Shown: positions 1 to 64,000 of the stretch, piece by piece
Numbering within the stretch: the stretch's first letter is position 1
Layout of the letters: the number at the start of each line of letters is the position of its first letter
Source of the DNA: Porphyromonas canoris
GTDB taxonomy: Bacteria; Bacteroidota; Bacteroidia; Bacteroidales; Porphyromonadaceae
NCBI RefSeq assembly: GCF_000769115.1
Contig: NZ_JQZV01000010.1
Span: 1 to 64,000 of the forward strand
Length of the DNA stretch: 64,000 nt
Reading direction: 5' to 3'
Position numbers and translations under genes: made by a program
Notes under the pieces: generated by a model
Database searches by the model: none
What the model saw: the letters and a program-made list of their open reading frames with translations, nothing else
What the model was told of the DNA's origin: nothing

Positions 1-741
1 ACAATAGACACCCTCCGCAGGAACGGCTTTGCAGGCGAGTGCCACGACATCGCCCCTAATATACTTATCCCTGCCCTCCTCACAGACAGCCGTGCCGAGA
101 CACTGATGAAAGCAGGACGTACCGAGCATCTGCGTTACTTCCTCAGCCGAGCAAGGCGAATAGATGCGTATTGGCAAGCCTACAAAATCACCCTTCGCAG
201 GGGCTACGACATCACAGACATTGCCCTTTGGTGCGACTATGTGGATATGCTTGGGAGGTTAGGCAAGGACACGCACAACGCCCACTTCGTTTGCCCCGAG
301 GACTTGCAAGTAGCCCACGACACGGCACAGCGAAAAATGCAGGCACAGCGAGACAAGGAAGCCGAAGCACACAGAAGACAACGAGCCATAGAGAACGAGG
401 AACGTTTTCAAGCACTCAAAGCCCCATTCTTTGGCATCGCCTTTACAGACGGCACGATTGAGGTGCGTATGTTGGAAAGTGTAGCAGAGTATATGGAAGA
501 GGGCAAAGCCTTACACCATTGTGTATTTACCAACGAGTACTACCTCAAAGAGCAGAGTCTTATTCTATCGGCTCGCATTGACGGCAAGCGGATAGAGACT
601 ATTGAAGTATCGCTTGAAACGATGAAGGTCATTCAGTGCCGTGGTTTGCAGAATAAGAACACCGAGTACCACGACCGCATCATCGACTTGGTTAATGCCA
701 ACCAACAAGTGTTTAGAGATAGAATGAAAGCAACAGCCTAA
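1..741 (+). CDS. PcfJ-like protein, 5'-truncated by window edge
   Basis: The reading frame is open from the first base, so this is the C-terminal 246 residues of a longer protein. The first internal ATG is at 106. The segment LHHCVFTNEYY, followed by a strand-rich stretch ending in the Cys-Arg-Gly of IQCRGLQNKN, fits the PcfJ-like family. That family is common on conjugative elements of Firmicutes and Bacteroidetes and is named after a gene of the pCF10 conjugative plasmid. Its biochemical role is not established. The N-terminal part cannot be judged here. The next gene starts 13 bases after the stop, so the two are probably cotranscribed. They read away from the tra operon that converges from the right. 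Confidence 0.6.
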   Translation, partial: TIDTLRRNGFAGECHDIAPNILIPALLTDSRAETLMKAGRTEHLRYFLSRARRIDAYWQAYKITLRRGYDITDIALWCDYVDMLGRLGKDTHNAHFVCPEDLQVAHDTAQRKMQAQRDKEAEAHRRQRAIENEERFQALKAPFFGIAFTDGTIEVRMLESVAEYMEEGKALHHCVFTNEYYLKEQSLILSARIDGKRIETIEVSLETMKVIQCRGLQNKNTEYHDRIIDLVNANQQVFRDRMKATA

Positions 742-754
742 ATAAGAATACAAT

Positions 755-1204
755 ATGAGCAGTTTGACATTTGACATCGCTCCACGATGGAGAGCCAAAG
801 CCGACGAAGGCTATTGGTATATATCCCGAGATATGCAAGTTGTGCGAGCGTGGGATAGAGGAAAAGAAGGACTTCCTTTTAAGACTATTGATGAGTTGAG
901 AAACGAGAGTGGCAACTATTTCTCAGACAAGGAAGAAGCCGAGCGTTACGCATCCATCTTTCGTGACACCCTAATACAAAACAGATGTTTACAGAGAGCA
1001 GGGAGCAAAGGCTTGTACTACTTTGTAGACACGAGCATCCCACGCAGTGTAGACACCTATGAGTGGGCAGACCCTACCCGAGAAGATGTCCCTGGTATTA
1101 GTTTGTATGCGTGTGGGAACTACTTTCTCACCGAAGAAGAAGCCCGAAACTTTTGCCACTTGTTTGTGGCAACCTTACAGAGCCGAGACAAGGACTCCCA
1201 ATAA
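755..1204 (+). CDS. Hypothetical protein with two internal GNYF repeats
   Basis: This is a 149-residue soluble, acidic protein that I do not recognise as a named family. It contains two related units. The first has GNYFSDKEEAERYASIF from residue 53. The second has GNYFLTEEEARNFCHLF from residue 121. Each is preceded by a Trp/Tyr-rich strand region (GYWYIS and KGLYYFV), so it appears to be a duplicated small alpha/beta module. The Met start is 13 bases after the stop of the PcfJ-like gene, so both are probably in one accessory operon of the conjugative element. No signal peptide or membrane segment is visible. Confidence 0.6.
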   Translation: MSSLTFDIAPRWRAKADEGYWYISRDMQVVRAWDRGKEGLPFKTIDELRNESGNYFSDKEEAERYASIFRDTLIQNRCLQRAGSKGLYYFVDTSIPRSVDTYEWADPTREDVPGISLYACGNYFLTEEEARNFCHLFVATLQSRDKDSQ

Positions 1205-1221
1205 CGGAGCACGGATAAATA

Positions 1222-1261
1222 AAAAAGCCACGCAGAGAAAAATCTTTGCGTGGCTTCTTTT
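1222..1261 (+). terminator. Hairpin terminator after the PcfJ-like operon
   Basis: An inverted repeat of 12-base arms (1227-1238 and 1243-1254, one mismatch) with a 4-base loop is followed by TTCTTTT and preceded by an A-run. It lies 18 bases after the stop at 1204 and should end the rightward operon. Confidence 0.65.
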
Positions 1262-1345
1262 CTTTGTCTTTGAGGCGAGCAGGCGACCAAAAGAAAAGAA
1301 GCAAAAGAAAGTCGCTCTCAGCCCAAGAGCTGAAACCATAAAAAC

Positions 1346-1377
1346 GCAGGCATCTATTCTCTCGAACCGATGCCTGC
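1346..1377 (-). terminator. Hairpin at the end of the tra operon
   Basis: There is a perfect 9-base inverted repeat (GCAGGCATC at 1346-1354 and GATGCCTGC at 1369-1377). On the minus strand it is followed by GTTTT. It sits 35 bases beyond the last minus-strand gene of the tra operon and is the likely terminator of that long operon. Confidence 0.5.
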
Positions 1378-1411
1378 ACACCACTTAAACCACAATGAAG
1401 CAATTTTATGC

Positions 1412-2503
1412 TTATTCTATCCTCCTCCAGTAGTCCTCATTTGAGACGACTTCGAGGAGGATTTTTCTGTCTTGGCTACGCGTGTCTATACTCGTGTCCT
1501 TCGGTGCGAGGGCAATCCGCTTGCCTACTCCTCGGCACTTGATACGCTCCTCGGCTATTCCTCGAGCGACCAAGGCTGAGGCAAGCGCTTGAGCGCGAGC
1601 AAGAGATAACTGCTCGTTAAAGCTCTTCGCCCCTACAATATCAGTACAGCCTGTGATGAGAAAGCGTTTGCTGATGTCTTGACGCATCCACTGGGCAAGT
1701 CGCTCCACAAGTGGCATAGAGGCTTCGCTCAGCTCACTGCTCCCGAAATCAAAATAAATCCCCTCAAGCACCTCGCTGATGTAGATGGGAACCTGCTTCT
1801 CTATGAGAATAGGCTTCTCAATAATCTGCTCTAAGTAGCGGTCGATATACTGAATCTTGGCTTGGGGCATCTTACTTCGTCCACCTATGCGATAGCTTAG
1901 CCCCAAGCCAGCCGACCAAGCTCCACGATGAGGGTCTGTGGCGAGAGCTGTATAGCTTGCATCAAGTTTCATGCCCCAGCGGTCATTGAGCCAGAGCCTT
2001 GCTCCTATAGTGGCACTTAGGGGCAAGCTGTGCCTCTTCTGCCACAACTCTTGTGCTTCAGCCTGCCATACGATGGGCTTACCCTCAACAGAGCCTTGTC
2101 CGAAAGAATTCTTGGATACCCCATTGTAGAAGTAGCTAATCCCTAAGCCGATGTAAGGGTCGATGTAGGCAGAGCGAGCAAAATAAGCTCCAAAGCGATG
2201 CTCTACTTGTAAGTCTATAAGGGCAATAATGCCCTTATCTTTGAAAAGGCTTTGCCCGAGCTGTACACCCCAATGAGGCGATAGCTCTTGAGTGACAGAA
2301 GCATTCAGCCCTAAGAGCAGCTCTTGCTTCTCAAGAGCTAACTGATAACCAAGAGAACTGTGCTTTGCCGAGAGCAGACTAAGCCGTGGATAGGCGATGG
2401 TCTTAGCCCCAAAGCTGATTTCTATGGCTTTACTCGTTTGGGCAAAGCCCGAGCCAGCCCCAAGGAATAGGGCAAGGCTCATAAGGACTACTTTATTCTT
2501 CAT
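1412..2503 (-). CDS. OmpA-family outer-membrane/peptidoglycan-binding protein
   Basis: This 363-residue exported protein has a signal peptide (Lys start, hydrophobic core, GSGFAQ cleavage region). It then has a beta-rich porin-like segment and, in about the last 115 residues, an OmpA C-terminal domain. That domain shows YFDFGSSELS, the TGCTDIVG strand and LSLARAQALASALVARG, with the conserved Asp and Arg that bind diaminopimelate in this family. It should anchor the outer membrane, or the conjugation pore, to peptidoglycan. It is the last gene of the tra operon and overlaps the preceding collagen-like gene by 11 bases, so the two are probably translationally coupled. Its exact role in mating is inferred. 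Confidence 0.8.
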   Translation of the reverse strand: MKNKVVLMSLALFLGAGSGFAQTSKAIEISFGAKTIAYPRLSLLSAKHSSLGYQLALEKQELLLGLNASVTQELSPHWGVQLGQSLFKDKGIIALIDLQVEHRFGAYFARSAYIDPYIGLGISYFYNGVSKNSFGQGSVEGKPIVWQAEAQELWQKRHSLPLSATIGARLWLNDRWGMKLDASYTALATDPHRGAWSAGLGLSYRIGGRSKMPQAKIQYIDRYLEQIIEKPILIEKQVPIYISEVLEGIYFDFGSSELSEASMPLVERLAQWMRQDISKRFLITGCTDIVGAKSFNEQLSLARAQALASALVARGIAEERIKCRGVGKRIALAPKDTSIDTRSQDRKILLEVVSNEDYWRRIE

Positions 2504-4400
2504 AGGTAACAGTGATAGGTTTTAGGTTAGGATACTGCTTGCTGTCAAAGGTTACGAGGAAATCTCGCCCATTAGGGGCATACTTGAGCGTTCCGCCCGT
2601 GCGGTCTGGTAGCCACGACACATTATGTGCCTGCCCTGAAGTGGATGACCAATCAAAGTCAATGTGTACATACGAACCGATGTAAGGGAGTACAGCTTTA
2701 TAGCTCAAGTCCGAGAAGCTCGGATGTTTAGGTGAGCTGAGCACATCGTGCGATACACCTCCTGCATTGTAGCGAAAACGCACGTAGACCTTGTAGCGAG
2801 CGACTTCTTCGGAGGTTAGTGGCGTAAAGAGAATACGCTGACCCGTAGTGAAACGAGAGAAAGTGCGGTTGTACACCGAGTAGAGGTTGCTGAAGTCAAT
2901 ATCGCTGTTGTCTAACTCTCCCGAGACGCTCTCAAAGTAGGTAACGCCTCCTTCGGTCTGTCGCTTCGTCTTGAGATGGATGCTCTTTAGGCGAGGAGCG
3001 TACTGAATAGGGGGCACCTCTATGATGAGGGCTTCACGTATGAGCCCTGGGAAGCTACCAAAGTTGAAGTCGCAGAGATAGTAGCGTTTCTTGCCGTCCC
3101 AAAAGCTCTTAGCATTGGTAGGAGCACGCTTACTTCTAATCGCAGGACGACTGGGGACAACATAGTTTTGATGATAATCCATACCCCAAAGCTCCTTAAC
3201 CTTTTCTCCCTTGTCGTTCAGCACAAAGGAATGTGGATTATTGGGGTCAGAGATGCGATAGGCGTGGACTTTTGTCTCTGCCTTCTGAAAATATAGAGGC
3301 ATGGACTGCCAAGGCTTGCTGGGAGCACGCTTCACCCTAAGGCTAAAGCTTCCTTGCATCACATCAGCATAGAGGAACATCATGCTGTTATTGACCTCAA
3401 ATTCGTAGAGGAACTTATTGGGGACATAGGTATTGTTGGCTGAGCGTGCCGTCTTGCCCTTGTAGCTGACACTCTCGGCTCGTCCGAAGGAGATTTCATC
3501 GGCAAAGGGTAGGTCTGCCATCGGAATAACAAATTCGCCATTCTCGTCAGCGGTAAAAGTCTTCTCGGCATCTATACCTGGTAAGCCTTTGACCACGGCA
3601 TGAGGAGCAAGCTCTCCGTCCTCCCAATAGACCTTGTAGCGAACGCCCTCAGGCAAGATGTATTCGCTCTGCGACTGAATAGAGTACTGGGCAATGACAT
3701 TCGGTTTGCCAATAACAACGACTACCGTATCGCCTGCTGTCCCAGGGGGCGAGGGACGACCGTCTGAGCCTGTGCGTCCGTCCTTGCCGTTGATGCCATT
3801 CTTGCCGTCCTTACCATCTCGTCCAGAGAGGTAACGGAAGAAGTCGTCAAGGCTATTGTCTTGCAATGACCACACCTCGCCCGTCTTGGGATCTCGCATA
3901 GGCTTGTCCGTCTTGTAACGACGCTGAAGTTCGTCTCGCCATAGCTCATAGGCTGATTTGCCGTTCTCTCCATCAGAGCCATTGTTGCCAGCTCGTCCAT
4001 CTATCCCATCACGACCATTGATGCCGTCACGACCAGCAAGGAAGTACCAAAAGTCGGCTTCGCTGTCGCTGTCTCGCTCCCAGACTTCGCCCGTCTTGGG
4101 GTCAATGAGTGAACCTGAATGCACGAGGTCTTGCCACTGCTCAAAGGCGGAGCGCCCATTCTTGCCATCCTTACCATCACGCCCCTTGAGGTAGCGAAAG
4201 AAGTCACTGAGTGTCATGCCACTCGTCCAAGGAATCTTCCCCGAGAGGACTTCTCCTTTCCAAATATCGTAGGCTGATGCCCCTGCTATCCCCTGCTTGC
4301 CTTGAGGTCCTTCGGGTAGACTAAGGTCAAAGCGAGAGCAAGCCCCAAGGGAGAGCGTAGCACAGGCTATAAGTAAGAGATTTCTAAGTGTTTGTTTCAT
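2493..4400 (-). CDS. Collagen-like repeat lipoprotein of the tra operon
   Basis: This is a 635-residue lipoprotein with signal peptide and lipobox ending at LGAC, so Cys20 should be lipidated. Residues of about 30 to 215 hold Gly-X-Y tracts (GPQGKQGIAGASAYDIW, GRDGKDGKNG, GRDGINGRDGIDGRAG). These alternate with three 40-50 residue units that begin SAYDIW, SAFEQW and SAYELW and end in an FFRYL or FWYFL helix. The remaining roughly 400 residues are beta-rich and unrecognised. It lies 5 bases after traQ and overlaps the OmpA-type gene. A trimeric surface stalk used in mating-cell contact is plausible. The mature protein could instead face the periplasm; the sequence does not decide. Confidence 0.7.
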   Translation of the reverse strand: MKQTLRNLLLIACATLSLGACSRFDLSLPEGPQGKQGIAGASAYDIWKGEVLSGKIPWTSGMTLSDFFRYLKGRDGKDGKNGRSAFEQWQDLVHSGSLIDPKTGEVWERDSDSEADFWYFLAGRDGINGRDGIDGRAGNNGSDGENGKSAYELWRDELQRRYKTDKPMRDPKTGEVWSLQDNSLDDFFRYLSGRDGKDGKNGINGKDGRTGSDGRPSPPGTAGDTVVVVIGKPNVIAQYSIQSQSEYILPEGVRYKVYWEDGELAPHAVVKGLPGIDAEKTFTADENGEFVIPMADLPFADEISFGRAESVSYKGKTARSANNTYVPNKFLYEFEVNNSMMFLYADVMQGSFSLRVKRAPSKPWQSMPLYFQKAETKVHAYRISDPNNPHSFVLNDKGEKVKELWGMDYHQNYVVPSRPAIRSKRAPTNAKSFWDGKKRYYLCDFNFGSFPGLIREALIIEVPPIQYAPRLKSIHLKTKRQTEGGVTYFESVSGELDNSDIDFSNLYSVYNRTFSRFTTGQRILFTPLTSEEVARYKVYVRFRYNAGGVSHDVLSSPKHPSFSDLSYKAVLPYIGSYVHIDFDWSSTSGQAHNVSWLPDRTGGTLKYAPNGRDFLVTFDSKQYPNLKPITVTYEE

Positions 4401-4405
4401 AGTTT

Positions 4406-4861
4406 TTAGTGTTGATTATCCTTTTCTTCGTCCTCTGCCTTCTTATTATTGAAGGCAAAGGTCAGTTGTTGCACTTTGCCGAAGTTGTCTTCGATATACA
4501 CATCTATCGTCTGGCGGTCTGCCGACTGAGAGGTGTAGTACAAGCGAAACTCCTCCCTCGTCAAGGGATAGCGGTCGTTGGGATTAAAGACCAAGCCATC
4601 GTCCATTTTCAAAATGCCCTTGCCCTCGGGTTGGAAGTAGCGAAGGGTGTATCGAGTGTCTGCAAAGTTGCCCCCTCGTCTGAGTGAACAACGGATTTCG
4701 GCTGTTTCGCCCTTTTTGATGTCCTTTTGAACGGGCATCGTTTGCAAAGCGAAGTCGTAAGACTGCTGCACATCCAACTCCCGATTACAAGCAGGTAAAC
4801 AAAACCCCGCAAAGGTGAGTACCCCCACGACCCACAGCGTATTAAAGATTTTCTTTTTCAT
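4406..4861 (-). CDS. traQ: Conjugative transposon lipoprotein TraQ (DUF3872)
   Basis: This is a 151-residue lipoprotein with the lipobox LPAC near residue 25. It then shows the conserved TraQ pattern: ELDVQQSYDF, an EIRCSL strand, RYTLRYFQPEGKG, FNPNDRYPL, FRLYYTS and a terminal IDVYIEDNFG block. TraQ of CTnDOT-type elements is part of the mating apparatus, but its molecular role is not defined. It follows traO by 14 bases. In CTnDOT a traP (primase) gene lies between traO and traQ; it is absent here. Confidence 0.85.
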   Translation of the reverse strand: MKKKIFNTLWVVGVLTFAGFCLPACNRELDVQQSYDFALQTMPVQKDIKKGETAEIRCSLRRGGNFADTRYTLRYFQPEGKGILKMDDGLVFNPNDRYPLTREEFRLYYTSQSADRQTIDVYIEDNFGKVQQLTFAFNNKKAEDEEKDNQH

Positions 4862-4875
4862 TATTCTCTTATTGC

Positions 4876-5457
4876 TTAAAGATTAAATTTAATGCCTGCT
4901 GATATAGCAGGACGAAAACGATGTACATCCGAGCCGAGGAACAGCCGCCCTTGAGCCTTGAGGACGAGGAGCAGCCTATCCGAGAGGAAGCACTCTACAG
5001 AACTATGCACCGCCCCGCCATAGACGAAGCGAGAGCGGTCAAGCAGGGTTGCCCCATCGGGCAGCAAAGACTTCTCTTCACCCAGTTCCTCATAGCCTCC
5101 GAGGGCAGAGATACCGAGGTAAGTAAAGACGTTCTTACCCCTATCGGAGAGGATAGGTTGCATATAGCCTACTTGCAGGAGCATATCACGCATCGGCACT
5201 TGATAAGTGCGATACGGCAGGCTCTGTTCCTCATATTCTGCCGAGAGGAAGGCATAATTCTCTCGCTTGAGGTATTTCGTGAGGGAAACACCTACCCCAA
5301 ACTGTCCCTTCATAAAGAGTTTCTCGCCCTTAATCACTGGCACAGATGCTACTACCTCAATCCCCTTTTGTTTCGGGATAAGTCGCTGTGCGTGCGATGG
5401 CAAGGCAAAAGCCATTACCACCGCTACACAGGCTGATAAGAATAGGTTCTTCTTCAT
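4876..5457 (-). CDS. traO: Conjugative transposon protein TraO
   Basis: This is a 193-residue exported protein: Met-Lys-Lys start, hydrophobic core and AFALPSHAQ signal cleavage site. A predicted beta-barrel-like body follows, rich in alternating aromatic residues, and the protein ends in the terminal aromatic-strand style of outer-membrane proteins (AGIKFNL). It matches TraO in size, order and signature. I prefer the ATG at 5457 (MKKNLF) over the one at 5469, because it gives a normal signal peptide and a 5-base gap to traN rather than an overlap. Its role is in the outer-membrane part of the mating channel, as inferred from the family. Confidence 0.8.
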   Translation of the reverse strand: MKKNLFLSACVAVVMAFALPSHAQRLIPKQKGIEVVASVPVIKGEKLFMKGQFGVGVSLTKYLKRENYAFLSAEYEEQSLPYRTYQVPMRDMLLQVGYMQPILSDRGKNVFTYLGISALGGYEELGEEKSLLPDGATLLDRSRFVYGGAVHSSVECFLSDRLLLVLKAQGRLFLGSDVHRFRPAISAGIKFNL

Positions 5458-5462
5458 AGGGC

Positions 5463-6401
5463 TTACCATTTGAGTTGGAGCTTATCAATTTTTCGGGCAA
5501 GTAGTAGGTCTTCCTGCTCCAAATAGAAAGAGAGCGTGCGACCGCCGTTTCGCTCATAGAGCGTTACCTCAAGCTGTTTGTCCTCCGAAAGGGCTAATTG
5601 CTCGAGGGCAAAGACTGTTCGCTCGCTGTCCTCGGCACGCACCTGCATAATCTGATGATAGGCTCTAAGAGGTTGGAGTACTCGCTCTTGTATGGCGGTA
5701 CGCTTAGCGACCTTCTTATCCACGACCTTAAAGGCGATGAAGTCCACCGAGTACGGCATATTGGTTTCGTTGTCGATGCGGGTATGCAGGTACAGAAGCC
5801 CATTGTGAGCATACAAGCCACGAAGTAGGAACTTGATGCCGAACTGTTGTACCCCGATATGCTTAATCGTCCGCTTGTTGTTTTGATGAATGGTTTTCAT
5901 CATCAGCTTGACGAGGATGGGCGACTCGTTGCCGAGTTCCTTAAAGTAGATATCGGCACGATTGCTGGGTAGTCGCCCCTCTGTGCTCGACAAGAAGTCC
6001 TTCATCTCGATGCTGAGCTTCTCGGGTTCGTCGGCATACTTCACATTGAACGCATAGTATGAGCCGTCCTCACAGATGACGCTCATATTGGTTTCGGTTT
6101 CAAAGTCACGCACGGCAGCCTTGACACGCAAGACGTTCTCGGCATCTTCTGCCTTGCCTGCGATGAGGTTGTTGCTCCCGAGGTCTACATAGCGAATAGG
6201 TGCAGGGAAGATAAGGTGCGAGGTCTTCTCGAAAGTAACCTCAAGCCCATAAGGTAAAACGACACGCCCCGAGGGGATCGCTTTGGTCATTCCTTGATAG
6301 AGGTCGCCCGAGTTGAGAGGGCGATACCCTTCATTGTTTTGGGCAAATGTTGTTGTGATGCCTGCTACAAGCATAAGGGCAGATAAAATCATTCTTTTCA
6401 T
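5463..6401 (-). CDS. traN: Conjugative transposon protein TraN (DUF4138)
   Basis: This is a 312-residue exported protein with a signal peptide ending in TTFAQ and a beta-rich body typical of TraN. Landmarks are the early VTFEKTSHLIFPAPIRYVDLG motif region, then KAAVRDFETETNMSV and a C-terminal domain with LYERNGGR. In CTnDOT-like systems TraN is a periplasmic and outer-membrane component comparable in position to VirB9. It lies 38 bases after traM and 5 bases before traO, so it is in the same transcript. Confidence 0.85.
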   Translation of the reverse strand: MKRMILSALMLVAGITTTFAQNNEGYRPLNSGDLYQGMTKAIPSGRVVLPYGLEVTFEKTSHLIFPAPIRYVDLGSNNLIAGKAEDAENVLRVKAAVRDFETETNMSVICEDGSYYAFNVKYADEPEKLSIEMKDFLSSTEGRLPSNRADIYFKELGNESPILVKLMMKTIHQNNKRTIKHIGVQQFGIKFLLRGLYAHNGLLYLHTRIDNETNMPYSVDFIAFKVVDKKVAKRTAIQERVLQPLRAYHQIMQVRAEDSERTVFALEQLALSEDKQLEVTLYERNGGRTLSFYLEQEDLLLARKIDKLQLKW

Positions 6402-6439
6402 TGTCTATTCGTTTAATTTATTGATTAAGAGTTTTGTCC

Positions 6440-7687
6440 TTACTTGGTTTGTACTAAGAATAGGCGGTATCCTCCTTTGAGGGTAACCTTAATCATGCGG
6501 AGCTTCTTTTGCAGGAGCTGGCTTGCTCCCTGCATCACACCACGAGCTGCCTCGGAGATGATTTGGTCTTTGGCAGACGAAGCGAAGGTGAAGGACGTCC
6601 CCATTGAGCCACCGATGTTCGCTCCCATCTCTTTGAGGGCGGACACATTCTCAGAGCCAGGGATGTAGATGCCCTCTTGTCCGTCGGTATCGTAGGCAGA
6701 GAGCTTGACGGGGGTAATCTGTCCACCTACCTCGATGCTTTTAATGAGCAGTTGCATACGGTTGCCCTCAATCTTCGCTTGGGCGATGAGTTTACCCCCT
6801 CGAGGGATACGCAACTCCTTGATGCGTGCCGTTTCGAGTAGACGAAGAGCGACATACTCGCCCTCTTGCAGAGTCGTTGTGCGGTCGACGACCACACGCA
6901 GGGTGTTACGCTGCACTGCATTCTTCTGAGAAGCTAAGGAGTGAAAGCCAAGGTGTCGCTCCTTCGTCCCGTACTCTTGTATAAAGGCGGAATCGCTCAT
7001 AGGCTGATTAAGGCTGGACACGATAGACTTCTGTTCGGTGAGGGCTTCGAGCATCGGCTCGCCTACTGTTGCCACATTGCTTTTGCCCTGTGGTTCTGCA
7101 ATGGGTCGCTCAGTCGCTTCGGCAAAGGCATTGGCAGGCAGGTTCGTTCCCTTGGGCAGGTACTTCGATGCCATCTGATAGCTACGCTCCATCAGGCGAA
7201 GCTGTTTCTCCTCTTCGTCCTCGGCTTCGCTGTCCTTTTTGCGGAGTTCCTCTCTGAGGTCGTCTATCTCGGCTCTGAGGGCTTCTCGCTCCTCTTCGTG
7301 TGGGTCAGGAGCATAGAAGGAGCTGAGCAGGCGGTTGTTCTCTTCGTATCGCTGGAGCGAGCCTTCAATCTTCGCTGTCGAAGCCTGCTGTGCTTGCTGC
7401 ACTTCGGGCGTAGGCGTGGCATCGGCAAAGTAGTCCGATAGTCGCCCCATCTCGGCTTGTGCCTGCTCCTCAGAGGCTGACTTATCCCCGAGTTCGTAGG
7501 CTTTGAGCTTGTTGTCGGTCAGTTGCTCGACCGTGGCTTGGGGTATGTCCTTATTGAGTCCCTGCTGCTCCTCTGCCTTATCCTTGTCTGAGGGGGCAAA
7601 GATGAACCAGATAGACAGGGCACAGAGTAAGCCCAGCCCACTAAAGACCAAGCCCTTCTTGAGTTGTTCTTTCTGTTTATTATCCAT
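6440..7687 (-). CDS. traM: Conjugative transposon protein TraM (VirB10-like)
   Basis: This is a 415-residue bitopic inner-membrane protein. It has a short cytoplasmic N-terminus, one membrane segment (GLVFSGLGLLCALSIWFIF, about residues 13-31) and a long charged, probably coiled-coil region around residues 95-165. Its C-terminal beta domain contains RVVVDRTTTLQEGEYVALRL and a hydrophobic ANIGGSMGTSFTF loop before the end. The architecture matches TraM, the VirB10-like periplasm-spanning scaffold of the channel. Its start overlaps the end of traL by 8 bases, which suggests translational coupling. Confidence 0.85.
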   Translation of the reverse strand: MDNKQKEQLKKGLVFSGLGLLCALSIWFIFAPSDKDKAEEQQGLNKDIPQATVEQLTDNKLKAYELGDKSASEEQAQAEMGRLSDYFADATPTPEVQQAQQASTAKIEGSLQRYEENNRLLSSFYAPDPHEEEREALRAEIDDLREELRKKDSEAEDEEEKQLRLMERSYQMASKYLPKGTNLPANAFAEATERPIAEPQGKSNVATVGEPMLEALTEQKSIVSSLNQPMSDSAFIQEYGTKERHLGFHSLASQKNAVQRNTLRVVVDRTTTLQEGEYVALRLLETARIKELRIPRGGKLIAQAKIEGNRMQLLIKSIEVGGQITPVKLSAYDTDGQEGIYIPGSENVSALKEMGANIGGSMGTSFTFASSAKDQIISEAARGVMQGASQLLQKKLRMIKVTLKGGYRLFLVQTK

Positions 7688-7976
7688 AGGTCTTTATCAT
7701 TTGATGAGTGATGGTACTTAATCGCTCTCCGATGCTATCCACCCCAAAGGAGTGGATAGAGGAGTCGATGTATTGATTTTTGGGTATCGGTAGCCGTGGC
7801 TCTTCCGCTTTGGGGAGGAAGAACTGGGCTATCATCAAGAGCGAACAAAGGAGGTAGGCGGCACTGATGCCGTAGACCAACCGCTTGCGTGCCTTGGGGC
7901 TAAGCCTATCGCATCGCTCTCGCAACCAGTAGTGCAGTCGCAGATAATGGCGGTAGAAGGAGTGTTTCGCTGACAT
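7680..7976 (-). CDS. traL: Conjugative transposon protein TraL (DUF3989)
   Basis: This small 98-residue protein has a basic N-terminus (HYLRLHYWLRERCDRLSPKARKR) and one membrane segment (LVYGISAAYLLCSLLMIAQF). The short periplasmic tail ends in a helix. Size, topology and position between traK and traM identify TraL. It starts 4 bases before the traK stop region and overlaps traM by 8 bases. It is presumably an inner-membrane accessory subunit of the mating channel. Confidence 0.8.
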   Translation of the reverse strand: MSAKHSFYRHYLRLHYWLRERCDRLSPKARKRLVYGISAAYLLCSLLMIAQFFLPKAEEPRLPIPKNQYIDSSIHSFGVDSIGERLSTITHQMIKTYG

Positions 7977-7980
7977 AGGC

Positions 7981-8604
7981 TTAGCGTTTATAGGTTTGCA
8001 GGTCTCGGTTTTCTCGCACGAGAAAGTGCTCCATCAGAAAGCCCTGTGGGTTGTTGTCCGAACGGACAGAGTTCTGAAGTGTGCAACTCGTCACAAGGCT
8101 TCGCTCCGTGACATTACTCTGTCGCAGGATAAACTGCCGTGCGTAGGTCGTGACCTCATAGGGATAGCTATCGAAGTTGCAGTGAATCGAGTCAATCTCG
8201 ATGCGCTGATTGACATTACCCGAAATGGCTCGGTTGTAATAGCCCTTCTCAGCCAAGTCCTTGTAGTAGTTGAATGCCGACTTGTCGCAGAGCAGAAAGG
8301 CTCGCTCCATATTCCCCTCAATGGCTTCCTTGTCGGGAGCGATGGTGAAGAAAAGCTCGTGAAAGCGTCGGACGTGTTCCCTCGCCTCGACAGGGCGGTT
8401 GCGAGAGGCATCTTGGCTCAAGGCGAGCATCAAACTCTTGCCCTCATCGAGGACATAGATCTTCTCTCTCTGCTCCTGAGCAAAGTCGAACGAAGCATAG
8501 AGGGCATAGCCACAAACGCCTGCACAGAGCAAGGCAAAGACCATCGTGTAAAGACGGATCTGCCTAAAGGCGGTTTCGATATTCTTTAATGACTTAAATT
8601 CCAT
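7981..8604 (-). CDS. traK: Conjugative transposon protein TraK (VirB8-like)
   Basis: This 207-residue protein begins with MEFKSLKNIETAFRQIRLY, the hallmark start of TraK. One membrane segment follows (MVFALLCAGVCGYALYASF), then a periplasmic domain of about 165 residues with RVRRFHELFF-like helices and a terminal FLMEHFLVRENRDL strand. Its topology corresponds to VirB8, the inner-membrane nucleation factor of type IV secretion channels. It lies 24 bases after traJ and 4 bases before traL. Confidence 0.87.
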   Translation of the reverse strand: MEFKSLKNIETAFRQIRLYTMVFALLCAGVCGYALYASFDFAQEQREKIYVLDEGKSLMLALSQDASRNRPVEAREHVRRFHELFFTIAPDKEAIEGNMERAFLLCDKSAFNYYKDLAEKGYYNRAISGNVNQRIEIDSIHCNFDSYPYEVTTYARQFILRQSNVTERSLVTSCTLQNSVRSDNNPQGFLMEHFLVRENRDLQTYKR

Positions 8605-8628
8605 AGTTGCTGTTTTCTTGTTTTAGTT

Positions 8629-9678
8629 CTACTTCCCTTTGATGAGTGCTCCCTTGATGCGACCACCGAGATTGCCGAGAACTGCACCTGCACCTGCAGC
8701 AGTTGCCTTACCGCCTGAGTACAGACTTTTACCCCCTCCTTGCACACCACGCTGAGCAAGCTGATTGACATTGCGTCCGTAAGAGCCAATGCCGCCACCT
8801 GCTTCGATAATCCAGCCTGCGACCGTAGGCACACAGAAGTAACCGACAATACCGATGAGGAAGAAGACGATGTAATACCACGAGCCTGCATCGGGTATGT
8901 AGCTGGGGTCGCTCAGCTCGGCAATGTCCTTTTGTATCATCAAGACTTGAATCTTCGTGAGTAGTGCCGTCAAGATAGAACTCACAGGTAGCCACAGATA
9001 CACCGAGATATATCGGCTAAACCATGCCGTGAGCGAACCCGACAGACCGTCCCATACAGCGATACCGAAGACCACAGGACCGAGGATAGAGAGGACGATC
9101 AAGATGAAGGTGCGGAGCGTGTCAATAATCAAGCCTGCTGCATGGAAGAGCAGCTCCATCAAATCGTTGAAGAGCTTCATAAACCACTGCTTGGTCTGAT
9201 AGGCGGCTCGTTCGGCATACATACCTGCAATGGTTACCGCATCCTCGGGACCGATAATGCCCATCTCCTCAATCTTGGCATCAAACTTTTCGTTTGACAC
9301 CAAATAAGCCGTTTCGGGATTTTTGAGATAGGCTTCCTCTTTGAGTTTGTCTCGCTTGGCGGTAAGGTCTGCGAGTTGCCCCTCCTGCTTATGCACCATC
9401 GCCTCTGTGCCTTGCACCACGGGTGAGAGCACGGCATTCATCGTGCCGAGTACCACCGTGGGAAAAAACATAATGCAGAAGCCGAGAACAAAAGGACGCA
9501 GGAGCGGATAAACATCTATCGCTTCGGCTCGAGCGAGTGATGACCAAACTCTTAGGGCGATGTAAAACAAGGCTCCCAGACCTGCGATACCCTTAGCGAT
9601 GCCCGTCATCTCGGCTGCCAAGGGGAGCATCTCGTCATAGGTGGAGCGGAGCAGTTCGTGTAAAGATGAAAAATCCAT
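8629..9678 (-). CDS. traJ: Conjugative transposon protein TraJ (VirB6-like)
   Basis: This is a 349-residue polytopic membrane protein that starts MDFSSLHELLRSTYDEMLPL. Hydrophobic segments are visible near residues 25-45, 70-95, 180-215, 225-250 and 275-300. The tail is Gly/Ala-rich (GGKATAAGAGAVLGNLGGR) and probably cytoplasmic. TraJ is the VirB6-like inner-membrane pore component of CTnDOT-type transfer systems. The gene follows traI by 13 bases and precedes traK by 24. Confidence 0.87.
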   Translation of the reverse strand: MDFSSLHELLRSTYDEMLPLAAEMTGIAKGIAGLGALFYIALRVWSSLARAEAIDVYPLLRPFVLGFCIMFFPTVVLGTMNAVLSPVVQGTEAMVHKQEGQLADLTAKRDKLKEEAYLKNPETAYLVSNEKFDAKIEEMGIIGPEDAVTIAGMYAERAAYQTKQWFMKLFNDLMELLFHAAGLIIDTLRTFILIVLSILGPVVFGIAVWDGLSGSLTAWFSRYISVYLWLPVSSILTALLTKIQVLMIQKDIAELSDPSYIPDAGSWYYIVFFLIGIVGYFCVPTVAGWIIEAGGGIGSYGRNVNQLAQRGVQGGGKSLYSGGKATAAGAGAVLGNLGGRIKGALIKGK

Positions 9679-9691
9679 AACGCTGCTCTCC

Positions 9692-10321
9692 TTACCAATA
9701 ACGGCTACTGTCGTTGCCGTACAAACTCTTTACTGCGGCGAGGTCGCCCTTCTCTCTGGCACGCACATAGCTCACCGAGATGTTCTTCTGTGTATAGTAG
9801 GACACCAAGGAGCGATATTCACGCAGTGTTGTGTAGATGCGGTCAATCATCTGCATACGCTCGCTGTCGTTCATCGAAAAGACATTGCTCTTGGCAACGG
9901 ACTTCAGTTCTCTCAAACTCTCGCCACTCTGCTCAAGGAGCTTCGTATAGCCCGAGGCAATGGCTGCCAGCTCTGAGGGGCGGAAGTTCTTATCACGAAG
10001 CATTCGCTTGTAGGAGTTCACATAGATGTCGGAGATGTCGCCTACCATCAGGATACACTCCTTCACTTTGTAGGCATCGCCAATCAGGTTATTGACCTTC
10101 TTGAGGGCATCGTAGTATTTCTTGGTATCGTTGTAGAGCTTTTCGACTTCCTTGAAGCCGTCTAAGGTATTCTTCACCGTCTTGCCTGCTGTGGCAATCT
10201 CTTTGACCGTGTTGGCGATGTTACCCGCAAAGTTGGTCGGGTCGGTCACCACCCACTGAGCGTGGGCTTGTGTGGCAAATAGGCTCAAGCCAAGCAGAGC
10301 CGTAAACATATACTTTTTCAT
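9692..10321 (-). CDS. traI: Conjugative transposon protein TraI (DUF4141)
   Basis: This 209-residue exported protein has a signal peptide with cleavage after THAQ. The mature part is almost entirely helical and probably coiled coil (ETVKEIATAGKTVKNTL, KEVEKLYNDTKKYYDALKK), with SYYTQKNISVSYVRARE near the end. This is the DUF4141/TraI pattern, a periplasmic VirB5-like helical protein by position. It follows traG after 37 bases. The traH gene found between traG and traI in CTnDOT is missing here. Confidence 0.83.
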   Translation of the reverse strand: MKKYMFTALLGLSLFATQAHAQWVVTDPTNFAGNIANTVKEIATAGKTVKNTLDGFKEVEKLYNDTKKYYDALKKVNNLIGDAYKVKECILMVGDISDIYVNSYKRMLRDKNFRPSELAAIASGYTKLLEQSGESLRELKSVAKSNVFSMNDSERMQMIDRIYTTLREYRSLVSYYTQKNISVSYVRAREKGDLAAVKSLYGNDSSRYW

Positions 10322-10358
10322 TGTTGCTATGGTTTATAGGTTTTCTATTGTTGCTTCT

Positions 10359-12098
10359 TTATCGCTTATCCTCTCGTTTCTGCTGTGCTAACAGGCGAAT
10401 AGCCGTTTCGATGTCGCCACCGAGAGTTTCAGCCAAGCGTAGCACTTCTACCTTCTCTGTTTCCTCGGTCGTGTAAGCGAGATATTCCTCGAGCGACACC
10501 TCTGTAGCATAGACGGCAGATTGCATACCGCCCAAGCCTATCCATACCTCTTTGTAGAGGCGGTTCGGGTCGTTGCTCTGGTTGATAGAGAGGATTTGGC
10601 TCTTCTCCTTTTCGGACAAGCCCAGCATCGCCTGTATGCCGTCGAACTTGGTCATGTACTTGCGTTGGTCGAGCAGAATCTTGCAGTCGGAGTTGTTGAT
10701 GATACTCTCCTTAACGATGGGCGACTGAATGATGTCGTCTACCTCTTGCGTCACGACAATCGCCTCGCCAAAGAACTTTCTCACGGTCTTATACAAATAC
10801 TTGATATAGTCCGCCATATTCGCCGAAGCAATCGCCTTCCACGCTTCCTCAATGAGGATCATCTTGCGAGTGCCTTTCAATCGACGCATCTTGTTGATGA
10901 AGGCTTCCATAATGATGATAGTCACCACAGGGAAGAGGTCTTTGTTGTCCTTGACCGCATCAATCTCAAAGACGATGAAACGCTTGCTCAGCAGGTCAAT
11001 GTTCTTGTCCGAATTGAGCAAGAAATCATAGCGACCACCCTTATAGTACTGCTTCAGCGTTGTTAGCAGGTTGTTGATATTGAAGTCCGAGAGCGTTACT
11101 TGGATTTCTCGCTGCTTCATATCCTCTCGATACACATCACGCAGATACTCGTAGAAGGTATTGAAGCAAGGGGTAATGGTGTGGTCGGCTCTAATCAGCT
11201 CGATATAGGCATTGACAGCAGAACCCAATTCGCCTGCCTCGGTCTTGGTAATCCGCTCTTCGGCTGACTTCCACAGGGTGAGCAGCAGCGTGTAGATGCT
11301 CTCTCGCTTTTCGACATCAAAGACATAGTCATCCGTGTAGAAGGGGTTGAAAGAGATGGGGCTGTCGTCCGTATAGGTGAAGTATACCCCGTCCTCGCCC
11401 TTGGTCTTTCCGTGAATGAGCTCGCACAAGCCTTGATAAGAGTTACCCGTATCGACCAAGAGGACATGTGCCCCCTGTTCGTAGTACTGACGAACCATGT
11501 GGTTCGTGAAAAAGCTCTTACCACTGCCCGAGGGGCCGAGGATAAACTTATTGCGGTTCGTGATGATGCCCTTTTTCATCGGCAGGTCGGAGATATCCAA
11601 GTGTATGGGCTTACCCGAGAGTCGGTCTGCCATCTTGATGCCAAAGGGAGAGAGCGAGTCCTTGTAGTTCGTCTCAGCCGTGAAGAAGCAGAGGGCTGGC
11701 TCGATGAAGGTGTAGAAGCTCTCTTCGCTCGGGAAGTCGGCTGCATTGCCTGGGATACCTGCCCAGTAGAGCGTGGCCACATCTATCGTGTTGTGACGGG
11801 GCTTGCATTCCATCAGCGCCAAGGCACTGCCCACATCGTTCTTGATTTGGCGGAGTTCTTCGTTGTCGCTACTCCACGCCAACACATTGAAGTGGGCACG
11901 AATAGAGGTCAAGCCCTGTGAGTGGGCAACATTGAGGTACTCTTGTATCCACTCCTCGTTAATCTGATTGCTACGGCTGTAGCGTGCCAAGGAGTGCATA
12001 TTCCTCGCTTGCTTCTCAAAGCGTTGTAAGTTGGCTTCGCTATCCTCAATGAAGAGGTATTGGTTGTAGATGTGGTTGCACGAAAGCATCAGCCCCAC
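10359..12098 (-). CDS. TraG C-terminal ATPase portion after the amber stop
   Basis: This 579-residue frame carries the complete RecA-like ATPase domain of TraG. It has the P-loop GPSGSGKS, the Walker B acidic pair in ILIEEAWKA, and the arginine/glutamine region VVTQEVDDIIQSPIVKE. The first candidate start is a GTG at 12098, with an ATG three codons later. No convincing ribosome binding site precedes either, and both lie inside a conserved part of the full protein, so they are probably not native starts. If it is translated at all, this could be by reinitiation or amber readthrough. Confidence 0.55.
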   Translation of the reverse strand: MGLMLSCNHIYNQYLFIEDSEANLQRFEKQARNMHSLARYSRSNQINEEWIQEYLNVAHSQGLTSIRAHFNVLAWSSDNEELRQIKNDVGSALALMECKPRHNTIDVATLYWAGIPGNAADFPSEESFYTFIEPALCFFTAETNYKDSLSPFGIKMADRLSGKPIHLDISDLPMKKGIITNRNKFILGPSGSGKSFFTNHMVRQYYEQGAHVLLVDTGNSYQGLCELIHGKTKGEDGVYFTYTDDSPISFNPFYTDDYVFDVEKRESIYTLLLTLWKSAEERITKTEAGELGSAVNAYIELIRADHTITPCFNTFYEYLRDVYREDMKQREIQVTLSDFNINNLLTTLKQYYKGGRYDFLLNSDKNIDLLSKRFIVFEIDAVKDNKDLFPVVTIIIMEAFINKMRRLKGTRKMILIEEAWKAIASANMADYIKYLYKTVRKFFGEAIVVTQEVDDIIQSPIVKESIINNSDCKILLDQRKYMTKFDGIQAMLGLSEKEKSQILSINQSNDPNRLYKEVWIGLGGMQSAVYATEVSLEEYLAYTTEETEKVEVLRLAETLGGDIETAIRLLAQQKREDKR

Positions 12099-12179
12099 AG
12101 GCGAGGCAAAGGACAGACGGCAGTCGCTGCGGTCGGTCGAGAGCCTTTCATATCGGCTATCGGTGCTGACACTTGTAGG

Positions 12180-12869
12180 CTAATCGTCTGTATCGCTCAG
12201 CGTATGCAGGCAGAGCTTATTGTCGCCCACACGCACGAGGTCTGCCCCCAATCGGATGTCCTCGAGGCTGGCGTGTCCTTCCTCCGAGAGGGAAAAGTAG
12301 CGGTCTAAGACTCCTGGTTGATTGTTTGTGCCGACGAGCTCGTCTTCGGTCATCCGCTCCAAGCGAATAAGCATCGTATCGTTGATGATACGCTCAAACT
12401 GGTCTACCGCCTCCATAAACTTGATAACGGCTTCTTTGTCCTCTATCTCCTTCGGCACAAGATGCCCACGACAGAGGGCAGAGAAATTGCTCTGCTGTGC
12501 CATACGCTTCTTGTTGCTCTTGGTGAGGAAAAGGTAGACCGAGTGATGCAGGTAGGGTCGCTCATTGAAGTGTCGCTCCGAGGAGCGTGCAAGAAAGCTC
12601 AGCCCACTCTCAGCGAGTTTGCCTTGGTATGCCTCCGTGATGAACCAATCCTGCTTATGCACGATGCTGTAATTAGGCAGCACCTTAATCGCCTTGTGCC
12701 AAGCCGAGTGCATCGCCTCGTATTCGGCAGAGGTCACGGTAAAGAGCTCGGACAGTTCTACCCGAAAAGCCACCGTGATGTCGGCTTCCTTGCTGACGAT
12801 GCACCCCTGCTCAATAGCGAGCAGGGGGAACTTCGCCTCCAAAGAACTGATTTTGCTGGTATTTCTCAT
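12180..12869 (-). CDS. TraG N-terminal fragment before the amber stop
   Basis: This open reading frame of 229 residues runs from the normal traG start (MRNTSKISSLEAKFPLLAI) to the TAG at 12180-12182. It covers the N-terminal VirB4 docking domain only (SIVHKQDWFI, FLTKSNKKR) and has no nucleotide-binding motif, so alone it cannot be an ATPase. It ends inside the conserved loop after LHTLSDTDD. See the whole-gene entry for the relation to the downstream part. Confidence 0.6.
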   Translation of the reverse strand: MRNTSKISSLEAKFPLLAIEQGCIVSKEADITVAFRVELSELFTVTSAEYEAMHSAWHKAIKVLPNYSIVHKQDWFITEAYQGKLAESGLSFLARSSERHFNERPYLHHSVYLFLTKSNKKRMAQQSNFSALCRGHLVPKEIEDKEAVIKFMEAVDQFERIINDTMLIRLERMTEDELVGTNNQPGVLDRYFSLSEEGHASLEDIRLGADLVRVGDNKLCLHTLSDTDD

Positions 12870-12905
12870 CTTATCTTGTTGTTATATGATTAGGATGCAA
12901 TGCTT

Positions 12906-13013
12906 GTATAGTGCGGTAATAGCTAGGCACTGAGACCGAGGGCAAGGGAGCGTACGTGGGGTACGTGACCGAAGTCCGAGTGTCGAAGTAACGACGCTAG
13001 TGCCGTGCTATAC
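12906..13013. repeat. Imperfect inverted repeat between traF and traG
   Basis: The 127-base traF-traG gap contains GTATAGTGCGGTAATAGC (12906-12923). It has an imperfect inverted partner ending at 13013 (about 13 of 18 positions pair). Inside it are two GTACGTG copies near 12950-12967. The partner arm overlaps the last codon of traF. It may be an attenuator or RNA-stability element within the operon. No open frame of interest is seen. Confidence 0.35.
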
Positions 13014-13326
13014 GAGTATTTCTAAAGAGGTGTAGGACGCTACGGCGGTTCGACAGATACCGTGGATGCGTGCGTACCGCCCCGAGCTTCATCAGTCCGT
13101 GCTCTCCATACTTGCGGTTCATAGCGAACGTTTGCCACACAACTACGGTAGCACCCAATACGCCTATGCCGAGGCACACGAGCTGACTAATGCCCAAGAG
13201 ATACAGCACGACCACGACAATGAAAGTCCCCAGCAAACCTCCTGCAAAGAGGAAGAGGTACTGCGCTTTCAAGCCTTTGAACTCTACCGTGCGTCCTACA
13301 CCTTTATTGATTTCCCAAGATGCCAT
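12997..13326 (-). CDS. traF: Conjugative transposon protein TraF (DUF4133)
   Basis: This 109-residue protein begins MASWEINKGVGRTVEFKGL, the TraF/DUF4133 signature. It has two adjacent membrane segments (YLFLFAGGLLGTFIVVVVLYLL and LVCLGIGVLGATVVVW) and a basic C-terminal tail (SNRRSVLHLFR). It resembles VirB3 in size and topology and probably works with TraG at the inner membrane. It starts 5 bases after the traE stop. Confidence 0.87.
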   Translation of the reverse strand: MASWEINKGVGRTVEFKGLKAQYLFLFAGGLLGTFIVVVVLYLLGISQLVCLGIGVLGATVVVWQTFAMNRKYGEHGLMKLGAVRTHPRYLSNRRSVLHLFRNTRIARH

Positions 13327-13331
13327 CGCTT

Positions 13332-13634
13332 TTAGAGGAAGAAGCTTCTAAGAATAGTAGCTGCGACAATCAAGAAGATACAAGCCCCAAACCAAGAGGC
13401 GGCGGTCTTACTCGTATCGGGATCGCCCGAGCTAAACTTGTTGTAGACCTTAATGCCACCAATCAAGCCGACCACGGCTCCGATGGCATAGATGAGTTTC
13501 GTACCAGGGTCGAAGTAGCTCGTCACCATCTTCGTGGCTTCGTTGATACCTGCCATGCCATTGCCTTGAGCATAAGCTCCTGCGGTGGCAGCGACCAAGA
13601 GGAGCATCATCAGTGCGATTTTCTTTGTGTTCAT
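13332..13634 (-). CDS. traE: Conjugative transposon protein TraE (DUF4134, pilin-like)
   Basis: This 100-residue protein has a signal peptide (NTKKIALMMLLLVAATAGAYAQG) and two further hydrophobic helices (LIYAIGAVVGLIGGIKVYNKF and WFGACIFLIVAATILRSFF). This is the VirB2-like pilin layout of DUF4134. I use the ATG at 13634. An upstream in-frame start at 13748 would add 38 residues that would bury the signal peptide and is not typical of the family. It lies 5 bases before traF. Confidence 0.85.
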   Translation of the reverse strand: MNTKKIALMMLLLVAATAGAYAQGNGMAGINEATKMVTSYFDPGTKLIYAIGAVVGLIGGIKVYNKFSSGDPDTSKTAASWFGACIFLIVAATILRSFFL

Positions 13635-13772
13635 GAATACTAAGTTTATAAGTGAATACTTGTTTGCGTTAGGGAGCGTGTGGGTGAGGGACACGACTGA
13701 GGCTCGTGTGTTCTTCATAGTCATTGGTGTGTAGCCTATGCGTGTCACCCCACCCAGTACTCCGCTTGTGTT

Positions 13773-14534
13773 TTACAGGTAGTAGTCTAAGGGATGTGTG
13801 TCGTTTGTGTTTATCGTCTGTGTACGCTCATCGCCTAACTCTTCTGCTTGTCTTTGCTTCTCCTCTGCTTTCCGCACGAAGGCTAAGAGTTTGCTATGCT
13901 TCCCTTCCTCTGCTTTGAGGTTCTCTAAATACTTTTCCATCAGGTCTGTACCTTGCACCTTACTGAGGGTGTCTTGTACCTCGGTTTCGTCTTCCTCGTC
14001 TAACTCCTCATCGTTCTTTGACCAGCGTCCCATACGTACCAGGTCACGAGCAAGGATAGCCGAAGGCGATACCTCAGGCATCGGGTCTCGAGTGAGGAGC
14101 ATCTCCTCTTTGGCGACCTCGTCCTCATCGACTTCATCGGTCGTAAAGGCGACTTGCATCTCGTTCTCCTCCTTGCTAATGCTGGGCTCATCAGAGGGGG
14201 CTTCCTCTGTCGTATCGCTCACTTCGCCTCCCTCCTGCGCTTTGGGCGGTGCAAAGGTATTGGCTTGCGTTGCGCTGACCTCGGTTTTTGGAATGGCAGG
14301 AAGTTTCGGGAAATCCTCAGAACTCAACCCCTTGCTCTTGCCCACCAAAGTATGGGCTTCTTCGGGCTTTTGCTTCGTTTCCTCCGCTGTCGGAATTTTG
14401 TCGCCATTGGTTTTCGCTGCTTTACGATCTTCTCTGCGAGAGAACTGAATGTAATAGTAGGTGTAGCGAATAAGCAGGAGCAGCCAGATAATCCCCAGAC
14501 ACAAAAGGACATTGAGTAGTATCGTTTGCATCAT
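13773..14534 (-). CDS. traD: Conjugative transposon protein TraD
   Basis: This 253-residue protein has an N-terminal membrane segment (TILLNVLLCLGIIWLLLLIRYTYY). The long, highly acidic and probably disordered middle is rich in Glu, Ser and Thr (about residues 45-170). A charged helical C-terminus has DLVRMGRWSKNDEELDEED and a KYLENLKAEEGKHSKLLAFV helix. The family has no known reaction; the position between traC and traE and the topology identify TraD. It overlaps traC by 4 bases (ATGA), so it is translationally coupled. Confidence 0.75.
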   Translation of the reverse strand: MMQTILLNVLLCLGIIWLLLLIRYTYYYIQFSRREDRKAAKTNGDKIPTAEETKQKPEEAHTLVGKSKGLSSEDFPKLPAIPKTEVSATQANTFAPPKAQEGGEVSDTTEEAPSDEPSISKEENEMQVAFTTDEVDEDEVAKEEMLLTRDPMPEVSPSAILARDLVRMGRWSKNDEELDEEDETEVQDTLSKVQGTDLMEKYLENLKAEEGKHSKLLAFVRKAEEKQRQAEELGDERTQTINTNDTHPLDYYL

Positions 14535-14968
14535 ATCGTTATGGTTTGGGTTCTTCGTTTAGCATCAGCCGCTGCATTCAGAAGTTCTCTGTGCTCTGAT
14601 AGATGCTGACGAAGGATGTTCTCGATATAAGCAGCCATAGTCACGCGCTCGTCAAGGTCGTGTAAAACATTTCGCAGTATCTCCAAGGTCTCGACATTCA
14701 TCGTAAAAGCAGTCTTTCGTGCAAAACGAACAGGTAAAAGAAAGCGGATTTTATAGTCATCTGCATTCACAACTGGCTCAGATTGGGTGTGAACATCGTT
14801 GTTATGTTCTGAGGTTGTAATTCTCTTCGCTTCAGGAAAGACACTTGGGACTTGCTCTTCGGGATAAGATGCAACGCTATACCAAGCACGAATGGTGAGG
14901 TAAATCATCAGGCAAAGCATCGTTAGGATGCTTACAGCAAGAAATGCTTGAAAAAGTATTGTGTTCAT
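14531..14968 (-). CDS. traC: DUF3408 protein TraC
   Basis: This 145-residue protein has an N-terminal membrane segment (LFQAFLAVSILTMLCLMIYL) and a C-terminal DUF3408 domain of about 75 residues, with YKIRFLLPVRFARKTAFTMN and TMAAYIENILRQHLSEH. The domain resembles a small ribbon-helix-helix DNA-binding fold, so a membrane-tethered DNA- or partition-linked role is possible. Its start overlaps the traB stop (TAATG) and its end overlaps traD. Confidence 0.75.
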   Translation of the reverse strand: MNTILFQAFLAVSILTMLCLMIYLTIRAWYSVASYPEEQVPSVFPEAKRITTSEHNNDVHTQSEPVVNADDYKIRFLLPVRFARKTAFTMNVETLEILRNVLHDLDERVTMAAYIENILRQHLSEHRELLNAAADAKRRTQTITI

Positions 14969-15480
14969 TATAAATTGATTGTTGGATTACGTTTATGTTG
15001 AGCTGCGACCTTATTGAGCATTGCTTGATGCTCCTTAAGATGTTCCAAGATGATATTCTCGATATAGGATGTCAGTGTTGCCCGAGAGCGAACATCATTC
15101 AGCACATCTCGCAAGGTCTGAAGCACCTCCCAGTGAATGGTAAAGCCCACCTTGCCTCGAGCATCTCGTGAAGGAACAAAGAAGCGTGCTTCATACTCCT
15201 CAAAAGAAAGTCCGCAGCTGGTGGCATCAGTTTTTCTCTTTGCTGGTTGGGCTGGGGCTTCCTCAGTAGGTATCGGCATATCTCTGTGGACTGATGGTTC
15301 AGCCGTAAGTACGTCCTCCTCTTCAGGCGATACCACTTCTATTGCTTCTTCTGTTCCTAACTTGATAGGTTGGTCAAAAAAGGGGGACTCTTCGGCACTA
15401 CGCTTGCTCACTCCTATATCGCCCATCTCTTGGAGCTTCTTGCTCAGTATCTTCTGTCGTTTCTCTGTAATGGAACTCAT
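14968..15480 (-). CDS. traB: DUF3408 protein TraB
   Basis: This 170-residue soluble protein has an acidic linker (residues 25-85) and a C-terminal DUF3408 domain: YEARFFVPSRDARGKVGFTIHWEVL and LTSYIENIILEHLKEH. It is paralogous to the next gene, traC. It lies 3 bases after the ParA-like TraA, the usual partner order in CTnDOT-type elements. The pair resembles a ParA plus DNA-binding adaptor arrangement; that comparison is an inference. Confidence 0.75.
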   Translation of the reverse strand: MSSITEKRQKILSKKLQEMGDIGVSKRSAEESPFFDQPIKLGTEEAIEVVSPEEEDVLTAEPSVHRDMPIPTEEAPAQPAKRKTDATSCGLSFEEYEARFFVPSRDARGKVGFTIHWEVLQTLRDVLNDVRSRATLTSYIENIILEHLKEHQAMLNKVAAQHKRNPTINL

Positions 15481-15483
15481 TGC

Positions 15484-16269
15484 TTACTCGGTGCTGATAT
15501 TGAAACGACGACAGACTTCTTCTACCCACTCATTGACACCTGTACCAGCTCGTAATGAGGTGGCAGGCGGCAGGTAGGAACTACGAAAAACTCCCTTAAC
15601 ACCTCCTTGGGCGAGTTCGCGAGCAAATTTTACCGAGTGATAGATACGTGTATCGAAGATTTTGATCTCTTCCGCCTTGGCATAATCGCTATAGTGGTCG
15701 ATAACAACCGTGCTTGCACTGCGGTTGATTTTGTTCCAGAGCAATAAGAGGTCTTGAATGCGAGCATCTTCTAAGCTGATACCTAAGTCTCTTACCGTTT
15801 GGGCATAGGCGAAACTTGATACTAAGGATTGAGGATCTGCTTCTATGGGGGAGATGATATAATCCATCTCCAAAGAGAGGTTCAATAACTCTGGGGTTCC
15901 AGCGTGTCCTGGAAAGTCAAAGATGACGAGTCTAATATCCTCTTCTGTCTGTTTAAGCAATTGTTTGACTTGTATTAGGGCTTCTTCAGGCTTCGTACGG
16001 AATATCGGGTAGGCTCTTTTACCGAATTTGGTAAAGAAGGCTTTGAGCTGCTCTGCAATGTCTGGGGACTCATCTATAATGTTACGCTCTCGCTCACGGA
16101 GCTTATAAAAAGATTCCTGCGTGCCATCGCAATCGACTACGGTAAGAGGTATCCCTTTTTCATAGTACAGGATAGAAGCGAGTACCTCGGCAAGGCTGCT
16201 CTTGCCGACTCCTCCTTTCTGTGAAGCAAAGCCCAAGTATATAGGACTGACTGTCTGCTCTGATTTCAT
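15484..16269 (-). CDS. traA: ParA-family ATPase TraA
   Basis: This 261-residue ATPase is of the MinD/ParA family. The deviant Walker A is FASQKGGVGKSSLAEVL (both signature lysines present), the A' region is LTVVDCDGTQESFYKL and Walker B is VIFDFPGH. It is the first gene of the tra operon. It is presumably involved in positioning or stabilising the excised element, or in regulating transfer. The upstream region holds repeated GGTCAGTT-type sequences that could be its partition or operator sites. Confidence 0.85.
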   Translation of the reverse strand: MKSEQTVSPIYLGFASQKGGVGKSSLAEVLASILYYEKGIPLTVVDCDGTQESFYKLRERERNIIDESPDIAEQLKAFFTKFGKRAYPIFRTKPEEALIQVKQLLKQTEEDIRLVIFDFPGHAGTPELLNLSLEMDYIISPIEADPQSLVSSFAYAQTVRDLGISLEDARIQDLLLLWNKINRSASTVVIDHYSDYAKAEEIKIFDTRIYHSVKFARELAQGGVKGVFRSSYLPPATSLRAGTGVNEWVEEVCRRFNISTE

Positions 16270-16348
16270 ATAAAATGACTGTTTTACGAGGTTACTAACT
16301 TTGAGACTTAGTCACAGACGTATGAATCAACCAAGCTGAGATTGTCTG

Positions 16349-16493
16349 TTGGTCACATAGTCTTGATTGAACCTACTCAGTCGGTATAAATGGAGTGACC
16401 AACTATTCAACTTGAGTCTTGTCTCATCTCATTTTGGACTGACCAATAGACTTAGGTCAGTTAGTCTATTTAGACCTTACTCATTGAGTCCGT
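16349..16493. promoter_or_regulatory. Repeat-rich control region between traA and oriT
   Basis: The 16270-16710 gap has no gene. It contains TTGGTCAC (16349-16356) with its inverted partner GTGACCAA (16395-16402), CTGACC (16439-16444) with GGTCAG (16455-16460), and the string TAGACTTAGGTCAGTT followed by AGTCTATTTAGACC near 16447-16475. Almost the same strings recur in element E1 at about 40,150-40,193. Iterated half-sites next to a ParA gene and an oriT suggest a regulator, partition or relaxosome binding region. No exact promoter was identified. Confidence 0.5.
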
Positions 16494-16711
16494 CTGGACT
16501 TAAATCCTCTGCAAAATAAGTAGGTAAATCAGTTAGTTTCAAGGCTCAAGGAAACACAAGGAAATCGCAGGAAAACACAGGTATTTCGCTTATGCTAAGC
16601 GTATTACACCAAGGCTGTAACTTTGCAAGCGAAACAAAAACACGGAGCTAACGCCTCGAAGGAGACAGCCCAAAAGGGTGGATGCTTCATCAGCATCATC
16701 TCTTGATACTG

Positions 16712-16800
16712 GCAAGGTGTGTCTTTGTAACACAAACCGCAGTTTGTACCACAAAGACCCTTGCCCCGAAGGGGAAATGAATTACTCCAAAGTCGTAATT
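16712..16800 (+). other. oriT: oriT-like region of the host conjugative element
   Basis: Nested inverted repeats lie directly upstream of mobA: GCAAGG...GTCTTTGT pairs with ACAAAGAC-CCTTGC (16712-16764), enclosing an ACAAAC/GTTTGT stem. A CCCCGAAGGGG hairpin follows, then ATTAC...GTAAT around CTCCAAAGTCG (16781-16799). The same organisation is conserved at 40,373-40,461 and, inverted, at 50,547-50,635. Conservation next to three mobA genes makes it the best candidate for the relaxase nick region. The nick position is not determined. Confidence 0.7.
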
Positions 16801-16817
16801 AATAGAAGAAGCAACAG

Positions 16818-17228
16818 ATGAATAAGCAGACGGAAAGAGATCGCAAGCGAAAAGAGCTGAATAAGCCTCGCTGGGACAACTGGCATGTACGCTTGCCTGA
16901 CCCGAAAGACCAGCAACGGGCGATTGACTTGTTCCATAAATCAGGTGCGGAAACGAAGTCCGACTTCGTTCGGGCAAGGATATTGGGGGAGCATTTCAAG
17001 GTGATAATGGTAGATAAATCTGCCGTGGAGTACTATCGTAAGCTCTCCGAATTAACTGCCCAGATACATAAGATAGGTGTACTGTATAACCAAGCTGTAC
17101 GAGCCATCAATAGCTATCATAGCGTGAAGACTGCTCAGATACTGCTTGAGAAACTGGAGCAACTATCAGCTCAGATTATTGCTTTGCAGGAGCAGGCTGT
17201 CTCTCTGACCATTGATTACCGCAAGTAA
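16818..17228 (+). CDS. mobA: MobA-type relaxosome accessory protein
   Basis: This 136-residue basic protein has WDNWHVRLPDPKDQQRAIDLF and ETKSDFVRARILGEHFKV in its N-terminal half, a ribbon-helix-helix-like oriT-binding module. A helical C-terminal half follows, with IGVLYNQAVRAINSYHS. It is the accessory protein that should bind oriT and recruit the MobB relaxase. The start is 18 bases after the conserved oriT block and the stop overlaps the mobB start (TAATG). Two relatives occur in the window, at 40,479 and 50,530. Confidence 0.8.
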   Translation: MNKQTERDRKRKELNKPRWDNWHVRLPDPKDQQRAIDLFHKSGAETKSDFVRARILGEHFKVIMVDKSAVEYYRKLSELTAQIHKIGVLYNQAVRAINSYHSVKTAQILLEKLEQLSAQIIALQEQAVSLTIDYRK

Positions 17229-18508
17229 TGATTGCCAAGATTTCAGCAACGGAGAACCTCGGGGGTACGCTCGGCTACAACTTCAAGAAGGTAAATAAGA
17301 AGGAAGCAATACTTCTGCTGGCACATGGCTTGTACCAAAACAGAGCGGGCGAATATACGATGTCGGAGGTACTTGCAGATATGCAGGCATTGATACCCGA
17401 AAAGTGTCGAACAAAGAAAACGGTCTTCCATTGCTCGCTCAATCCCCATCCAGACGAGAAGCTGTCCGATGAAACGCTCTCGCAGATAGCTAAGGAGTAC
17501 ATGGAGGCTCTGGGCTATGGTAAGCAACCCTACATTGTGTTCAAGCACAATGATATCACCCGTGAGCATATACACATCGTATCGCTAAGGGTAGATGGTG
17601 ATGGTCGAAAGATCAATGACAAGTTTGAAGGCAGACGAAGCAAGAAAATTACGGATGCGCTGGAGAAGAAGTACCATCTAATTCCCAGCACAGAGATTAC
17701 AGATAAATCGCTACAAGAGCTCTCAAAGGTGGATATGGCAAAAGGAAATATCAAAGAGCAGGTAGCATCTATAGCTCGTTCTGTTCTGAAGCATTATCGC
17801 TTCTGTTCGTTGGGAGAACTCAATGCGATTCTTTCCCAATACAATCTTGCCGTAGAAGAGGTCAAGACAGAGTTTCGAGGGAAGAAGTACGATGGACTGG
17901 TCTATGTACCGACTGATGATAAAGGCGATAAGGTAAGTACATCCATCCATGCCTCGGAGATTGGTCGTGGTGTGGGCTATACAGCCGTGCAGAATAGGAT
18001 GCAACAATCTAAGCAAGCTATCAAGCCACTGATACCAGCTGTAAGGGAGAAAGTCCTACAAGTAATGCGTACTTCTCCCCAAACAGAGGAAGCACTGCGA
18101 CATCGATTGGAGGAGCAAGGTTTGCGAACGGTTATCCGAAAGAATGAGAGCGGGCGCATCTATGGTATTACGTTCATAGACGATGAGAATGGCATTGCTC
18201 TCAATGGTTCCCGACTAGGCAAGGGGTACTCGGCCAATACATTTAATGCCTACCTCTCCAACCTGACCTACAATCCATTTATGGATGAGACATTGTATGG
18301 TATTTCTTCTTCTCAATTGAAAGAAGCCCCAACTGTTCAACCGTTACAGTCAGATGCGGACGAGGGAGACAGCCTTGTTGATGAACTGGTAGATGACATT
18401 GTCGGTGACCTTCCTCTCGGTAGTAGCAATGATGATTGGAAAGAGGCGGCTTGGCAACGGAAACTTCGCAGGCAGAGCAAGGTTCATCTCAGACGAAGGA
18501 AGAGGTAA
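17228..18508 (+). CDS. mobB: MobB relaxase
   Basis: This 426-residue relaxase is of the Bacteroidetes MobB/MOBP type. It nicks oriT and pilots the transferred strand. The N-terminal domain starts MIAKISATENLGGTLGYNF, with a candidate catalytic Tyr at residue 17. It has the metal-binding motif HNDITREHIHIVSLRVDGDG around residues 105-124 (His-x-His). A basic C-terminal tail (KLRRQSKVHLRRRKR) follows an acidic linker. It is the only relaxase in the window, although three oriT-like sites are present. It is coupled to mobA by a one-base stop/start overlap. Confidence 0.87.
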   Translation: MIAKISATENLGGTLGYNFKKVNKKEAILLLAHGLYQNRAGEYTMSEVLADMQALIPEKCRTKKTVFHCSLNPHPDEKLSDETLSQIAKEYMEALGYGKQPYIVFKHNDITREHIHIVSLRVDGDGRKINDKFEGRRSKKITDALEKKYHLIPSTEITDKSLQELSKVDMAKGNIKEQVASIARSVLKHYRFCSLGELNAILSQYNLAVEEVKTEFRGKKYDGLVYVPTDDKGDKVSTSIHASEIGRGVGYTAVQNRMQQSKQAIKPLIPAVREKVLQVMRTSPQTEEALRHRLEEQGLRTVIRKNESGRIYGITFIDDENGIALNGSRLGKGYSANTFNAYLSNLTYNPFMDETLYGISSSQLKEAPTVQPLQSDADEGDSLVDELVDDIVGDLPLGSSNDDWKEAAWQRKLRRQSKVHLRRRKR

Positions 18509-18800
18509 GTCAAGGCAGGGTGTGATAAAGAGGACGGCATCGCACTCTTCACGGAGGAAATCGGAAATAGAGACGGAGAAAAGAAGAAATCTCCACGGAA
18601 GGACAGAGTGATAGTTCGGAAGAATGAAGTCAAACTTCCGAGGAAATAGATCTCCCCTCCGTGGAAAATAGAAAATGGTCACGTAGGGATCTACTGTTTT
18701 CTCTGTGAAGATACAGTTCGGTGAAAAAGGAAAGCAGCGAAGCCTACGCATTTGACTTTGACGAAATAGTGATTAGACAACGATTAAACAACAGATAACT
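18509..18800. repeat. mobB-mobC gap with CGGAAGAATGAAGT-type repeats
   Basis: This gap of 292 bases has no convincing gene. Around 18,612-18,645 it contains TTCGGAAGAATGAAGT followed by AAACTTCCGAGGAAAT. The same motif occurs twice in the non-coding stretch 27,779-27,830, upstream of the DUF3945 gene. Several CGGAGG/CCTCCG pairs could form hairpins. The function is unknown; it could be a regulatory or RNA element of this element family. Confidence 0.4.
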
Positions 18801-20804
18801 ATGGCACAAGAAGATGATTTGAGAGCATTGGGCAAGATTATGGACTTTATGAGGGGGATCTCTGTACTGTTCCTCCTCATTAACTGCTATTGGTTTTGCT
18901 ATGAAGCATTCCACACCTGGGGCTTGACGCTCTCGGTACTCAATAAGACTCTGATGAACTTTCAACGGACAGCAGGACTCTTCTCTTCGATCCTTTGGAC
19001 GAAGCTCTTTTGTGTGCTGTTCCTTGCCCTTTCTTGCTTAGGAACTCGTGGAGTTAAGGAAGAGAAGATTACTTGGGCTAAGATTTGGACGGTTCTGACT
19101 ATCGGCTTTGTGCTATTCTTCCTCAATTGGTGGCTACTGGCACTTCCGATTGGAGTCGTTGGTGCAGCTTCGCTCTACATCTTCACACTCTCTGTGGGGT
19201 ATATCTGCCTACTGATGGCTGGAGTATGGATGAGTCGCCTGCTGAAAAACAACCTAATGAACGATGTATTCAATACGGAGAATGAGAGTTTTATGCAGGA
19301 GACGAGACTGATGGAGAACGAGTACTCGGTCAATCTGCCGACACGCTTTTACTACAAGAAGAAATGGAACAATGGTTGGATCAATGTGGTCAATCCGTTT
19401 CGAGCTTCAATGGTCTTGGGTACGCCTGGCTCGGGCAAGTCTTTCGCTATCGTAAATAACTACATCAAGCAGCAGATTGAGAAAGGCTTTGCGATGTACA
19501 TCTATGACTACAAGTTCCCCGACCTATCGGAGATTGCCTATAACCATTTACGTACCCATTTGGATGCTTATAAGGTACAACCACAGTTCTTTGTGATTAA
19601 CTTTGATGACCCTCGTAAGTCGCACCGCTGTAATCCCATCAATCCAGCTTTTATGACGGATATATCAGATGCTTACGAGAGTGCTTACACCATCATGCTC
19701 AACCTGAACCGCTCGTGGATTCAGAAGCAGGGTGATTTCTTCGTGGAGTCTCCAATTATCTTGCTTGCAGCTATCATTTGGTTTTTGAAGATATACGAGG
19801 AGGGAAAGTATTGCACCTTTCCCCATGCCATAGAATTCTTGAATCGACCGTATGCCCAGATATTCCCGATACTCACTTCCTACGATGAGCTTGCCAACTA
19901 TCTTTCTCCCTTTATGGATGCGTGGGAGGGAGGGGCGCAGGATCAGTTGCAGGGACAGATTGCCAGTGCCAAGATACCGCTTTCAAGAATGATTTCACCA
20001 GCGCTCTATTGGGTAATGACGGGTGATGATTTCTCGCTCGACATCAACAATCCTAATGAGCCGAAAGTTCTTGTTGTGGGCAATAATCCCGACCGCCAGA
20101 ATATCTATTCGGCAGCCCTCGGACTCTACAATAGTCGCATTGTGAAGCTTATCAATAAGAAGCATCAACTTAAAAGCTCGGTGATTATAGATGAGCTACC
20201 TACTATCTACTTTCGTGGTCTCGATAACCTAATAGCCACAGCCCGAAGTAACAAGGTGGCAGTCTGCTTGGGGTTTCAGGACTTCTCTCAGCTTACCCGT
20301 GACTATGGGGATAAGGAGAGTAAAGTGATACAGAACACCGTGGGCAATGTTTTTAGCGGGCAAGTTGTAGGTGAAACGGCTAAGACGCTTTCCGAGCGTT
20401 TTGGCAAAGTGCTTCAGCAACGGCAGTCCATGACCATCAATCGTAACGACAAGTCCACATCTATATCTACGCAGATGGATAGCTTGATCCCTGCAAGTAA
20501 GATTAGTAACCTTACACAAGGTATGTTCGTTGGGGCTGTCTCTGACAATTTCGATGAACGCATCGATCAGAAAATCTTCCACGCTGAGATCGTTGTGGAT
20601 GTTGCCAAGGTCTCTGCTGAAACGAAAGCTTACCAGCCTATCCCCATCATAGCGGACTTTACAAACGAAAATGGCTCCGACAGTCTGCGTGAGACTATTG
20701 AAGCCAATTATCGCCAAGTCAAGCAAGAGGTGCTATCCCTCGTAGACTCTGAGACTGCTCGTATCAAAGCTGACCCAACACTCAGGAACTTACTTAGGGA
20801 GTAG
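18801..20804 (+). CDS. mobC: VirD4/TraG-type coupling protein (MobC)
   Basis: This 667-residue coupling ATPase brings the relaxase-DNA complex to the mating channel. The N-terminal region has four hydrophobic segments (about residues 18-150, for example LFLINCYWFCYEAF and VLFFLNWWLLALPIG). Next come Walker A (VLGTPGSGKSFAIV, about residue 205), Walker B region SSVIIDELPTIYFRGLD, and the VCLGFQDFSQLTRDYG sensor segment typical of TraG/VirD4 proteins of Bacteroidetes. It follows mobB after a 292-base gap. It is distinct from the VirB4-like TraG of the tra operon. Confidence 0.88.
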   Translation: MAQEDDLRALGKIMDFMRGISVLFLLINCYWFCYEAFHTWGLTLSVLNKTLMNFQRTAGLFSSILWTKLFCVLFLALSCLGTRGVKEEKITWAKIWTVLTIGFVLFFLNWWLLALPIGVVGAASLYIFTLSVGYICLLMAGVWMSRLLKNNLMNDVFNTENESFMQETRLMENEYSVNLPTRFYYKKKWNNGWINVVNPFRASMVLGTPGSGKSFAIVNNYIKQQIEKGFAMYIYDYKFPDLSEIAYNHLRTHLDAYKVQPQFFVINFDDPRKSHRCNPINPAFMTDISDAYESAYTIMLNLNRSWIQKQGDFFVESPIILLAAIIWFLKIYEEGKYCTFPHAIEFLNRPYAQIFPILTSYDELANYLSPFMDAWEGGAQDQLQGQIASAKIPLSRMISPALYWVMTGDDFSLDINNPNEPKVLVVGNNPDRQNIYSAALGLYNSRIVKLINKKHQLKSSVIIDELPTIYFRGLDNLIATARSNKVAVCLGFQDFSQLTRDYGDKESKVIQNTVGNVFSGQVVGETAKTLSERFGKVLQQRQSMTINRNDKSTSISTQMDSLIPASKISNLTQGMFVGAVSDNFDERIDQKIFHAEIVVDVAKVSAETKAYQPIPIIADFTNENGSDSLRETIEANYRQVKQEVLSLVDSETARIKADPTLRNLLRE

Positions 20805-20889
20805 TTAAAGGTGTTATCCCCTCAAAAAAATAGGATAAGATAAATTGATCCACCGCTGATAGTTGTGCAGTCTCAATAATTCGATTCAT

Positions 20890-21204
20890 TCATACCTTTA
20901 GGAACTCATCAAGAACGTCGTTGATAGAAATATCCACTCGCTCCAAATCAATTACTCGTGAGTTGTGAAGTTTTCGACTTAGCATTCTTGGCAATCCATA
21001 TTCTTCAAGCTGAAATACTAGTGGAGGAAGAAATAGATTTGATACCTTTGTTATGAATGGAGTTATACCTACATCACAAAGGAGTATACGCTTAGAAATC
21101 ACATTGATGCTACGTAGTAAAGAAACAAAGTTGAAGCTAACAAGCTTCTCAAATTCAAAATAATCTTCGATGGAGATTTCATCTGAAGTGACCGTTGCAG
21201 ACAC
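20890..21204 (-). pseudogene. Unrecognised gene fragment, about 104 residues
   Basis: The only start is a GTG at 21204. The frame stays open 14 more codons upstream, without an ATG, to stops near 21,245. The product (EDYFEFEKLVSFNFVSLLRS, then LLCDVGITPFITK and RKLHNSRVIDLERVDIS) looks like a real protein, but I do not recognise the family. It seems to be a C-terminal remnant. It sits exactly between the mob genes and the arsenic cargo, where insertion scars are expected. Confidence 0.35.
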
Positions 21205-21358
21205 TCTACGACATCGAGAACTACCTCTATTGAAATATTCTAGTTATCAACATTTACTTTTTCATAGATAGTACAGTCCATGTTTTTATAAATACTTCAA
21301 AATCAATTTCATTGTTCATATTGTTGCGGTTGTCTTGGTGCCGAAAGATATATCTTAA

Positions 21359-21382
21359 TTCTGGCTTTTGTAAAAGGCAGAA
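21359..21382 (-). terminator. Hairpin at the end of the ars operon
   Basis: Arms TTCTGGCTTTT and AAAAGGCAGAA (one mismatch) enclose a 2-base loop about 80 bases beyond the acr3 stop. A second, wider pair, CTTGGTGC (21334-21341) and GCACCAAG (21413-21420), encloses it. This is the likely transcription end of the ars operon, or an end of the inserted ars segment. Apart from this hairpin, nothing is seen between 21,205 and 21,461. Confidence 0.45.
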
Positions 21383-21461
21383 TGCCGGAAACGTTAGGAA
21401 CAAACATTTCCAGCACCAAGCCTTTTTACGATAAAGTTAGATTAAGACTTTTGCCCTATTG

Positions 21462-22508
21462 TTATTCTGTAGCCGGAAACCAGCTTCGTGTGTTATTGGC
21501 AATCCTTACTAACATCAACATCACCGGAACTTCGACTAGTACGCCCACCACCGTAGCTAATGCAGCCCCGGACTGTAAACCAAAAAGAGAAATAGCCACA
21601 GCAACTGACAATTCAAAGAAATTACTTGCCCCAATCATTCCGGCAGGTGCGGCAACATCATGGGGTAATTTCCACCATTTCGCCCAACCGTAAGCAACGA
21701 AGAATATCAGAACCGTTTGCAACACAAGCGGAACTGCAATCAATAAGATATGCAGGGGATTGTTCAGTATCGTTTCTCCTTGAAAGGAAAACAGGATAAT
21801 AAGCGTTAATAGCAATCCAGCTACCGTATAATTATCAAATTTCTTAATAAATACGTTATTGAAATAGTCCACTCCTTTGCGACGAATAACCATTATACGG
21901 GTAATAACCCCGGCAGCAAGTGGTATCACAACAAATAATACTACGGATAACAGCAGAGTGTCCCACGGGATAGATACGCCACCAACTCCCAGCAGGAAAG
22001 CTACAATAGGCGCAAATGCTACTAATATGATTAAATCGTTTACCGCAACCTGTACCAGCGTGTAAGCGGCATCGCCTTTCGTTAAGTAACTCCATACAAA
22101 TACCATCGCCGTACAAGGTGCAGCCCCCAATAATACCGCCCCGGCTAAATATTCTTCGGCTAACCCGGCAGGTATAAAGGTTTTGAAAACCACATAGAAG
22201 AAGATATAAGCTATTCCAAACATGGTAAACGGCTTTATCAGCCAGTTTGTAACGCAAGTCACCATTATCCCTTTCGGACGCTTGCCAACATTCTTAACGC
22301 TTTGAAAATCCACTTTTAGCATCATTGGATAAATCATTAACCAAATTAGAATGGCCACGGGTATAGACACATTGGCATACTCGAATTTGCTTAATGTTTG
22401 CGGAATTAGTGGAAGCCATTGTCCTACTGCAATTCCTATAATGATACATAAAGTAACCCAGATTGTTAGGTATTTCTCAAACAATCCAATGCCTTGATTT
22501 TTTTCCAT
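21462..22508 (-). CDS. acr3: ACR3-family arsenite efflux permease
   Basis: This 348-residue membrane permease has about ten hydrophobic helices and exports arsenite, possibly energised by ArsA. The ACR3 signature is present: GAAPCTAMVFVWSYLTKGD with the conserved helix-4 Cys, FFELSVAVAI and VVGVLVEVPVMLML with the conserved Glu. It is the last gene of the ars operon, 11 bases after the cation transporter gene. Its sequence is typical of the ACR3 group often called ArsB in Bacteroidetes annotations. Confidence 0.93.
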   Translation of the reverse strand: MEKNQGIGLFEKYLTIWVTLCIIIGIAVGQWLPLIPQTLSKFEYANVSIPVAILIWLMIYPMMLKVDFQSVKNVGKRPKGIMVTCVTNWLIKPFTMFGIAYIFFYVVFKTFIPAGLAEEYLAGAVLLGAAPCTAMVFVWSYLTKGDAAYTLVQVAVNDLIILVAFAPIVAFLLGVGGVSIPWDTLLLSVVLFVVIPLAAGVITRIMVIRRKGVDYFNNVFIKKFDNYTVAGLLLTLIILFSFQGETILNNPLHILLIAVPLVLQTVLIFFVAYGWAKWWKLPHDVAAPAGMIGASNFFELSVAVAISLFGLQSGAALATVVGVLVEVPVMLMLVRIANNTRSWFPATE

Positions 22509-22519
22509 ATGTTATAGTT

Positions 22520-23320
22520 TTACTTTGAGAGTTTCAGTATGCGTATCGCGCCTCTAATGACGATGAGAAAGACAATGATGCCTATGATCAAATCAGGGGC
22601 GTTGCTGTTCAATAGTCCAACCAACAGCCCTGCAACGATGACTCCTATATTGACAATGACATCGTTGGCTGAGAAAATAACACTGGCTTGTATGTGGGCC
22701 TCCTTGCTCTTTGTGCGCTGCAACAACCATAGAGAGGCTGTATTGGCGATTAGTGCAATGAACGAGATGACAATCATAACTAAAAAGTCTGGGGGCGTTT
22801 CGAGGCCCATAAAGCGTTTGATAACTTCGATGAGCCCCAATACAGCCAGTGAAATTTGAAGGTAGCCACTGAGTTTTGCTACTTTTTGCTGACGGGCTAT
22901 AGTTGTTCCAACAGCCATCAGACTCATGCCGTAAACCAAAGCATCTGCCAACATATCCAAACTGTCTGCGACCAAGCCCATCGACTGGGAGATGATGCCT
23001 GTTGTGGCTTCTATGATGAAACATAGAAAGTTGATGACGAGCACCCAACACAACGCCCGTCTCTGAACTTTGGAGGTGGTTTCAGACTTTGCTTCATCGC
23101 AGAGAGAAGATGCTGTTAGCTTGGCACCGAGGTTTAATGTTTCAAGCTGTTCCTGAATCGACTTCACTTCCCCGTGATGGATGACAACTAAGGTTCTTTC
23201 CGCCAAGTCGAAATCGAGACGCTCCACTAAGGGGCTATTGCCTAATTTCAGACGGATTAAATTTTCCTCGCATGGGCAATCCATCTTTGGAACATTGAAC
23301 TTAGAGATATATTGGTGCAT
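22520..23320 (-). CDS. Cation diffusion facilitator with N-terminal metal-binding domain
   Basis: This is a 266-residue protein. Residues 1-70 form an HMA-like domain with KMDCPCEENLIRLKL, and LDFDLAERTLVVIHHGEV provides the fold's strands. Residues 85-266 are a CDF transporter with six helices, including GLVADSLDMLADALVYG and FSANDVIVNIGVIVAG, the two Asp-bearing helices of the family. It should export a divalent metal such as zinc, cobalt or cadmium; the ion is not predictable. It is placed inside the ars operon, touching arsC and 11 bases from acr3, so it is co-expressed with arsenic resistance. Confidence 0.8.
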   Translation of the reverse strand: MHQYISKFNVPKMDCPCEENLIRLKLGNSPLVERLDFDLAERTLVVIHHGEVKSIQEQLETLNLGAKLTASSLCDEAKSETTSKVQRRALCWVLVINFLCFIIEATTGIISQSMGLVADSLDMLADALVYGMSLMAVGTTIARQQKVAKLSGYLQISLAVLGLIEVIKRFMGLETPPDFLVMIVISFIALIANTASLWLLQRTKSKEAHIQASVIFSANDVIVNIGVIVAGLLVGLLNSNAPDLIIGIIVFLIVIRGAIRILKLSK

Positions 23321-23748
23321 TATTCTTGTTCTCCTTGGATATGGTCGATGTAGAACTGATAGAAGCGGGCTTTTATTTCATCCCGTACCCGATGAAATTC
23401 ACTGTTTATAAACTCCGGCGTTCCGGTTGCTTCTGATGGGTCGTCAAATCCTATATGCAGCCTGTTCCTTACTTCACCCGTAAACATCGGGCAGCTTTCG
23501 TTTGCCCCACCGCAGACCGTAATAACATAGTCCCATTCCTGTCCTATATATAGGTTTACACTTTTAGGGGTATGGTGGGTTAAATCTATACCCATTTCAT
23601 CCATAACCTTTACCGCCATCGGATTAACCTTTTCAGCAGGTTTTGTTCCTGCTGAAAAGACATCCAGTTTATTGTCAAATGATTGCAAAAAGCCATGTGC
23701 CATTTGGCTGCGGCAGCTATTTCCTGTACAAAGAATTAAAATCTTCAT
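23320..23748 (-). CDS. arsC: Thioredoxin-coupled arsenate reductase ArsC
   Basis: This 142-residue enzyme belongs to the low-molecular-weight phosphatase fold. It reduces arsenate to arsenite. The P-loop is CTGNSCRSQMAHG (Cys-X5-Arg, residues 7-13). The further cysteines in TVCGGANESCPMF match the Cys82/Cys89 relay of thioredoxin-linked ArsC. The FDDPSEATG acid loop is also present. The gene starts 4 bases after arsA and its stop overlaps the start of the cation transporter. Confidence 0.93.
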   Translation of the reverse strand: MKILILCTGNSCRSQMAHGFLQSFDNKLDVFSAGTKPAEKVNPMAVKVMDEMGIDLTHHTPKSVNLYIGQEWDYVITVCGGANESCPMFTGEVRNRLHIGFDDPSEATGTPEFINSEFHRVRDEIKARFYQFYIDHIQGEQE

Positions 23749-23752
23749 GTTT

Positions 23753-25465
23753 TTAGTTGTTTTTCCAAGCTATCAGGGCAGCATTTCCCTTTGATAATTC
23801 TTCTACTTTCTTAATCCAAGCCAATTCATTTTGCGCCTTTGCCCGCAAGAAAGAATTTTCGGTGCCTGTTAATGACAAGCAAGCATTCACGACCCACCAT
23901 TTATTATTAATCCCGGCACGTTGTAAATCCATTTGCAAACGTTCGGCTTCAAAAACGGGTGTTGCTTCGGGCAGGGTCACAATAACGACTTCTGTTTCCT
24001 GCTGGTTTCTCAAACGTGGTAACAGCTTTCTTACAGAAACGGGAGTGTCGCCATGTGTACGTTGCACTTCTTTATGGTAACTTTCCGTTGCATCCAGCAA
24101 TAACAACGTGTGTCCGGTAGGTGCGGTATCAATCACTACGACTTCATTTTCCGCCTTATCGACAATTTCAGCGAAAGCCCGGAATACTGCGATTTCCTGT
24201 GTACACGGTGAACGTAAATCTTCCTCTATATATTCCATATCTTCGGCAGTCATTGTTTCCGCAGCTTTACTGCGAACCTCGTTTTTATAGGCTTCCAATA
24301 CTTCCGCTTCATCAATACGGCTTACCGTAATGCCCGCCTGAACAGCAAGGTTATAATTCAGATGGTTTGCCGGGTCGGTGGTGGTAAGATGTACCTTTGC
24401 GCCAAGTTTTGTTAATTTCAGGGCTATTTCAGTGGCTAAAGTGGTTTTTCCCACGCCGCCTTTTCCCATAGTAAAAACAACCCTTTTCCCTGACTGATAA
24501 AGGTCGTTTACCAGTTCATCTACCCCTTTGGCATCGGTAATCCGCTGATAATTCGCATCATTTGTTAAATTATCATCGTGAAGCATCCGACGGATATTCG
24601 CAATATTAGATAAATTGTATGACCGTAAAGGAACATAATAAGACGGATATGCCAGCAGTTCCGCAGGGATCTGTTTCAGAGCGTTTTGCTGCCTGTCATA
24701 TATCTGTTTCGATACGCTGTCGGCTTCATCTAATTGCAGCAAAAGCCCGTTGATTACCAATAGCTGGTTTTTAATTCCCAGTAATTGCAATTCATGTGAA
24801 GAACGTGCGGCTTCTTTTAATGGTGCGATTTCAGGACGACTAACCAACACTAAGCGGGTTGCGTTTGCATCCGAAAGTGTTTCAACCGCCTGCTTATAGA
24901 TACCTTTCCGTTCTTCCAAACCGGATAATTGACCTAAGCAAGATGCACCGTGCGTACTCTCACTAATAAATGTACTCCACGCTGACGGCAGTTGTAGCAT
25001 TCGTAACGTGTGTCCCGTGGGGGCTGTATCAAAGATGATATGGTCGTATTCCTTTGCTTTATTGGCATCCGTGATAAAATCGGAAAACTGGTTAAAAGCC
25101 GCAATTTCTACCGTGCAAGAGCCTGAAAGTTGTTCTTCCATATTCTGAATAACACTTTCGGGCAGTTGTCCCCGGAAAGGAGCAATAACGCTTTCCCTGT
25201 ATTCGGCTGCGGCTTGTTCCGGGTCGAGATTAACGACCGTTAAGCCGGGTACTTCTTGAATATCCGTACCGTGTCCGTTCAGTGTTTGATTAAACACGTC
25301 TTGCAGGTTTGAAGCCGGGTCTGTACTGATAAGAAGTATTTTCTTTCCATTATCTGCCAAACCTACCGCAGTAGCACAAGCAATCGAAGTTTTTCCTACA
25401 CCGCCCTTTCCGGTAAAGAAAAGGTATTTCGTCAAATCTATATCTGATAAATTGAATGTTTCCAT
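23753..25465 (-). CDS. arsA: Arsenite-stimulated efflux ATPase ArsA
   Basis: This 570-residue duplicated ATPase energises arsenite efflux. The A1 half has the P-loop FTGKGGVGKTSIACA (residue about 18) and DTAPTGHTLRML. The A2 half repeats both (MGKGGVGKTTLATEIAL, DTAPTGHTLLLL). Candidate metalloid-binding cysteines lie in SGSCTVEIAAF and RSPCTQEIAVF at equivalent places in the halves. It follows arsD by 25 bases and precedes arsC by 4. In combination with ACR3 it should form a high-affinity pump, with ArsD delivering arsenite. Confidence 0.94.
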   Translation of the reverse strand: METFNLSDIDLTKYLFFTGKGGVGKTSIACATAVGLADNGKKILLISTDPASNLQDVFNQTLNGHGTDIQEVPGLTVVNLDPEQAAAEYRESVIAPFRGQLPESVIQNMEEQLSGSCTVEIAAFNQFSDFITDANKAKEYDHIIFDTAPTGHTLRMLQLPSAWSTFISESTHGASCLGQLSGLEERKGIYKQAVETLSDANATRLVLVSRPEIAPLKEAARSSHELQLLGIKNQLLVINGLLLQLDEADSVSKQIYDRQQNALKQIPAELLAYPSYYVPLRSYNLSNIANIRRMLHDDNLTNDANYQRITDAKGVDELVNDLYQSGKRVVFTMGKGGVGKTTLATEIALKLTKLGAKVHLTTTDPANHLNYNLAVQAGITVSRIDEAEVLEAYKNEVRSKAAETMTAEDMEYIEEDLRSPCTQEIAVFRAFAEIVDKAENEVVVIDTAPTGHTLLLLDATESYHKEVQRTHGDTPVSVRKLLPRLRNQQETEVVIVTLPEATPVFEAERLQMDLQRAGINNKWWVVNACLSLTGTENSFLRAKAQNELAWIKKVEELSKGNAALIAWKNN

Positions 25466-25490
25466 TTTTATATAATTAGCTGGTGAATAC

Positions 25491-25817
25491 TCATTTTACC
25501 GGCATATAATCCAAATTGATACCCGTCCATTCACTCATTTGTTTGGTGGTAGGGTAGGTTTTTGAAACGGCGATTTCGCCGTCCACTAAAGTAATAGGCA
25601 GTGCATCCGCCCCATGTTTTTGCAGATGCTCGTTTACTGTTTTATTACTTACATATACTTGCGGTTCGTCACGTAAATTGTGACGGGTAACGATGATACC
25701 CTGTTTCTTCAATGTTTCAATAACAACCGCAATACGCATTAATTCAGGGTCAATATTTGTTCCACAAAGACCCGTAGGGCAACACATTGCCGGGTCGAAA
25801 ATTTCTATCTTTTTCAT
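25491..25817 (-). CDS. arsD: Arsenite metallochaperone ArsD
   Basis: This 108-residue protein transfers arsenite to ArsA. The family's vicinal cysteine pair and third cysteine are present near the N-terminus (PAMCCPTGLCG, residues 12, 13 and 18). The thioredoxin-like fold follows, with LPITLVDGEIAVSKTYPT. No C-terminal extra cysteine pairs are seen, as in many short ArsD proteins. It is 35 bases after arsG and 25 before arsA. Confidence 0.92.
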   Translation of the reverse strand: MKKIEIFDPAMCCPTGLCGTNIDPELMRIAVVIETLKKQGIIVTRHNLRDEPQVYVSNKTVNEHLQKHGADALPITLVDGEIAVSKTYPTTKQMSEWTGINLDYMPVK

Positions 25818-25852
25818 ACTGTTTTTTATTTAAAATGATACTCTATGTTTAT

Positions 25853-26560
25853 TTATAGATAAAAGACTACTGCATAATAAATTCCTACCGCAATAAAGAG
25901 AATGGCAACAATTCTACGAAACCATTTCTCAAATATTTGTATCCGGTTATAAAACTTACCCAGTCTGGCAACACTGTACGCTAAAATCCATGCAACAAGG
26001 ATTACGGGTAATCCCGTAGCAATAGCATAAATTACAGGCAAGAGATACCCACCCGTTTCCGCTGCTGACAATGGCATAAGCATACCGAAATAAAATACTC
26101 CACTGGTAGGACAAAAAGCAAGGGCGAATAAAATACCCAATAGCATAGCCCCCCAACCGCCTTTAGTTCTCTTTTTCAAACTTTCACCGCCGATATTGAT
26201 TTTCGGCAGATTGAGTTTTATTATATCGAGCATAAATATTCCAATGATGATTAACGCCGGAGCAATCAGCATTTCCCCGTACTTACTTACAGCTTTTTGA
26301 ACCATAAACATACTTGCTCCCTCACGGAGAATAGGAATAAGGATAAAGCCAAGAACCGTATAGCTTACTATTCTGCCGAAAGTATAAAGCAATCCGTTTA
26401 TAAATATTCGGTGACGGCTTTCTATGTCCTTACTAATAAATCCTATTGCCGTTATATTAGTCGCTAACGGACACGGACTGACTGCCGTTAAAATCCCCAA
26501 TATAAAAGCTGTAATAGCAGGAATAGAACTGTTATCTAATAGCGATTGAAGAAAATCCAT
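25853..26560 (-). CDS. arsG: ArsG-type CcdA/DsbD-like membrane protein
   Basis: This 235-residue membrane protein has six hydrophobic segments and the two cysteine-proline motifs of the CcdA/DsbD electron-transfer family: VSPCPLATNITAIGF and ALAFCPTSGVFYFGML. In Bacteroides ars operons this gene is annotated as an ArsG-family organoarsenical efflux or redox protein. It may pass electrons across the membrane to the exported thioredoxin-like ArsF encoded just before it. The two genes are separated by a single base, which supports joint function. The transport substrate is not proven by sequence. Confidence 0.8.
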   Translation of the reverse strand: MDFLQSLLDNSSIPAITAFILGILTAVSPCPLATNITAIGFISKDIESRHRIFINGLLYTFGRIVSYTVLGFILIPILREGASMFMVQKAVSKYGEMLIAPALIIIGIFMLDIIKLNLPKINIGGESLKKRTKGGWGAMLLGILFALAFCPTSGVFYFGMLMPLSAAETGGYLLPVIYAIATGLPVILVAWILAYSVARLGKFYNRIQIFEKWFRRIVAILFIAVGIYYAVVFYL

Positions 26561-26561
26561 C

Positions 26562-27005
26562 TTACAACTGTTTTAACAATTCGTCAATCTTGCTTTTAAT
26601 TCCCTCTTTAAACTTGTCCGGTGCATTTTTCGCATTGGAAAAACTAAACTCGGTCATGTTGTTTACATACTCTTTGCCGTCTTTCCAACTGTTTACAAAC
26701 AAAGACGACCATGTAACTTCGTACTTGTCTGCAATCGCTTCATTTTCTTTCTTTGAAATATCTATCACTTTATAGATAATTTTACCGTCTGCTTTTTCTT
26801 TTGAATAAAGGCTGTCCAAAAGGGCTGCTGTATTTGTTTCTATCGCCCGGCAAGTGATACACCGTTGTGCTCCATGAAAATAAAGAACCTCTATGCGGTT
26901 AGACTGTATTTCTTCGGCTTGGTTTTCTCCGGTCTTTTTCTTTGAACCATTACCGCAGGAAACTAAGACCAGCGTTGCAATCAGTAGATAAAATAATTTT
27001 CTCAT
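26562..27005 (-). CDS. arsF: ArsF-type exported thioredoxin-like lipoprotein
   Basis: This 147-residue protein has a signal peptide and lipobox (LVLVSC, Cys about 17), a charged linker, then a thioredoxin-like domain with the active site HGAQRCITCRAIE (Cys-x-x-Cys). The next half carries the family's WSSLFVNSWKDGKEYV segment. It is annotated in Bacteroides as ArsF, linked to organoarsenical or nitrophenyl reduction. A role as periplasmic dithiol partner of ArsG is inferred from the gene order. It follows arsE by 12 bases. Confidence 0.8.
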   Translation of the reverse strand: MRKLFYLLIATLVLVSCGNGSKKKTGENQAEEIQSNRIEVLYFHGAQRCITCRAIETNTAALLDSLYSKEKADGKIIYKVIDISKKENEAIADKYEVTWSSLFVNSWKDGKEYVNNMTEFSFSNAKNAPDKFKEGIKSKIDELLKQL

Positions 27006-27017
27006 AGTTCATCATTT

Positions 27018-27257
27018 TTATTTTGTTATCAACTCTTTCACTTCTGCAAGAGATAACTTTTTTCCGGCAGATACGACTTTCTCGTCAATCACCAAAGCCG
27101 GAAGCCCTAAAATATTATACTCCATGATTTTCAATAAATCTTCCTCTTTGATAAGGGTTGCATCGCAACCTAATTCTGAAATAGCTTGTTTGGTGGTTTC
27201 GTACAAGGCTTTACAGCTTGAACACCCAGTTCCTAATACTTTAATTTCCATTGTCAT
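27018..27257 (-). CDS. Small thioredoxin-like redox protein (arsE position)
   Basis: This 79-residue cytoplasmic protein of the thioredoxin/MTH895 family has VLGTGCSSCKALYE (Cys-x-x-Cys), LPALVIDEKVV with the cis-proline, and a C-terminal helix. It probably keeps thiol partners reduced during arsenic detoxification, for example ArsC. Two ATGs, at 27257 and 27251, are possible; the second fits the family start (MEIKVLG). A palindrome upstream may be an ArsR operator. Confidence 0.8.
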   Translation of the reverse strand: MTMEIKVLGTGCSSCKALYETTKQAISELGCDATLIKEEDLLKIMEYNILGLPALVIDEKVVSAGKKLSLAEVKELITK

Positions 27258-27281
27258 TTTACTTTAAAGTTAATACGATAA

Positions 27282-27302
27282 TCGTAATTCGTAGAATTAC
27301 GA
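27282..27302. promoter_or_regulatory. Palindrome between arsR and arsE, candidate second ArsR operator
   Basis: There is a perfect 9+3+9 palindrome, TCGTAATTC-GTA-GAATTACGA, in the 71-base arsR-arsE gap. Its TCGTA/TACGA core resembles that of the arsR promoter operator, which supports internal ArsR control of the resistance genes. On the minus strand TAACTTTA near 27,265-27,272 could be a weak -7 box. Confidence 0.55.
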
Positions 27303-27328
27303 ACGAAGATTCCCCAAAAAAGGTACTG

Positions 27329-27655
27329 CTATTCACAGCACGATGTACCTTTACATTTACAATCCCCTAAAAAAGCTGCAAACAATTTTCGGGCAAGTTC
27401 CCAGTTCTCCCGGTTTATACAATAACGGACTTTGGGCGTTTCTATTTCCCCCTGAATTAAGCCAGCTTCTTTCAATTCTTTCAAATGCTGCGAAACGGTT
27501 GCTTTAGCAATAGGCAGTTCTTCGTGAATATCACCGAAGAAGCAACTATCTTGTTTTGCCAAGAAAGCAAGAATAGCCATCCGTGCCGGATGTCCCATTG
27601 CTTTGGCGAACCGAGCAATCTGTTCCTGCTCTGTTGTGTACTGTTTCTCTTTCAC
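27329..27655 (-). CDS. arsR: ArsR-family arsenic-responsive repressor
   Basis: This 108-residue winged-helix repressor has [18 protein letters not shown], recognition helix region [21 protein letters not shown] and a wing with [12 protein letters not shown]. The cysteine-rich tail [11 protein letters not shown] probably binds As(III) and releases DNA. I choose the GTG at 27655. A ribosome-binding GGAG lies 8 bases upstream, and the promoter's -7 box (27686-27693) would lie inside a gene started at the ATG at 27700. It is the first gene of the ars operon and should repress it. Confidence 0.88.
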
Positions 27656-27678
27656 TCCAAGTTCTCCTTTCTTCTTTG

Positions 27679-27717
27679 TTGTTCGCAAAAGTACGAACAA
27701 TAATTTGAACAGCCAAA
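27679..27717 (-). promoter_or_regulatory. arsR promoter with overlapping operator
   Basis: On the minus strand TTTG (27714-27717) lies 20 bases from TACTTTTG (27686-27693), a full Bacteroidetes -33/-7 promoter. The -7 box is embedded in the palindrome TTGTTCG-N8-CGAACAA (27679-27700). A repressor bound there would block transcription directly. Confidence 0.75.
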
Positions 27718-28067
27718 TACGAGCTAGCTTTTTTCCTGTTCCACAGTTAAGTCATCACGCAGAATCTCGGATGAACCAAATAAAACTTCGGAAGAATGAA
27801 GTGGAACTTCGGAAGAATGAAATCATAAGTCCGAAGAAATTCCCCATTACTCACTGGATAGTCAAAAATAGTCTCCTTGAATTTTCGAGTTCCTCTATAG
27901 AGACTTAGACGAGATTACTTTATGTAATGCTTCAACTCTGACTGCAAGAACCTAATTACTATCGGTTTCCCATTATTTCCATCTTTATCCTCGGGTGATA
28001 AGCGGAGAGTTGCTCCTATATATATTTGCTGTCTGAAAGGTATTATTCAAATCAAATAGAGTGATTT
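27718..28067. repeat. Non-coding stretch with two AACTTCGGAAGAATGAA repeats
   Basis: There is no gene in this 350-base gap. AACTTCGGAAGAATGAA occurs at about 27,785 and again 20 bases later, followed by AGTCCGAAGAAAT. The same family of motifs lies at about 18,612 in the mobB-mobC gap. The two places are not adjacent to corresponding gene ends, so they look like dispersed regulatory or RNA elements of the conjugative element. The region ends at the DUF3945 gene. Confidence 0.4.
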
Positions 28068-29471
28068 ATGGAAGCAAATAGCAATGACAACTACGTATTG
28101 GTTTTGGAGGATCGTACGGAGGTTAAGAACGAGCAAGAGGCGGGGAAACTCACCATCGTTTCGGGGATCGATGATAAGGGCAAGCTCAAAACAACTGAGC
28201 CACTTGAAGCTAATCAGGCTGCTTTTCTGAAGTTCAACAGCAAGGATGGACTGCTGAAGAACTTCATGACCAACTTTCTCAAGCAGTTCAATAACCCCTC
28301 CCATTTCGGGCTATACAAGGTGTTAGCAAACAATGTGGAGCAAGGCGTAGATAACCTGCGTACTCTGCTCCAAAACCGAGAGACTCCTGAAAGCAGACAG
28401 CAGTTGGCAGAGGTTGGTGTACCCTTTGAAGACTATCTACCACGGCAGAAGAAGAGCACAGCCATTGATGCAGAAAAGGTAGACTGGAAGATGCTCGACA
28501 ATCTCGGACTCTCCCGTGATCGGTTAGAGCAGAGTGGTGAGCTAGAGAAGATGCTCAACTGGCAGAAGAGCAATCTCGTGACCATAGCTATCCCCATTGG
28601 AGATACAACTATCTACACAGAGGCTCGCCTTGCTTTCCGTACAGATAATGAGGGCAATATCGGGTTAGCCGTACACGCTATGCGTAAAGAGCCACAGCTC
28701 GACTATCCCTATATGGGCTACAAGTTCTCACCCGAAGAGAAGGAACAACTACTCGCAACCGGCAATCTCGACAAAACCATCGAAGTAACACCCAAGAGCG
28801 GTGAACCTTTTGCAGCCTACGTCTCCATCGACCCACAGACCAATGAGATTATCGCCTTGCGTGCCGACCGTGTAAGCATTCCTCGAGAGATCAAAGGCGT
28901 CACGCTCTCTGACCAACAATACAAAGATCTAGTGGAGGGCAAAGCAGTGAAAGTAGAAGGTATGACCGCTAAGAGTGGCAAGTCCTTCGATGCTACGCTT
29001 CAGGTCAATGCAGAGAAGAAAGGCATTGAGTTTATCTTTGGCGAACCTAAAAGCCTCAAGGAACGCCAAGAGCAGTCGCAAGAACAAGGACAAAAACAAG
29101 GCGGTGTACCCCACAAACTCTGTGGCTTGGAACTCTCCGACAAGCAGCGTGAAGCCCTTGATGCAGGACGTACGCTTTACCTCAAAAATATGGTGGACAA
29201 GGCGGGGAATAGCTTCAATGCCTATGTCCGTATGGATAAGGAGCAGAACCGCCCACGCTTCTACAAGTTTAACCCTGACAAGAAGCAGACGAGTGGCAAG
29301 GTAGAAGCCGTGGCTGAGGAGCATAAGACGCAGGTCGCTGTCAATAACAAGGGTAAAACCAACGAAGCGACCAAAAACCTTAAGGAGCCGCTCAAGTCAG
29401 GGCAGACACAGCCCACTGCCGAGCAGAAGCAGAAGCAAGAGAACAAGCAGCGTCGAGGACGCAAGATGTAG
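28068..29471 (+). CDS. DUF3945 domain protein
   Basis: This 467-residue soluble protein is of a family found next to topoisomerase III on Bacteroidetes conjugative elements. The N-terminal 200 residues include LKNFMTNFLKQFNNPSHFG and EVGVPFEDYLPR. Three consecutive repeats follow. They have the pattern L-S/T-x5-L-x-G-K-x5-(M/V)-x-x-K-x-G-x-x-F-x-A: PKSGEPFAAYV, TAKSGKSFDATLQV and VDKAGNSFNAYVRM. The tail is Gln/Lys-rich and basic (KQKQENKQRRGRKM), suggesting nucleic-acid contact. The topB gene starts 26 bases downstream. The molecular function is unknown. Confidence 0.8.
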   Translation: MEANSNDNYVLVLEDRTEVKNEQEAGKLTIVSGIDDKGKLKTTEPLEANQAAFLKFNSKDGLLKNFMTNFLKQFNNPSHFGLYKVLANNVEQGVDNLRTLLQNRETPESRQQLAEVGVPFEDYLPRQKKSTAIDAEKVDWKMLDNLGLSRDRLEQSGELEKMLNWQKSNLVTIAIPIGDTTIYTEARLAFRTDNEGNIGLAVHAMRKEPQLDYPYMGYKFSPEEKEQLLATGNLDKTIEVTPKSGEPFAAYVSIDPQTNEIIALRADRVSIPREIKGVTLSDQQYKDLVEGKAVKVEGMTAKSGKSFDATLQVNAEKKGIEFIFGEPKSLKERQEQSQEQGQKQGGVPHKLCGLELSDKQREALDAGRTLYLKNMVDKAGNSFNAYVRMDKEQNRPRFYKFNPDKKQTSGKVEAVAEEHKTQVAVNNKGKTNEATKNLKEPLKSGQTQPTAEQKQKQENKQRRGRKM

Positions 29472-29497
29472 TCTGACCCTTAACCCAAACCTTAACT

Positions 29498-31573
29498 ATG
29501 ACAACATGTATCATTGCCGAGAAACCCTCGGTAGCCCGTGATATTGCTCGCATCGTAGGAGCTCGTACCAAACAAGATGGTTATTTACAAGGCAGTGGCT
29601 ACCTCGTAACCTGGGCTATGGGACACCTCATTACCCTCGCTATGCCAGAAGCCTATGGCTACGGAGCGTATAAAGCTGAAGACCTGCCTATCCGCCCCAA
29701 TCCTTTTCAGCTTATCGTGCGTCAGGTACGCAAGGATAAGGAATACAGCGATGACCCAGCAGCCCTCAAGCAACTCAAGGCTATCCGCCATTGCTTTACG
29801 GAGGCTGACCGCATCATCGTAGCCACCGATGCAGGTCGTGAGGGCGAGTTGATATTTAGATATATCTACGAGTATCTCAGGTGTAATAAGCCCTTCGATA
29901 GGCTGTGGATTAGCTCCCTTACCGACAAAGCTATCCGCGAGGGCTTAGCCCAAATAAAGCCTGGACGAGATTACGACAATCTCTATCACTCCGCAAAAGC
30001 AAGAAGCGAGGCAGACTGGCTCGTGGGCATCAATGCTAGTAGGGCTTTATCCATTGCTCGCAAGGGAGGCTACTCCCTCGGACGAGTGCAGACACCTACG
30101 CTGGCGATGGTCTGCCGTCGCTACCTCGAGAATAAGCACTTTGCCTCTGTCCCTTATTGGAAGCTCTATGCCGAAGCCGAGAAAGATGGCATCAGCATTA
30201 AGGCGATAAGTAGTGATAGTTTTTCCGATGAAGCGGTAGCACAGCGAGCCCTGTCGGCTCTTCGCACAGAGGGCAAACTCTCGGTTGTATCAGTGAGTCG
30301 CAAGACAGGCACAACCCTTCCGCCCTTGCTCTATGATCTCACAGCTTTGCAGAAGGACGCCAACCGCAAGTACGGCTTTTCGGCAGATAAGACGCTCTCT
30401 ATTGCCCAAACGCTGTATGAGAAGAAGGTAGCAACCTATCCACGCACAGGCAGTCGCTACATCAGCGAAGATGTCTTTGACGAAGTGCCGGCTATACTCA
30501 GAACCTTTGGCGAAGCCTTAGCGACACCGCTCAACCGCCACAGCGTAGACAATAGCAAGGTAACTGACCACCACGCTATTATCCCGACAGGGGAGCCAAC
30601 GGATAGACTCAGTAGCGATGAGAGCATCATCTACCAGATGATACGCACCCGCTTTATCGAAGCCTTTTCGCCTAACTCCGAGGAGGAGCGTATGCAGGTA
30701 CAATTCTCAGACGGCACGCATACCTATGTGTGGAAAGCTTGCCGTGTGCTTTCTCAGGGCTGGAAGGCAGTAGCCAAAGAGCAAGCGAAGCCTCAGAGGA
30801 AGGAGATAGAAGGCGACGAGCAGGAAGAACAAATACTATCGATGTTGCCGAGTCTCGTTGAGGGTGAAGCCCTATCGCTTCGCTCTGCCGACATCACGAG
30901 CCACAAGACGAAGGCTAAGCCCCTCTATACCGAAGCAACGCTACTCTCTGCGATGGAGCATGCTGGGCGAGAGGTAGAGGATAGCGAGCACCGCAAGGCT
31001 ATGGCAGACTGCGGTATCGGCACACCGGCTACTCGTGCCAATATCATCGAAACACTTATCCTCAGAGAATACATCCGCCGAGAAAAGAAAAGCATCGTCC
31101 CCACGGACAAGGGCTTGGCGGTCTACGACATCGTCAAAGATCAGCGTATTGCCGATGCCGAGATGACGGGGGCGTGGGAACTAGCCCTCGCAGACATTGA
31201 GCGAGGGAAGGTGCTACCCGAGGAGTTTATGCGGAGCATTACCGCCTACACCAAGCAAATCACGGAGGAACTACTGGCTCGCCCGAACGAGCCTAAGCAA
31301 TATCCTAGTTACCCTTGCCCTAAATGCGGGCGAGATACCGTGGGGATTTACGCCAAGATCGCCAAGTGCCGAAGCGAGGGTTGCACTTTCGTTGTCTTCC
31401 GAGAGGTCTGTGGGACATTCTTATCCGAAGATAATCTGCGCGACCTTATTACGACGAGACGCACGCCTATCCTCAAAGGCTTAGTAAGCAAGGCCGGTAA
31501 GAAGTTCAATGCCCGACTAGTCCTAGGCGATGGTTTTAGGGCAACTTTTGAGTTCGAAGGGAAGAAACGATAG
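29498..31573 (+). CDS. topB: DNA topoisomerase III (TopB), element-encoded
   Basis: This 691-residue type IA topoisomerase relaxes or decatenates DNA during excision or transfer; a related gene is the excision-associated topoisomerase of CTnDOT. The Toprim domain starts MTTCIIAEKPSVARDIARI and has the metal motif VATDAGREGELIF. The active-site Tyr lies in ATYPRTGSRYISEDV. A zinc finger (YPCPKCGRDTVG...CRSEGCTF) lies near residue 610. The last 40 residues (LVSKAGKKFNARLVLGDG) match the repeat unit of the upstream DUF3945 protein. It forms an operon with that gene. Confidence 0.92.
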   Translation: MTTCIIAEKPSVARDIARIVGARTKQDGYLQGSGYLVTWAMGHLITLAMPEAYGYGAYKAEDLPIRPNPFQLIVRQVRKDKEYSDDPAALKQLKAIRHCFTEADRIIVATDAGREGELIFRYIYEYLRCNKPFDRLWISSLTDKAIREGLAQIKPGRDYDNLYHSAKARSEADWLVGINASRALSIARKGGYSLGRVQTPTLAMVCRRYLENKHFASVPYWKLYAEAEKDGISIKAISSDSFSDEAVAQRALSALRTEGKLSVVSVSRKTGTTLPPLLYDLTALQKDANRKYGFSADKTLSIAQTLYEKKVATYPRTGSRYISEDVFDEVPAILRTFGEALATPLNRHSVDNSKVTDHHAIIPTGEPTDRLSSDESIIYQMIRTRFIEAFSPNSEEERMQVQFSDGTHTYVWKACRVLSQGWKAVAKEQAKPQRKEIEGDEQEEQILSMLPSLVEGEALSLRSADITSHKTKAKPLYTEATLLSAMEHAGREVEDSEHRKAMADCGIGTPATRANIIETLILREYIRREKKSIVPTDKGLAVYDIVKDQRIADAEMTGAWELALADIERGKVLPEEFMRSITAYTKQITEELLARPNEPKQYPSYPCPKCGRDTVGIYAKIAKCRSEGCTFVVFREVCGTFLSEDNLRDLITTRRTPILKGLVSKAGKKFNARLVLGDGFRATFEFEGKKR

Positions 31574-31594
31574 CCTCTCTGAGGACGGGTCAAT

Positions 31595-31663
31595 AGGCAG
31601 AGGATTGTCCACCTATTAGGCAGACGATCGTCTCCCTATTAGGCGGACACTTGTCTGCCTAGT
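31595..31663. repeat. Three tandem imperfect 23-base palindromic repeats
   Basis: Three 23-base units stand in tandem (31595-31617, 31618-31640, 31641-31663). Each starts AGGCAGA or AGGCGGA and ends in CCTATT or CCTAGT. Each unit is itself a weak palindrome. They occupy the topB to methylase/helicase gap, immediately after topB. Tandem half-sites of this spacing suggest a regulator-binding array for the large downstream gene. Confidence 0.6.
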
Positions 31664-31755
31664 ATCTCGCCACAGACCGCTCTGGGAGGGACTCTGAGGT
31701 AGGAGTAAAGACATCATCGCATCCCTTAGACAGAAAAACAAACAGCAACATCATT

Positions 31756-34700
31756 ATGGCATACAATAAGAAAGCCGTTTTAGAGGCCAATACGGAGGCT
31801 ATCCGTGTGGTGCTTCTCTTGGAGAAAGAGCGACGTGCAGCCACGGAGGCAGAAAAAGCAATACTACGGGGCTACCAAGGTTTTGGCGGACTGAAATGCG
31901 TCCTCAATAGGTGCGAACAGCCCGAGGACATCCGCTATTGGTCAGCATCGGAGCAACAACTCTTTGCTCCTACCCAGAGACTTAAGCAACTCATCTATCG
32001 AGAGGCAGTAGATGCCAACAGAGCCAAACGCTATTGGGAGAGCATCAAGGCAAGCGTCCTCACGTCTTTTTATACCGACACTCGCATCGTATCGGCTATT
32101 GCCGACTCAATCAAGGATACGGGCATAAGCGTCAAGCGTTGCCTTGACCCCTCGGCAGGTATGGGGGCTTTTGCTGAGACCTTTGCCCAGCAGTCAAGTC
32201 TTGTCGATGCTATGGAGAAAGACCTCCTAACGGCTCGTATATCACTAGCCTTGCACCCCTATGGCGAGGGGAATATTTTTATTCAGAACCAGCCCTTTGA
32301 GGCTATTGGAGAGGTAGAGGATAAAGACAAGTACGACCTCGTAACGAGTAACATTCCCTTTGGGGACTTTATGGTCTACGACCGCAGTTATACCAAGGGT
32401 AAGGACGTCCTCAAGAGCGAATCTACCCGAGCAATCCACAACTACTTCTTCGTCAAGGGGCTGGATACCCTCAAAGAGGGCGGACTGCTCGCTTTCATCA
32501 CTTCGCAAGGCGTCTTAGATGCTCCACGCAACGAGGCTATTCGTCGCTACTTGATGCAGAACAGCCGATTGATTTCGGCTATTCGCCTGCCCTCGGGGAT
32601 GTTCAGCGAGAATGCAGGTACAGAAGTGGGCAGCGACCTCATTGTCCTGCAAAAGCAATCGGGCAAAGATATTGCCGAGGGCTTGGAGCAAGCCTTTGTG
32701 AGGTCGTTCCCCGTTCCCAAAGGCGACGGTTTCTCTATCGCGTTTACGCATAATAGCCTCTTTGAGGATGATTGGCAGGAGGTGCAGACACGCACCATCG
32801 CCACAAGTCGTACGATGGGGACAGACCCCTACGGCAAGCCGGCTTGGGTCTATGAGTTCGATGGCGGTATGGCGGAGATGGCCGAGAGCCTACGCATACA
32901 GCTCTCGGCAGATATAACACAGCGTTTCGACAAAAAGCTCTATGAAACGGGCATCGCAATGACTGAAGCGGAGCGACAAGCCGAAGCCGAGAAAGAGCTA
33001 CGCAAGCTCGGTGTGACCGTAGGCTTGTCTGCCCCCCAAGAGGAACAAAAGAAGGAACCAGAGGTAGATGAAGACATGAAAGATGCTTATAATCTCCTGC
33101 CCAAGAGCATTGAGAAGCAACTGCCTAAACTCTACAGTACGGAGAAGACGCTTGTCGGCGATAAGGTTGCCTATGCTCGTTATTTCTTCCCAATGGGGGC
33201 TTACACGGCTTATCTCTTGGAGTATGACCCTAAGGAGCGTATTGGCTTCGGTGCGGTAACTATGGGCTATGGTTGGGAGTTAGGCAATATGTCGCTCGAT
33301 GAGATGAAGTCTATCAATATCCACGGCTTAGGTATTGAGCGTGACCTCTATTTTTCGCCCACCAAACTACACGAAATCGCCGAACTCGAGGAACTCGTCG
33401 CAGGACGCTATACCCAAGAAGCAGTTGTCGAAGAAGCGGTGGCTACTGAAATTAAAGAGGAAGAGCAGCATGCGGAAGTTGTGTCAGTGCAGACAGAAGA
33501 AGCACCGATTATCAAGGAAGAGCCAGCCCCTGAAGATATTGCTTCTATTCAGCAAGAGCCAAGCCCAAAAATAACTGAAGAACCAGCCCCCGAGGGTGTG
33601 CCTACTTTGACCTTGCATCGTCAGTATGAGGCAGAGTCCTCTGTTATTCGCCCCGATGTAGAGCCACCTCGTGAGATGAATGGGCAAACTGTCTACTTTG
33701 ATGACGACCACCACCCAGTAATGGAGGTTATTGATGATGGCACATTGGCAGATTTACCGCTCTTTGCTCCCGAAGAGTATAGCCTCTGGACGCAGAGTGT
33801 TGATAGGCTCAATGCAGACATCAAAGAGGTTGTTAAGCCCGCACCTAAGCCCAAGGAAGAGGTGAAGAGTAATGTATCTAAGGTTAGTCCACCTGCGACA
33901 CAGCGTCGCACTCGAACGAATAAGAAAGCTCAGCCTGATGTACACGAGCCTTCTCTCTTCGACTTTATGAACGATAGCGAGGACACACCGTCACCTATCG
34001 TAGAGGTCAAGAAAGTCTTTGATGCTTCGCCACGTCCCTTCCTCTCTGCCCCCGACTCGCATTTTCGTGATGGCTCGATTGTCCTACAGAATGGTCAGGT
34101 GGGCTTTATCTCCGATTTGAAGCGACACCCGACCTTCAATCCGATGGACTTACCCTATGCCCAGCTCTCCAAACTAAAAGCCTACATCGAAATCCGTGAT
34201 AGTTATCACCGCCTTTATGACTATGAGGCGAACAACCACGCCGAAGACAAGGAGGAACGCAGCAAACTCAACCGCCTTTATGACGGCTATGTGGCTCGCT
34301 GGGGAGCGTTCAATCATAAAAGCAACATCGATGTCATCAAGATGGACGCCACAGGTATGGAGATGCTCTTCTTGGAACGCTCCGAGAATGGCAAGTACAT
34401 CAAAGCCGACATCTTTGACCACCCGACTGCATTCTCTGTCAATGATCTGACCATAGCCACCGACCCTTTGGAGGCACTCAGTGCTTCGCTCAACAAGTAC
34501 GGTTCAGTAGAACTTGACTATATGAGTTCGCTCCTGCCCGAAATGGAGGAGAGCGATATGCTTTCAGCTCTCGAGGGGCGTATCTACTTCAATCCTGAAG
34601 TGGGAGGCTATGAGGTAGCCGACAAATTCATCTCGGGCAATGTGATTGAGAAAGCCGACCGCTTAGCCTCTTGGTTACTTGACCACCCAGATCACGAGGA

Positions 34701-36264
34701 GGGCAAACAGAGCTTAGCAGCCCTGATGGCAGCACGTCCAACACCTATCCCCTTTGCCGACCTGGATTTTAACTTCGGAGAGCGTTGGATTCCGAGCAGT
34801 GTATATGAGAAGTTTGCATCCGAGTTTTTTGAAACGGACATTCGCATTAGCTACCATGCTAATATGGATGAGTACACGATTAGCTGTGACAGGAAGAATG
34901 TCAATATCTGGCATAAGTATGCAGTGCAGGGAGAGTTTCGTCGCTATGATGGCTTGAATCTCCTCAAGCACGCTCTGCACAACACCATTCCCGACATCAA
35001 CAAGAGCAAGGAAGTGCCCGACCCTGTTAGTGGCATGATGAAGACCGTTAAGGTGAGAGATGGCGAGAAAATCCAGCAAGCCAATACCAAAATTGAGGAA
35101 ATCCGCCAAGGCTTTGTCGATTGGTTGGGACAACGTCCTGACACCTTCAAGGAGCAATTAGCAGACCGCTATAACGCCCTTTTTAATTGCTTCGTGCGTC
35201 CGAACTTTGACGGCTCACATCAGTCTTTTCCGAACCTCGATCTCAAGAGATTAGGCATTCCCGACTTATACAAAAGTCAAAAGGATGCCGTATGGATGCT
35301 CAAGACCAACGGTGGAGGTATCTGCGACCATGAGGTGGGAGCGGGTAAGACGCTTATCATGTGTACGGCAGCTTATGAGATGAAGCGATTGGGCTTGGCG
35401 AATAAGCCGATGATTATCGGACTCAAGGCGAATGTCTTTGATATTGCTGATACCTTCCGCAAGGCTTATCCCAATGCCAAAATCCTCTATCCAGGTAAAG
35501 ACGACTTCACCAAGCAAAATCGCCAGCGCATCTTCAACGACATCAAGAACAATGACTGGGATTGTATTATCCTTACCCACGAGCAGTTCGGTATGATACC
35601 CCAAGCTCTCGAAATACAGCAGGCTATTCTGCAAAAGGAGATGGACTCGGTCGAAGAGAACCTCGAGGTATTACGCAAACAAGGCAGAGACATCTCCCGA
35701 GGGATGCTCAAGGGTTTAGAGAAACGCAAGCAGACACTTGAGGTCAAACTCCGTGACCTTCAAGACAGCATTGCCGAACGCAAGGACGATGCCGTAGACT
35801 TTAAGATGATGGGTATTGACCACCTCTTTGTAGACGAGAGCCATCAATTCAAAAACTTGATGTTCAACACCCGTCACGACCGTGTGTCGGGCTTGGGCAA
35901 CCCCAACGGCTCACAGCGTGCCCTCAATATGCTCTTTGCCATTCGCACCATTCAGGAGCGGTCGGGTAAGGACTTAGGAGCGACTTTTTTGAGTGGCACT
36001 ACTATTTCAAATAGTTTGACGGAGCTGTATCTCCTCTTCAAATACTTGCGTCCGCAAGCCCTTGAGAAGCAAGGCATCAACAGCTTTGACGCATGGGCAG
36101 CGGTCTTTGCCAAGAAATCGACCGACTATGAGTTTTCGGTGACCAATGAGATTATTCAGAAGGAACGTTTCCGTACGTTTATCAAAGTGCCAGAGCTGGC
36201 GAGCTTCTATGCGGAAATATGGGAGTTAGGAGCAAGGGGAAGCGAGAAAAGGTTATCTGCTTGA
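31756..36264 (+). pseudogene. Large DNA methylase/helicase, N-terminal part, truncated by element E1
   Basis: This is the N-terminal 1,487 residues or so of a giant conjugative-element protein; the last 15 codons come from E1. The N-terminal N6-adenine methyltransferase-like domain has CLDPSAGMGAF (motif I) and TSNIPFGDF (motif IV). A long Glu/Pro-rich linker follows (residues about 560-700). The SNF2-like helicase has Walker A CDHEVGAGKTLIM near residue 1,195 and DESH box LFVDESHQFKNLMF near 1,355. The downstream helicase motifs are at 44,642-44,863 and 55,168-56,739. Reassembled it would be about 2,070 residues. Family members may protect or process incoming DNA; the role is not established. 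The truncated polypeptide may still be methylase-active. Confidence 0.88.
36208..36215 (+). other. attL: Left junction of E1 (direct repeat TATGCGGA)
   Basis: The host helicase reads SFYAEI up to TATGCGGA, and the next bases belong to the element. The same 8 bases occur at the right junction (44,642-44,649), where the host frame resumes as [12 protein letters not shown]. Flanking bases are also similar (TTCTATGCGGAAATA against TTTTATGCGGAGATC), as expected for a tyrosine-recombinase core. Confidence 0.7.
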
Positions 36265-36432
36265 TTAACAGCATTTCTTTCGTTTGGTCGCATTGGCTTG
36301 CACCACGAAAAAAGGCAAAAAAGAGCAGTTGAAAGAGCGAGTTCAGTTACCAAATCGTTCCCTTTTAGGGGCTTCGGAAGAGGTAAGCAAAAAGTGGTAA
36401 CTAAAATGGTGTTTTCTCTCTTGTTTTCAATG

Positions 36433-36472
36433 TTTTGCGTAGCGAAAACTATCCCTTAGAGGTCTAACTTTG
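36433..36472 (+). promoter_or_regulatory. Integrase promoter of E1
   Basis: TTTTGCGTAGC (36433-36443), 21 bases, then TAACTTTGTAA whose TAACTTTG (36465-36472) is a good -7 box; the recombinase ATG is at 36488. The same two blocks with the same 21-base spacing precede the first recombinase of E2 on the other strand. The stretch 36,265-36,487 holds nothing else recognisable. Confidence 0.6.
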
Positions 36473-36487
36473 TAAACAAAAACGACA

Positions 36488-37741
36488 ATGAAAGAAAAGA
36501 CATTGAAGCTACTCTTTTACCTCAAGCGAGGCACACAGAGTAAGGACGGAAAAAGTCCGATTATGGCTCGCCTCAGTGTGGGGCGAACAATGGTGCAGTT
36601 CAGTTGTAAAATTGCTTGTTCTCCCCAGCTATGGGATAGCCGCAAGAGCAGACTCGTGGGCAAAAGTGCCGAAGCTGTATCTGTAAACGCAGAACTCGAC
36701 CGCTTACAACTCGCTGTACATCGAGCCTTTGAACACTTGCAGAGCAGAAAAGGGGAAATAGTAACAGCTGAGGAGGTTAAAAACACGCTCTTTGGCTTAA
36801 ACAGCGATAGCCAAGGCTTGCTCTATCATTTGGAAGGCTATTTGGCACGCTTTCGAGAGCGTGTGGGTATAGACCGCAGTGAACGCAGGTATAAGTGCAT
36901 CTTGCTATTTCGCAAGCATTTCGAGGCTTTCATCAAACACCGCTATCGAGTAGGCGACCTGCCTGTTCAGAAAGTTGGTAGAGCTTTGGTTGAAGACTTT
37001 GAGGTTTATCTCTCCCGAGAGAAGGCTTTCAAACTCAATACCACGGCTGGCTACCTCTCTATGCTGGCTTCGCTACTGAAAGACCTATACAAACGGCATA
37101 TCATCGACACTTATCCCTTCTTGGGCTATTCTATCCGCTGGGATGTCGGCTCGCCACGTTACATCACTAAGGAGGAATTGCAGAGAGTTGTCGCCCTTGA
37201 TGAAACGCAATTAGGAGATTATGAGCTGGTGTCAAGGGATATGTTTGTCTTTGCTTGTTATACAGGCTTATCGTACACGGATATTTACCACCTTACGGCT
37301 GAACATCTTGTCGAGGAGGGCGGTATGACTTGGATACGCAAGCCTCGCATCAAGACAGGCAATGTGTGCCACATCCCACTCTTGCCCGAGGCTGCTGCCA
37401 TCATTGAGCAGTACCGAGGCATTCACACCCGAGCCTTTCGCCACGAACCGCCTAAGGGCTATCTTCTGCCCATTCCTGGCTGTGATACGGTCAATATCCA
37501 TCTGAAGAAGATGGCGAAGCTCTGCAAAATCAATAAATGCCTCACCTTCCATATGGCTCGCCACACTTTCGCCTCACAGATGACCCTCTCCGAAGGGGTA
37601 TCTATCGAGAGCGTGTCAAAGATGCTGGGGCATAGTCAAATCAAGACTACGCAAGTTTATGCAGAGACCTCGCCCGAGCGTGTATTTCGGGATATAGAGC
37701 GTATCCTACCCGAGATTGCCCACTATCGTCTAACCAATTAA
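36488..37741 (+). CDS. Tyrosine recombinase A of E1
   Basis: This 417-residue integrase has three domains: an N-terminal Arm-type domain (LKLLFYLKRGTQSKDGKSPI), a SAM-like core-binding domain (residues about 110-210) and a catalytic domain. HMARHTFASQM provides the His-x-x-Arg motif, LGHSQIKTTQVYA provides His and the nucleophilic Tyr. The first catalytic position reads YTGLSYTDI, with Ser where most recombinases have Arg, as in IntDOT. It lies 9 bases before a second recombinase, and both are probably needed for integration and excision of E1. Confidence 0.87.
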   Translation: MKEKTLKLLFYLKRGTQSKDGKSPIMARLSVGRTMVQFSCKIACSPQLWDSRKSRLVGKSAEAVSVNAELDRLQLAVHRAFEHLQSRKGEIVTAEEVKNTLFGLNSDSQGLLYHLEGYLARFRERVGIDRSERRYKCILLFRKHFEAFIKHRYRVGDLPVQKVGRALVEDFEVYLSREKAFKLNTTAGYLSMLASLLKDLYKRHIIDTYPFLGYSIRWDVGSPRYITKEELQRVVALDETQLGDYELVSRDMFVFACYTGLSYTDIYHLTAEHLVEEGGMTWIRKPRIKTGNVCHIPLLPEAAAIIEQYRGIHTRAFRHEPPKGYLLPIPGCDTVNIHLKKMAKLCKINKCLTFHMARHTFASQMTLSEGVSIESVSKMLGHSQIKTTQVYAETSPERVFRDIERILPEIAHYRLTN

Positions 37742-37750
37742 ACCAAGACA

Positions 37751-39040
37751 ATGAAAAGTACATTTTCAGTTTTATTCTTTATCGACCGTAGCAAGGCGAA
37801 TGAGCAGGGGCTATGTCTTATCCGCTGTCGCATTTCTTGTAATGGCAAGACCGCTTCGTTCTCTACCAAGCAACAAACAGCCCCCGAAGATTGGAACGCT
37901 CAGAGGGCAAGAGTAAAAGCAAGCACCCCCACGGCTCAAGGCATCAACAACGCACTGAATGCTATCGAACAAGGACTGAATGCACTCTATGAACGCATTC
38001 TCCGAGAGGAGCAATACATCACAGCCGAGTATCTCAAGGAGCAGTTTCTTCGTAAGGAAAAGCCTCAGCAGTCCATCTTAGAGCTATATCAAGCGGTCTG
38101 CGAGGCTAAGAGGGCTTATGAGGATAAATCTCTCAGTAAAGCTACCATAAGAGCCTTTCGGGATAGTCACAAGAGCTTTGCTCGCTTTTTGGCTTCGAGG
38201 GGGCAAAGCGGATGTATGCCCCCCGAGGTGACCAAAGGGTTGATTGAGGATTATCGGCTCTATATGCTCCGAGATTTAGGGAATAAGGTAAGTTCTGTTG
38301 CCAACCGCCTCAGACACCTGCACCAAGTTATTCGCAGAGCTTTGATGGAGGGTGTCGTGAGAGAAGACCCTTTTGACCTCATCGACATAGACACCCCTGC
38401 CTACGAACGCAACTCGCTCAGCGGTGACGAACTACGAAAACTTTTGGCTTATCGTCCGCATCGCTCTGTGGATAATCATATCAGACTGATATTCCTCTTG
38501 GGCTGTTTCACTGGCTTGGCTTTCTCTGACCTCAAGAAATTGCGGATGGAGGACATCTATACCCTCAGTGATGGACGCAGATATATCTCGCTCTACCGCA
38601 CCAAGACGCAGAATTGTTGTATCGTACCATTGCTCCCCATTGCCGAGGAGATTCTCGCCTTTGTAGGGCAAGGACGCTCAGAGGGACTATACTTCCGAGA
38701 GTTTCCCGTAAACAGCCACTTCAATCGCAAAATCCGTGAACTACTCATCAAGGCTGGATGCTCGCCACATACAGAGGCGAGTTCGCACACAGCACGGCAT
38801 ACCTTTGCCACAACCATCTGTTTGGAGAACGGCTTGCCGATTGAAACGGTGAGTAAGATGTTAGGACATCGCTTTATCAGCACCACAGAGCTATATGCCA
38901 AGGTCAGCAAGCAGAAAATCGCCAAGGAGATGCTCCCACTGATGGGGAGCGAGCAGACGCAGACGCTTCGCAAGGCTCTGAGGGTTTGCCCACCACGCAA
39001 GCGAACCACTGCCAGCGAAGCCGAGCCGTCCACCGCCTAA
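37751..39040 (+). CDS. Tyrosine recombinase B of E1
   Basis: This 429-residue recombinase has an Arm-type N-terminus (FSVLFFIDRSKANEQG), a core-binding domain and a catalytic domain. The catalytic motifs are HTARHTFATTI and LGHRFISTTELYA. The Arg-I position is FTGLAFSDL, again without the usual Arg. The last residues (AEPSTA) and the following 1.1 kb are shared with E2, although the rest of the two proteins differs clearly. This suggests that the elements exchanged modules just inside the 3' end of this gene. Confidence 0.86.
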   Translation: MKSTFSVLFFIDRSKANEQGLCLIRCRISCNGKTASFSTKQQTAPEDWNAQRARVKASTPTAQGINNALNAIEQGLNALYERILREEQYITAEYLKEQFLRKEKPQQSILELYQAVCEAKRAYEDKSLSKATIRAFRDSHKSFARFLASRGQSGCMPPEVTKGLIEDYRLYMLRDLGNKVSSVANRLRHLHQVIRRALMEGVVREDPFDLIDIDTPAYERNSLSGDELRKLLAYRPHRSVDNHIRLIFLLGCFTGLAFSDLKKLRMEDIYTLSDGRRYISLYRTKTQNCCIVPLLPIAEEILAFVGQGRSEGLYFREFPVNSHFNRKIRELLIKAGCSPHTEASSHTARHTFATTICLENGLPIETVSKMLGHRFISTTELYAKVSKQKIAKEMLPLMGSEQTQTLRKALRVCPPRKRTTASEAEPSTA

Positions 39041-39096
39041 GGTCGTCTTCATTTCGGGCAAAGGTACAAGGGCGCTCTGTTTGCCCATCAAGGTCA

Positions 39097-39135
39097 AGTC
39101 CTGCGGAGGGAGGGAAGAATCTCCACCGCAGGACT
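39097..39135 (+). terminator. Hairpin after recombinase B of E1
   Basis: A perfect 10-base inverted repeat (AGTCCTGCGG and CCGCAGGACT) lies 57 bases after the recombinase stop and is followed by TTCTTGT. It is conserved in E2 (52,303-52,340), where loop bases differ. It probably ends recombinase transcription. The rest of 39,041-39,539 has no gene. Confidence 0.5.
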
Positions 39136-39539
39136 TCTTGTATTCTGGCGGTCGTATTCCTTCCCTCCCACCTTGCTCGGCAAGACCTCCCTTTGTGGAG
39201 AAATGCCCGAACGAATACGACATACTCAGGCTCTTTGGACGCAAGCAAGGCTTAAAGCAGAGCATAATCTGTTTGCTCTTTTATAAGGCGAGCCTTAATA
39301 GGCTCAATTACCTCATTCTCGACAAGTAGGAACGAGCCGACTCCTCATCTCATTACCGCAAGTAAGCCCTTTCTTAGACTGCTCCTTTGCCTGCCTTTTC
39401 CCTCGTTTTCCTTGCTCCTCCTGAGGCTCTTGAGAGCTACACGCTTAGCCCTAATTTTGCCTCCAAAAGAAAAGGCAAGCGAGAGCATCTGCCCCGACTT
39501 GCCATCATATAGAAACGCAAATTAAAACCAACCGAAGCA

Positions 39540-39809
39540 ATGAAAATTATCATCGTAGAGGGCAAAGCGTGGGAGCAGCTCCGCTCCACCTTTGCCGACT
39601 TCATCCACCGCACGGAGCAGCTCATCGGCAATCCCCCCGAAACGGAAGCGTGGCTCGACAACGAAGCCGTATGCCGTAGGCTGAGCATCAGCAAGCGAAC
39701 CTTGCAGACACTCAGAGATACGGGCAAAATCCCCTTCTCTATGGTCGGACACAAGTGCTACTACAAAGAGAGCGACATCACGAAAGCACTGAACGCACAA
39801 ACAGAATGA
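39540..39809 (+). CDS. Excisionase-like helix-turn-helix protein 1 of E1
   Basis: This 89-residue protein has an N-terminal helix (GKAWEQLRSTFADFIHRTEQL) and a MerR/excisionase-type winged helix: WLDNEAVCRRLSISKRTLQTLRDTGKIPFSMVGHKCYY. Such proteins usually bend DNA at attachment sites to direct excision, or regulate the module. It lies 7 bases before the second HTH gene. The E2 copy at 51,533-51,802 is nearly identical. Confidence 0.8.
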   Translation: MKIIIVEGKAWEQLRSTFADFIHRTEQLIGNPPETEAWLDNEAVCRRLSISKRTLQTLRDTGKIPFSMVGHKCYYKESDITKALNAQTE

Positions 39810-39816
39810 ATACACT

Positions 39817-40125
39817 ATGGCAGAGAATGAAATCATCACAAGCAATAGTCCTCAGATGCAAATGTTTTCTCAACTGATGAAGGGACTATTAGCTAAGCTG
39901 GAGCGTTATTGCGCCTCGGCTCGCCCGATACTAGACGGAGAGGTGTTTCTCACTGGTGAGGAAGTCTGCGAGCTACTCAAGCTCAGCACACGCACGCTCC
40001 AAGAGTACCGAAGTAATGGCACTTTAGCCTATTACAAGATAGGAGGTAAGATACTATACAAGCAGAGCGATATTCAAGCGATGCTCGAAAGGCATTATAA
40101 CCCCATTCTAACAGTCAGAAAGTAG
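39817..40125 (+). CDS. Excisionase-like helix-turn-helix protein 2 of E1
   Basis: This 102-residue protein has an N-terminal helical part (MFSQLMKGLLAKLERYCASA) and an excisionase-type winged helix (FLTGEEVCELLKLSTRTLQEYRSNGTLAYYKIGGKILY). It is paralogous to the preceding gene and cotranscribed with it. The E2 counterpart (51,220-51,525) is identical through the whole DNA-binding domain. Roles in excision control or in regulating the mob module are both possible. Confidence 0.8.
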   Translation: MAENEIITSNSPQMQMFSQLMKGLLAKLERYCASARPILDGEVFLTGEEVCELLKLSTRTLQEYRSNGTLAYYKIGGKILYKQSDIQAMLERHYNPILTVRK

Positions 40126-40149
40126 GATTAGACCGACTCAAGTCAGCAT

Positions 40150-40193
40150 AGACTTAGGTCAGTTGGTCAATTGGTCAGTTAGTCTATTTAGAC
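40150..40193. repeat. GGTCAGTT iteron-like block of E1
   Basis: TAGACTTAGGTCAGTT is followed by TTGGTCAGTTAGTCTATT and TAGACC. It matches the traA-oriT region of the host element near 16,447-16,475, with an additional GGTCAATT unit. It lies between the excisionase genes and oriT. Such direct repeats are candidate regulator or relaxosome-binding sites. The rest of 40,126-40,372 has no gene. Confidence 0.5.
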
Positions 40194-40372
40194 CAACTCC
40201 CAGAGAAACTCAACTAACAACCTCTAAACTTAGCTTTGAAGTCATATAACGACCTATGAAATGACCTCTAAACTCAATCTTGAAACTATAGAACAAGCTA
40301 TGAACTCAAGAACTATATGACCAACTGAATGCTGAGCCATCAGCGATTGAACCTACCCCTCTTTTGTGCATA

Positions 40373-40461
40373 GCAAGGTGTGTCTTTGTACCACAAATTG
40401 TCATTTGTCACACAAAGACCCTTGCCCCGATAGGGGTATCAATCACTCCGAAGTCGTGATT
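40373..40461 (+). other. oriT: oriT-like site of E1
   Basis: This has the same nested structure as the host site: GCAAGGTGTGTCTTTGT paired with ACAAAGACCCTTGC, inner ACAAAT/ATTTGT stem, CCCCGATAGGGG hairpin, then AATCAC...GTGATT around TCCGAAGTC. Base-for-base it matches the E2 site more closely than the host site, but all outer stems are preserved. It lies 17 bases upstream of mobA. Confidence 0.7.
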
Positions 40462-40478
40462 AAAGAACAACTAAACCA

Positions 40479-40907
40479 ATGAAAAGAAAGCATACAGACA
40501 AGTCAGACGGCAGATGTGCCACCTGCCCACGATGGGACAGATGGCACATCAGAATACCCAAGCCCGAAGACCAGCAAAAGCTCATTGAGCTATACCGAAA
40601 GTCGGGAGCAAAGACCAAGAGCGACTATGTCAGAGGACGGCTATTGAACGAATCCTTTAAGGTCATCACAGAGGATAAATCCTCTGAGCCGTATTTAAGA
40701 GAGCTGGGCAACATCATCACTAAATTGAGGATCATCGGTGTGAGTTACAACGAAGCCGTTAAGACGCTCAACAGCTACCACTCGGTCGCCACAGCACAAA
40801 GAATGATACAGCAGCTCGAAAGATACTCCGCAGCTATCATCAAATTACAAGTACAAGCGATACAGCTGACAATGGCATTTGATAATCAAGCCAAGAAGGC
40901 TAACTAG
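40479..40907 (+). CDS. mobA: MobA-type relaxosome accessory protein of E1
   Basis: This 142-residue paralogue of the host MobA has CPRWDRWHIRIPKPEDQQKL, GAKTKSDYVRGRLLNESFKV and a C-terminal helix with IGVSYNEAVKTLNSYHS. A small N-terminal cysteine pair (CATC) is extra compared with the host protein. It should bind the adjacent oriT-like site. No relaxase follows: the next gene is an inverted restriction-modification gene. MobA therefore presumably recruits a relaxase provided in trans, such as MobB at 17,228. Confidence 0.8.
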   Translation: MKRKHTDKSDGRCATCPRWDRWHIRIPKPEDQQKLIELYRKSGAKTKSDYVRGRLLNESFKVITEDKSSEPYLRELGNIITKLRIIGVSYNEAVKTLNSYHSVATAQRMIQQLERYSAAIIKLQVQAIQLTMAFDNQAKKAN

Positions 40908-41013
40908 TTATAATCTGTTTAACAATAGCCTACCATTTCTTTGATATATGTGGATAGAAATCGTCTTGCCCCCCATTAATGATGTGATACAACCTATATG
41001 TACTTATAGATGT

Positions 41014-44000
41014 CTACATGCTTTTGTATTCTGTACAGACTTGTATGTATATATACGAAGACAAGTCTGAAATTCGTTCTCTCTTTTCAGCATTTTGGGG
41101 TAAAGTTGCTATTCTAGACAATATTGCAAGTCTAGAATGTAGCCTATTTGAGGAATCAAATTTAGGCATACATAGATTTGACTTTTTCAGACTAAATCCG
41201 TTAGTTTTAAAGGTCGCATGTATATAAGAGCGGACTATAGTACTATTTAAAATAGCATTTATGTAGTGAGACTCATCTTCTGATATAAAGTTCCCTTTAA
41301 TATCTTGGCTTATTATTATGGTATGCTTTACACAGATTGCTTGTTTGAGTTCTCCCCAAGGGGTATGCACTGGGCGAATAACACTAGAGCAAAAGTTAGA
41401 ATTATCTCTTGCAGCGACAATGAAAGGGGCAAATGTATATGGTCCAATCTTTGATAGTGCATAAAACTCTTTACCACGATGCATATTTTTACTTTTATCG
41501 GATTGCTGTTCCAATAGTTCTTTATGTTTGCAGAAGTATGTTGCTAGCTCTTCATTCGATTCTAACAACTTGTCCAATGGTATTGGGAGGCTCGTATTAT
41601 CTTGGTTATAGGGGATAATATGGAAGTTATTGTCCCAGTTCACAGAATATGGAGTAATTGCTGGTCCTTCAATCATCGGATAAAGAAGTTCAACAGGGAA
41701 ATCCCACCCATTTACAGGGATATTATCTACTTTATATTTAGACGCCTTTAGTATTTTGTTTTTGAAACGATAGTGGTTGGGCTGATTTGAACAACCTACA
41801 CCAACCATTTTAAAAACCTCAAAAGGTGTTGATTCAACTCCTGTTCTATAATTGTAGAATGTATCACCAATGATAGCAGAAAAATCAAAGCGAGCAGATA
41901 CATATGTGAATTGAGTTGAATTCTCGGCTAGCTGTCTAGCTGATACCTCTTTTATATCTAAATACTCTTCCGCATCAATGAATGAAGCACAATTATTGAT
42001 AACTAAGTCGTTTACTTTGTCTTTTTTTGAGATAGAACGAACTTTGACTCCATCTTTATAGTCTACAAATTGAGATGAATAATAGTAAGTATTGAAGTCT
42101 TGGGATACAGACTTTTTCCCAACTTTGAATGGTCTCAGAGGTGCACACCAGCGGTCAAGTTTCTGCAAATAAAGTCTCTCTTTTTTTTCATCATCAATGT
42201 AGAAATTACGAAATTCTTCATATGAGTTCTGGGACATCAAACTATCAGGCATAAGAAATGCAAGAATACCATTGCGATGTAACCAATTCGTTGCCGCAAC
42301 ATTGGATATAAGGGCGCAGATGTTTAACTGAGCTCCACCATACATGCCATCATTGCAGAATATATGCCTAATATTGCAAAACTCCTTAATTTTTTTGGTG
42401 TAAGCACTAGGAAGATGTTCCCATTTTACCCAAGGTGGATTTCCTACGATTAAATCATGCTTCTGCAACCTAGCAATAAGCATAAAGTTGGTCGTTATAC
42501 GTATCCAAATACCATCCCATTTGTTTTTATGGAGCTTTACTAGGTCTACTGCCAACTTTTTTACCGACTCCATCAGAGTTACCGAACTCTTTTCCTCTTC
42601 ACTAAAGCCCTGTATAATGCTTTTGTAAAGAGCTTCTGGACTCTCGGCTTTCACGAGTGCTTGTAAGTTACTCATATTTTTTCCAAAATCAGCTTTGTTG
42701 ACAAAACTGACAGGTAATAGTACCTTTAACTGCCCAAACTTATTGTTGTTTATTGCATAACGATAACAGTCTACTCCATCGACACTCTCTCTGATAGGAA
42801 CAATTGCAGAGTCTCCGAGGAATATGGGTATTTCTACGTCTTCAACTTCGCAAAATTGCTGAATAGCAATATAATAACTGACGCGTGCAGATAATACAGA
42901 GAGGGGATTGATATCAATACCGTGTACTCTGTTAAGGATAGAATTCAATAACTCTTTTCTCTGACTTTTTGATAGCTCGTTTATATCGATATTACCTACG
43001 ACTTTTTTGATTAAAGCAATAATGAAGATTCCAGAGCCACAACAAGGGTCAATTGCCGTCCATTGTGTTTTGGTTATTGTCGTTAAAGCCTCTGTTACTA
43101 CACAGTCTGCAAGCCATTCAGGAGTAAAGTATTCACCCATTGAGTGTCTCACAGACTGAGGAATTATGCTCATATATAAATCCTTGAAAATATCTATAGG
43201 ATTATATTTGACATTAAGAGAAAAAGAAGAATAGTCATCTAATGTTTTTATAATTTCTCTGATATCCTTCCAAAAACCTTCAGACCATTGACTGGAATCA
43301 GCATACCAAGAGAAGAAATCTCCCTCTAGAAAATTTCTAATCTCTAAACTTGTGTATGAGTATCCGTCTTCCATTTTTTGGAAGAATTTTTGAGTTTTAT
43401 CAAATGCCAGAACGGACAAGTCGTGATATTCATGAGTTTCCTCATTGAAATTTAGCTTGTCCACAACTTTACAGGCTATTAGCTTTACTATTATAGCATA
43501 AGTTGTTTGCAAGGCGAATAATGCCTTATACTCCGTTTCGGTATTTGATATGTTACAGTCAAAAATGAGAGATAGATCCTTTCTTCTTTTTGCAATATCA
43601 TTACTTTTACCATTATCTGCCACAGATAAGTGCATTAGCTCCTTCCATTCAGAGTACAACATCTCAGACTTTTCTGTGATGTCTGATGTTAATTGATTGT
43701 ATAGTATTTTTGCAATTTTCTTTGAAACGGATAATGACTTTGGTGATATCGAGAAGTCCTTTACGATATTAGATGGATCAAATTTCTTTGATTGGTTATT
43801 TAGAATAGCCTTAACAATTCTGTCAATATCATCCACAGTTATAGTCCTCAGAGCTGTATTTCTAACAACATCACCTATAAATTGAAAATAGGCAACTTTT
43901 ATTCCATCCGTTAATATAGCATCATATCTGATATTTTCATTTTTATCAATAGCAATAAGATAATCCTTTACTTGCTCAAATGCAGATGTGATTTGTTTCT

Positions 44001-44322
44001 CTGTTGTAAGTTTGGTGTGATGTTTATATTCAATAATTATATTATTAACTACGGCATCTAAACGCCCATGACCACTTTTGCGAGATGAAAGCCCTTCGAA
44101 TTTATGCACAATACCTTCTATTGGGGATTCTTTGCTAAAAGATAGTTCTATCCCTAATTGGGATCTAACAAGGTAATATATCTCTCTTTCAAAAATACTT
44201 GAAGTATCTGCTTCACTATTAGATAGCTCACAGTTCCTTACGATTTTCGTAAGGACAGAATCTATCAGAGAACGGTATTCCCCACTCTTCAGCCATCTTG
44301 ATATGTTTGAATAGTTGCTCAT
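41014..44322 (-). CDS. Fused restriction-modification enzyme (type IIG-like) of E1
   Basis: This 1,102-residue enzyme appears to combine a nuclease, an adenine methyltransferase and a target-recognition region. The N-terminal PD-(D/E)xK-like region has GRLDAVVNNIIIEYKHH. The methyltransferase has GEYFTPEWLADCVV, motif I IDPCCGSGIFIIAL and motif IV IVGNPPWVKWEHL. The C-terminal 350 residues are probably the specificity domain. I choose the ATG at 44322 because the -7 box at 44,387-44,394 lies inside any gene started at 44448. A+T content is much higher than in neighbours, which suggests acquisition. It has no partner gene; a single-chain system is expected. Confidence 0.78.
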   Translation of the reverse strand: MSNYSNISRWLKSGEYRSLIDSVLTKIVRNCELSNSEADTSSIFEREIYYLVRSQLGIELSFSKESPIEGIVHKFEGLSSRKSGHGRLDAVVNNIIIEYKHHTKLTTEKQITSAFEQVKDYLIAIDKNENIRYDAILTDGIKVAYFQFIGDVVRNTALRTITVDDIDRIVKAILNNQSKKFDPSNIVKDFSISPKSLSVSKKIAKILYNQLTSDITEKSEMLYSEWKELMHLSVADNGKSNDIAKRRKDLSLIFDCNISNTETEYKALFALQTTYAIIVKLIACKVVDKLNFNEETHEYHDLSVLAFDKTQKFFQKMEDGYSYTSLEIRNFLEGDFFSWYADSSQWSEGFWKDIREIIKTLDDYSSFSLNVKYNPIDIFKDLYMSIIPQSVRHSMGEYFTPEWLADCVVTEALTTITKTQWTAIDPCCGSGIFIIALIKKVVGNIDINELSKSQRKELLNSILNRVHGIDINPLSVLSARVSYYIAIQQFCEVEDVEIPIFLGDSAIVPIRESVDGVDCYRYAINNNKFGQLKVLLPVSFVNKADFGKNMSNLQALVKAESPEALYKSIIQGFSEEEKSSVTLMESVKKLAVDLVKLHKNKWDGIWIRITTNFMLIARLQKHDLIVGNPPWVKWEHLPSAYTKKIKEFCNIRHIFCNDGMYGGAQLNICALISNVAATNWLHRNGILAFLMPDSLMSQNSYEEFRNFYIDDEKKERLYLQKLDRWCAPLRPFKVGKKSVSQDFNTYYYSSQFVDYKDGVKVRSISKKDKVNDLVINNCASFIDAEEYLDIKEVSARQLAENSTQFTYVSARFDFSAIIGDTFYNYRTGVESTPFEVFKMVGVGCSNQPNHYRFKNKILKASKYKVDNIPVNGWDFPVELLYPMIEGPAITPYSVNWDNNFHIIPYNQDNTSLPIPLDKLLESNEELATYFCKHKELLEQQSDKSKNMHRGKEFYALSKIGPYTFAPFIVAARDNSNFCSSVIRPVHTPWGELKQAICVKHTIIISQDIKGNFISEDESHYINAILNSTIVRSYIHATFKTNGFSLKKSNLCMPKFDSSNRLHSRLAILSRIATLPQNAEKRERISDLSSYIYIQVCTEYKSM

Positions 44323-44386
44323 TGCTATGTCTTTATCAAAGTTCTTTTTTATATAAATTGTCGGCTTTAACTCCAAGATATATCTA

Positions 44387-44394
44387 CAAAGGTA
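44387..44394 (-). promoter_or_regulatory. -7 box for the E1 restriction-modification gene
   Basis: On the minus strand TACCTTTG matches TAnnTTTG and lies 65 bases upstream of the preferred ATG. A second TACCTTTG, on the plus strand at 44,490-44,497, faces the element end, so the two promoters diverge about 100 bases apart. The 44,450-44,641 stretch otherwise holds no gene. Confidence 0.5.
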
Positions 44395-44641
44395 CGATAT
44401 CAAGGAGCTTATAAGCGAAAGATTTAGGGAATTATTTATCAGAAACAACGATTTTCTTTGATTTCAGTCGTTTTTCATCGGATAATCAGTACCTTTGCGA
44501 GTAAGAAGTAAGGGATATTTGTAAAGTTGCAAAACCAAGAAGCAAGAAGTACTTCGCTCGTTTCTTATTCGTTCCCCTTAGCCGAGTAGACACATTACTA
44601 TCTACTCAATATCAACCCATTAACTCTCTACAATCGGATTT

Positions 44642-44863
44642 TATGCGGAGATCTGCGATTTTCGTACAGCTAAGGACATCGGTATCGACCGACCCGAGAA
44701 AAATGAAATCCTACACAACATTCTACCAACACCTGAACAGGAGGATTTTATCAAGCGATTGATGGAGTTCGCCAAGACGGGCAATGCTACCGTCTTAGGG
44801 CGTGAGCCCCTAAGCGAACGTGAGGAAAAGGCGAAAATGCTTATCGCAACTGATTACGCGAGG
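44642..44863 (+). pseudogene. Middle fragment of the split methylase/helicase
   Basis: In frame this encodes [20 protein letters not shown], then a segment with [18 protein letters not shown] and [17 protein letters not shown] (about 74 residues). It is the direct continuation of the protein broken at 36,215 and joins to FARKMSLDLRMIDPAYED at 55,168. It has no start of its own and runs 9 codons into E2 before a stop at 44,888-44,890. It is host-gene sequence trapped between two insertions 217 bases apart. Confidence 0.85.
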
Positions 44864-44925
44864 AGAAGATATACAGATGAGTATATATAGCAGAAAATCA
44901 GAAGAATGAGTCTTTGTAAATGGGA

Positions 44926-44940
44926 AAGGGGTTACGACTT
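44926..44940. repeat. End repeat of E2, left copy
   Basis: AAGGGGTTACGACTT near the left end matches AAGGGGTTACGATTT at 55,021-55,035 near the right end (14 of 15), and the inverted arm at 54,991-55,005. Subterminal copies at both ends fit recombinase arm-type binding sites. A minus-strand TACCTTTG box at 45,009-45,016 points outwards. The 44,891-45,060 stretch has no gene. Confidence 0.5.
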
Positions 44941-45060
44941 GTCAACGAGCGAGCTTCTTTCCCTTTCTTTCTTTTGCAATCTCTCAATGAACACCTATTT
45001 TGATATTGCAAAGGTAGTTTATTTTGAGCAATAAAGAGTGCCTTAACTTGTTATAAAATT

Positions 45061-45122
45061 GAATTATATACCATTTTTATGGCGTATAATTCATCCTTAT
45101 TGGAGTCACTTTAGTATCTTTG
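45061..45122 (+). promoter_or_regulatory. Promoter and operator of the E2 controller gene
   Basis: GAATTATA (45061-45068) pairs with TATAATTC (45085-45092), a palindrome just upstream of the -33 region. TATCTTTG (45115-45122) is a strong -7 box. The palindrome is positioned like a C-protein operator of restriction-modification controllers. Confidence 0.6.
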
Positions 45123-45145
45123 CATCAAAATATTGTAGCTCAACA

Positions 45146-45385
45146 ATGAATAGGAACTTAAATAGAATAAAAGCTGTATTAGCGGATAGAAATAAAACTA
45201 GCAAATGGCTTGCAGAACAGTTGCATAAAGATCCTGCTACTGTTAGCAAGTGGTGTACTAATGCTAGCCAGCCTTCACTTAAAACATTGTTAAATATATG
45301 CAAAGCCCTGAACGCAGATCTTAGGGAGGTTGTATGTATTGAGTTTACGGATGAAGGTATGTCTTATGAAAAGAATGAAAACTAA
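45146..45385 (+). CDS. XRE-family regulator, probable restriction-modification controller (C protein)
   Basis: This 79-residue Cro/C1-type helix-turn-helix protein has WLAEQLHKDPATVSKWCTN (two-helix motif) and SLKTLLNICKALNADLREVV. The ATG at 45146 is preferred: an upstream in-frame ATG at 45059 would place the -7 box (45115-45122) inside the gene. It ends 9 bases before the restriction-modification gene. Size and location match controller proteins that delay nuclease expression; autoregulation through the upstream palindrome is inferred. Confidence 0.75.
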   Translation: MNRNLNRIKAVLADRNKTSKWLAEQLHKDPATVSKWCTNASQPSLKTLLNICKALNADLREVVCIEFTDEGMSYEKNEN

Positions 45386-45394
45386 GAGAAAGTG

Positions 45395-48300
45395 ATGCAA
45401 GATATAAAATTACAGATACATACCCTCGTTAAAAAGTATGAACAAAATAAAGACTTTTATTGCTCTTCGAGATTTAACGAAACAGAGCTTCGTAGCCAGT
45501 TTTTAGATCCTTTGTTTGAGGCGCTTGGCTGGGATATCCGTAATGTATCTAACCGTAGTACTAATGAACGAGAGGTTCTCTTAGAGGAATCACTCAGAGA
45601 AAATGCATCAACACACTCCAAAAAACCGGACTATACATTTCGTCTATACGGAGAACGTAAGTTTTTTCTTGAAGCAAAAAAACCATGCGTACGGATTGAA
45701 GAAGATAATGAACCTGCAAAACAAGTTCGAAGATATGGATTTACAGCTGGGCTAAAGATATCAGTTCTTTCCAACTTTGAATACCTCTTTATTTATGAAA
45801 CTTCAAGTCCTGTAGAAGATAATGACTCCCTTACCAAGTATCGAATCAAGGAATATCACTATACCTCCTACGAAGACGCTGCAGAGGAGTTACTTAAATA
45901 TTTAGGTAAGGAATCAGTGTATAGTGGGCAATTTGACTCAGAATGGAAAGATATCGTACTAAATATTGATCATAGATCTATTGACAAACTATTTTTAGAT
46001 CAAATAAACAGCTGGAGGAAAATGTTGGGAATGGAGATATACTCCTATGATCCTAACATTGACGCTGACTTTTTGGGTGATATTGTTCAGAGCTATATTA
46101 ACAAGATTTTATTTCTTAGAGTTTGCGAAGATCGAAATATTGAAACTTATCAGGCTTTGCTTAATATCGCCGAAAATGATAGTTACTCAGCTTTAATACA
46201 AAAATTCAGGGAAGCTGACCGAAAGTATAATTCAGGGCTTTTTGATGAACTGCTTTCTGAGAATGTCATTGGACAAATAAGTTCATCATTTTGGGTAATT
46301 ATCCGTCAATTATATTACCCCGAAAGTCCATATTCCTTTGCGGTTCTTTCGTCTGACATCCTTGGTCGGATATACGAAATCTTCTTGGCTCAGAAGATTG
46401 CTATTCAAGACGGAGAGGTTGTTCTCGTTGATAAACCTGAGAACATTGAACGTGATATCGTAACAACCCCCAATTATATCGTTCGTGAGATCTTAAATCA
46501 GACAGTGAACGATGTAATTCGAGAAAAAACAGATTTACAGCTAAATGAATTGAGATGTGCGGATATAGCTTGTGGTTCCGGTGCTTTCTTGTTAGAGTTG
46601 TATCAGTTGTTGTGTGATGCACTAATAGATTATTATGTAATACATGACCCTTCACAGCTAATTCGAACTAACGTTGATTCATATAGGCTGCCTTACAGAA
46701 CGAAATGCCGTCTACTTACGAATTGTATATATGGCTTTGATAAAGATTATAATGCTGTTGAAGCCTGCAAATTTGGATTACTACTTAAACTTCTAGAGGA
46801 TGAAGATTTAGATACATTGTCTGATCAGCATCCAATACTACCCAGGATGGATAATAACATCTTCTATGGTAATAGTTTATTGAGCCCAAGTGATGTGCCC
46901 GAGGGGTTAGCTGATGAAATTAATCCTTTTGATTTTGGGGATAGGCAGTTTGACCTGATTGTGGGCAATCCTCCTTATATGAAAACGGAGGACATAAAAA
47001 ACTTTACCCCCTCTGAAAAAAAATTATACCAAACAGAGAATCGCTATGTATGTGCCCATAAGCAGTATGACAAGTACTTCTTGTTCATAGAACGAGCTCT
47101 TACTCTCCTTAAAGAAGGGGGCTATTTAGGCTATATCGTTCCAAGTAAATTCATGAAGGTGGGAGCTGCTAAACCTTTACGAGGACTCATAGCGAATGGG
47201 AAGTTCTTACGGGCATTAACTTTTTTTGGTGCTCATCAAGTCTTTGAAGATAAATCAACTTATACCTGTATTATTATCTTACAGAAAGGAGAAAATGCTC
47301 GGTTTCAGTATTCAGAGGTAGAGCAATTTGATAAGTGGCGAGTTCGAGAGGAAAGTTCATATACATTCACTTCCAGAGACTCTAATCAACTTTCAGATGA
47401 AACTTGGGTTATTTGTACTGATGTAAACCAACATCTCTTTGACAAGATTACAGCTAATGCCAGCCCCCTTGTAGATATCGTAGGGGAAGATAATATCTTT
47501 AATGGAATTCAAACTAGTGCAAACCGAATTTACGTGTTTGAACCAGAATCTGAAGAAGACGATTTGTTTACTTTTACAGCATTCAATAGAAGGGTTTATC
47601 AGATAGAGAAGTGCGTTACAAAGCCCTATTTTAAGACAACTCAAGGAGAAAATGCTCTGAGTACTTATCGAACTTTTAAGCCCAATGCTCGTGTTATATT
47701 TCCATACAAAAAGGATGCAGAAGGTAGGTTAGAGCTTATGTCACTACCCTCAATTGAACAGAATTATCCTTTTCTTCATAGGTTTCTTCTAGATTTCCAG
47801 AGTGAATTAGCAAAACCATCAAGAAGTATACAGCCCGCCCCTGTGACTCCTGATGAGTGGTATCGTTATGGTAGACATCAATGTTTAGAAGCCTGTGAAA
47901 TAAGTGAAAAGATTATAGTAGGAGTATTAGCTCAGTCAGATAAATATGCAGTTGATACACAGGGCACACTAGTTTCTTCTGGAGGTACTGCTGGCTATTG
48001 TATGATAAGCCTACCTGAGACTAGTAATTATTCAATCTACTATATTCAAGCTCTATTGGGATCTCTTCAAGGAGAGTGGCTTGCATCTCTTTATGGGGAG
48101 ATATTTCGTGGTGGATATATTGCAAGGGGAACAAAAGTTCTTAAGCAAATACCTATCAGAACTATCAACTTCGATAATCCTATTGAGGTTTCTCAACATG
48201 ATGAAATCTCAGAGAGACAAAGAACCCTTATTGAACTTGGAGAGCGGATTGCGAATATGAGAGAAAACCATAGAAGAGCGATTCCTCTCAAGCGGCAATT

Positions 48301-48409
48301 TAAGGCTCTAAAGGATGAGCAACAAAGGGCAATAAATAGACTTTATGGTCTAACGACAAATGAGGCTTCTAAAATCCCGATAATTAAGAATATATATGCA
48401 GCTAATTAA
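45395..48409 (+). CDS. Type IIG-like restriction/methyltransferase enzyme of E2 (Eco57I-like)
   Basis: This 1,004-residue enzyme has an N-terminal nuclease domain of the HsdR_N/PD-(D/E)xK kind: DYTFRLYGERKFFLEAKKP, with Asp and Glu-x-Lys. A helical linker follows, then an adenine methyltransferase domain (TTPNYIVREILNQTV, motif I CADIACGSGAFLLELY, motif IV LIVGNPPYMKTED). The C-terminal target-recognition region is of the TaqI/Eco57I style (GGTAGYCMISLPE). An in-frame GTG one codon upstream is a weaker start. It overlaps the following methyltransferase by 14 bases. It is A+T-rich relative to the mobile module. Confidence 0.82.
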   Translation: MQDIKLQIHTLVKKYEQNKDFYCSSRFNETELRSQFLDPLFEALGWDIRNVSNRSTNEREVLLEESLRENASTHSKKPDYTFRLYGERKFFLEAKKPCVRIEEDNEPAKQVRRYGFTAGLKISVLSNFEYLFIYETSSPVEDNDSLTKYRIKEYHYTSYEDAAEELLKYLGKESVYSGQFDSEWKDIVLNIDHRSIDKLFLDQINSWRKMLGMEIYSYDPNIDADFLGDIVQSYINKILFLRVCEDRNIETYQALLNIAENDSYSALIQKFREADRKYNSGLFDELLSENVIGQISSSFWVIIRQLYYPESPYSFAVLSSDILGRIYEIFLAQKIAIQDGEVVLVDKPENIERDIVTTPNYIVREILNQTVNDVIREKTDLQLNELRCADIACGSGAFLLELYQLLCDALIDYYVIHDPSQLIRTNVDSYRLPYRTKCRLLTNCIYGFDKDYNAVEACKFGLLLKLLEDEDLDTLSDQHPILPRMDNNIFYGNSLLSPSDVPEGLADEINPFDFGDRQFDLIVGNPPYMKTEDIKNFTPSEKKLYQTENRYVCAHKQYDKYFLFIERALTLLKEGGYLGYIVPSKFMKVGAAKPLRGLIANGKFLRALTFFGAHQVFEDKSTYTCIIILQKGENARFQYSEVEQFDKWRVREESSYTFTSRDSNQLSDETWVICTDVNQHLFDKITANASPLVDIVGEDNIFNGIQTSANRIYVFEPESEEDDLFTFTAFNRRVYQIEKCVTKPYFKTTQGENALSTYRTFKPNARVIFPYKKDAEGRLELMSLPSIEQNYPFLHRFLLDFQSELAKPSRSIQPAPVTPDEWYRYGRHQCLEACEISEKIIVGVLAQSDKYAVDTQGTLVSSGGTAGYCMISLPETSNYSIYYIQALLGSLQGEWLASLYGEIFRGGYIARGTKVLKQIPIRTINFDNPIEVSQHDEISERQRTLIELGERIANMRENHRRAIPLKRQFKALKDEQQRAINRLYGLTTNEASKIPIIKNIYAAN

Positions 48410-49994
48410 AGATGCAACAAGCCAGAAACTTAGAGGGGCATACTACACTCCCGCTACAATAGCCAATTTTATCTTGCGTTGGGGTATAAATGGAGAAGAG
48501 CGTCTTGATATACTCGAGCCAAGCTGTGGTGATGGAGTATTCTTAGAGTGCTTGGCGAATAATAATGTGCCTTATGATAGCATTACTGCCGTAGAATATG
48601 AAGCGGAAGAAGTTGAAAAAGCTCGTGCTATTAGATTAGCCAATGCAAATATTATTAATTGTGATTTTCATCAATTCTGTCTTAAAACAGATCTGAGATT
48701 TGATTTGGTAATTGGTAATCCCCCATTCATTCGATATCAATATTATGATAAAGAGCAACAATTACTAGCCGATCAAATATTTGAAAAAGCAAAATTAAAG
48801 CGCTCAAAGCAGAGTAATGCTTGGGTAACATTTGTTGTTGGTTCGACTCTACTACTACGCAATCAGGGTAGAATGGGTTTTGTAATTCCATCTGAATTAC
48901 TTATGGTTAAGTATGCACAACAACTTAGAAAATACCTATCCAAAACCTTCAATAAAATAAACATCATATCATTCAAAGAATTAGTTTTTGACGAAATTCA
49001 ACAAGATGTAGTTTTACTCCTCTGTGAGAAGAATAATACCAAGGAGCATAAAATTGAACATATTGAAGTTAAAGATATAAAGGAGCTTCTGCAGCTTAAT
49101 CCCTGTGAATTCAATTCACCAACAAAGAAAATTGATTTCTACACAGATAAGTGGACTTACTATTTCTTAGATCAAAAGGAGCTTGACCTGTTGGAGAAGA
49201 TAAAGACAGGTAAGGGAAATACCATTTCAACTTTTGCCAATATTGAAGTTGGAATTACAACAGGTGCTAATAATTACTTCACGGTATCAGATAAGATTGT
49301 ACAAGAATATCAACTATTTCAATATGCATATCCGATGGTCGGACGAAGTATACAAGTAAGTGGAGTTTCTTTTACAACAGAAGACTGGGAAGAAAATGTT
49401 AAAACAGGGGCTAAGGCATACCTCCTTGCATTCCCCAATGAATTCAACGGTAAAGATACTGATGGCATAAAACATTACATAATGCATGGAGAGAAACTCG
49501 GAATTCACAAGGGTTACAAAACTGGCATCCGAGAACAGTGGTGGGTGGTGCCTTCCATAAAGCTCTCGGATGCCTTCTTCTTGAGGAGGAACAATATTTA
49601 CCCCAAATTTGTCTTAAATGAAACTGGTGCATACACTACAGATACTATGCATCGAGTATTCATCAAAAATGGAGTAAACAAGAAAGCCTTTATCGCAAGT
49701 TATTACAACTCTTTATCATTTGCCTTTTCAGAAATTCTTGGTCGAAATTTTGGAGGAGGCTGTTTGGAGCTTATGCCAAGTGAAGTCGGTGAGGTATATT
49801 TACCCTATCGAGTTGAAAACGAGCAGATATTTGAACATATCGATGAGTTATTAAGAGCCAAGGCAACCGCTGAACAAATCCTAGATTTTACGGATGACTT
49901 TATTCTATGTCAAGGGATGGGGTTAAGTGCTGAAGAAGTACGGCTTGCTCGATCTATTTGGCATAAAATACTCAATCGAAGGTTGAATCGATAA
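48396..49994 (+). CDS. Adenine-specific DNA methyltransferase of E2
   Basis: This 532-residue N6-adenine methyltransferase has KLRGAYYTPATIANFILRWG (motif X), ILEPSCGDGVFLECL (motif I) and LVIGNPPFIRYQYY (motif IV). The C-terminal specificity region ends at NFGGGCLELMPSEVGEV. It overlaps the preceding gene by 14 bases, so translation is coupled. Many Eco57I-like systems pair a nuclease-methylase with a separate methylase that protects the second strand of an asymmetric site; that role is inferred here. Confidence 0.85.
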   Translation: MQLIKDATSQKLRGAYYTPATIANFILRWGINGEERLDILEPSCGDGVFLECLANNNVPYDSITAVEYEAEEVEKARAIRLANANIINCDFHQFCLKTDLRFDLVIGNPPFIRYQYYDKEQQLLADQIFEKAKLKRSKQSNAWVTFVVGSTLLLRNQGRMGFVIPSELLMVKYAQQLRKYLSKTFNKINIISFKELVFDEIQQDVVLLLCEKNNTKEHKIEHIEVKDIKELLQLNPCEFNSPTKKIDFYTDKWTYYFLDQKELDLLEKIKTGKGNTISTFANIEVGITTGANNYFTVSDKIVQEYQLFQYAYPMVGRSIQVSGVSFTTEDWEENVKTGAKAYLLAFPNEFNGKDTDGIKHYIMHGEKLGIHKGYKTGIREQWWVVPSIKLSDAFFLRRNNIYPKFVLNETGAYTTDTMHRVFIKNGVNKKAFIASYYNSLSFAFSEILGRNFGGGCLELMPSEVGEVYLPYRVENEQIFEHIDELLRAKATAEQILDFTDDFILCQGMGLSAEEVRLARSIWHKILNRRLNR

Positions 49995-50104
49995 AGACTG
50001 CTGTCGCTGGATAATAAAGAATTCGTGGATGGTTCTATTGAAGCTATTACAGTTTATCGGAAGTAATGAGATAAAAGTCAATATCCCTTAGTTGTAAGTC
50101 GTCA

Positions 50105-50530
50105 CTATTGAATTATCTCCCTCCTTCTATATGCAAGAGTTAGCTGTATCGCCTGCATCTGTAGCTTAATGATCGCTTCCGAGTAGACTTCGAGCTTGCG
50201 GATCATTATCTGGGCAGTTTTAACCGAATGGTAGCTGTTGAGCGTCTTGACGGCTTCATTGTAGAGAATCCCTATTCTTCTTGTTAGGGCGACAATACTG
50301 TTCAACTCTCTGAGGTAGGGTTCGGCAGTCTTATCCTCTATAATGACCTTAAAGGATTGATTCAAGAGCTGTCCTCTGAAGTAGTCGCTCTTGGTCTTCG
50401 CGCCCGACTTTCGGTACAGCTCGATGAGCTTCTTTTGGTCTTCGGGGTTCGGTATTCTGATGTGCCATCTGTCCCATCGTGGGCAGGTGGCACATCTGCC
50501 GTCTGGCTTGTCTGTATTCTTTCTTTTCAT
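50105..50530 (-). CDS. mobA: MobA-type relaxosome accessory protein of E2
   Basis: This 141-residue protein is close to E1 MobA: CPRWDRWHIRIPNPEDQKKL, GAKTKSDYFRGQLLNQSFKV, IGILYNEAVKTLNSYHS. It should bind the oriT-like site 17 bases upstream of its start. No relaxase gene is present in E2, so it presumably serves as adaptor to a helper relaxase. A gap of 110 bases separates its stop from the convergent methyltransferase gene; no terminator is obvious there. Confidence 0.8.
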   Translation of the reverse strand: MKRKNTDKPDGRCATCPRWDRWHIRIPNPEDQKKLIELYRKSGAKTKSDYFRGQLLNQSFKVIIEDKTAEPYLRELNSIVALTRRIGILYNEAVKTLNSYHSVKTAQIMIRKLEVYSEAIIKLQMQAIQLTLAYRRREIIQ

Positions 50531-50546
50531 TGGTTCGTTTTTCTTT

Positions 50547-50635
50547 AATCACGACTTCGGAGTGATTGATACCCCTATCGGGGTAAGGGTCTTTGTGCGA
50601 CAAATGACAATTTGTGGGACAAAGACACACCTTGC
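50547..50635 (-). other. oriT: oriT-like site of E2
   Basis: Inverted relative to the other two sites. From the minus strand: GCAAGGTGTGTCTTTGT, ACAAAT/ATTTGT inner stem, ACAAAGACCCTTAC, CCCCGATAGGGG, then AATCACTCCGAAGTCGTGATT. Only a few bases differ from E1. A further inverted pair (ATCTGAA and TTCAGAT, about 50,663-50,702) lies beyond it in the gap to the DUF3408 gene. Confidence 0.7.
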
Positions 50636-50729
50636 TAATGTCAAGATGGGGATATATCCCTTATCTGAACACTTGCACCCATTGAGTGCAGGTATTCAGA
50701 TGGGCTTTGAGTGCTAAACACGCAAGACA

Positions 50730-51218
50730 TTAGAGTTTCCGCCACACTTCTACGTCCTCTTTGTACTGTTCGAGATGCTCTCTGAGTATTCGCTCCACAT
50801 AGCCCGAGATTGTCGCCCCACGTTCTCCTATTCTGCGAACAACCAAGTCTAAGCTCTTGAGCGTTTCTTCGGATACATAGACCGCCTTGCGGTGGCTGAT
50901 GCGTTGGGGCTGGAGGTACTTCTCTTGAAATTGGGCGAGTCGTTCCCTTTTTTGAGCTAAGCCTTGCTTGACGACAGGCTCTTCGATTTTGGGCGGTGTC
51001 GGAGCTTTACTCGGCTGGGCTTGGTGCTGGGGCTTAGGCTTCGATGGCGGATTTTGAAGTAATGAAGCAAACTTCTTGCTGAAGTTGGGCATACCATTCT
51101 CATCATCGTCTTCCTCATCAGGGTCAAAGGCGAGTTTAGACCTATTCGGGTTAATTCCATAGTTCCCCAGCCGTTTCAAACCCTCGCTGAGGATTTTATC
51201 TTTCTCTTCTTGTGTCAT
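50730..51218 (-). CDS. DUF3408 protein of E2
   Basis: This 162-residue protein has an acidic and Pro/Lys-rich N-terminal linker (residues 20-95) and a C-terminal DUF3408 domain (ISHRKAVYVSEETLKSLDLVV and ATISGYVERILREHLEQ). It is related to TraB/TraC of the tra operon. The ATG overlaps the excisionase-like stop region within a few bases. E1 lacks this gene at the corresponding place. It is possibly a DNA-binding mobilisation or stability factor. Confidence 0.75.
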   Translation of the reverse strand: MTQEEKDKILSEGLKRLGNYGINPNRSKLAFDPDEEDDDENGMPNFSKKFASLLQNPPSKPKPQHQAQPSKAPTPPKIEEPVVKQGLAQKRERLAQFQEKYLQPQRISHRKAVYVSEETLKSLDLVVRRIGERGATISGYVERILREHLEQYKEDVEVWRKL

Positions 51219-51219
51219 A

Positions 51220-51525
51220 CTATCTCTTTGTTAGAATGGGGTTATAATGCCTTTCGAGCATTGCTTGGATGTCGCTCTGTTTGTAGAGTATCTTACCTCC
51301 TATCTTGTAATAGGCTAATGTGCCGTTGCTACGGTACTCTTGGAGCGTGCGTGTGCTAAGTTTGAGTAGCTCGCAGACCTCTTCGCCAGTGAGGAATACC
51401 TCACCGCCGAACATCGGGCGAGCCGAGGCACAATAACGCTCCAGCTTGGCTAATATACCCTCCATCATCTGCGTAAACAGCTTCATTTGAGGGTTTTCAC
51501 TTGTAATGATTTCATTCTCTGCCAT
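51220..51525 (-). CDS. Excisionase-like helix-turn-helix protein 2 of E2
   Basis: This 101-residue counterpart of the E1 gene at 39,817 has an identical DNA-binding domain (FLTGEEVCELLKLSTRTLQ and RSNGTLAYYKIGGKILY). It differs mainly in residues 10-25 and around residue 40. It lies 7 bases after the first HTH gene and directly before the DUF3408 gene, so it is part of one short operon with the recombinases upstream. Confidence 0.8.
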   Translation of the reverse strand: MAENEIITSENPQMKLFTQMMEGILAKLERYCASARPMFGGEVFLTGEEVCELLKLSTRTLQEYRSNGTLAYYKIGGKILYKQSDIQAMLERHYNPILTKR

Positions 51526-51532
51526 AGTGCAT

Positions 51533-51802
51533 TCATTCAGTTTTTGAGTTCAATGCTTCTGTGATGTCACTCACTTTGTAGTAGCACTTGTGTCCGACCA
51601 TAGAGAAGGGGATTTTGCCCGTATCTCTGAGCGTCTGCAAGGTTCGCTTGCTGATGCTCAGCCTACGGCAGACGGCTTCGTTGTCGAGCCACGCTTCTGT
51701 TTGGGGCGGATTACCGATGAGCTGCTCTGTGCGGTGGATAAAGTCGGCAAAGGAGGAACGGAGCTGCTCCCACGCTTTGCCCTCTACGATGATAATTTTC
51801 AT
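51533..51802 (-). CDS. Excisionase-like helix-turn-helix protein 1 of E2
   Basis: This 89-residue counterpart of the E1 gene at 39,540 differs from it at about six positions. The winged helix WLDNEAVCRRLSISKRTLQ is identical. It probably directs excision of E2. Because the E1 and E2 proteins are so alike, each may act on the other element, coupling their excision. Confidence 0.8.
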   Translation of the reverse strand: MKIIIVEGKAWEQLRSSFADFIHRTEQLIGNPPQTEAWLDNEAVCRRLSISKRTLQTLRDTGKIPFSMVGHKCYYKVSDITEALNSKTE

Positions 51803-52024
51803 TGCTTTGGTTGGTTTTAAGTTGCGTTTCTATATGGTGGCAAGTCGGGGCAGATGCTCGGACTTGCCTTTTCTTTTGGAGGCAAAATTAGGGCTAAGCG
51901 TGCAGCTCTCAAGAGCCTCAGGAGGAGCAAGGAAAACGAGGGAAAAGGCAGGAAAAGCAGCAGGCTGAAAAAGCGCTTACTTGCGGTAATGAGATGAGGA
52001 GTCGGCTCGTTCCTATGGGCGAAA

Positions 52025-52168
52025 ATGGCTCGTTTGAGATGTCGATTTGTCGAGAAATCAATATGTCGACATCTCGAGAGTTCGACATTTCGATAAATCG
52101 ATTTATCGAACGTTCGATTTATCGAGAGTTTGATAGGCTGTTTGAGCTACCTCTCAAACGATAGCCAT
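52025..52168. repeat. 144-base nested palindrome cluster (TCGA-rich), E2 only
   Basis: ATGGCTCGTTTGAGA at the left is matched by its inverted form (with 2 extra bases) at 52,152-52,168. Inside are a perfect 22-base palindrome at 52,089-52,110 centred on ATCGAT, a GATGTCGA/TCGACATC pair and TCGA about ten times in 100 bases. E1 lacks the block at the matching place. It could be an origin, a recombinase or regulator cluster, or a very small mobile repeat. Confidence 0.6.
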
Positions 52169-52302
52169 AGCGATAGATAGCTTTAAGCCTTGCTTGCGTC
52201 CAAAGAGCCTGAGTATGTCGTATTCGTTCGGGCTTTTCTTCACAAAGGGCGGTCTTGCCAAGCAAGGTGGGAGGGAAGGAATACGACCGCTATGATACAA
52301 AA

Positions 52303-52340
52303 AGTCCTGCGGTGGAGATTCTTCCCCCCTCCGCAGGACT
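52303..52340 (-). terminator. Hairpin after recombinase D of E2
   Basis: AGTCCTGCGG (52303-52312) pairs with CCGCAGGACT (52331-52340), 57 bases beyond the recombinase stop on the minus strand. It is the same stem as in E1 with a partly different loop. The conservation of the stem supports a real structure. Confidence 0.5.
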
Positions 52341-52396
52341 TGACCTTGATAGGCAAACAGACCGCCCTTGTACCTTTGCCCGAAATGAATACGACC

Positions 52397-53662
52397 TTAG
52401 GCGGTGGACGGCTCGGCTTGACGCATGATGGCGGTACAATAGTCCTTAAACTCCGCCTGCTGACGCTCGGCAAGTGCCGTCATATCCTCCTGTATCTTAT
52501 GGTCGGTGATTTTGCCGTAAATCTGTGTCGTGTCGATACTGCTATGCCCGAGCATCTTGCTGAGCGTCTCCATCGCAATGCCGTTGGAGAGGCAGAGCGT
52601 CGTAGCAAAAGTGTGGCGTGCCATGTGAAAGGTCAGCCCCTTGTCGATACGGCAGATTTGCCCAATGTTCACGCAGGCAAAGGAAGCCTTACGCACGGTA
52701 AGGTTCGGGAAGATGAGTTCGTCCTCCGCCTTGCCCTCGATGAAGAGCGAAAGGATTTGCTCCGCTATGGGCAAAAGGGGAACACTCGCCTCGACATCGG
52801 TCTTCTGTCGCTTGATGCGTATCTCTGCCGTGCCATCGGCATAGCGTATGATGTGCTTGGGTTTGAGACGCTGCATATCTATCCTCGCCAGCCCCGTAAA
52901 GGCACAGAAGAGGAAGAGTAGTCTGGCTCGCTCAAACTGCTTGTCTTTGATGGGTGTTTCTAAAACTCGTTGCAACTCCTCGGTCGTGAGGTAGCGTCTT
53001 GTGCGTTGGGGTAGCTCTGCCTTATAGTCCACAAAAGGGTCTGCCGTGATGTAACGCTGCTGCTGCCCGATGCCGATAAGCTTACGCAAGAAGATAACGA
53101 CTATCTGTATCGTGGCCAGCGACAAGCCTCGCTCCTTCTTGAGGTAGAAATCCAAACCCTCAATGAAGCTGTAACTCAACTCCGAGTAGGCAATATCCTC
53201 TCTTGCTAACAGTTCTCTGAGGTAGGCTTGAATGAGCTGTGTGGCATAAATATAATTACTAAAAGTAGGTTTCGCCACGGTCTTCCCTACGCAAGGCTGT
53301 TTCTCTGCGATAAATCTGTTAGCTTCCTCTATGAGATAAGCCTTGGAGGCTTCGGGCTTTAATAGCTCACGCTTGAGCAGATCGGCAGAGATATAGCCTT
53401 GCTCCCAAAGCAGGGATTGATACAGACGCTCCGCCTTAGCGTGATACTCTTGGATGAGGCGATTGAGTTTTTGTGTGTCCTCGTTCTTGCCCTTGGCTCT
53501 ACCGAGTCGGCTGTCCCAGTCTTCGGGGGCGATGTCCTCGCCAAGGCTGTATTGCACCTGTTCGCCATCAATGGTGATGCGCCCCATCAGGGGGCATCTG
53601 CCACTCTTCTTTTGTTTGGAGCGGTTGATATAGAAGATGTGTTTGAATGTACTGCGTGCCAT
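52397..53662 (-). CDS. Tyrosine recombinase D of E2
   Basis: This 421-residue recombinase has an Arm-type domain (FKHIFYINRSKQKKSGRCPL), a core-binding domain and catalytic motifs HMARHTFATTL and LGHSSIDTTQIYG. The first catalytic region is FTGLARIDM, with Arg one place later than usual. The start at 53662 (MARSTFKH) is chosen because it gives the family N-terminus and a 4-base gap to the preceding recombinase; an upstream ATG would overlap that gene. It shares its C-terminal end with E1 recombinase B. Confidence 0.85.
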   Translation of the reverse strand: MARSTFKHIFYINRSKQKKSGRCPLMGRITIDGEQVQYSLGEDIAPEDWDSRLGRAKGKNEDTQKLNRLIQEYHAKAERLYQSLLWEQGYISADLLKRELLKPEASKAYLIEEANRFIAEKQPCVGKTVAKPTFSNYIYATQLIQAYLRELLAREDIAYSELSYSFIEGLDFYLKKERGLSLATIQIVVIFLRKLIGIGQQQRYITADPFVDYKAELPQRTRRYLTTEELQRVLETPIKDKQFERARLLFLFCAFTGLARIDMQRLKPKHIIRYADGTAEIRIKRQKTDVEASVPLLPIAEQILSLFIEGKAEDELIFPNLTVRKASFACVNIGQICRIDKGLTFHMARHTFATTLCLSNGIAMETLSKMLGHSSIDTTQIYGKITDHKIQEDMTALAERQQAEFKDYCTAIMRQAEPSTA

Positions 53663-53666
53663 CGTC

Positions 53667-54887
53667 TTAGAGTTTAAGGGTAAATGTGTCTTGAATACGT
53701 GCTTGCACTCGCTGCATATCCTGCCGTATGCGCTCGGAGGATACTTGGGCATAAATCTGCGTGGTACGCAGGTCGCTATGCCCCAGCATCTGACTCACGG
53801 TCTCGAGAGGAACACCCGAAGAAAGGGTAATGAGCGAAGCGAAGGTATGTCGTGCCATATGAAAGGTCAGCGGTCTGTCCATCTGGAGTTGCTTTTTGAG
53901 GTAGTGCATACCATTGAGTACGACATCCACGCTTGGCACATCAAAGACAAAGCCTGCTCGCCTGCCTCGATACCGCTCTATCATCGTAAGGGCGGGCGGT
54001 AGCACCTGCACCCGATAAGGGGTTTTCGTCTTTTGTCGTCTGCCTTTAATCCATAGCTGTCCCTCCTCGGTTACGATTTGTTCCTCTCTGAGGTTATGGA
54101 CATCGGAAATCGCCAAGCCTGTAAAGCAAGAGAAGACAAAGAGGTCTCGCACGATGCGGTAGTTCTCCCACGCTATTTCCAAGGCGATGAGAGCTTGCAA
54201 CTCTGCCCTTGTAATGCTTCGTGGCTCTCCCTTGGGGCGGTCGTAGCTGTAGCCCATGAAGGGATTAAGGTCTAAATGCCCTCGCCTAACGGCTTGCAGG
54301 ACGATAGACTGTAAAGTGGAGAGTGTACTAGCTATCGTGCTTGGCTTTAAGCCTCGGTCGATGGTGAGGTAATACTCAAAACCCTCGATGAAGGCTTTGT
54401 CGAGCTGGCTTAGGGCAATATCCTTGAGCTTGTAACGCTTCTGCACATATTCCCGCAGCACAGATAACTGATAAGAGCGGAGCTTGAATGTTTTCAAAGC
54501 TCTATCTACTCCGATGCGCGATTGTATCTGATTAAGGTAGGCTTCAAAGTTTTTCAGTAGAAAACCCTCCTCCTGCATCTGTCCTTGGTAGGCATCTCGC
54601 AGTTGGGAGGCACTGACCACCTCGCCCCGCTCGCAAAGCTCTCGGTAGCGTGTATGAATGAGTGCGATGCACTCATTGAGTTTCCGATTGAGGCTTACGG
54701 CGACATGACTTTTGCCGAGAAGTCGCTGTTTACGGCTATCCCAGAGGGCGAGAGGGACTTTGAGTTTGGCAGAGAAGTCCGCACTACTCCTACCGATAGC
54801 AATACGCCCAAAGATGGGGGCATTGCCGTGCTGGTCGACTCGCTTCGCTTGTACGAAAAACGAGACTTTAAGTTGTTCTGTTTGCAT
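53667..54887 (-). CDS. Tyrosine recombinase C of E2
   Basis: This 406-residue recombinase with Arm domain (LKVSFFVQAKRVDQHGNAPIF) has the catalytic motifs HMARHTFASLI and LGHSDLRTTQIYA. The Arg-I region is FTGLAISDV, lacking Arg as in the E1 enzymes. It is the first gene of E2's recombination operon, with its promoter at 54,904-54,943. It is clearly related to E1 recombinase A but diverged, so the two elements may recognise different targets. Confidence 0.86.
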   Translation of the reverse strand: MQTEQLKVSFFVQAKRVDQHGNAPIFGRIAIGRSSADFSAKLKVPLALWDSRKQRLLGKSHVAVSLNRKLNECIALIHTRYRELCERGEVVSASQLRDAYQGQMQEEGFLLKNFEAYLNQIQSRIGVDRALKTFKLRSYQLSVLREYVQKRYKLKDIALSQLDKAFIEGFEYYLTIDRGLKPSTIASTLSTLQSIVLQAVRRGHLDLNPFMGYSYDRPKGEPRSITRAELQALIALEIAWENYRIVRDLFVFSCFTGLAISDVHNLREEQIVTEEGQLWIKGRRQKTKTPYRVQVLPPALTMIERYRGRRAGFVFDVPSVDVVLNGMHYLKKQLQMDRPLTFHMARHTFASLITLSSGVPLETVSQMLGHSDLRTTQIYAQVSSERIRQDMQRVQARIQDTFTLKL

Positions 54888-54903
54888 AGCTTTTTCTTTG
54901 TTA

Positions 54904-54943
54904 CAAAGTTACTTCTGACACAGTGCTTATGAGCTATGCAAAA
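54904..54943 (-). promoter_or_regulatory. Integrase promoter of E2
   Basis: On the minus strand TTTTGCATAGC (54933-54943), a 21-base spacer and TAACTTTGTAA (-7 box TAACTTTG at 54904-54911) precede the recombinase ATG by 17 bases. Both blocks and the spacing match E1. Confidence 0.6.
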
Positions 54944-54990
54944 GGTGGAGAGGAAGCGAATAAAAACCTAATCAACAGGGATTTAGACTC

Positions 54991-55035
54991 AAATCGTAAC
55001 CCCTTTTTGCTTCGGGAGACAAGGGGTTACGATTT
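54991..55035. repeat. Perfect 15-base inverted repeat near the right end of E2
   Basis: AAATCGTAACCCCTT, a 15-base spacer, and AAGGGGTTACGATTT. The right arm also matches the left-end copy at 44,926-44,940. It may be a recombinase arm-site pair or a strong hairpin blocking read-through. Nothing else is seen in 54,944-55,167. Confidence 0.6.
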
Positions 55036-55167
55036 GCCCACGGAACTCCTGCCGAAAATCGCTCCCTTTTGCCTTTCCCTTTCAACGCAGAAAAACGACA
55101 ATCCTATGATAAACAAACGATTATCTATTTCTCCGTTTCCTTACTTATCCCTTGATTTCTGCCTGCC

Positions 55168-56739
55168 GACTTTGCCCGAAAGATGAGCTTAGATTTACGG
55201 ATGATTGACCCTGCCTACGAAGACCACGTGGACAACAAGGCTTCGCACTGTGCCAAGATGCTCAACGACTACTATCAAAAGTACAATGCTCAGAAGGGAA
55301 CGCAGTTCGTCTTTTCTGACCTCGGCACTTATAAGCCAGGCGATGACTTCAATGTGTATAGCGAAATCAAGCGGAAGCTCGTAGAGGACTACCGCATCCC
55401 CTCATCTGAAATTCGCTTCATCCAAGAGTGTAAGAACGAGAAAGCCAAGAAAGCAATGGTCGATGCGATGAACAAAGGCGATATTCGTATCATCTTCGGT
55501 TCTACCTCGATGCTTGGCACTGGGGTAAATGCCCAACAGCGTGCCGTGGCGATTCATCATCTCGATACACCCTGGCGACCATCAGACCTTGAGCAACGCA
55601 ACGGACGAGCTGTACGTAAGGGCAACCTCATCGCCAAGGAGTTTGCTGACAACAAGGTCGATGTGATTATCTATGCTGTGGAGCGGTCGTTGGATAGCTA
55701 TAAGTTCAACCTCCTGCACAATAAACAGCTCTTCATCAATCAGCTCAAGACCAACACGCTGGGCTCTCGTACGATTGACGAGGGATCGATGGATGAGGAC
55801 AGCGGTATGAACTTCTCTGAATACGTAGCCGTACTCTCGGGTAATACCGACCTCCTAGAGAAAGCCAAGCTCGATAAGAAAGTTACCGCTCTTGAATCAG
55901 AGCGTAAGTCCTTCCTCAAGGAGCGTGATGCCGCCAGCGGTAAACTCGCAGAGATGCAGCACTCGGTGGAGTATCACACGGGGCGTGTCGAGGAAGCGAA
56001 AGCCGACTTGGCAGCATTTGAGAGCCGTGTGCAGCGTGATGAAGAGGGCAACCCCATCAATAAACTTGTCCTCAAAGGAGTGGAAGAGGGTGATGACATC
56101 AAGGCGATGGCTGCACGCTTGCAAGAGATTGAGGAGAAAGCCCGCACCAATGGAGAGCATCACAAGATTGGAGAGATTTATGGCTTCTCTATCACCGTCA
56201 AGACCGAGAGCTCCAGCAAAGACCTGTTTCAGATGTCGGTCAATCGCTTTTTCGTCAAAGGTCAGGAGGGCATCTATTACACCTATAATAATGGTAAGCT
56301 CGCCAGCGACCCCAAACTAGCCTGTGCCAACTTCGTGAACGCTCTGGAGCGTATTCCTAAGGTCATAGAGTCGCATGAGAAAGAAGTTGCCAAGGCGAAG
56401 GCAGACATCGGCGTCTACACAGCGATTGCGGGCGGTTCATGGAAGAAGGAGGACGAATTGCGTTCGCTCAAGACCCAAGCAGCCGAGCTCGACCGCAAAA
56501 TTGCCTTAGAACTGGCTCCGCCCGAGCCTGAGAAGGAAGAGGTCAACGAGGGAGAGAAGCAGGGGCAAAGTCAAGGTGGCGGACAAAGCACAACCTCTCA
56601 AGGGGAAAAGCAAGAGCCAGCTCACACTTCGCCCCAAAACACGACAACGCCCCAGTCTCCTATGCAAGCTCCGAAGAGCGAACAAGAAGACCGAGGCATC
56701 ATGAGTTGTGTGGTCATATCTAAGCCCAAGTGGAGATAG
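55168..56739 (+). pseudogene. C-terminal part of the split methylase/helicase
   Basis: This is the C-terminal helicase lobe of the broken host gene. It joins in frame through FARKMSLDLRMIDPAYED. Motif V/VI are RIIFGSTSMLGTGVNAQQRA and DLEQRNGRAVRKGN, the Arg fingers of SNF2-type helicases. A long coiled coil and Gln/Pro-rich tail follow (residues about 230-500). The ATG at 55183 gives 518 residues if used, but no ribosome binding site or promoter is evident. The part cannot act as a helicase without the Walker A domain at 35 kb. Confidence 0.85.
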
Positions 56740-56792
56740 AAATCCTATAGTTTGATTTACTGAAGTCGTATGGAATAAATACCTCAAATAAG

Positions 56793-56824
56793 TTTTGTAA
56801 ATCAATATAATATCACTATCTTTG
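56793..56824 (+). promoter_or_regulatory. Promoter of the AbiE-like operon
   Basis: TTTTG (56793-56797) and TATCTTTG (56817-56824) are separated by 19 bases, a full Bacteroidetes promoter, 22 bases upstream of the first ATG. A separate promoter supports independence from the broken helicase gene. Confidence 0.7.
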
Positions 56825-56846
56825 CACAAAATCAGAATGAGAGATT

Positions 56847-57821
56847 ATGTGCAATATGAGTCGTTTGATAGAAAATACAAACACATACATTAATGAATAT
56901 ATCGGAGAGAAGGTCGTCTTCTCGCCGATTAACGAGTCTCTACGAAATAGAGTTCCTATTGCTATATCAGGAGAGTTTAATCTATACAGTGGCAGGATAC
57001 TGAATTGTGATGTCGTCTTAGCTCTTATAGAGCAAGCAGACATCATTCCCCCAAAACAAATACAGAAAAAACTTCTAATACTAGAACAGAAACTTGGAAG
57101 TTTGGTAATTCTTGCGACCCAAGAGATAGCTTCATACAATGCTTTGCGACTTGCCAATCTTAGGATAAACTTTATTGTTCCCAATAAGCAAATGTTCCTG
57201 CCTTCCCTATTAGTCAATTTCAGAAAGGAGCAACAGATAGGAAGTGATCTAACAGAAACGATTTCTCCTACAGCTCAGGTTCTCTTACTTTATCATCTTC
57301 AAGTTGAGTCTGTTCAAGGATTAGATGCAAGAGCTTTGGCGAGTAAACTTGATGTTTCATATGCCTCTGCTAATCGTGCTATCCGTTGGCTATATGACAA
57401 AGAGCTAATCAAAGTGAGCCAAGGCAAGAGTAAATTGATTGAACTGCATCATACCCCAAGAGAATTGTGGGAGAAGGCTTTGCCTTTCTTAGAAAACCCA
57501 GTCGCAAAAATCGTTTACACAGATGATGTTATAGACACTTGGCAAAGTGGCATCAATGCCCTTTCTGAGTATACTATGATAAATCCCGAACCAAGAGCAT
57601 GTTATGCCATAACAAAAGCAGCGTTAAAAACGCTCTCTACTCGTGTAAATGAGAAGTTCGGGAATAATATTGTTGAGATTTGGAAATACTCCCCACATCT
57701 ACTTAGCAGTACAAACACTGTTGATAAGCTTTCTCTGTACCTTTCTCTTAGACAAACAGAAGACGAGAGAGTTCAAATAGAATTAGACAATTTACTTAAC
57801 GCATTATGGTCAGAGGAATAG
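56847..57821 (+). CDS. Winged-helix regulator, AbiEi-antitoxin-like
   Basis: This 324-residue protein has an N-terminal region of unknown fold and a winged helix (LDARALASKLDVSYASANRAIRWLYDKELI). The C-terminal segment contains SGINALSEYTMINPEPRACYAI, resembling the GESALxxYTML element of AbiEi antitoxins. ATGs at 56847 and 56856 are both possible. The end overlaps the nucleotidyltransferase gene by 16 bases. By analogy with AbiE it may bind the operon promoter and neutralise the enzyme by regulation; this is inference. Confidence 0.65.
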   Translation: MCNMSRLIENTNTYINEYIGEKVVFSPINESLRNRVPIAISGEFNLYSGRILNCDVVLALIEQADIIPPKQIQKKLLILEQKLGSLVILATQEIASYNALRLANLRINFIVPNKQMFLPSLLVNFRKEQQIGSDLTETISPTAQVLLLYHLQVESVQGLDARALASKLDVSYASANRAIRWLYDKELIKVSQGKSKLIELHHTPRELWEKALPFLENPVAKIVYTDDVIDTWQSGINALSEYTMINPEPRACYAITKAALKTLSTRVNEKFGNNIVEIWKYSPHLLSSTNTVDKLSLYLSLRQTEDERVQIELDNLLNALWSEE

Positions 57822-58591
57822 AAAAATTCAAAGAGTATTTTGAAGCTTTTGAGGGCAACTATGTCATTATTGGCGGAACTGCCTGCGAAATACACGAAGA
57901 GAACAATGCCATTGCTCCACGAGCCACCAAGGATATAGACATCATCTTGGTTGTCGAAGCTCTATCTCATGAATTTGTAGAACGTTTTTGGCAGTTTATA
58001 AAGGCAGGAAACTATGGTGAAAGAAATAAGGGAACTGATACTTCTGCTTCATCTCGCCATGAGTATTATCGATTTAAACAACCCGAGGAAGATAGTTTCC
58101 CTCATCAGATTGAGTTGTTCTCTAGAAGATTAGATGCCTTTAAGCTCCCAGAGGATGCCCATTTGACTCCTATCCCAACGACAGAGGATCTGTCTAGTCT
58201 CTCTGCAATACTTATGAGCGATGATTACTACAACTTCACCATAGAGCATAGCCAAAATGAAGATGGAGTACATATCGCAAACGTTGAGAGCTTGATTTGC
58301 TTAAAATGCAAAGCTTACACTGATATGATCGCTCGTAGAACACAGGGAGCTCGTATCGACAGTAAAGAGATAGCTAAGCACAAGAAAGATGTGTTCAGAC
58401 TCTTGGCTATGTTAGCACCAGCAGATCGATTCGATGCCCCAGCAATGATACAAGAAGACTTGAGGCTATTCATTCAAATGGTGCATGAGGACCTTCCTAA
58501 TGCCGACTTTATGAAGGCGACAGGTTTAGGTTCAATCTCAAGTGAGCAACTACTCCAACTGCTCAACAACTGCTTTTTAGACGAACAATGA
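57806..58591 (+). CDS. Nucleotidyltransferase, AbiEii/AbiGii-like
   Basis: This 261-residue protein has the nucleotidyltransferase signature: VIIGGTACEIHEE (Gly-Gly) followed by ATKDIDIILVV (Asp-x-Asp), then IELFSRRL, the possible third acidic site region, and VESLICLKCKAYTD typical of AbiEii-like enzymes. Such enzymes can add nucleotides to tRNA or proteins and stop growth as a type IV toxin; that is the family inference. It overlaps the regulator by 16 bases and the phosphoesterase by 4 (ATGA), so the trio is translationally coupled. Confidence 0.7.
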   Translation: MVRGIEKFKEYFEAFEGNYVIIGGTACEIHEENNAIAPRATKDIDIILVVEALSHEFVERFWQFIKAGNYGERNKGTDTSASSRHEYYRFKQPEEDSFPHQIELFSRRLDAFKLPEDAHLTPIPTTEDLSSLSAILMSDDYYNFTIEHSQNEDGVHIANVESLICLKCKAYTDMIARRTQGARIDSKEIAKHKKDVFRLLAMLAPADRFDAPAMIQEDLRLFIQMVHEDLPNADFMKATGLGSISSEQLLQLLNNCFLDEQ

Positions 58592-59352
58592 AAATTCAAT
58601 ATGCTTCAGACCTACATTTAGAGTTTGCCGAAAACAGCAGCTTTCTAAAGCACAACCCTCTAATTCCGATGGGGGAAGTGCTTGTGCTTGTTGGGGATAT
58701 AGGATATATTGGTGACGAGAACTATTCAAGGCACCCCTTCTGGGACTGGGTTTCTGATAACTTTGAGAGGTGTATTGTCATCCCAGGTAACCATGAGTTT
58801 TACAAGTTCTTTGATGTCTCTCAGTTATATAATGGTTGGGAACTATCCATACGATCCAATATCACCTGCTATTATAATAGTGTTATAGATTTGTCCCAAG
58901 AGATAGTACTCATTGGAACAACACTATGGGCTAATATAGAGCAGCATAACGCATACTTCACAGAAAGGGCTATAACGGATTTCAGACGAATAAAGAACAA
59001 GGAGAATAACCTTAGTTGGATAGACTTCAATACTCTTCATCAGCAATGTCTCGATTTTCTTCAAAAAAGTGTCGAACAACATTCATCTAAGAAAATCGTA
59101 GTAGCAACACATCATGTGCCATCGGTTGAATTGATGTCTCCTGAGTTTGAGGGCAGTTTTCTAAATGGAGCTTTTGTCGTGGAACTAAGTCGCTTTATAC
59201 AGAATTCCCCCATTGATTATTGGATATATGGACATTCTCATAGAAACATAGAGAGAAGCATCGGTGCAGCAAAATGTCTAAGCAACCAACTGGGCTATGT
59301 TTTTCGTGATGAACACCTTGATTTTCGACCCGACAAACATTTTGTCATATAG
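58588..59352 (+). CDS. Calcineurin-like metallophosphoesterase
   Basis: This 254-residue metallophosphoesterase has all five family motifs: SDLHLEF (Asp, His), VGDIGYI (Asp), PGNHEFY (Asn, His), THHVPS (His) and YGHSHRN (His). It should hydrolyse a phosphodiester or phosphomonoester using two metal ions. The substrate is unknown; by context it may reverse or process the product of the preceding nucleotidyltransferase. A phosphoesterase as third gene is not part of the classical two-gene AbiE unit. The 146 bases after it hold no gene or clear terminator. Confidence 0.8.
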   Translation: MKIQYASDLHLEFAENSSFLKHNPLIPMGEVLVLVGDIGYIGDENYSRHPFWDWVSDNFERCIVIPGNHEFYKFFDVSQLYNGWELSIRSNITCYYNSVIDLSQEIVLIGTTLWANIEQHNAYFTERAITDFRRIKNKENNLSWIDFNTLHQQCLDFLQKSVEQHSSKKIVVATHHVPSVELMSPEFEGSFLNGAFVVELSRFIQNSPIDYWIYGHSHRNIERSIGAAKCLSNQLGYVFRDEHLDFRPDKHFVI

Positions 59353-59498
59353 CTTTTAGATGAGCTAATCTATAGCAAAACATACTCAAGTTGTTTATTA
59401 CTCAAACTTGCAAATAGGGATATTTTCTGCCCCCATTTGCAAGTTTGGACAATTGAATTGAAGAATACGAATTTCTGATAACCTATTTATTACATCAC

Positions 59499-59822
59499 TT
59501 AATCTAGTATTCTGTTGTTTTCTAGCATCTCATCTATCTCATCTCTCCTAAAGAGCAGTCGCCCATTGGCTTTGAGGTAGGGTATTTTACCCTCCCAAAC
59601 CCAGTTGTAGATAGTCTTTTGCTCAACACGCAGAAGCTTTGCTACCTCAATGATGTCGAGATACTCGGGCTTCAGTGGTGGACGAACGGTCGTATCGAGT
59701 AGTTGGTCTTTGATAATAAGTAGCTCATCAAGCTTCTCCTCCATCGAAAGCATATGCTCAAAGAGGAGCTTATACCAGTCAGTTTGCTGATTTTCTGATT
59801 TGTGATCTTCTATGTACGACAT
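59499..59822 (-). CDS. Excisionase-like HTH protein downstream of the primase
   Basis: This 107-residue protein has an N-terminal helix ([19 protein letters not shown]) and an excisionase-type helix-turn-helix ([42 protein letters not shown]). It overlaps the end of the primase gene by 13 bases and closes the minus-strand operon. It may regulate the module or assist excision or replication. It is different in sequence from the E1/E2 excisionase-like proteins. Confidence 0.75.
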
Positions 59823-61864
59823 CTCTCCCCCTTTTGATAGTTACCATTCGTGTCTTGCGTTAAGACGCCCTGCTCACGCATATAGGCAATATACTTCTTT
59901 GCTGTGCGGTCTTTGATTTCCATCTCTCGCATCAGCACCTCACAGAGTTCCTGGTACGAGAGCCGTGTGTTGAGCCTAAAGGCTTCTCGGATAACCGCTA
60001 TTAACTCTTCTGTCTTGCGTTTATCCTTGTCCTCCTTAGACTTCTCCCCTCGGTAGACGTGCATCTCTAAGGCTTTATCCCAGCCGAAGAGCATCATCGG
60101 CACATCTAAAGGACTACCATCTCTCACCTTGAGAGCTTTGACCACCGAATACTCGGGGTTTTCGTCCTTTTCGATAGAGAGAATGCCTGCTGCCTTGCGT
60201 TGTAGCTCTGAACCGATATGCCCACGCAGTTTGATGCCGTTCGGTACAAAGTGCAGCACACAGATGATGCAAGTGTTGTAAATGCCTGCCAATCGATAAA
60301 GCTCATCGACAATCGCAATACTCTCGCTTTCGTCATTAGCCGAGCGAATCAAGTCGGCTATGCCATCGATCACCACGAGGTGAATACCTCCGTGGCGATG
60401 ATGAAACAAATCCATACTCTCACGAATAAGTTTCAGTCGGTCTTTGCGTGAGAGCGAGGCTAAGTACAAAGAGTGATAAAACTCTGGCACGGCTGTGAGC
60501 GATGCTCGCCTAAGCGTCTTACCCAAATTTTTGCACAATTGAGCCTCTGACTGCTCTGTATCGTAATGCAAGACGGCTAAACCCTTGGGATTGGCGGTGA
60601 TCTCCAACCCTAAGGTTTCTGTTGCGTCCATATGCTCTGCGAGTAAAGTACCAGAGAGGATAGCAGAGATGTAGTTACTCTTCCCCGTACCTTTGCCTCC
60701 AGTGATACAGAAGAGATTGTCTTGCGTGCCGAGTGGCACACCATTGACCGAAACGACCGCCTTAGAGGCATCAGGTGGGTTGTCATAGTCAATCTCGCAG
60801 GAGCGAAGCATCATCATCGTTTGACCATAAATATCGGCAAACATCTTAGTGAGCAAATCTCTAAAATCCTCGGCACTATATCCGAGAGCAAAATAATCAG
60901 AGATATCTTTCTCTGTCTTTGAGCCACTAAGAGGTAAACTAAGTTGAAGGACTTTGTAGTCCGAAAGTTGTTCGGCTTGCCTATTGGACTCACGTATCCC
61001 TGTTTCGTCGGCATCATATAATAAAATAATGTGTCGAAATCGAAGGCTTAGGCTCTCGATGATATTCTCAGGGATTTGAGCCGTTTCGCTATTGAAGCAG
61101 ATGGCATGGAAGCCATGAGCAGACAACGAAAGGACATCTTTTTCGCCTCCCGTAATGAATAGCATATCGCCTTTTGTCGGGAGCTGCTCCATACCGAAGC
61201 AATAAGGGCTAGGCATTCGTCCGCCATAGAGGAAGCGAAGCTTAGCACTGTGAGGGCGATAGATCTTGACATAACCACTGCCTACATACGCAAAGATCGG
61301 TTCTGTCGGAGTGCTATTTAGTTCAAAGGGATTACCTTCGCCTGAAACGCTTTCATAGCGTTTCAAACATCTAACTCGAAACAGACGCAGCGTATCCTCA
61401 AAGATGCCATAGTGTGACCAGTAGTTAAGCAGATTATCATCGAAGGGCTGTATCTCAAAATCATAAGGTCGCTCCTCAGACTTGTGAGTACAGACCACCC
61501 GTTGAGGGGCATGCTTAGAGCTTGGAACTGCCTGCGTGCTTCTTGGACTTTCACCCTTACAAAGGGAATACAAGCCCAAGCTTTGCACAATAGCCTCCAT
61601 CACTTCAGGGAAACTACTCTTTACATTTAAGCCCAATAGGGTCGCTACAAACCAAAAGCAATCCCCACAATAAGTGGGGTTGCCATGGTCGTAGAACTTA
61701 TACACAGACGTCTTCCTGTCATAGTAGATATGACAAGAAGCACGCTTATCATCATAGAATGGGCTTCGAAAATTGCGGTGCAAGTTTATTTCAAAACCCA
61801 GGTAGTGTGAAAACACATTCAAACCTCCCTGCGTAAGGGAAAGGATTTCATTTTTGTCAATCAT
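59810..61864 (-). CDS. Primase-helicase-like protein (Toprim plus AAA ATPase)
   Basis: This 684-residue protein has an N-terminal zinc-finger-like primase start (ASCHIYY and [10 protein letters not shown]), a Toprim domain ([12 protein letters not shown] and [13 protein letters not shown], with Asp-x-Asp) and a RecA/RepA-type ATPase ([17 protein letters not shown], Walker [12 protein letters not shown]). The C-terminal 60 residues look like a winged helix. It probably primes and unwinds DNA for a mobile element. The start at 61864 (MIDKNE) lies 5 bases after the upstream stop and is preferred over an overlapping ATG at 61891. It resembles primases of mobilisable Bacteroides units; it is not TraP. 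Confidence 0.8.
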
Positions 61865-61869
61865 AGTTC

Positions 61870-62241
61870 TTAAGTCTTGGGATGAATACAAGAATTGATG
61901 ATGAGATTGTCCTTAAATCGGTTCATCCGACCGATTAGGTCTCCATTTCGCACACCAGACACACGCAGGCGATTGCATTTTAGGGCGATGAGGATTGACT
62001 TGAAGGAATACCTCACCTCTCCACTCTCGGTATAGCGATACCGAATCAGATTTCTTTTTCGCCAGCGATACAGTGTTGAGTCTGAAATCATCAATGTCTC
62101 AACAAGATCTTGGGTAGACATCTCTAGTTCGTCGTCGATGTCTTGCAATAAGTGGCTTGTACGCTCCACATATTGCTCAATACGATTGAGCCGGTCTATC
62201 AACTCTTGATAGGCTTGACTTTCCATAGCGATTAGATCCAT
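61870..62241 (-). CDS. Small HTH protein upstream of the primase
   Basis: This 123-residue protein has an N-terminal coiled-coil-like helix (LIDRLNRIEQYVERTSHLLQ), a MerR/excisionase-type HTH (MSTQDLVETLMISDSTLYRWRKRNLIRYR) and a short C-terminal tail. It overlaps the XRE gene by 10 bases and precedes the primase by 5. Likely a module regulator or an accessory DNA-binding protein for replication; the sequence alone does not separate these. Confidence 0.7.
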   Translation of the reverse strand: MDLIAMESQAYQELIDRLNRIEQYVERTSHLLQDIDDELEMSTQDLVETLMISDSTLYRWRKRNLIRYRYTESGEVRYSFKSILIALKCNRLRVSGVRNGDLIGRMNRFKDNLIINSCIHPKT

Positions 62242-62579
62242 TTGCGTAAACGTTTAGATTCGATTGTTACGTCTACTCCGAAGTCGCCTACGACCTTCAT
62301 GATAGCATCGTAAGCCTCCTTAGAATATACTTCAAGTTTGATTTCAGCAATAGGGCGAGGCTCTTCAATCTCTTCACTTGCAAGAATTGCATAGGCGATA
62401 CTAGACGAAAAGCCTAGAAATTCAACATATCGTTCGAGACGAGCAATAGATGGTTGCACCTCGCCTTTTTCCCAGCGAGACACACTACTTGATGAAACTC
62501 CTAGTTTTTCAGCTACATACTCTTGTGTGTAGTTGAGTTTGAGTCTTCCTTGTTTGAGAAACTCTGATAACTTGCTCAT
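62232..62579 (-). CDS. XRE-family transcriptional regulator of the primase operon
   Basis: This 115-residue Cro/C1-type regulator starts MSKLSEFLKQGRLKLNYTQ. The helix-turn-helix is YVAEKLGVSSSSVSRWEKGEVQPS. A C-terminal domain of about 45 residues has IKLEVYSKEAYDAIMKVV. I chose the ATG at 62579, because the alternative at 62639 adds a Cys/Leu-rich stretch lying in the operator-rich region. It is the first gene of the minus-strand operon and probably autorepresses through the ATGCAA sites upstream. Confidence 0.75.
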   Translation of the reverse strand: MSKLSEFLKQGRLKLNYTQEYVAEKLGVSSSSVSRWEKGEVQPSIARLERYVEFLGFSSSIAYAILASEEIEEPRPIAEIKLEVYSKEAYDAIMKVVGDFGVDVTIESKRLRKWI

Positions 62580-62623
62580 AATGGTAAAGTTATTACGACA
62601 TCTTAGCAAGAGCAACCCACTAC

Positions 62624-62692
62624 ATGCAAGTTTTTCCACCTAATGCAAATCGTCTTGCATCAGATGCAAATTGATATTAGTAGTGGATGCAA
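62624..62692. promoter_or_regulatory. ATGCAA operator array upstream of the XRE gene
   Basis: A perfect palindrome TTGCAT-CAG-ATGCAA (62655-62669) is flanked by ATGCAA at 62,624-62,629, 62,643-62,648 and 62,687-62,692. Regular half-sites before a Cro/C1-type gene fit an autoregulatory operator cluster. No clean -7 box was identified. Confidence 0.55.
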
Positions 62693-62937
62693 CAGGTTTC
62701 GTATAAAATAATGTAATACATGCTTTCTTGACACTATTTTTCATCGAAAATTTTGAAACAGAGCAGTATATAATAATAACTAAGGAGTTTTAGAACGATA
62801 AATCGGAATAATCCAATAAAACAAAGCTTCTTTGTCTTTGAGAATGTTTGATGCTCGAAATTCTATCGGCATCCCAACAAGAGCGTGAACTCCTCAGCTT
62901 TGCAAATCACCCAAAAAACAACTACACACAAAGGACT

Positions 62938-62989
62938 CCAGTGCACGGTGCAAGACCCTTTATATATAAGGGCTTGCACCGTGCACTGG
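62938..62989. repeat. 52-base near-perfect palindrome
   Basis: A 17-base arm (CCAGTGCACGGTGCAAG at 62,938-62,954) pairs perfectly with 62,973-62,989. After a single extra A, CCCTT pairs with AAGGG around the loop TATATAT. The stem totals 22 pairs. It stands in a 876-base gene-free stretch (62,580-63,455) between the XRE gene and the serine recombinase. It lacks a T-run, so it is not a typical terminator. Confidence 0.6.
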
Positions 62990-63234
62990 CGAGTGTAGCA
63001 GTAAAAAGTATAAATAATTAAGAAGCAAAGGGTTGGAGGTACGTCCATTTTTATATACCTTTGTACCCAGAAAAATGATGCTTGAAAGAGTTCATTAGGC
63101 TGTCAAAGTGGTAGTCAACAAGCAGTCAAATTACTGCTACATAAATGCTACACAAGGAGAATAGCCCAATTAGTAGATAATTGATATACAACGATTTGAG
63201 GGGTGTTTGTTCACAAACCTCTCTCTCCGCAAAC

Positions 63235-63272
63235 AAGGGTGTAAATCAGCGAGTTATGCGATTTACACCCTT
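63235..63272 (+). terminator. Hairpin terminator 1 before the serine recombinase
   Basis: AAGGGTGTAAATC (63,235-63,247) pairs perfectly with GATTTACACCCTT (63,260-63,272) around a 12-base loop and is followed by TTCT. A second, stronger terminator follows 35 bases later. Confidence 0.6.
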
Positions 63273-63306
63273 TTCTACACCAAAAAAACTTGAGAACAAT
63301 AAAATA

Positions 63307-63343
63307 CTCCACCCAAGACCGCAATCTTGGGTGGAGATTTTTT
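63307..63343 (+). terminator. Hairpin terminator 2 with T-run
   Basis: CTCCACCCAAGA pairs perfectly with TCTTGGGTGGAG (12 bases, loop CCGCAA) and is followed by ATTTTTT. This is the clearest intrinsic terminator of the window. Confidence 0.8.
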
Positions 63344-63455
63344 AGGGCTATGCGATTGCACCTATAAAAGGTCTAGACTTCAATCTAAACTTATTTATCC
63401 TTTCCATTCTCGGTTAATTTTATTGTTGTATCGTTTAGTTATAAATTATACAACT

Positions 63456-64000
63456 ATGATATACGGATATATAAGAGTCAGTAGCGACAAGCAAACAGTA
63501 GAGAATCAACGCTTCGAAATCACAAACTTCTGTCAAAGGCAAGAGCTCCATATTGACGACTGGATAGAGGAGACCATCAGCGGCACAAAAGCCTATAACA
63601 AACGGGAGTTGGGACGGCTCCTTCGCAAAGTGGGCAAAGACGACATCATCGTCTGCTCCGAACTCTCGCGTCTAGGGCGTAACCTCTTTATGATTATGGA
63701 AATTCTCAACATCTGTATGACCAAAGAGTGTCGCGTATGGACTATCAAGGACAACTATCGGCTCGGAGACGATATCCAAAGCAAGGTACTCGCCTTTGCC
63801 TTCGGACTCTCTGCCGAGATAGAACGCAACCTCATCAGCCAACGCACCAAAGAGGCCTTAGCCCGACGACGAGCCGAGGGCGTGGTCTTGGGACGTCCCA
63901 AAGGAAGAAAGACGAGCCCAGAAAGGCAAAAACTATATCCCAAACGCGCACTCATCAAAGCACTTCTGGAAGAAAACGTCCCCAAGCGACAGATTGCCAA
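63456..64000 (+). CDS. Serine recombinase, Mpi/Pin invertase type, 3'-truncated by window edge
   Basis: The frame is open from the ATG at 63456 to the last base, 181 codons, so only a short C-terminal part is missing. The catalytic domain starts MIYGYIRVSSDKQTVENQR with the nucleophilic Ser in RVSSDKQ. ELSRLGRNLFMIM and LAFAFGLSAEIERNLISQRT are the resolvase-family core, followed by EGVVLGRPKGRK and the start of the HTH domain. It closely resembles the Bacteroides Mpi promoter invertase in wording and length. It could invert promoter segments or resolve a mobile element; no matching inverted sites were identified. Confidence 0.85.
   Translation, partial: MIYGYIRVSSDKQTVENQRFEITNFCQRQELHIDDWIEETISGTKAYNKRELGRLLRKVGKDDIIVCSELSRLGRNLFMIMEILNICMTKECRVWTIKDNYRLGDDIQSKVLAFAFGLSAEIERNLISQRTKEALARRRAEGVVLGRPKGRKTSPERQKLYPKRALIKALLEENVPKRQIA

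Follow-up and report, generated by a model that had tools for sequence, protein, structure and literature searches.

The window, by which we mean the whole 64,000-nucleotide stretch of Porphyromonas canoris DNA analysed here, contains a conjugative transposon with a mobABC module and, nested within it, two smaller elements, E1 and E2 (Table 1). E1 occupies approximately 36.2-44.65 kb and E2 approximately 44.85-55.18 kb; they lie in opposite orientations with about 220 bp between them, and both interrupt a single host gene encoding an SNF2/methyltransferase, referred to here as BIG. Each carries genes for tandem tyrosine recombinases, an oriT, a mobA gene and type IIG restriction-modification cargo. 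The SNF2 match of BIG, at 24.2 bits, is just below the Pfam cut-off of 24.9, and its Helicase_C match is above the cut-off. The first-pass annotation of this DNA was silent on the sharing of one interrupted host-element gene by E1 and E2. The possibility that the two form one composite element with inverted ends was rejected, because an in-frame piece of BIG separates E1 from E2 and because relatives carry either type of satellite without the other.

Table 1. Features of the host conjugative transposon and of the nested satellites E1 and E2 (positions within the window).
Feature	Positions	Strand	Remarks
oriT1, host conjugative transposon	16712..16800	+	nested hairpin, two 3' hairpins; motif match, fold
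mobA1, host accessory/adaptor protein, N-terminal class N	16818..17228	+	PF19514 MobC_2
mobB, host relaxase	17228..18508	+	PF03432; NCBIfam Bacteroid_MobB above cut-off
mobC, host TraG/VirD4-type coupling protein	18801..20804	+	NCBIfam Bacteroid_MobC above cut-off
BIG N-terminal part, host SNF2/N6-methyltransferase gene, satellite target	31756..36218	+	intact ~2000 aa
E1 left junction, att core TTCTATGCGGAAAT, codons FYAEI	36205..36218	+	
IntA, E1 tyrosine recombinase	36488..37741	+	
IntB, E1 tyrosine recombinase	37751..39040	+	
E1 small gene	39540..39809	+	counterpart of E2 51533-51802 by position in inverted repeat
E1 excisionase-like HTH_17 protein	39817..40125	+	
oriT2, satellite E1	40373..40461	+	alignment, motif match, fold
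mobA2, satellite E1, N-terminal class S	40479..40907	+	PF19514 MobC_2
E1 cargo: type IIG restriction enzyme-methyltransferase	41014..44448	-	
E1 right junction, att core TTTTATGCGGAGAT	44639..44652	+	
In-frame BIG fragment between E1 and E2	44639..44864	+	
E2 left junction in BIG, codons DYARK	44846..44864	+	
E2 HTH regulator	45059..45385	+	
E2 cargo: type IIG restriction enzyme-methyltransferase	45392..48409	+	
E2 cargo: Eco57I-type methyltransferase	48396..49994	+	
mobA3, satellite E2, N-terminal class S	50105..50530	-	PF19514 MobC_2
oriT3, satellite E2	50547..50635	-	alignment, motif match, fold
E2 DUF3408 protein, adjoins oriT3	50730..51218	-	
E2 excisionase-like HTH_17 protein	51220..51525	-	
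E2 second HTH_17 protein	51533..51802	-	
IntB2, E2 tyrosine recombinase	52397..53752	-	
IntA2, E2 tyrosine recombinase	53667..54887	-	
E2 right junction, return into BIG, GACTTTGCCCGAAAGATGAG	55168..55187	+	
BIG C-terminal helicase part	55183..56739	+	

The three oriT sites can be aligned end to end and share a predicted fold, consisting of a nested hairpin and two 3' hairpins, with folding z-scores of -5.68, -5.00 and -4.49 for oriT1, oriT2 and oriT3, respectively, and no equally stable sequence among 200 shuffles of each. The block CTCC(A/G)AAGTCG is present in all three. A search of the 2.2 Mb genome with the motif GTCTTTGTN3ACAAAN6TTTGTN3ACAAAGAC, allowing up to three mismatches, returned these three sites only, and the reversed pattern, used as a control, gave no match across 38 genomes. 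Alignment, folding and the motif search confirm the first-pass proposal that the hairpins and the block are common to the three sites. The orientation of oriT3 is inverted with respect to the other two, and its lower arm reads CCTTAC rather than the expected CCTTGC, a change in a conserved arm by which two outer base pairs are lost. Across 40 distinct oriTs, Watson-Crick pairs fill 204 of 240 cells of the inner stem and 304 of 320 cells of the outer stem, as well as 200 of 228 cells of the 3' hairpin (38 oriTs), values that were matched by 0, 2 and 0 of 1000 column shuffles, respectively.

Each oriT is followed by a gene of the MobC_2 family (PF19514), in keeping with the earlier assignment of a neighboring MobA-type gene to every site. 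The three products score 155, 149 and 137 bits against a gathering cut-off of 27.5, and are the only MobC_2 matches in the genome. With the NCBIfam model Bacteroid_MobA (NF041324) they reach 99, 74 and 67 bits, under the curated cut-off of 150, and the host MobB reaches 452 bits with Bacteroid_MobB (NF041325), over the curated cut-off of 400. A PDB sequence search with MobA gave 10 matches at E values of up to 1, one of them a weak match to PcfF (E 0.0089), and the same search with MobB gave none. The relaxase and the coupling protein are confined to the host element, as had been claimed: mobB is the sole PF03432 match within the window, and the mobC product is the only coupling protein among 20 window proteins scanned with Pfam. 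A relaxase hidden within E1 or E2 was sought, and none was found among those of their proteins that were compared with all of Pfam, or when 36.2-55.2 kb was searched for PF03432.

The wider distribution of such modules was surveyed in 38 genomes of the family, which contain 42 oriT-motif sites; weaker mobA matches were followed up in part. At 24 of these sites a mobA is present with mobB either absent or reduced to a remnant of at most about 72 codons, 15 have a full or near-full mobB, two are without mobA and one was not classed. The kit of MobA without MobB, regarded in the first-pass annotation as unusual, is therefore found at 24 of the 42 motif sites in this family. A tblastn search of plasmid records produced nine records, every one below 60% identity; these matches, together with another search result, led to the Prevotella cases, and Prevotella nigrescens NZ_CP072340.1 likewise has three mobA genes and one mobB.

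Such units could represent the decaying remains of mobABC modules, in satellites that are only passive passengers of the host transposon. Remnants of mobB (codons 1-27, 1-62 and 1-70) and of mobC do adjoin some relaxase-less mobA genes, two of the 24 mobA genes are broken, and a further mobA fragment (G001:C38) has neither mobB nor the oriT motif. Nor is the presence of a helper enriched: of the 18 genomes that have relaxase-less modules, 9 also contain a close MobB (at least 60% identity, full or near-full length), against a chance expectation of 8.5. This chance-level frequency also bears on the first-pass suggestion that satellite MobA may redirect the relaxase to the satellite. Against decay, mobA is intact at 22 of the 24 relaxase-less motif sites and the base pairing of oriT is preserved. 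The median dN/dS of satellite mobA is 0.16 (34 of 78 pairs), close to the 0.19 of the hosts (6 of 28 pairs), and on these ratios satellite mobA is under purifying selection. In three of four comparisons, moreover, the dS of the satellite IntA is 0.17-0.30, whereas that of the host target gene ranges from 1.6 to saturation. As the satellites are in these comparisons far less diverged than the host elements, they appear to move on their own and to spread independently of their hosts. Decay is accordingly regarded as an unlikely account of these units.

The relationship between oriT, MobA and MobB was examined through correlations computed on 20 of the 23 hosts. Variation in oriT follows that of the N-terminal part of MobA (r 0.85, or 0.88 when MobB is partialled out) but hardly that of MobB (r 0.19), whereas the C-terminal part of MobA follows MobB (r 0.82); the N-terminal part and MobB correlate at r 0.49, and the halves of MobA are hence not fully independent. 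Natural exchanges point in the same direction. Between the hosts G003 and G005, identity is mostly 86-100% in the flanks but only 44-78% over oriT and the first mobA codons, although G003 and G021, which are hosts of the same class with oriTs that are 94% identical, likewise show no more than 61-78% identity where mobA begins. In G021, a satellite matches the co-resident host element at 90-100% identity from oriT through mobA into the first part of mobB, and at only 31-64% elsewhere. Near-copies of a host cassette are found in satellites of G021, G013 and G026, and in G031 with a mixed oriT, where a class N MobA is combined with a class S-like oriT. In one relative's satellite, a 615-bp oriT-mobA cassette, 94% identical to that of the window host, ends at mobB codon 27, and such an end just beyond mobA also argues against decay. 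Correlation and natural swaps together back the view that MobA may set oriT specificity.

The description of these satellites as oriT mimics fits the near-copied host cassettes in relatives, but not the satellites of the window, whose class S oriT and MobA occur in none of the 23 hosts with a full or near-full mobB. E1 and E2 would therefore seem to carry their own lock and key, and for the same reason the fit of a class S MobA with the MobB of the window is presumed. Most of 15 class S satellites have lost the six residues that are invariant in host MobA proteins, five of which lie in the C-terminal part. A search for a class S host with a relaxase, using the first 71 residues of MobA2 against 393 genomes of the order, matched seven genomes, five in the window's family and the others being a Tannerella forsythia satellite (G385) and a class E host (G354). 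In T. forsythia the nearest MobB is 46% identical, with a differing oriT.

The absence of class S from these hosts means that the natural partner may be unsampled, and a different relaxase could alternatively be encoded at another locus of the same genome, where the genome-wide search, which covered family PF03432, found three further matches beyond the window, at C8, at C5 and, weakly, at C2:74944. All three of these loci were searched for the oriT motif and a MobC_2 neighbor, and neither is present. Furthermore, some satellites share the class of a co-resident host, as in G021, and, among the relatives of satellite MobA with an adjoining relaxase, the nearest have a MobB of the same family as that of the window. 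We consider a partner from one of these three loci, or from an unsampled class S host, to be improbable.

A third alternative is that satellite MobA acts mainly in interference, binding MobB or the host oriT so as to restrain host transfer, to the benefit of either the satellite or the cell. In the account of PMC8136818, the accessory proteins of relaxosomes bind to oriT and may also touch the relaxase, so a diverged copy of MobA could titrate MobB; in addition, the cargo of several satellites is defensive, comprising restriction-modification or AbiE. A pure inhibitor, however, would have no need of its own adjacent and structured oriT, although the occurrence of oriT at all 24 units is in part a selection effect, as the units were picked at motif sites. 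Interference as the main role is considered improbable.

The reading that we favor, with a probability of roughly three in four, is that E1 and E2 are separate integrative satellites, resident in one host gene, that have their own oriT and matching MobA and borrow MobB. This proposal of an oriT with an adaptor and a borrowed MobB, also put forward in the first-pass annotation, is the best-supported one; it draws on the capture of a host cassette, on the way in which the two parts of MobA co-vary with different partners, and on the repeated occurrence of such units in relatives. Each satellite would be excised and integrated by its own tandem recombinases. MobA would serve as a two-part adaptor, of which the N-terminal part reads oriT and the C-terminal part docks MobB, whose source may be the host element or any relative of it in the same cell. 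MobB would then nick the satellite oriT, the strand would be exported by way of the host coupling protein MobC and the Tra pore, and the copy in the recipient would insert into this same gene in a conjugative transposon already present there.

More tentatively, and at rather less than even odds, oriT and MobA may constitute a specificity cassette that is portable and passes back and forth between conjugative transposons and a guild of nested relaxase-less satellites, which often carry defence genes. Satellites would in that case be able to use every MobB in the family, irrespective of the oriT class of the host, and hosts would re-acquire cassettes from satellites and so switch oriT type. The transposon would form a shared chassis with dedicated docking genes (SNF2/methyltransferase and topoisomerase) in which several satellites can be stacked. 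Typing based on relaxases would class elements such as E1 and E2 as non-mobile, though they apparently spread independently of hosts. The series of swaps of oriT and MobA that has arisen in nature around a near-constant MobB provides a Bacteroidota test case in which what decides the choice of oriT by a relaxase becomes directly testable, and two satellites nested in one helper gene offer a clear case for the study of parasites of conjugative elements.

Each half of the design of E1 and E2 is known elsewhere, but the two combined were not found described, and searches of open-licence PubMed Central papers yielded no earlier account of a nested relaxase-less mobA satellite in the Bacteroidales. 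The closest likeness is to the oriT mimics of the pWBG749 family, relaxase-less elements that use a helper relaxase in trans and in which the ribbon-helix-helix (RHH) accessory factor SmpO, encoded between oriT and the relaxase gene, sets oriT specificity (PMC4652767, PMC8136818); E1 and E2 similarly have a helper-like oriT and no relaxase, and would likewise be mobilized by the relaxase of a helper. In Staphylococcus aureus, a helper whose own SmpO did not match was able to mobilize oriT with smpO45, while transfer of oriT alone was undetected (PMC4652767); swapping the first 17 residues of SmpO shifted oriT specificity, and hosts have switched oriT type (PMC4652767, PMC8136818). The pWBG749 family, however, consists of Firmicutes plasmids, whose natural mimics are described in these accounts as oriT rather than oriT plus smpO, whereas E1 and E2 are integrative elements of Bacteroidales that lie inside their helper and in which oriT is accompanied by the adaptor gene. 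The nikA-bearing enterobacterial plasmids pCERC7, NTP16 and pU302S also combine oriT with a relaxase-accessory protein in the absence of a relaxase (PMC9282650, citing Moran & Hall 2017), and NTP16 is reported there to be mobilized by R64; these differ in that they replicate as plasmids, have an accessory protein of the NikA type and are not nested in a helper.

With regard to integration, the satellites resemble the streptococcal integrative and mobilizable elements (IMEs) found in snf2, traG or maff2 of Tn5252-superfamily ICEs, which are likewise inserted within conserved helper genes and of which two can share one ICE (PMC5357655). E1 and E2 have their own recombinases and defined junctions in BIG, and their scanned proteins (recombinases, HTH proteins, MobA, DUF3408 and restriction-modification enzymes) include no mating-pore components, as in IMEs. 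The streptococcal elements are, however, defined by a relaxase and use serine integrases at those targets, as described in that source, whereas E1 and E2 insert into an SNF2 gene with tyrosine recombinases and lack the relaxase of a canonical IME in Pfam (PF03432) searches. The MTnPi elements of Prevotella intermedia are also mobilizable elements of Bacteroidales, one group of which has tandem integrases, but most types have relaxase and primase genes in the account of PMC4755523. Finally, the host element, with its MobB and MobC above the NCBIfam cut-offs, conforms to the Bacteroides-type mobABC conjugative transposons, from which the satellites differ in being without mobB, mobC and tra genes.

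The three oriT sites of the window can be aligned end to end over 89 nt and fold alike, into a nested hairpin with two smaller hairpins 3' of it (fold z-scores -5.68, -5.00 and -4.49; 0 of 200 shuffles equally stable for each), so that the common hairpins claimed in the first-pass annotation are borne out. Its further claims also hold: a MobA-type gene, here a MobC_2 (PF19514) gene called mobA, follows every site, and MobB and the coupling protein belong to the host element only, where mobB and mobC lie, neither being found among the E1 and E2 proteins scanned. At up to three mismatches the core oriT motif occurs in exactly three places in the 2.2-Mb genome, namely these sites, and it is present in 24 of 38 family genomes, in which a reversed-pattern control gave no matches. 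The letters on both sides of the stems co-vary, as judged by column shuffles that take no account of relatedness. Among 40 distinct oriTs out of 48 collected, Watson-Crick pairs fill 204 of 240 inner-stem cells (reached by 0 of 1000 shuffles) and 304 of 320 outer-stem cells (2 of 1000), both stems belonging to the motif used to align the sites; the 3' hairpin, which does not, has 200 of 228 in 38 oriTs (0 of 1000), two others having no anchor. Just 36 of 120 spacer-triplet cells are paired, yet this is above every shuffle. In oriT3 one arm is changed.

The SNF2/N6-methyltransferase gene of the host element, found intact in relatives at about 2000 amino acids, is the target of two insertions, not one. 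The satellites E1 and E2 each contain two tandem tyrosine recombinases, small HTH proteins (the first such gene of E1 assigned via repeat homology), an oriT, mobA and a type IIG R-M cargo.

Layout of the split target gene and its two satellites (window positions)
Feature	Position	Sequence	Remark
Target gene, N-terminal part	to 36218		
E1 att core copies	36205 and 44639	TTYTATGCGGARAT	flank E1
In-frame target-gene fragment	44639-44864		between E1 and E2
E2	after fragment, ends about 55168		orientation opposite to E1
Target gene, helicase part	from 55168		

Elsewhere in the window, short direct repeats (CGGAAGAATGAAGT-like, 21-nt spacing) at 18596-18668 and 27768-27840 flank a coupling-protein and arsenic-resistance segment and are possibly the trace of its insertion. 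Past the window on the same contig, locus L048 (G000:C2:62243-82242) contains distant matches to integrases and a weak match (27 bits, C2:74944) to the PF03432 relaxase family, and is perhaps another element.

E1-type elements, with one or both junctions seen, occupy the same codons of the target gene in genomes G035, G029 (P. circumdentaria), G005, G026, G007 and G025, in Tannerella forsythia OH1426 and in Prevotella sp. oral taxon 299. E2-type elements occupy the second site in G021, G013, G026 and Prevotella nigrescens F0103; G026, listed for both, therefore carries both, as the window does. The 49 kb read in P. nigrescens contains a single mobB, a single mobC and the host's oriT-mobA, together with two satellites that lack a relaxase. 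The oriTs of these satellites have one mismatch each; one satellite lies in the SNF2 gene and the other splits the topoisomerase gene near residue 316. The layout of three mobA genes with one relaxase is thus not peculiar to the window's genome. Satellites thereby have a second target gene in the conjugative transposon, that for the topoisomerase (L185, NZ_CP072340.1, 22000-36800), and locus L016 of Prevotella disiens is possibly a further insertion there. Two tandem satellite copies occupy a degenerate site in G011, the second having no recombinases. For L063 and G007:C4, a single contig holds both target-gene halves at a distance of about 138 kb, and the satellite is found at the N-terminal one.

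MobA without MobB had been called an unusual kit, a description that does not survive the family comparison. By a tally compiled by hand, with weaker mobA matches fetched in part, 24 of the 42 family motif sites carry mobA while mobB is missing or reduced to about 72 codons at most, 15 carry a full or near-full mobB (codons 1-366 of 426 in G014), two are without mobA and one is interrupted by a contig end; G001:C38 has a mobA fragment with neither mobB nor motif. The gene is intact in 22 of the 24 relaxase-less units (broken in G018:C2 and G026:C80:26554). Satellite mobA has a median dN/dS of 0.16 (range 0.07-0.33; 34 of 78 pairs, dS below 1.2) and host mobA 0.19 (6 of 28 pairs), values that indicate purifying selection on satellite mobA. 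As to motifs with no mobA match, a perfect one at L146 (G003:C49:26197) lies by DUF3408 and HTH genes and is a possible pure oriT mimic, while that at L138 (G015:C1:77184) adjoins a transposase reading frame, which we take to be IS30-like.

MobA N-terminal parts fall into classes N, E and S, each with characteristic oriT cores, a pairing that G031 violates. Class N accounts for 6 and class E for 16 of the 23 hosts whose mobB is full or near-full, one host fits neither, and class S was found in none; the 24 relaxase-less units comprise 20 S or S-like and 4 N. Across 20 of these hosts (G009:C7, a duplicate, G013:C24, with no full oriT, and G003:C92, an outlier, were excluded), distances between oriTs track those of the MobA N-part (r 0.85, 0 of 5000 permutations; 0.88 with MobB removed) and are hardly related to MobB (r 0.19, p 0.051) or to the C-part of MobA (r 0.18, p 0.066). 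MobB is correlated with the C-part (r 0.82) and also with the N-part (r 0.49; both 0 of 5000). In 12 different-class host pairs with MobB more than 93% identical, the C-part differs by 3%, the N-part by 35% and oriT by 33%; for the 72 class E pairs whose MobB identity is below 75%, oriT differs by 12.5%, the N-part by 26% and the C-part by 19%. A position-by-position comparison of G003 (N) with G005 (E) gives 96-100% identity in the upstream 200 bp and 90-100% between +100 and +1450, but 78, 76, 44 and 76% in the four windows of 50 bp that cover oriT and the mobA start; the same-class pair G003-G021 has 94% over oriT, falling to 78 and 61% at the mobA start. We read these correlations and profiles as a two-part MobA adaptor, in which the N-part would read oriT and the C-part would dock MobB. 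Six host-invariant MobA residues are missing from most of 15 class S satellites, which on average keep 71% of the 43 C-part positions that are invariant in hosts (19 hosts) versus 42% of the variable ones. Class S MobA (window 40479-40907 and 50105-50530) has a CxxC motif (RCATCP), absent from classes N and E, before the RWDRWHIR strand; in a dimer this could form a metal site.

Of the 18 genomes that contain relaxase-less modules, 9 also have a close MobB; a background of 18 in 38 would give 8.5. This count speaks against the proposed borrowing of MobB by the satellites, as do the absence of class S from the 23 hosts, the oriT3 arm, G031 and the six missing MobA residues. So does the genome of the T. 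forsythia satellite, with a MobB just 46% identical and a different oriT, although that of the P. disiens satellite (L016) does have MobBs of 74-76%.

Satellite and co-resident host element in G021 are 90-100% alike over oriT, mobA and the mobB start only; the boundary window has 74% and the remainder 31-64%. A match to the window spans 615 bp (16693-17307, to mobB codon 27), and its ends coincide in G021, G013 and G026 (94% identity) and in G031 (89%), where it adjoins a C5 methyltransferase and an NgoFVII-type gene. Right after codon 27, all four copies (L076, L142, L145, L086) have the same inverted repeat, AAGAAAGAAGCTGG...CCAGCTTCTTTCTT, perhaps a terminator or capture scar. Four independent captures of a host-like cassette are ruled out by these common ends and this repeat, and the four copies therefore represent one cassette in several elements.

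Compared with G035, P. circumdentaria and T. forsythia, the window's target gene has dS of 1.61, 1.66 and saturation, and satellite IntA 0.29, 0.30 and 0.17; against G026 both are saturated and uninformative. Because IntA dS is far below that of the target gene in three comparisons, the divergences indicate that satellites move between host elements. Besides the type IIG systems of E1 and E2, their cargo includes an Eco57I-domain protein (L052), type I R-M (L013, L055, L064), a TmtA-like protein (L011) and AbiE (L076). It is not always defence: L051 carries an outer-membrane protein, and the P. nigrescens satellites a transporter with outer-membrane protein, and peptidases, and at E 1e-15 PADLOC gave no match to the large proteins tested from L059 and L063.

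In the open-licence literature searched, no prior description was found of nested integrative satellites with oriT and adaptor in Bacteroidales. Parts of the arrangement are familiar from elsewhere. A relaxase acting in trans with an adaptor is already known for Staphylococcus aureus plasmids, where the equivalent of the two-part adaptor, SmpO, has been demonstrated by experiment (PMC4652767, PMC8136818), and oriT with an accessory protein is known for nikA plasmids (PMC9282650). Streptococcal IMEs likewise reside inside SNF2 genes of ICEs but bring their own relaxase (PMC5357655).
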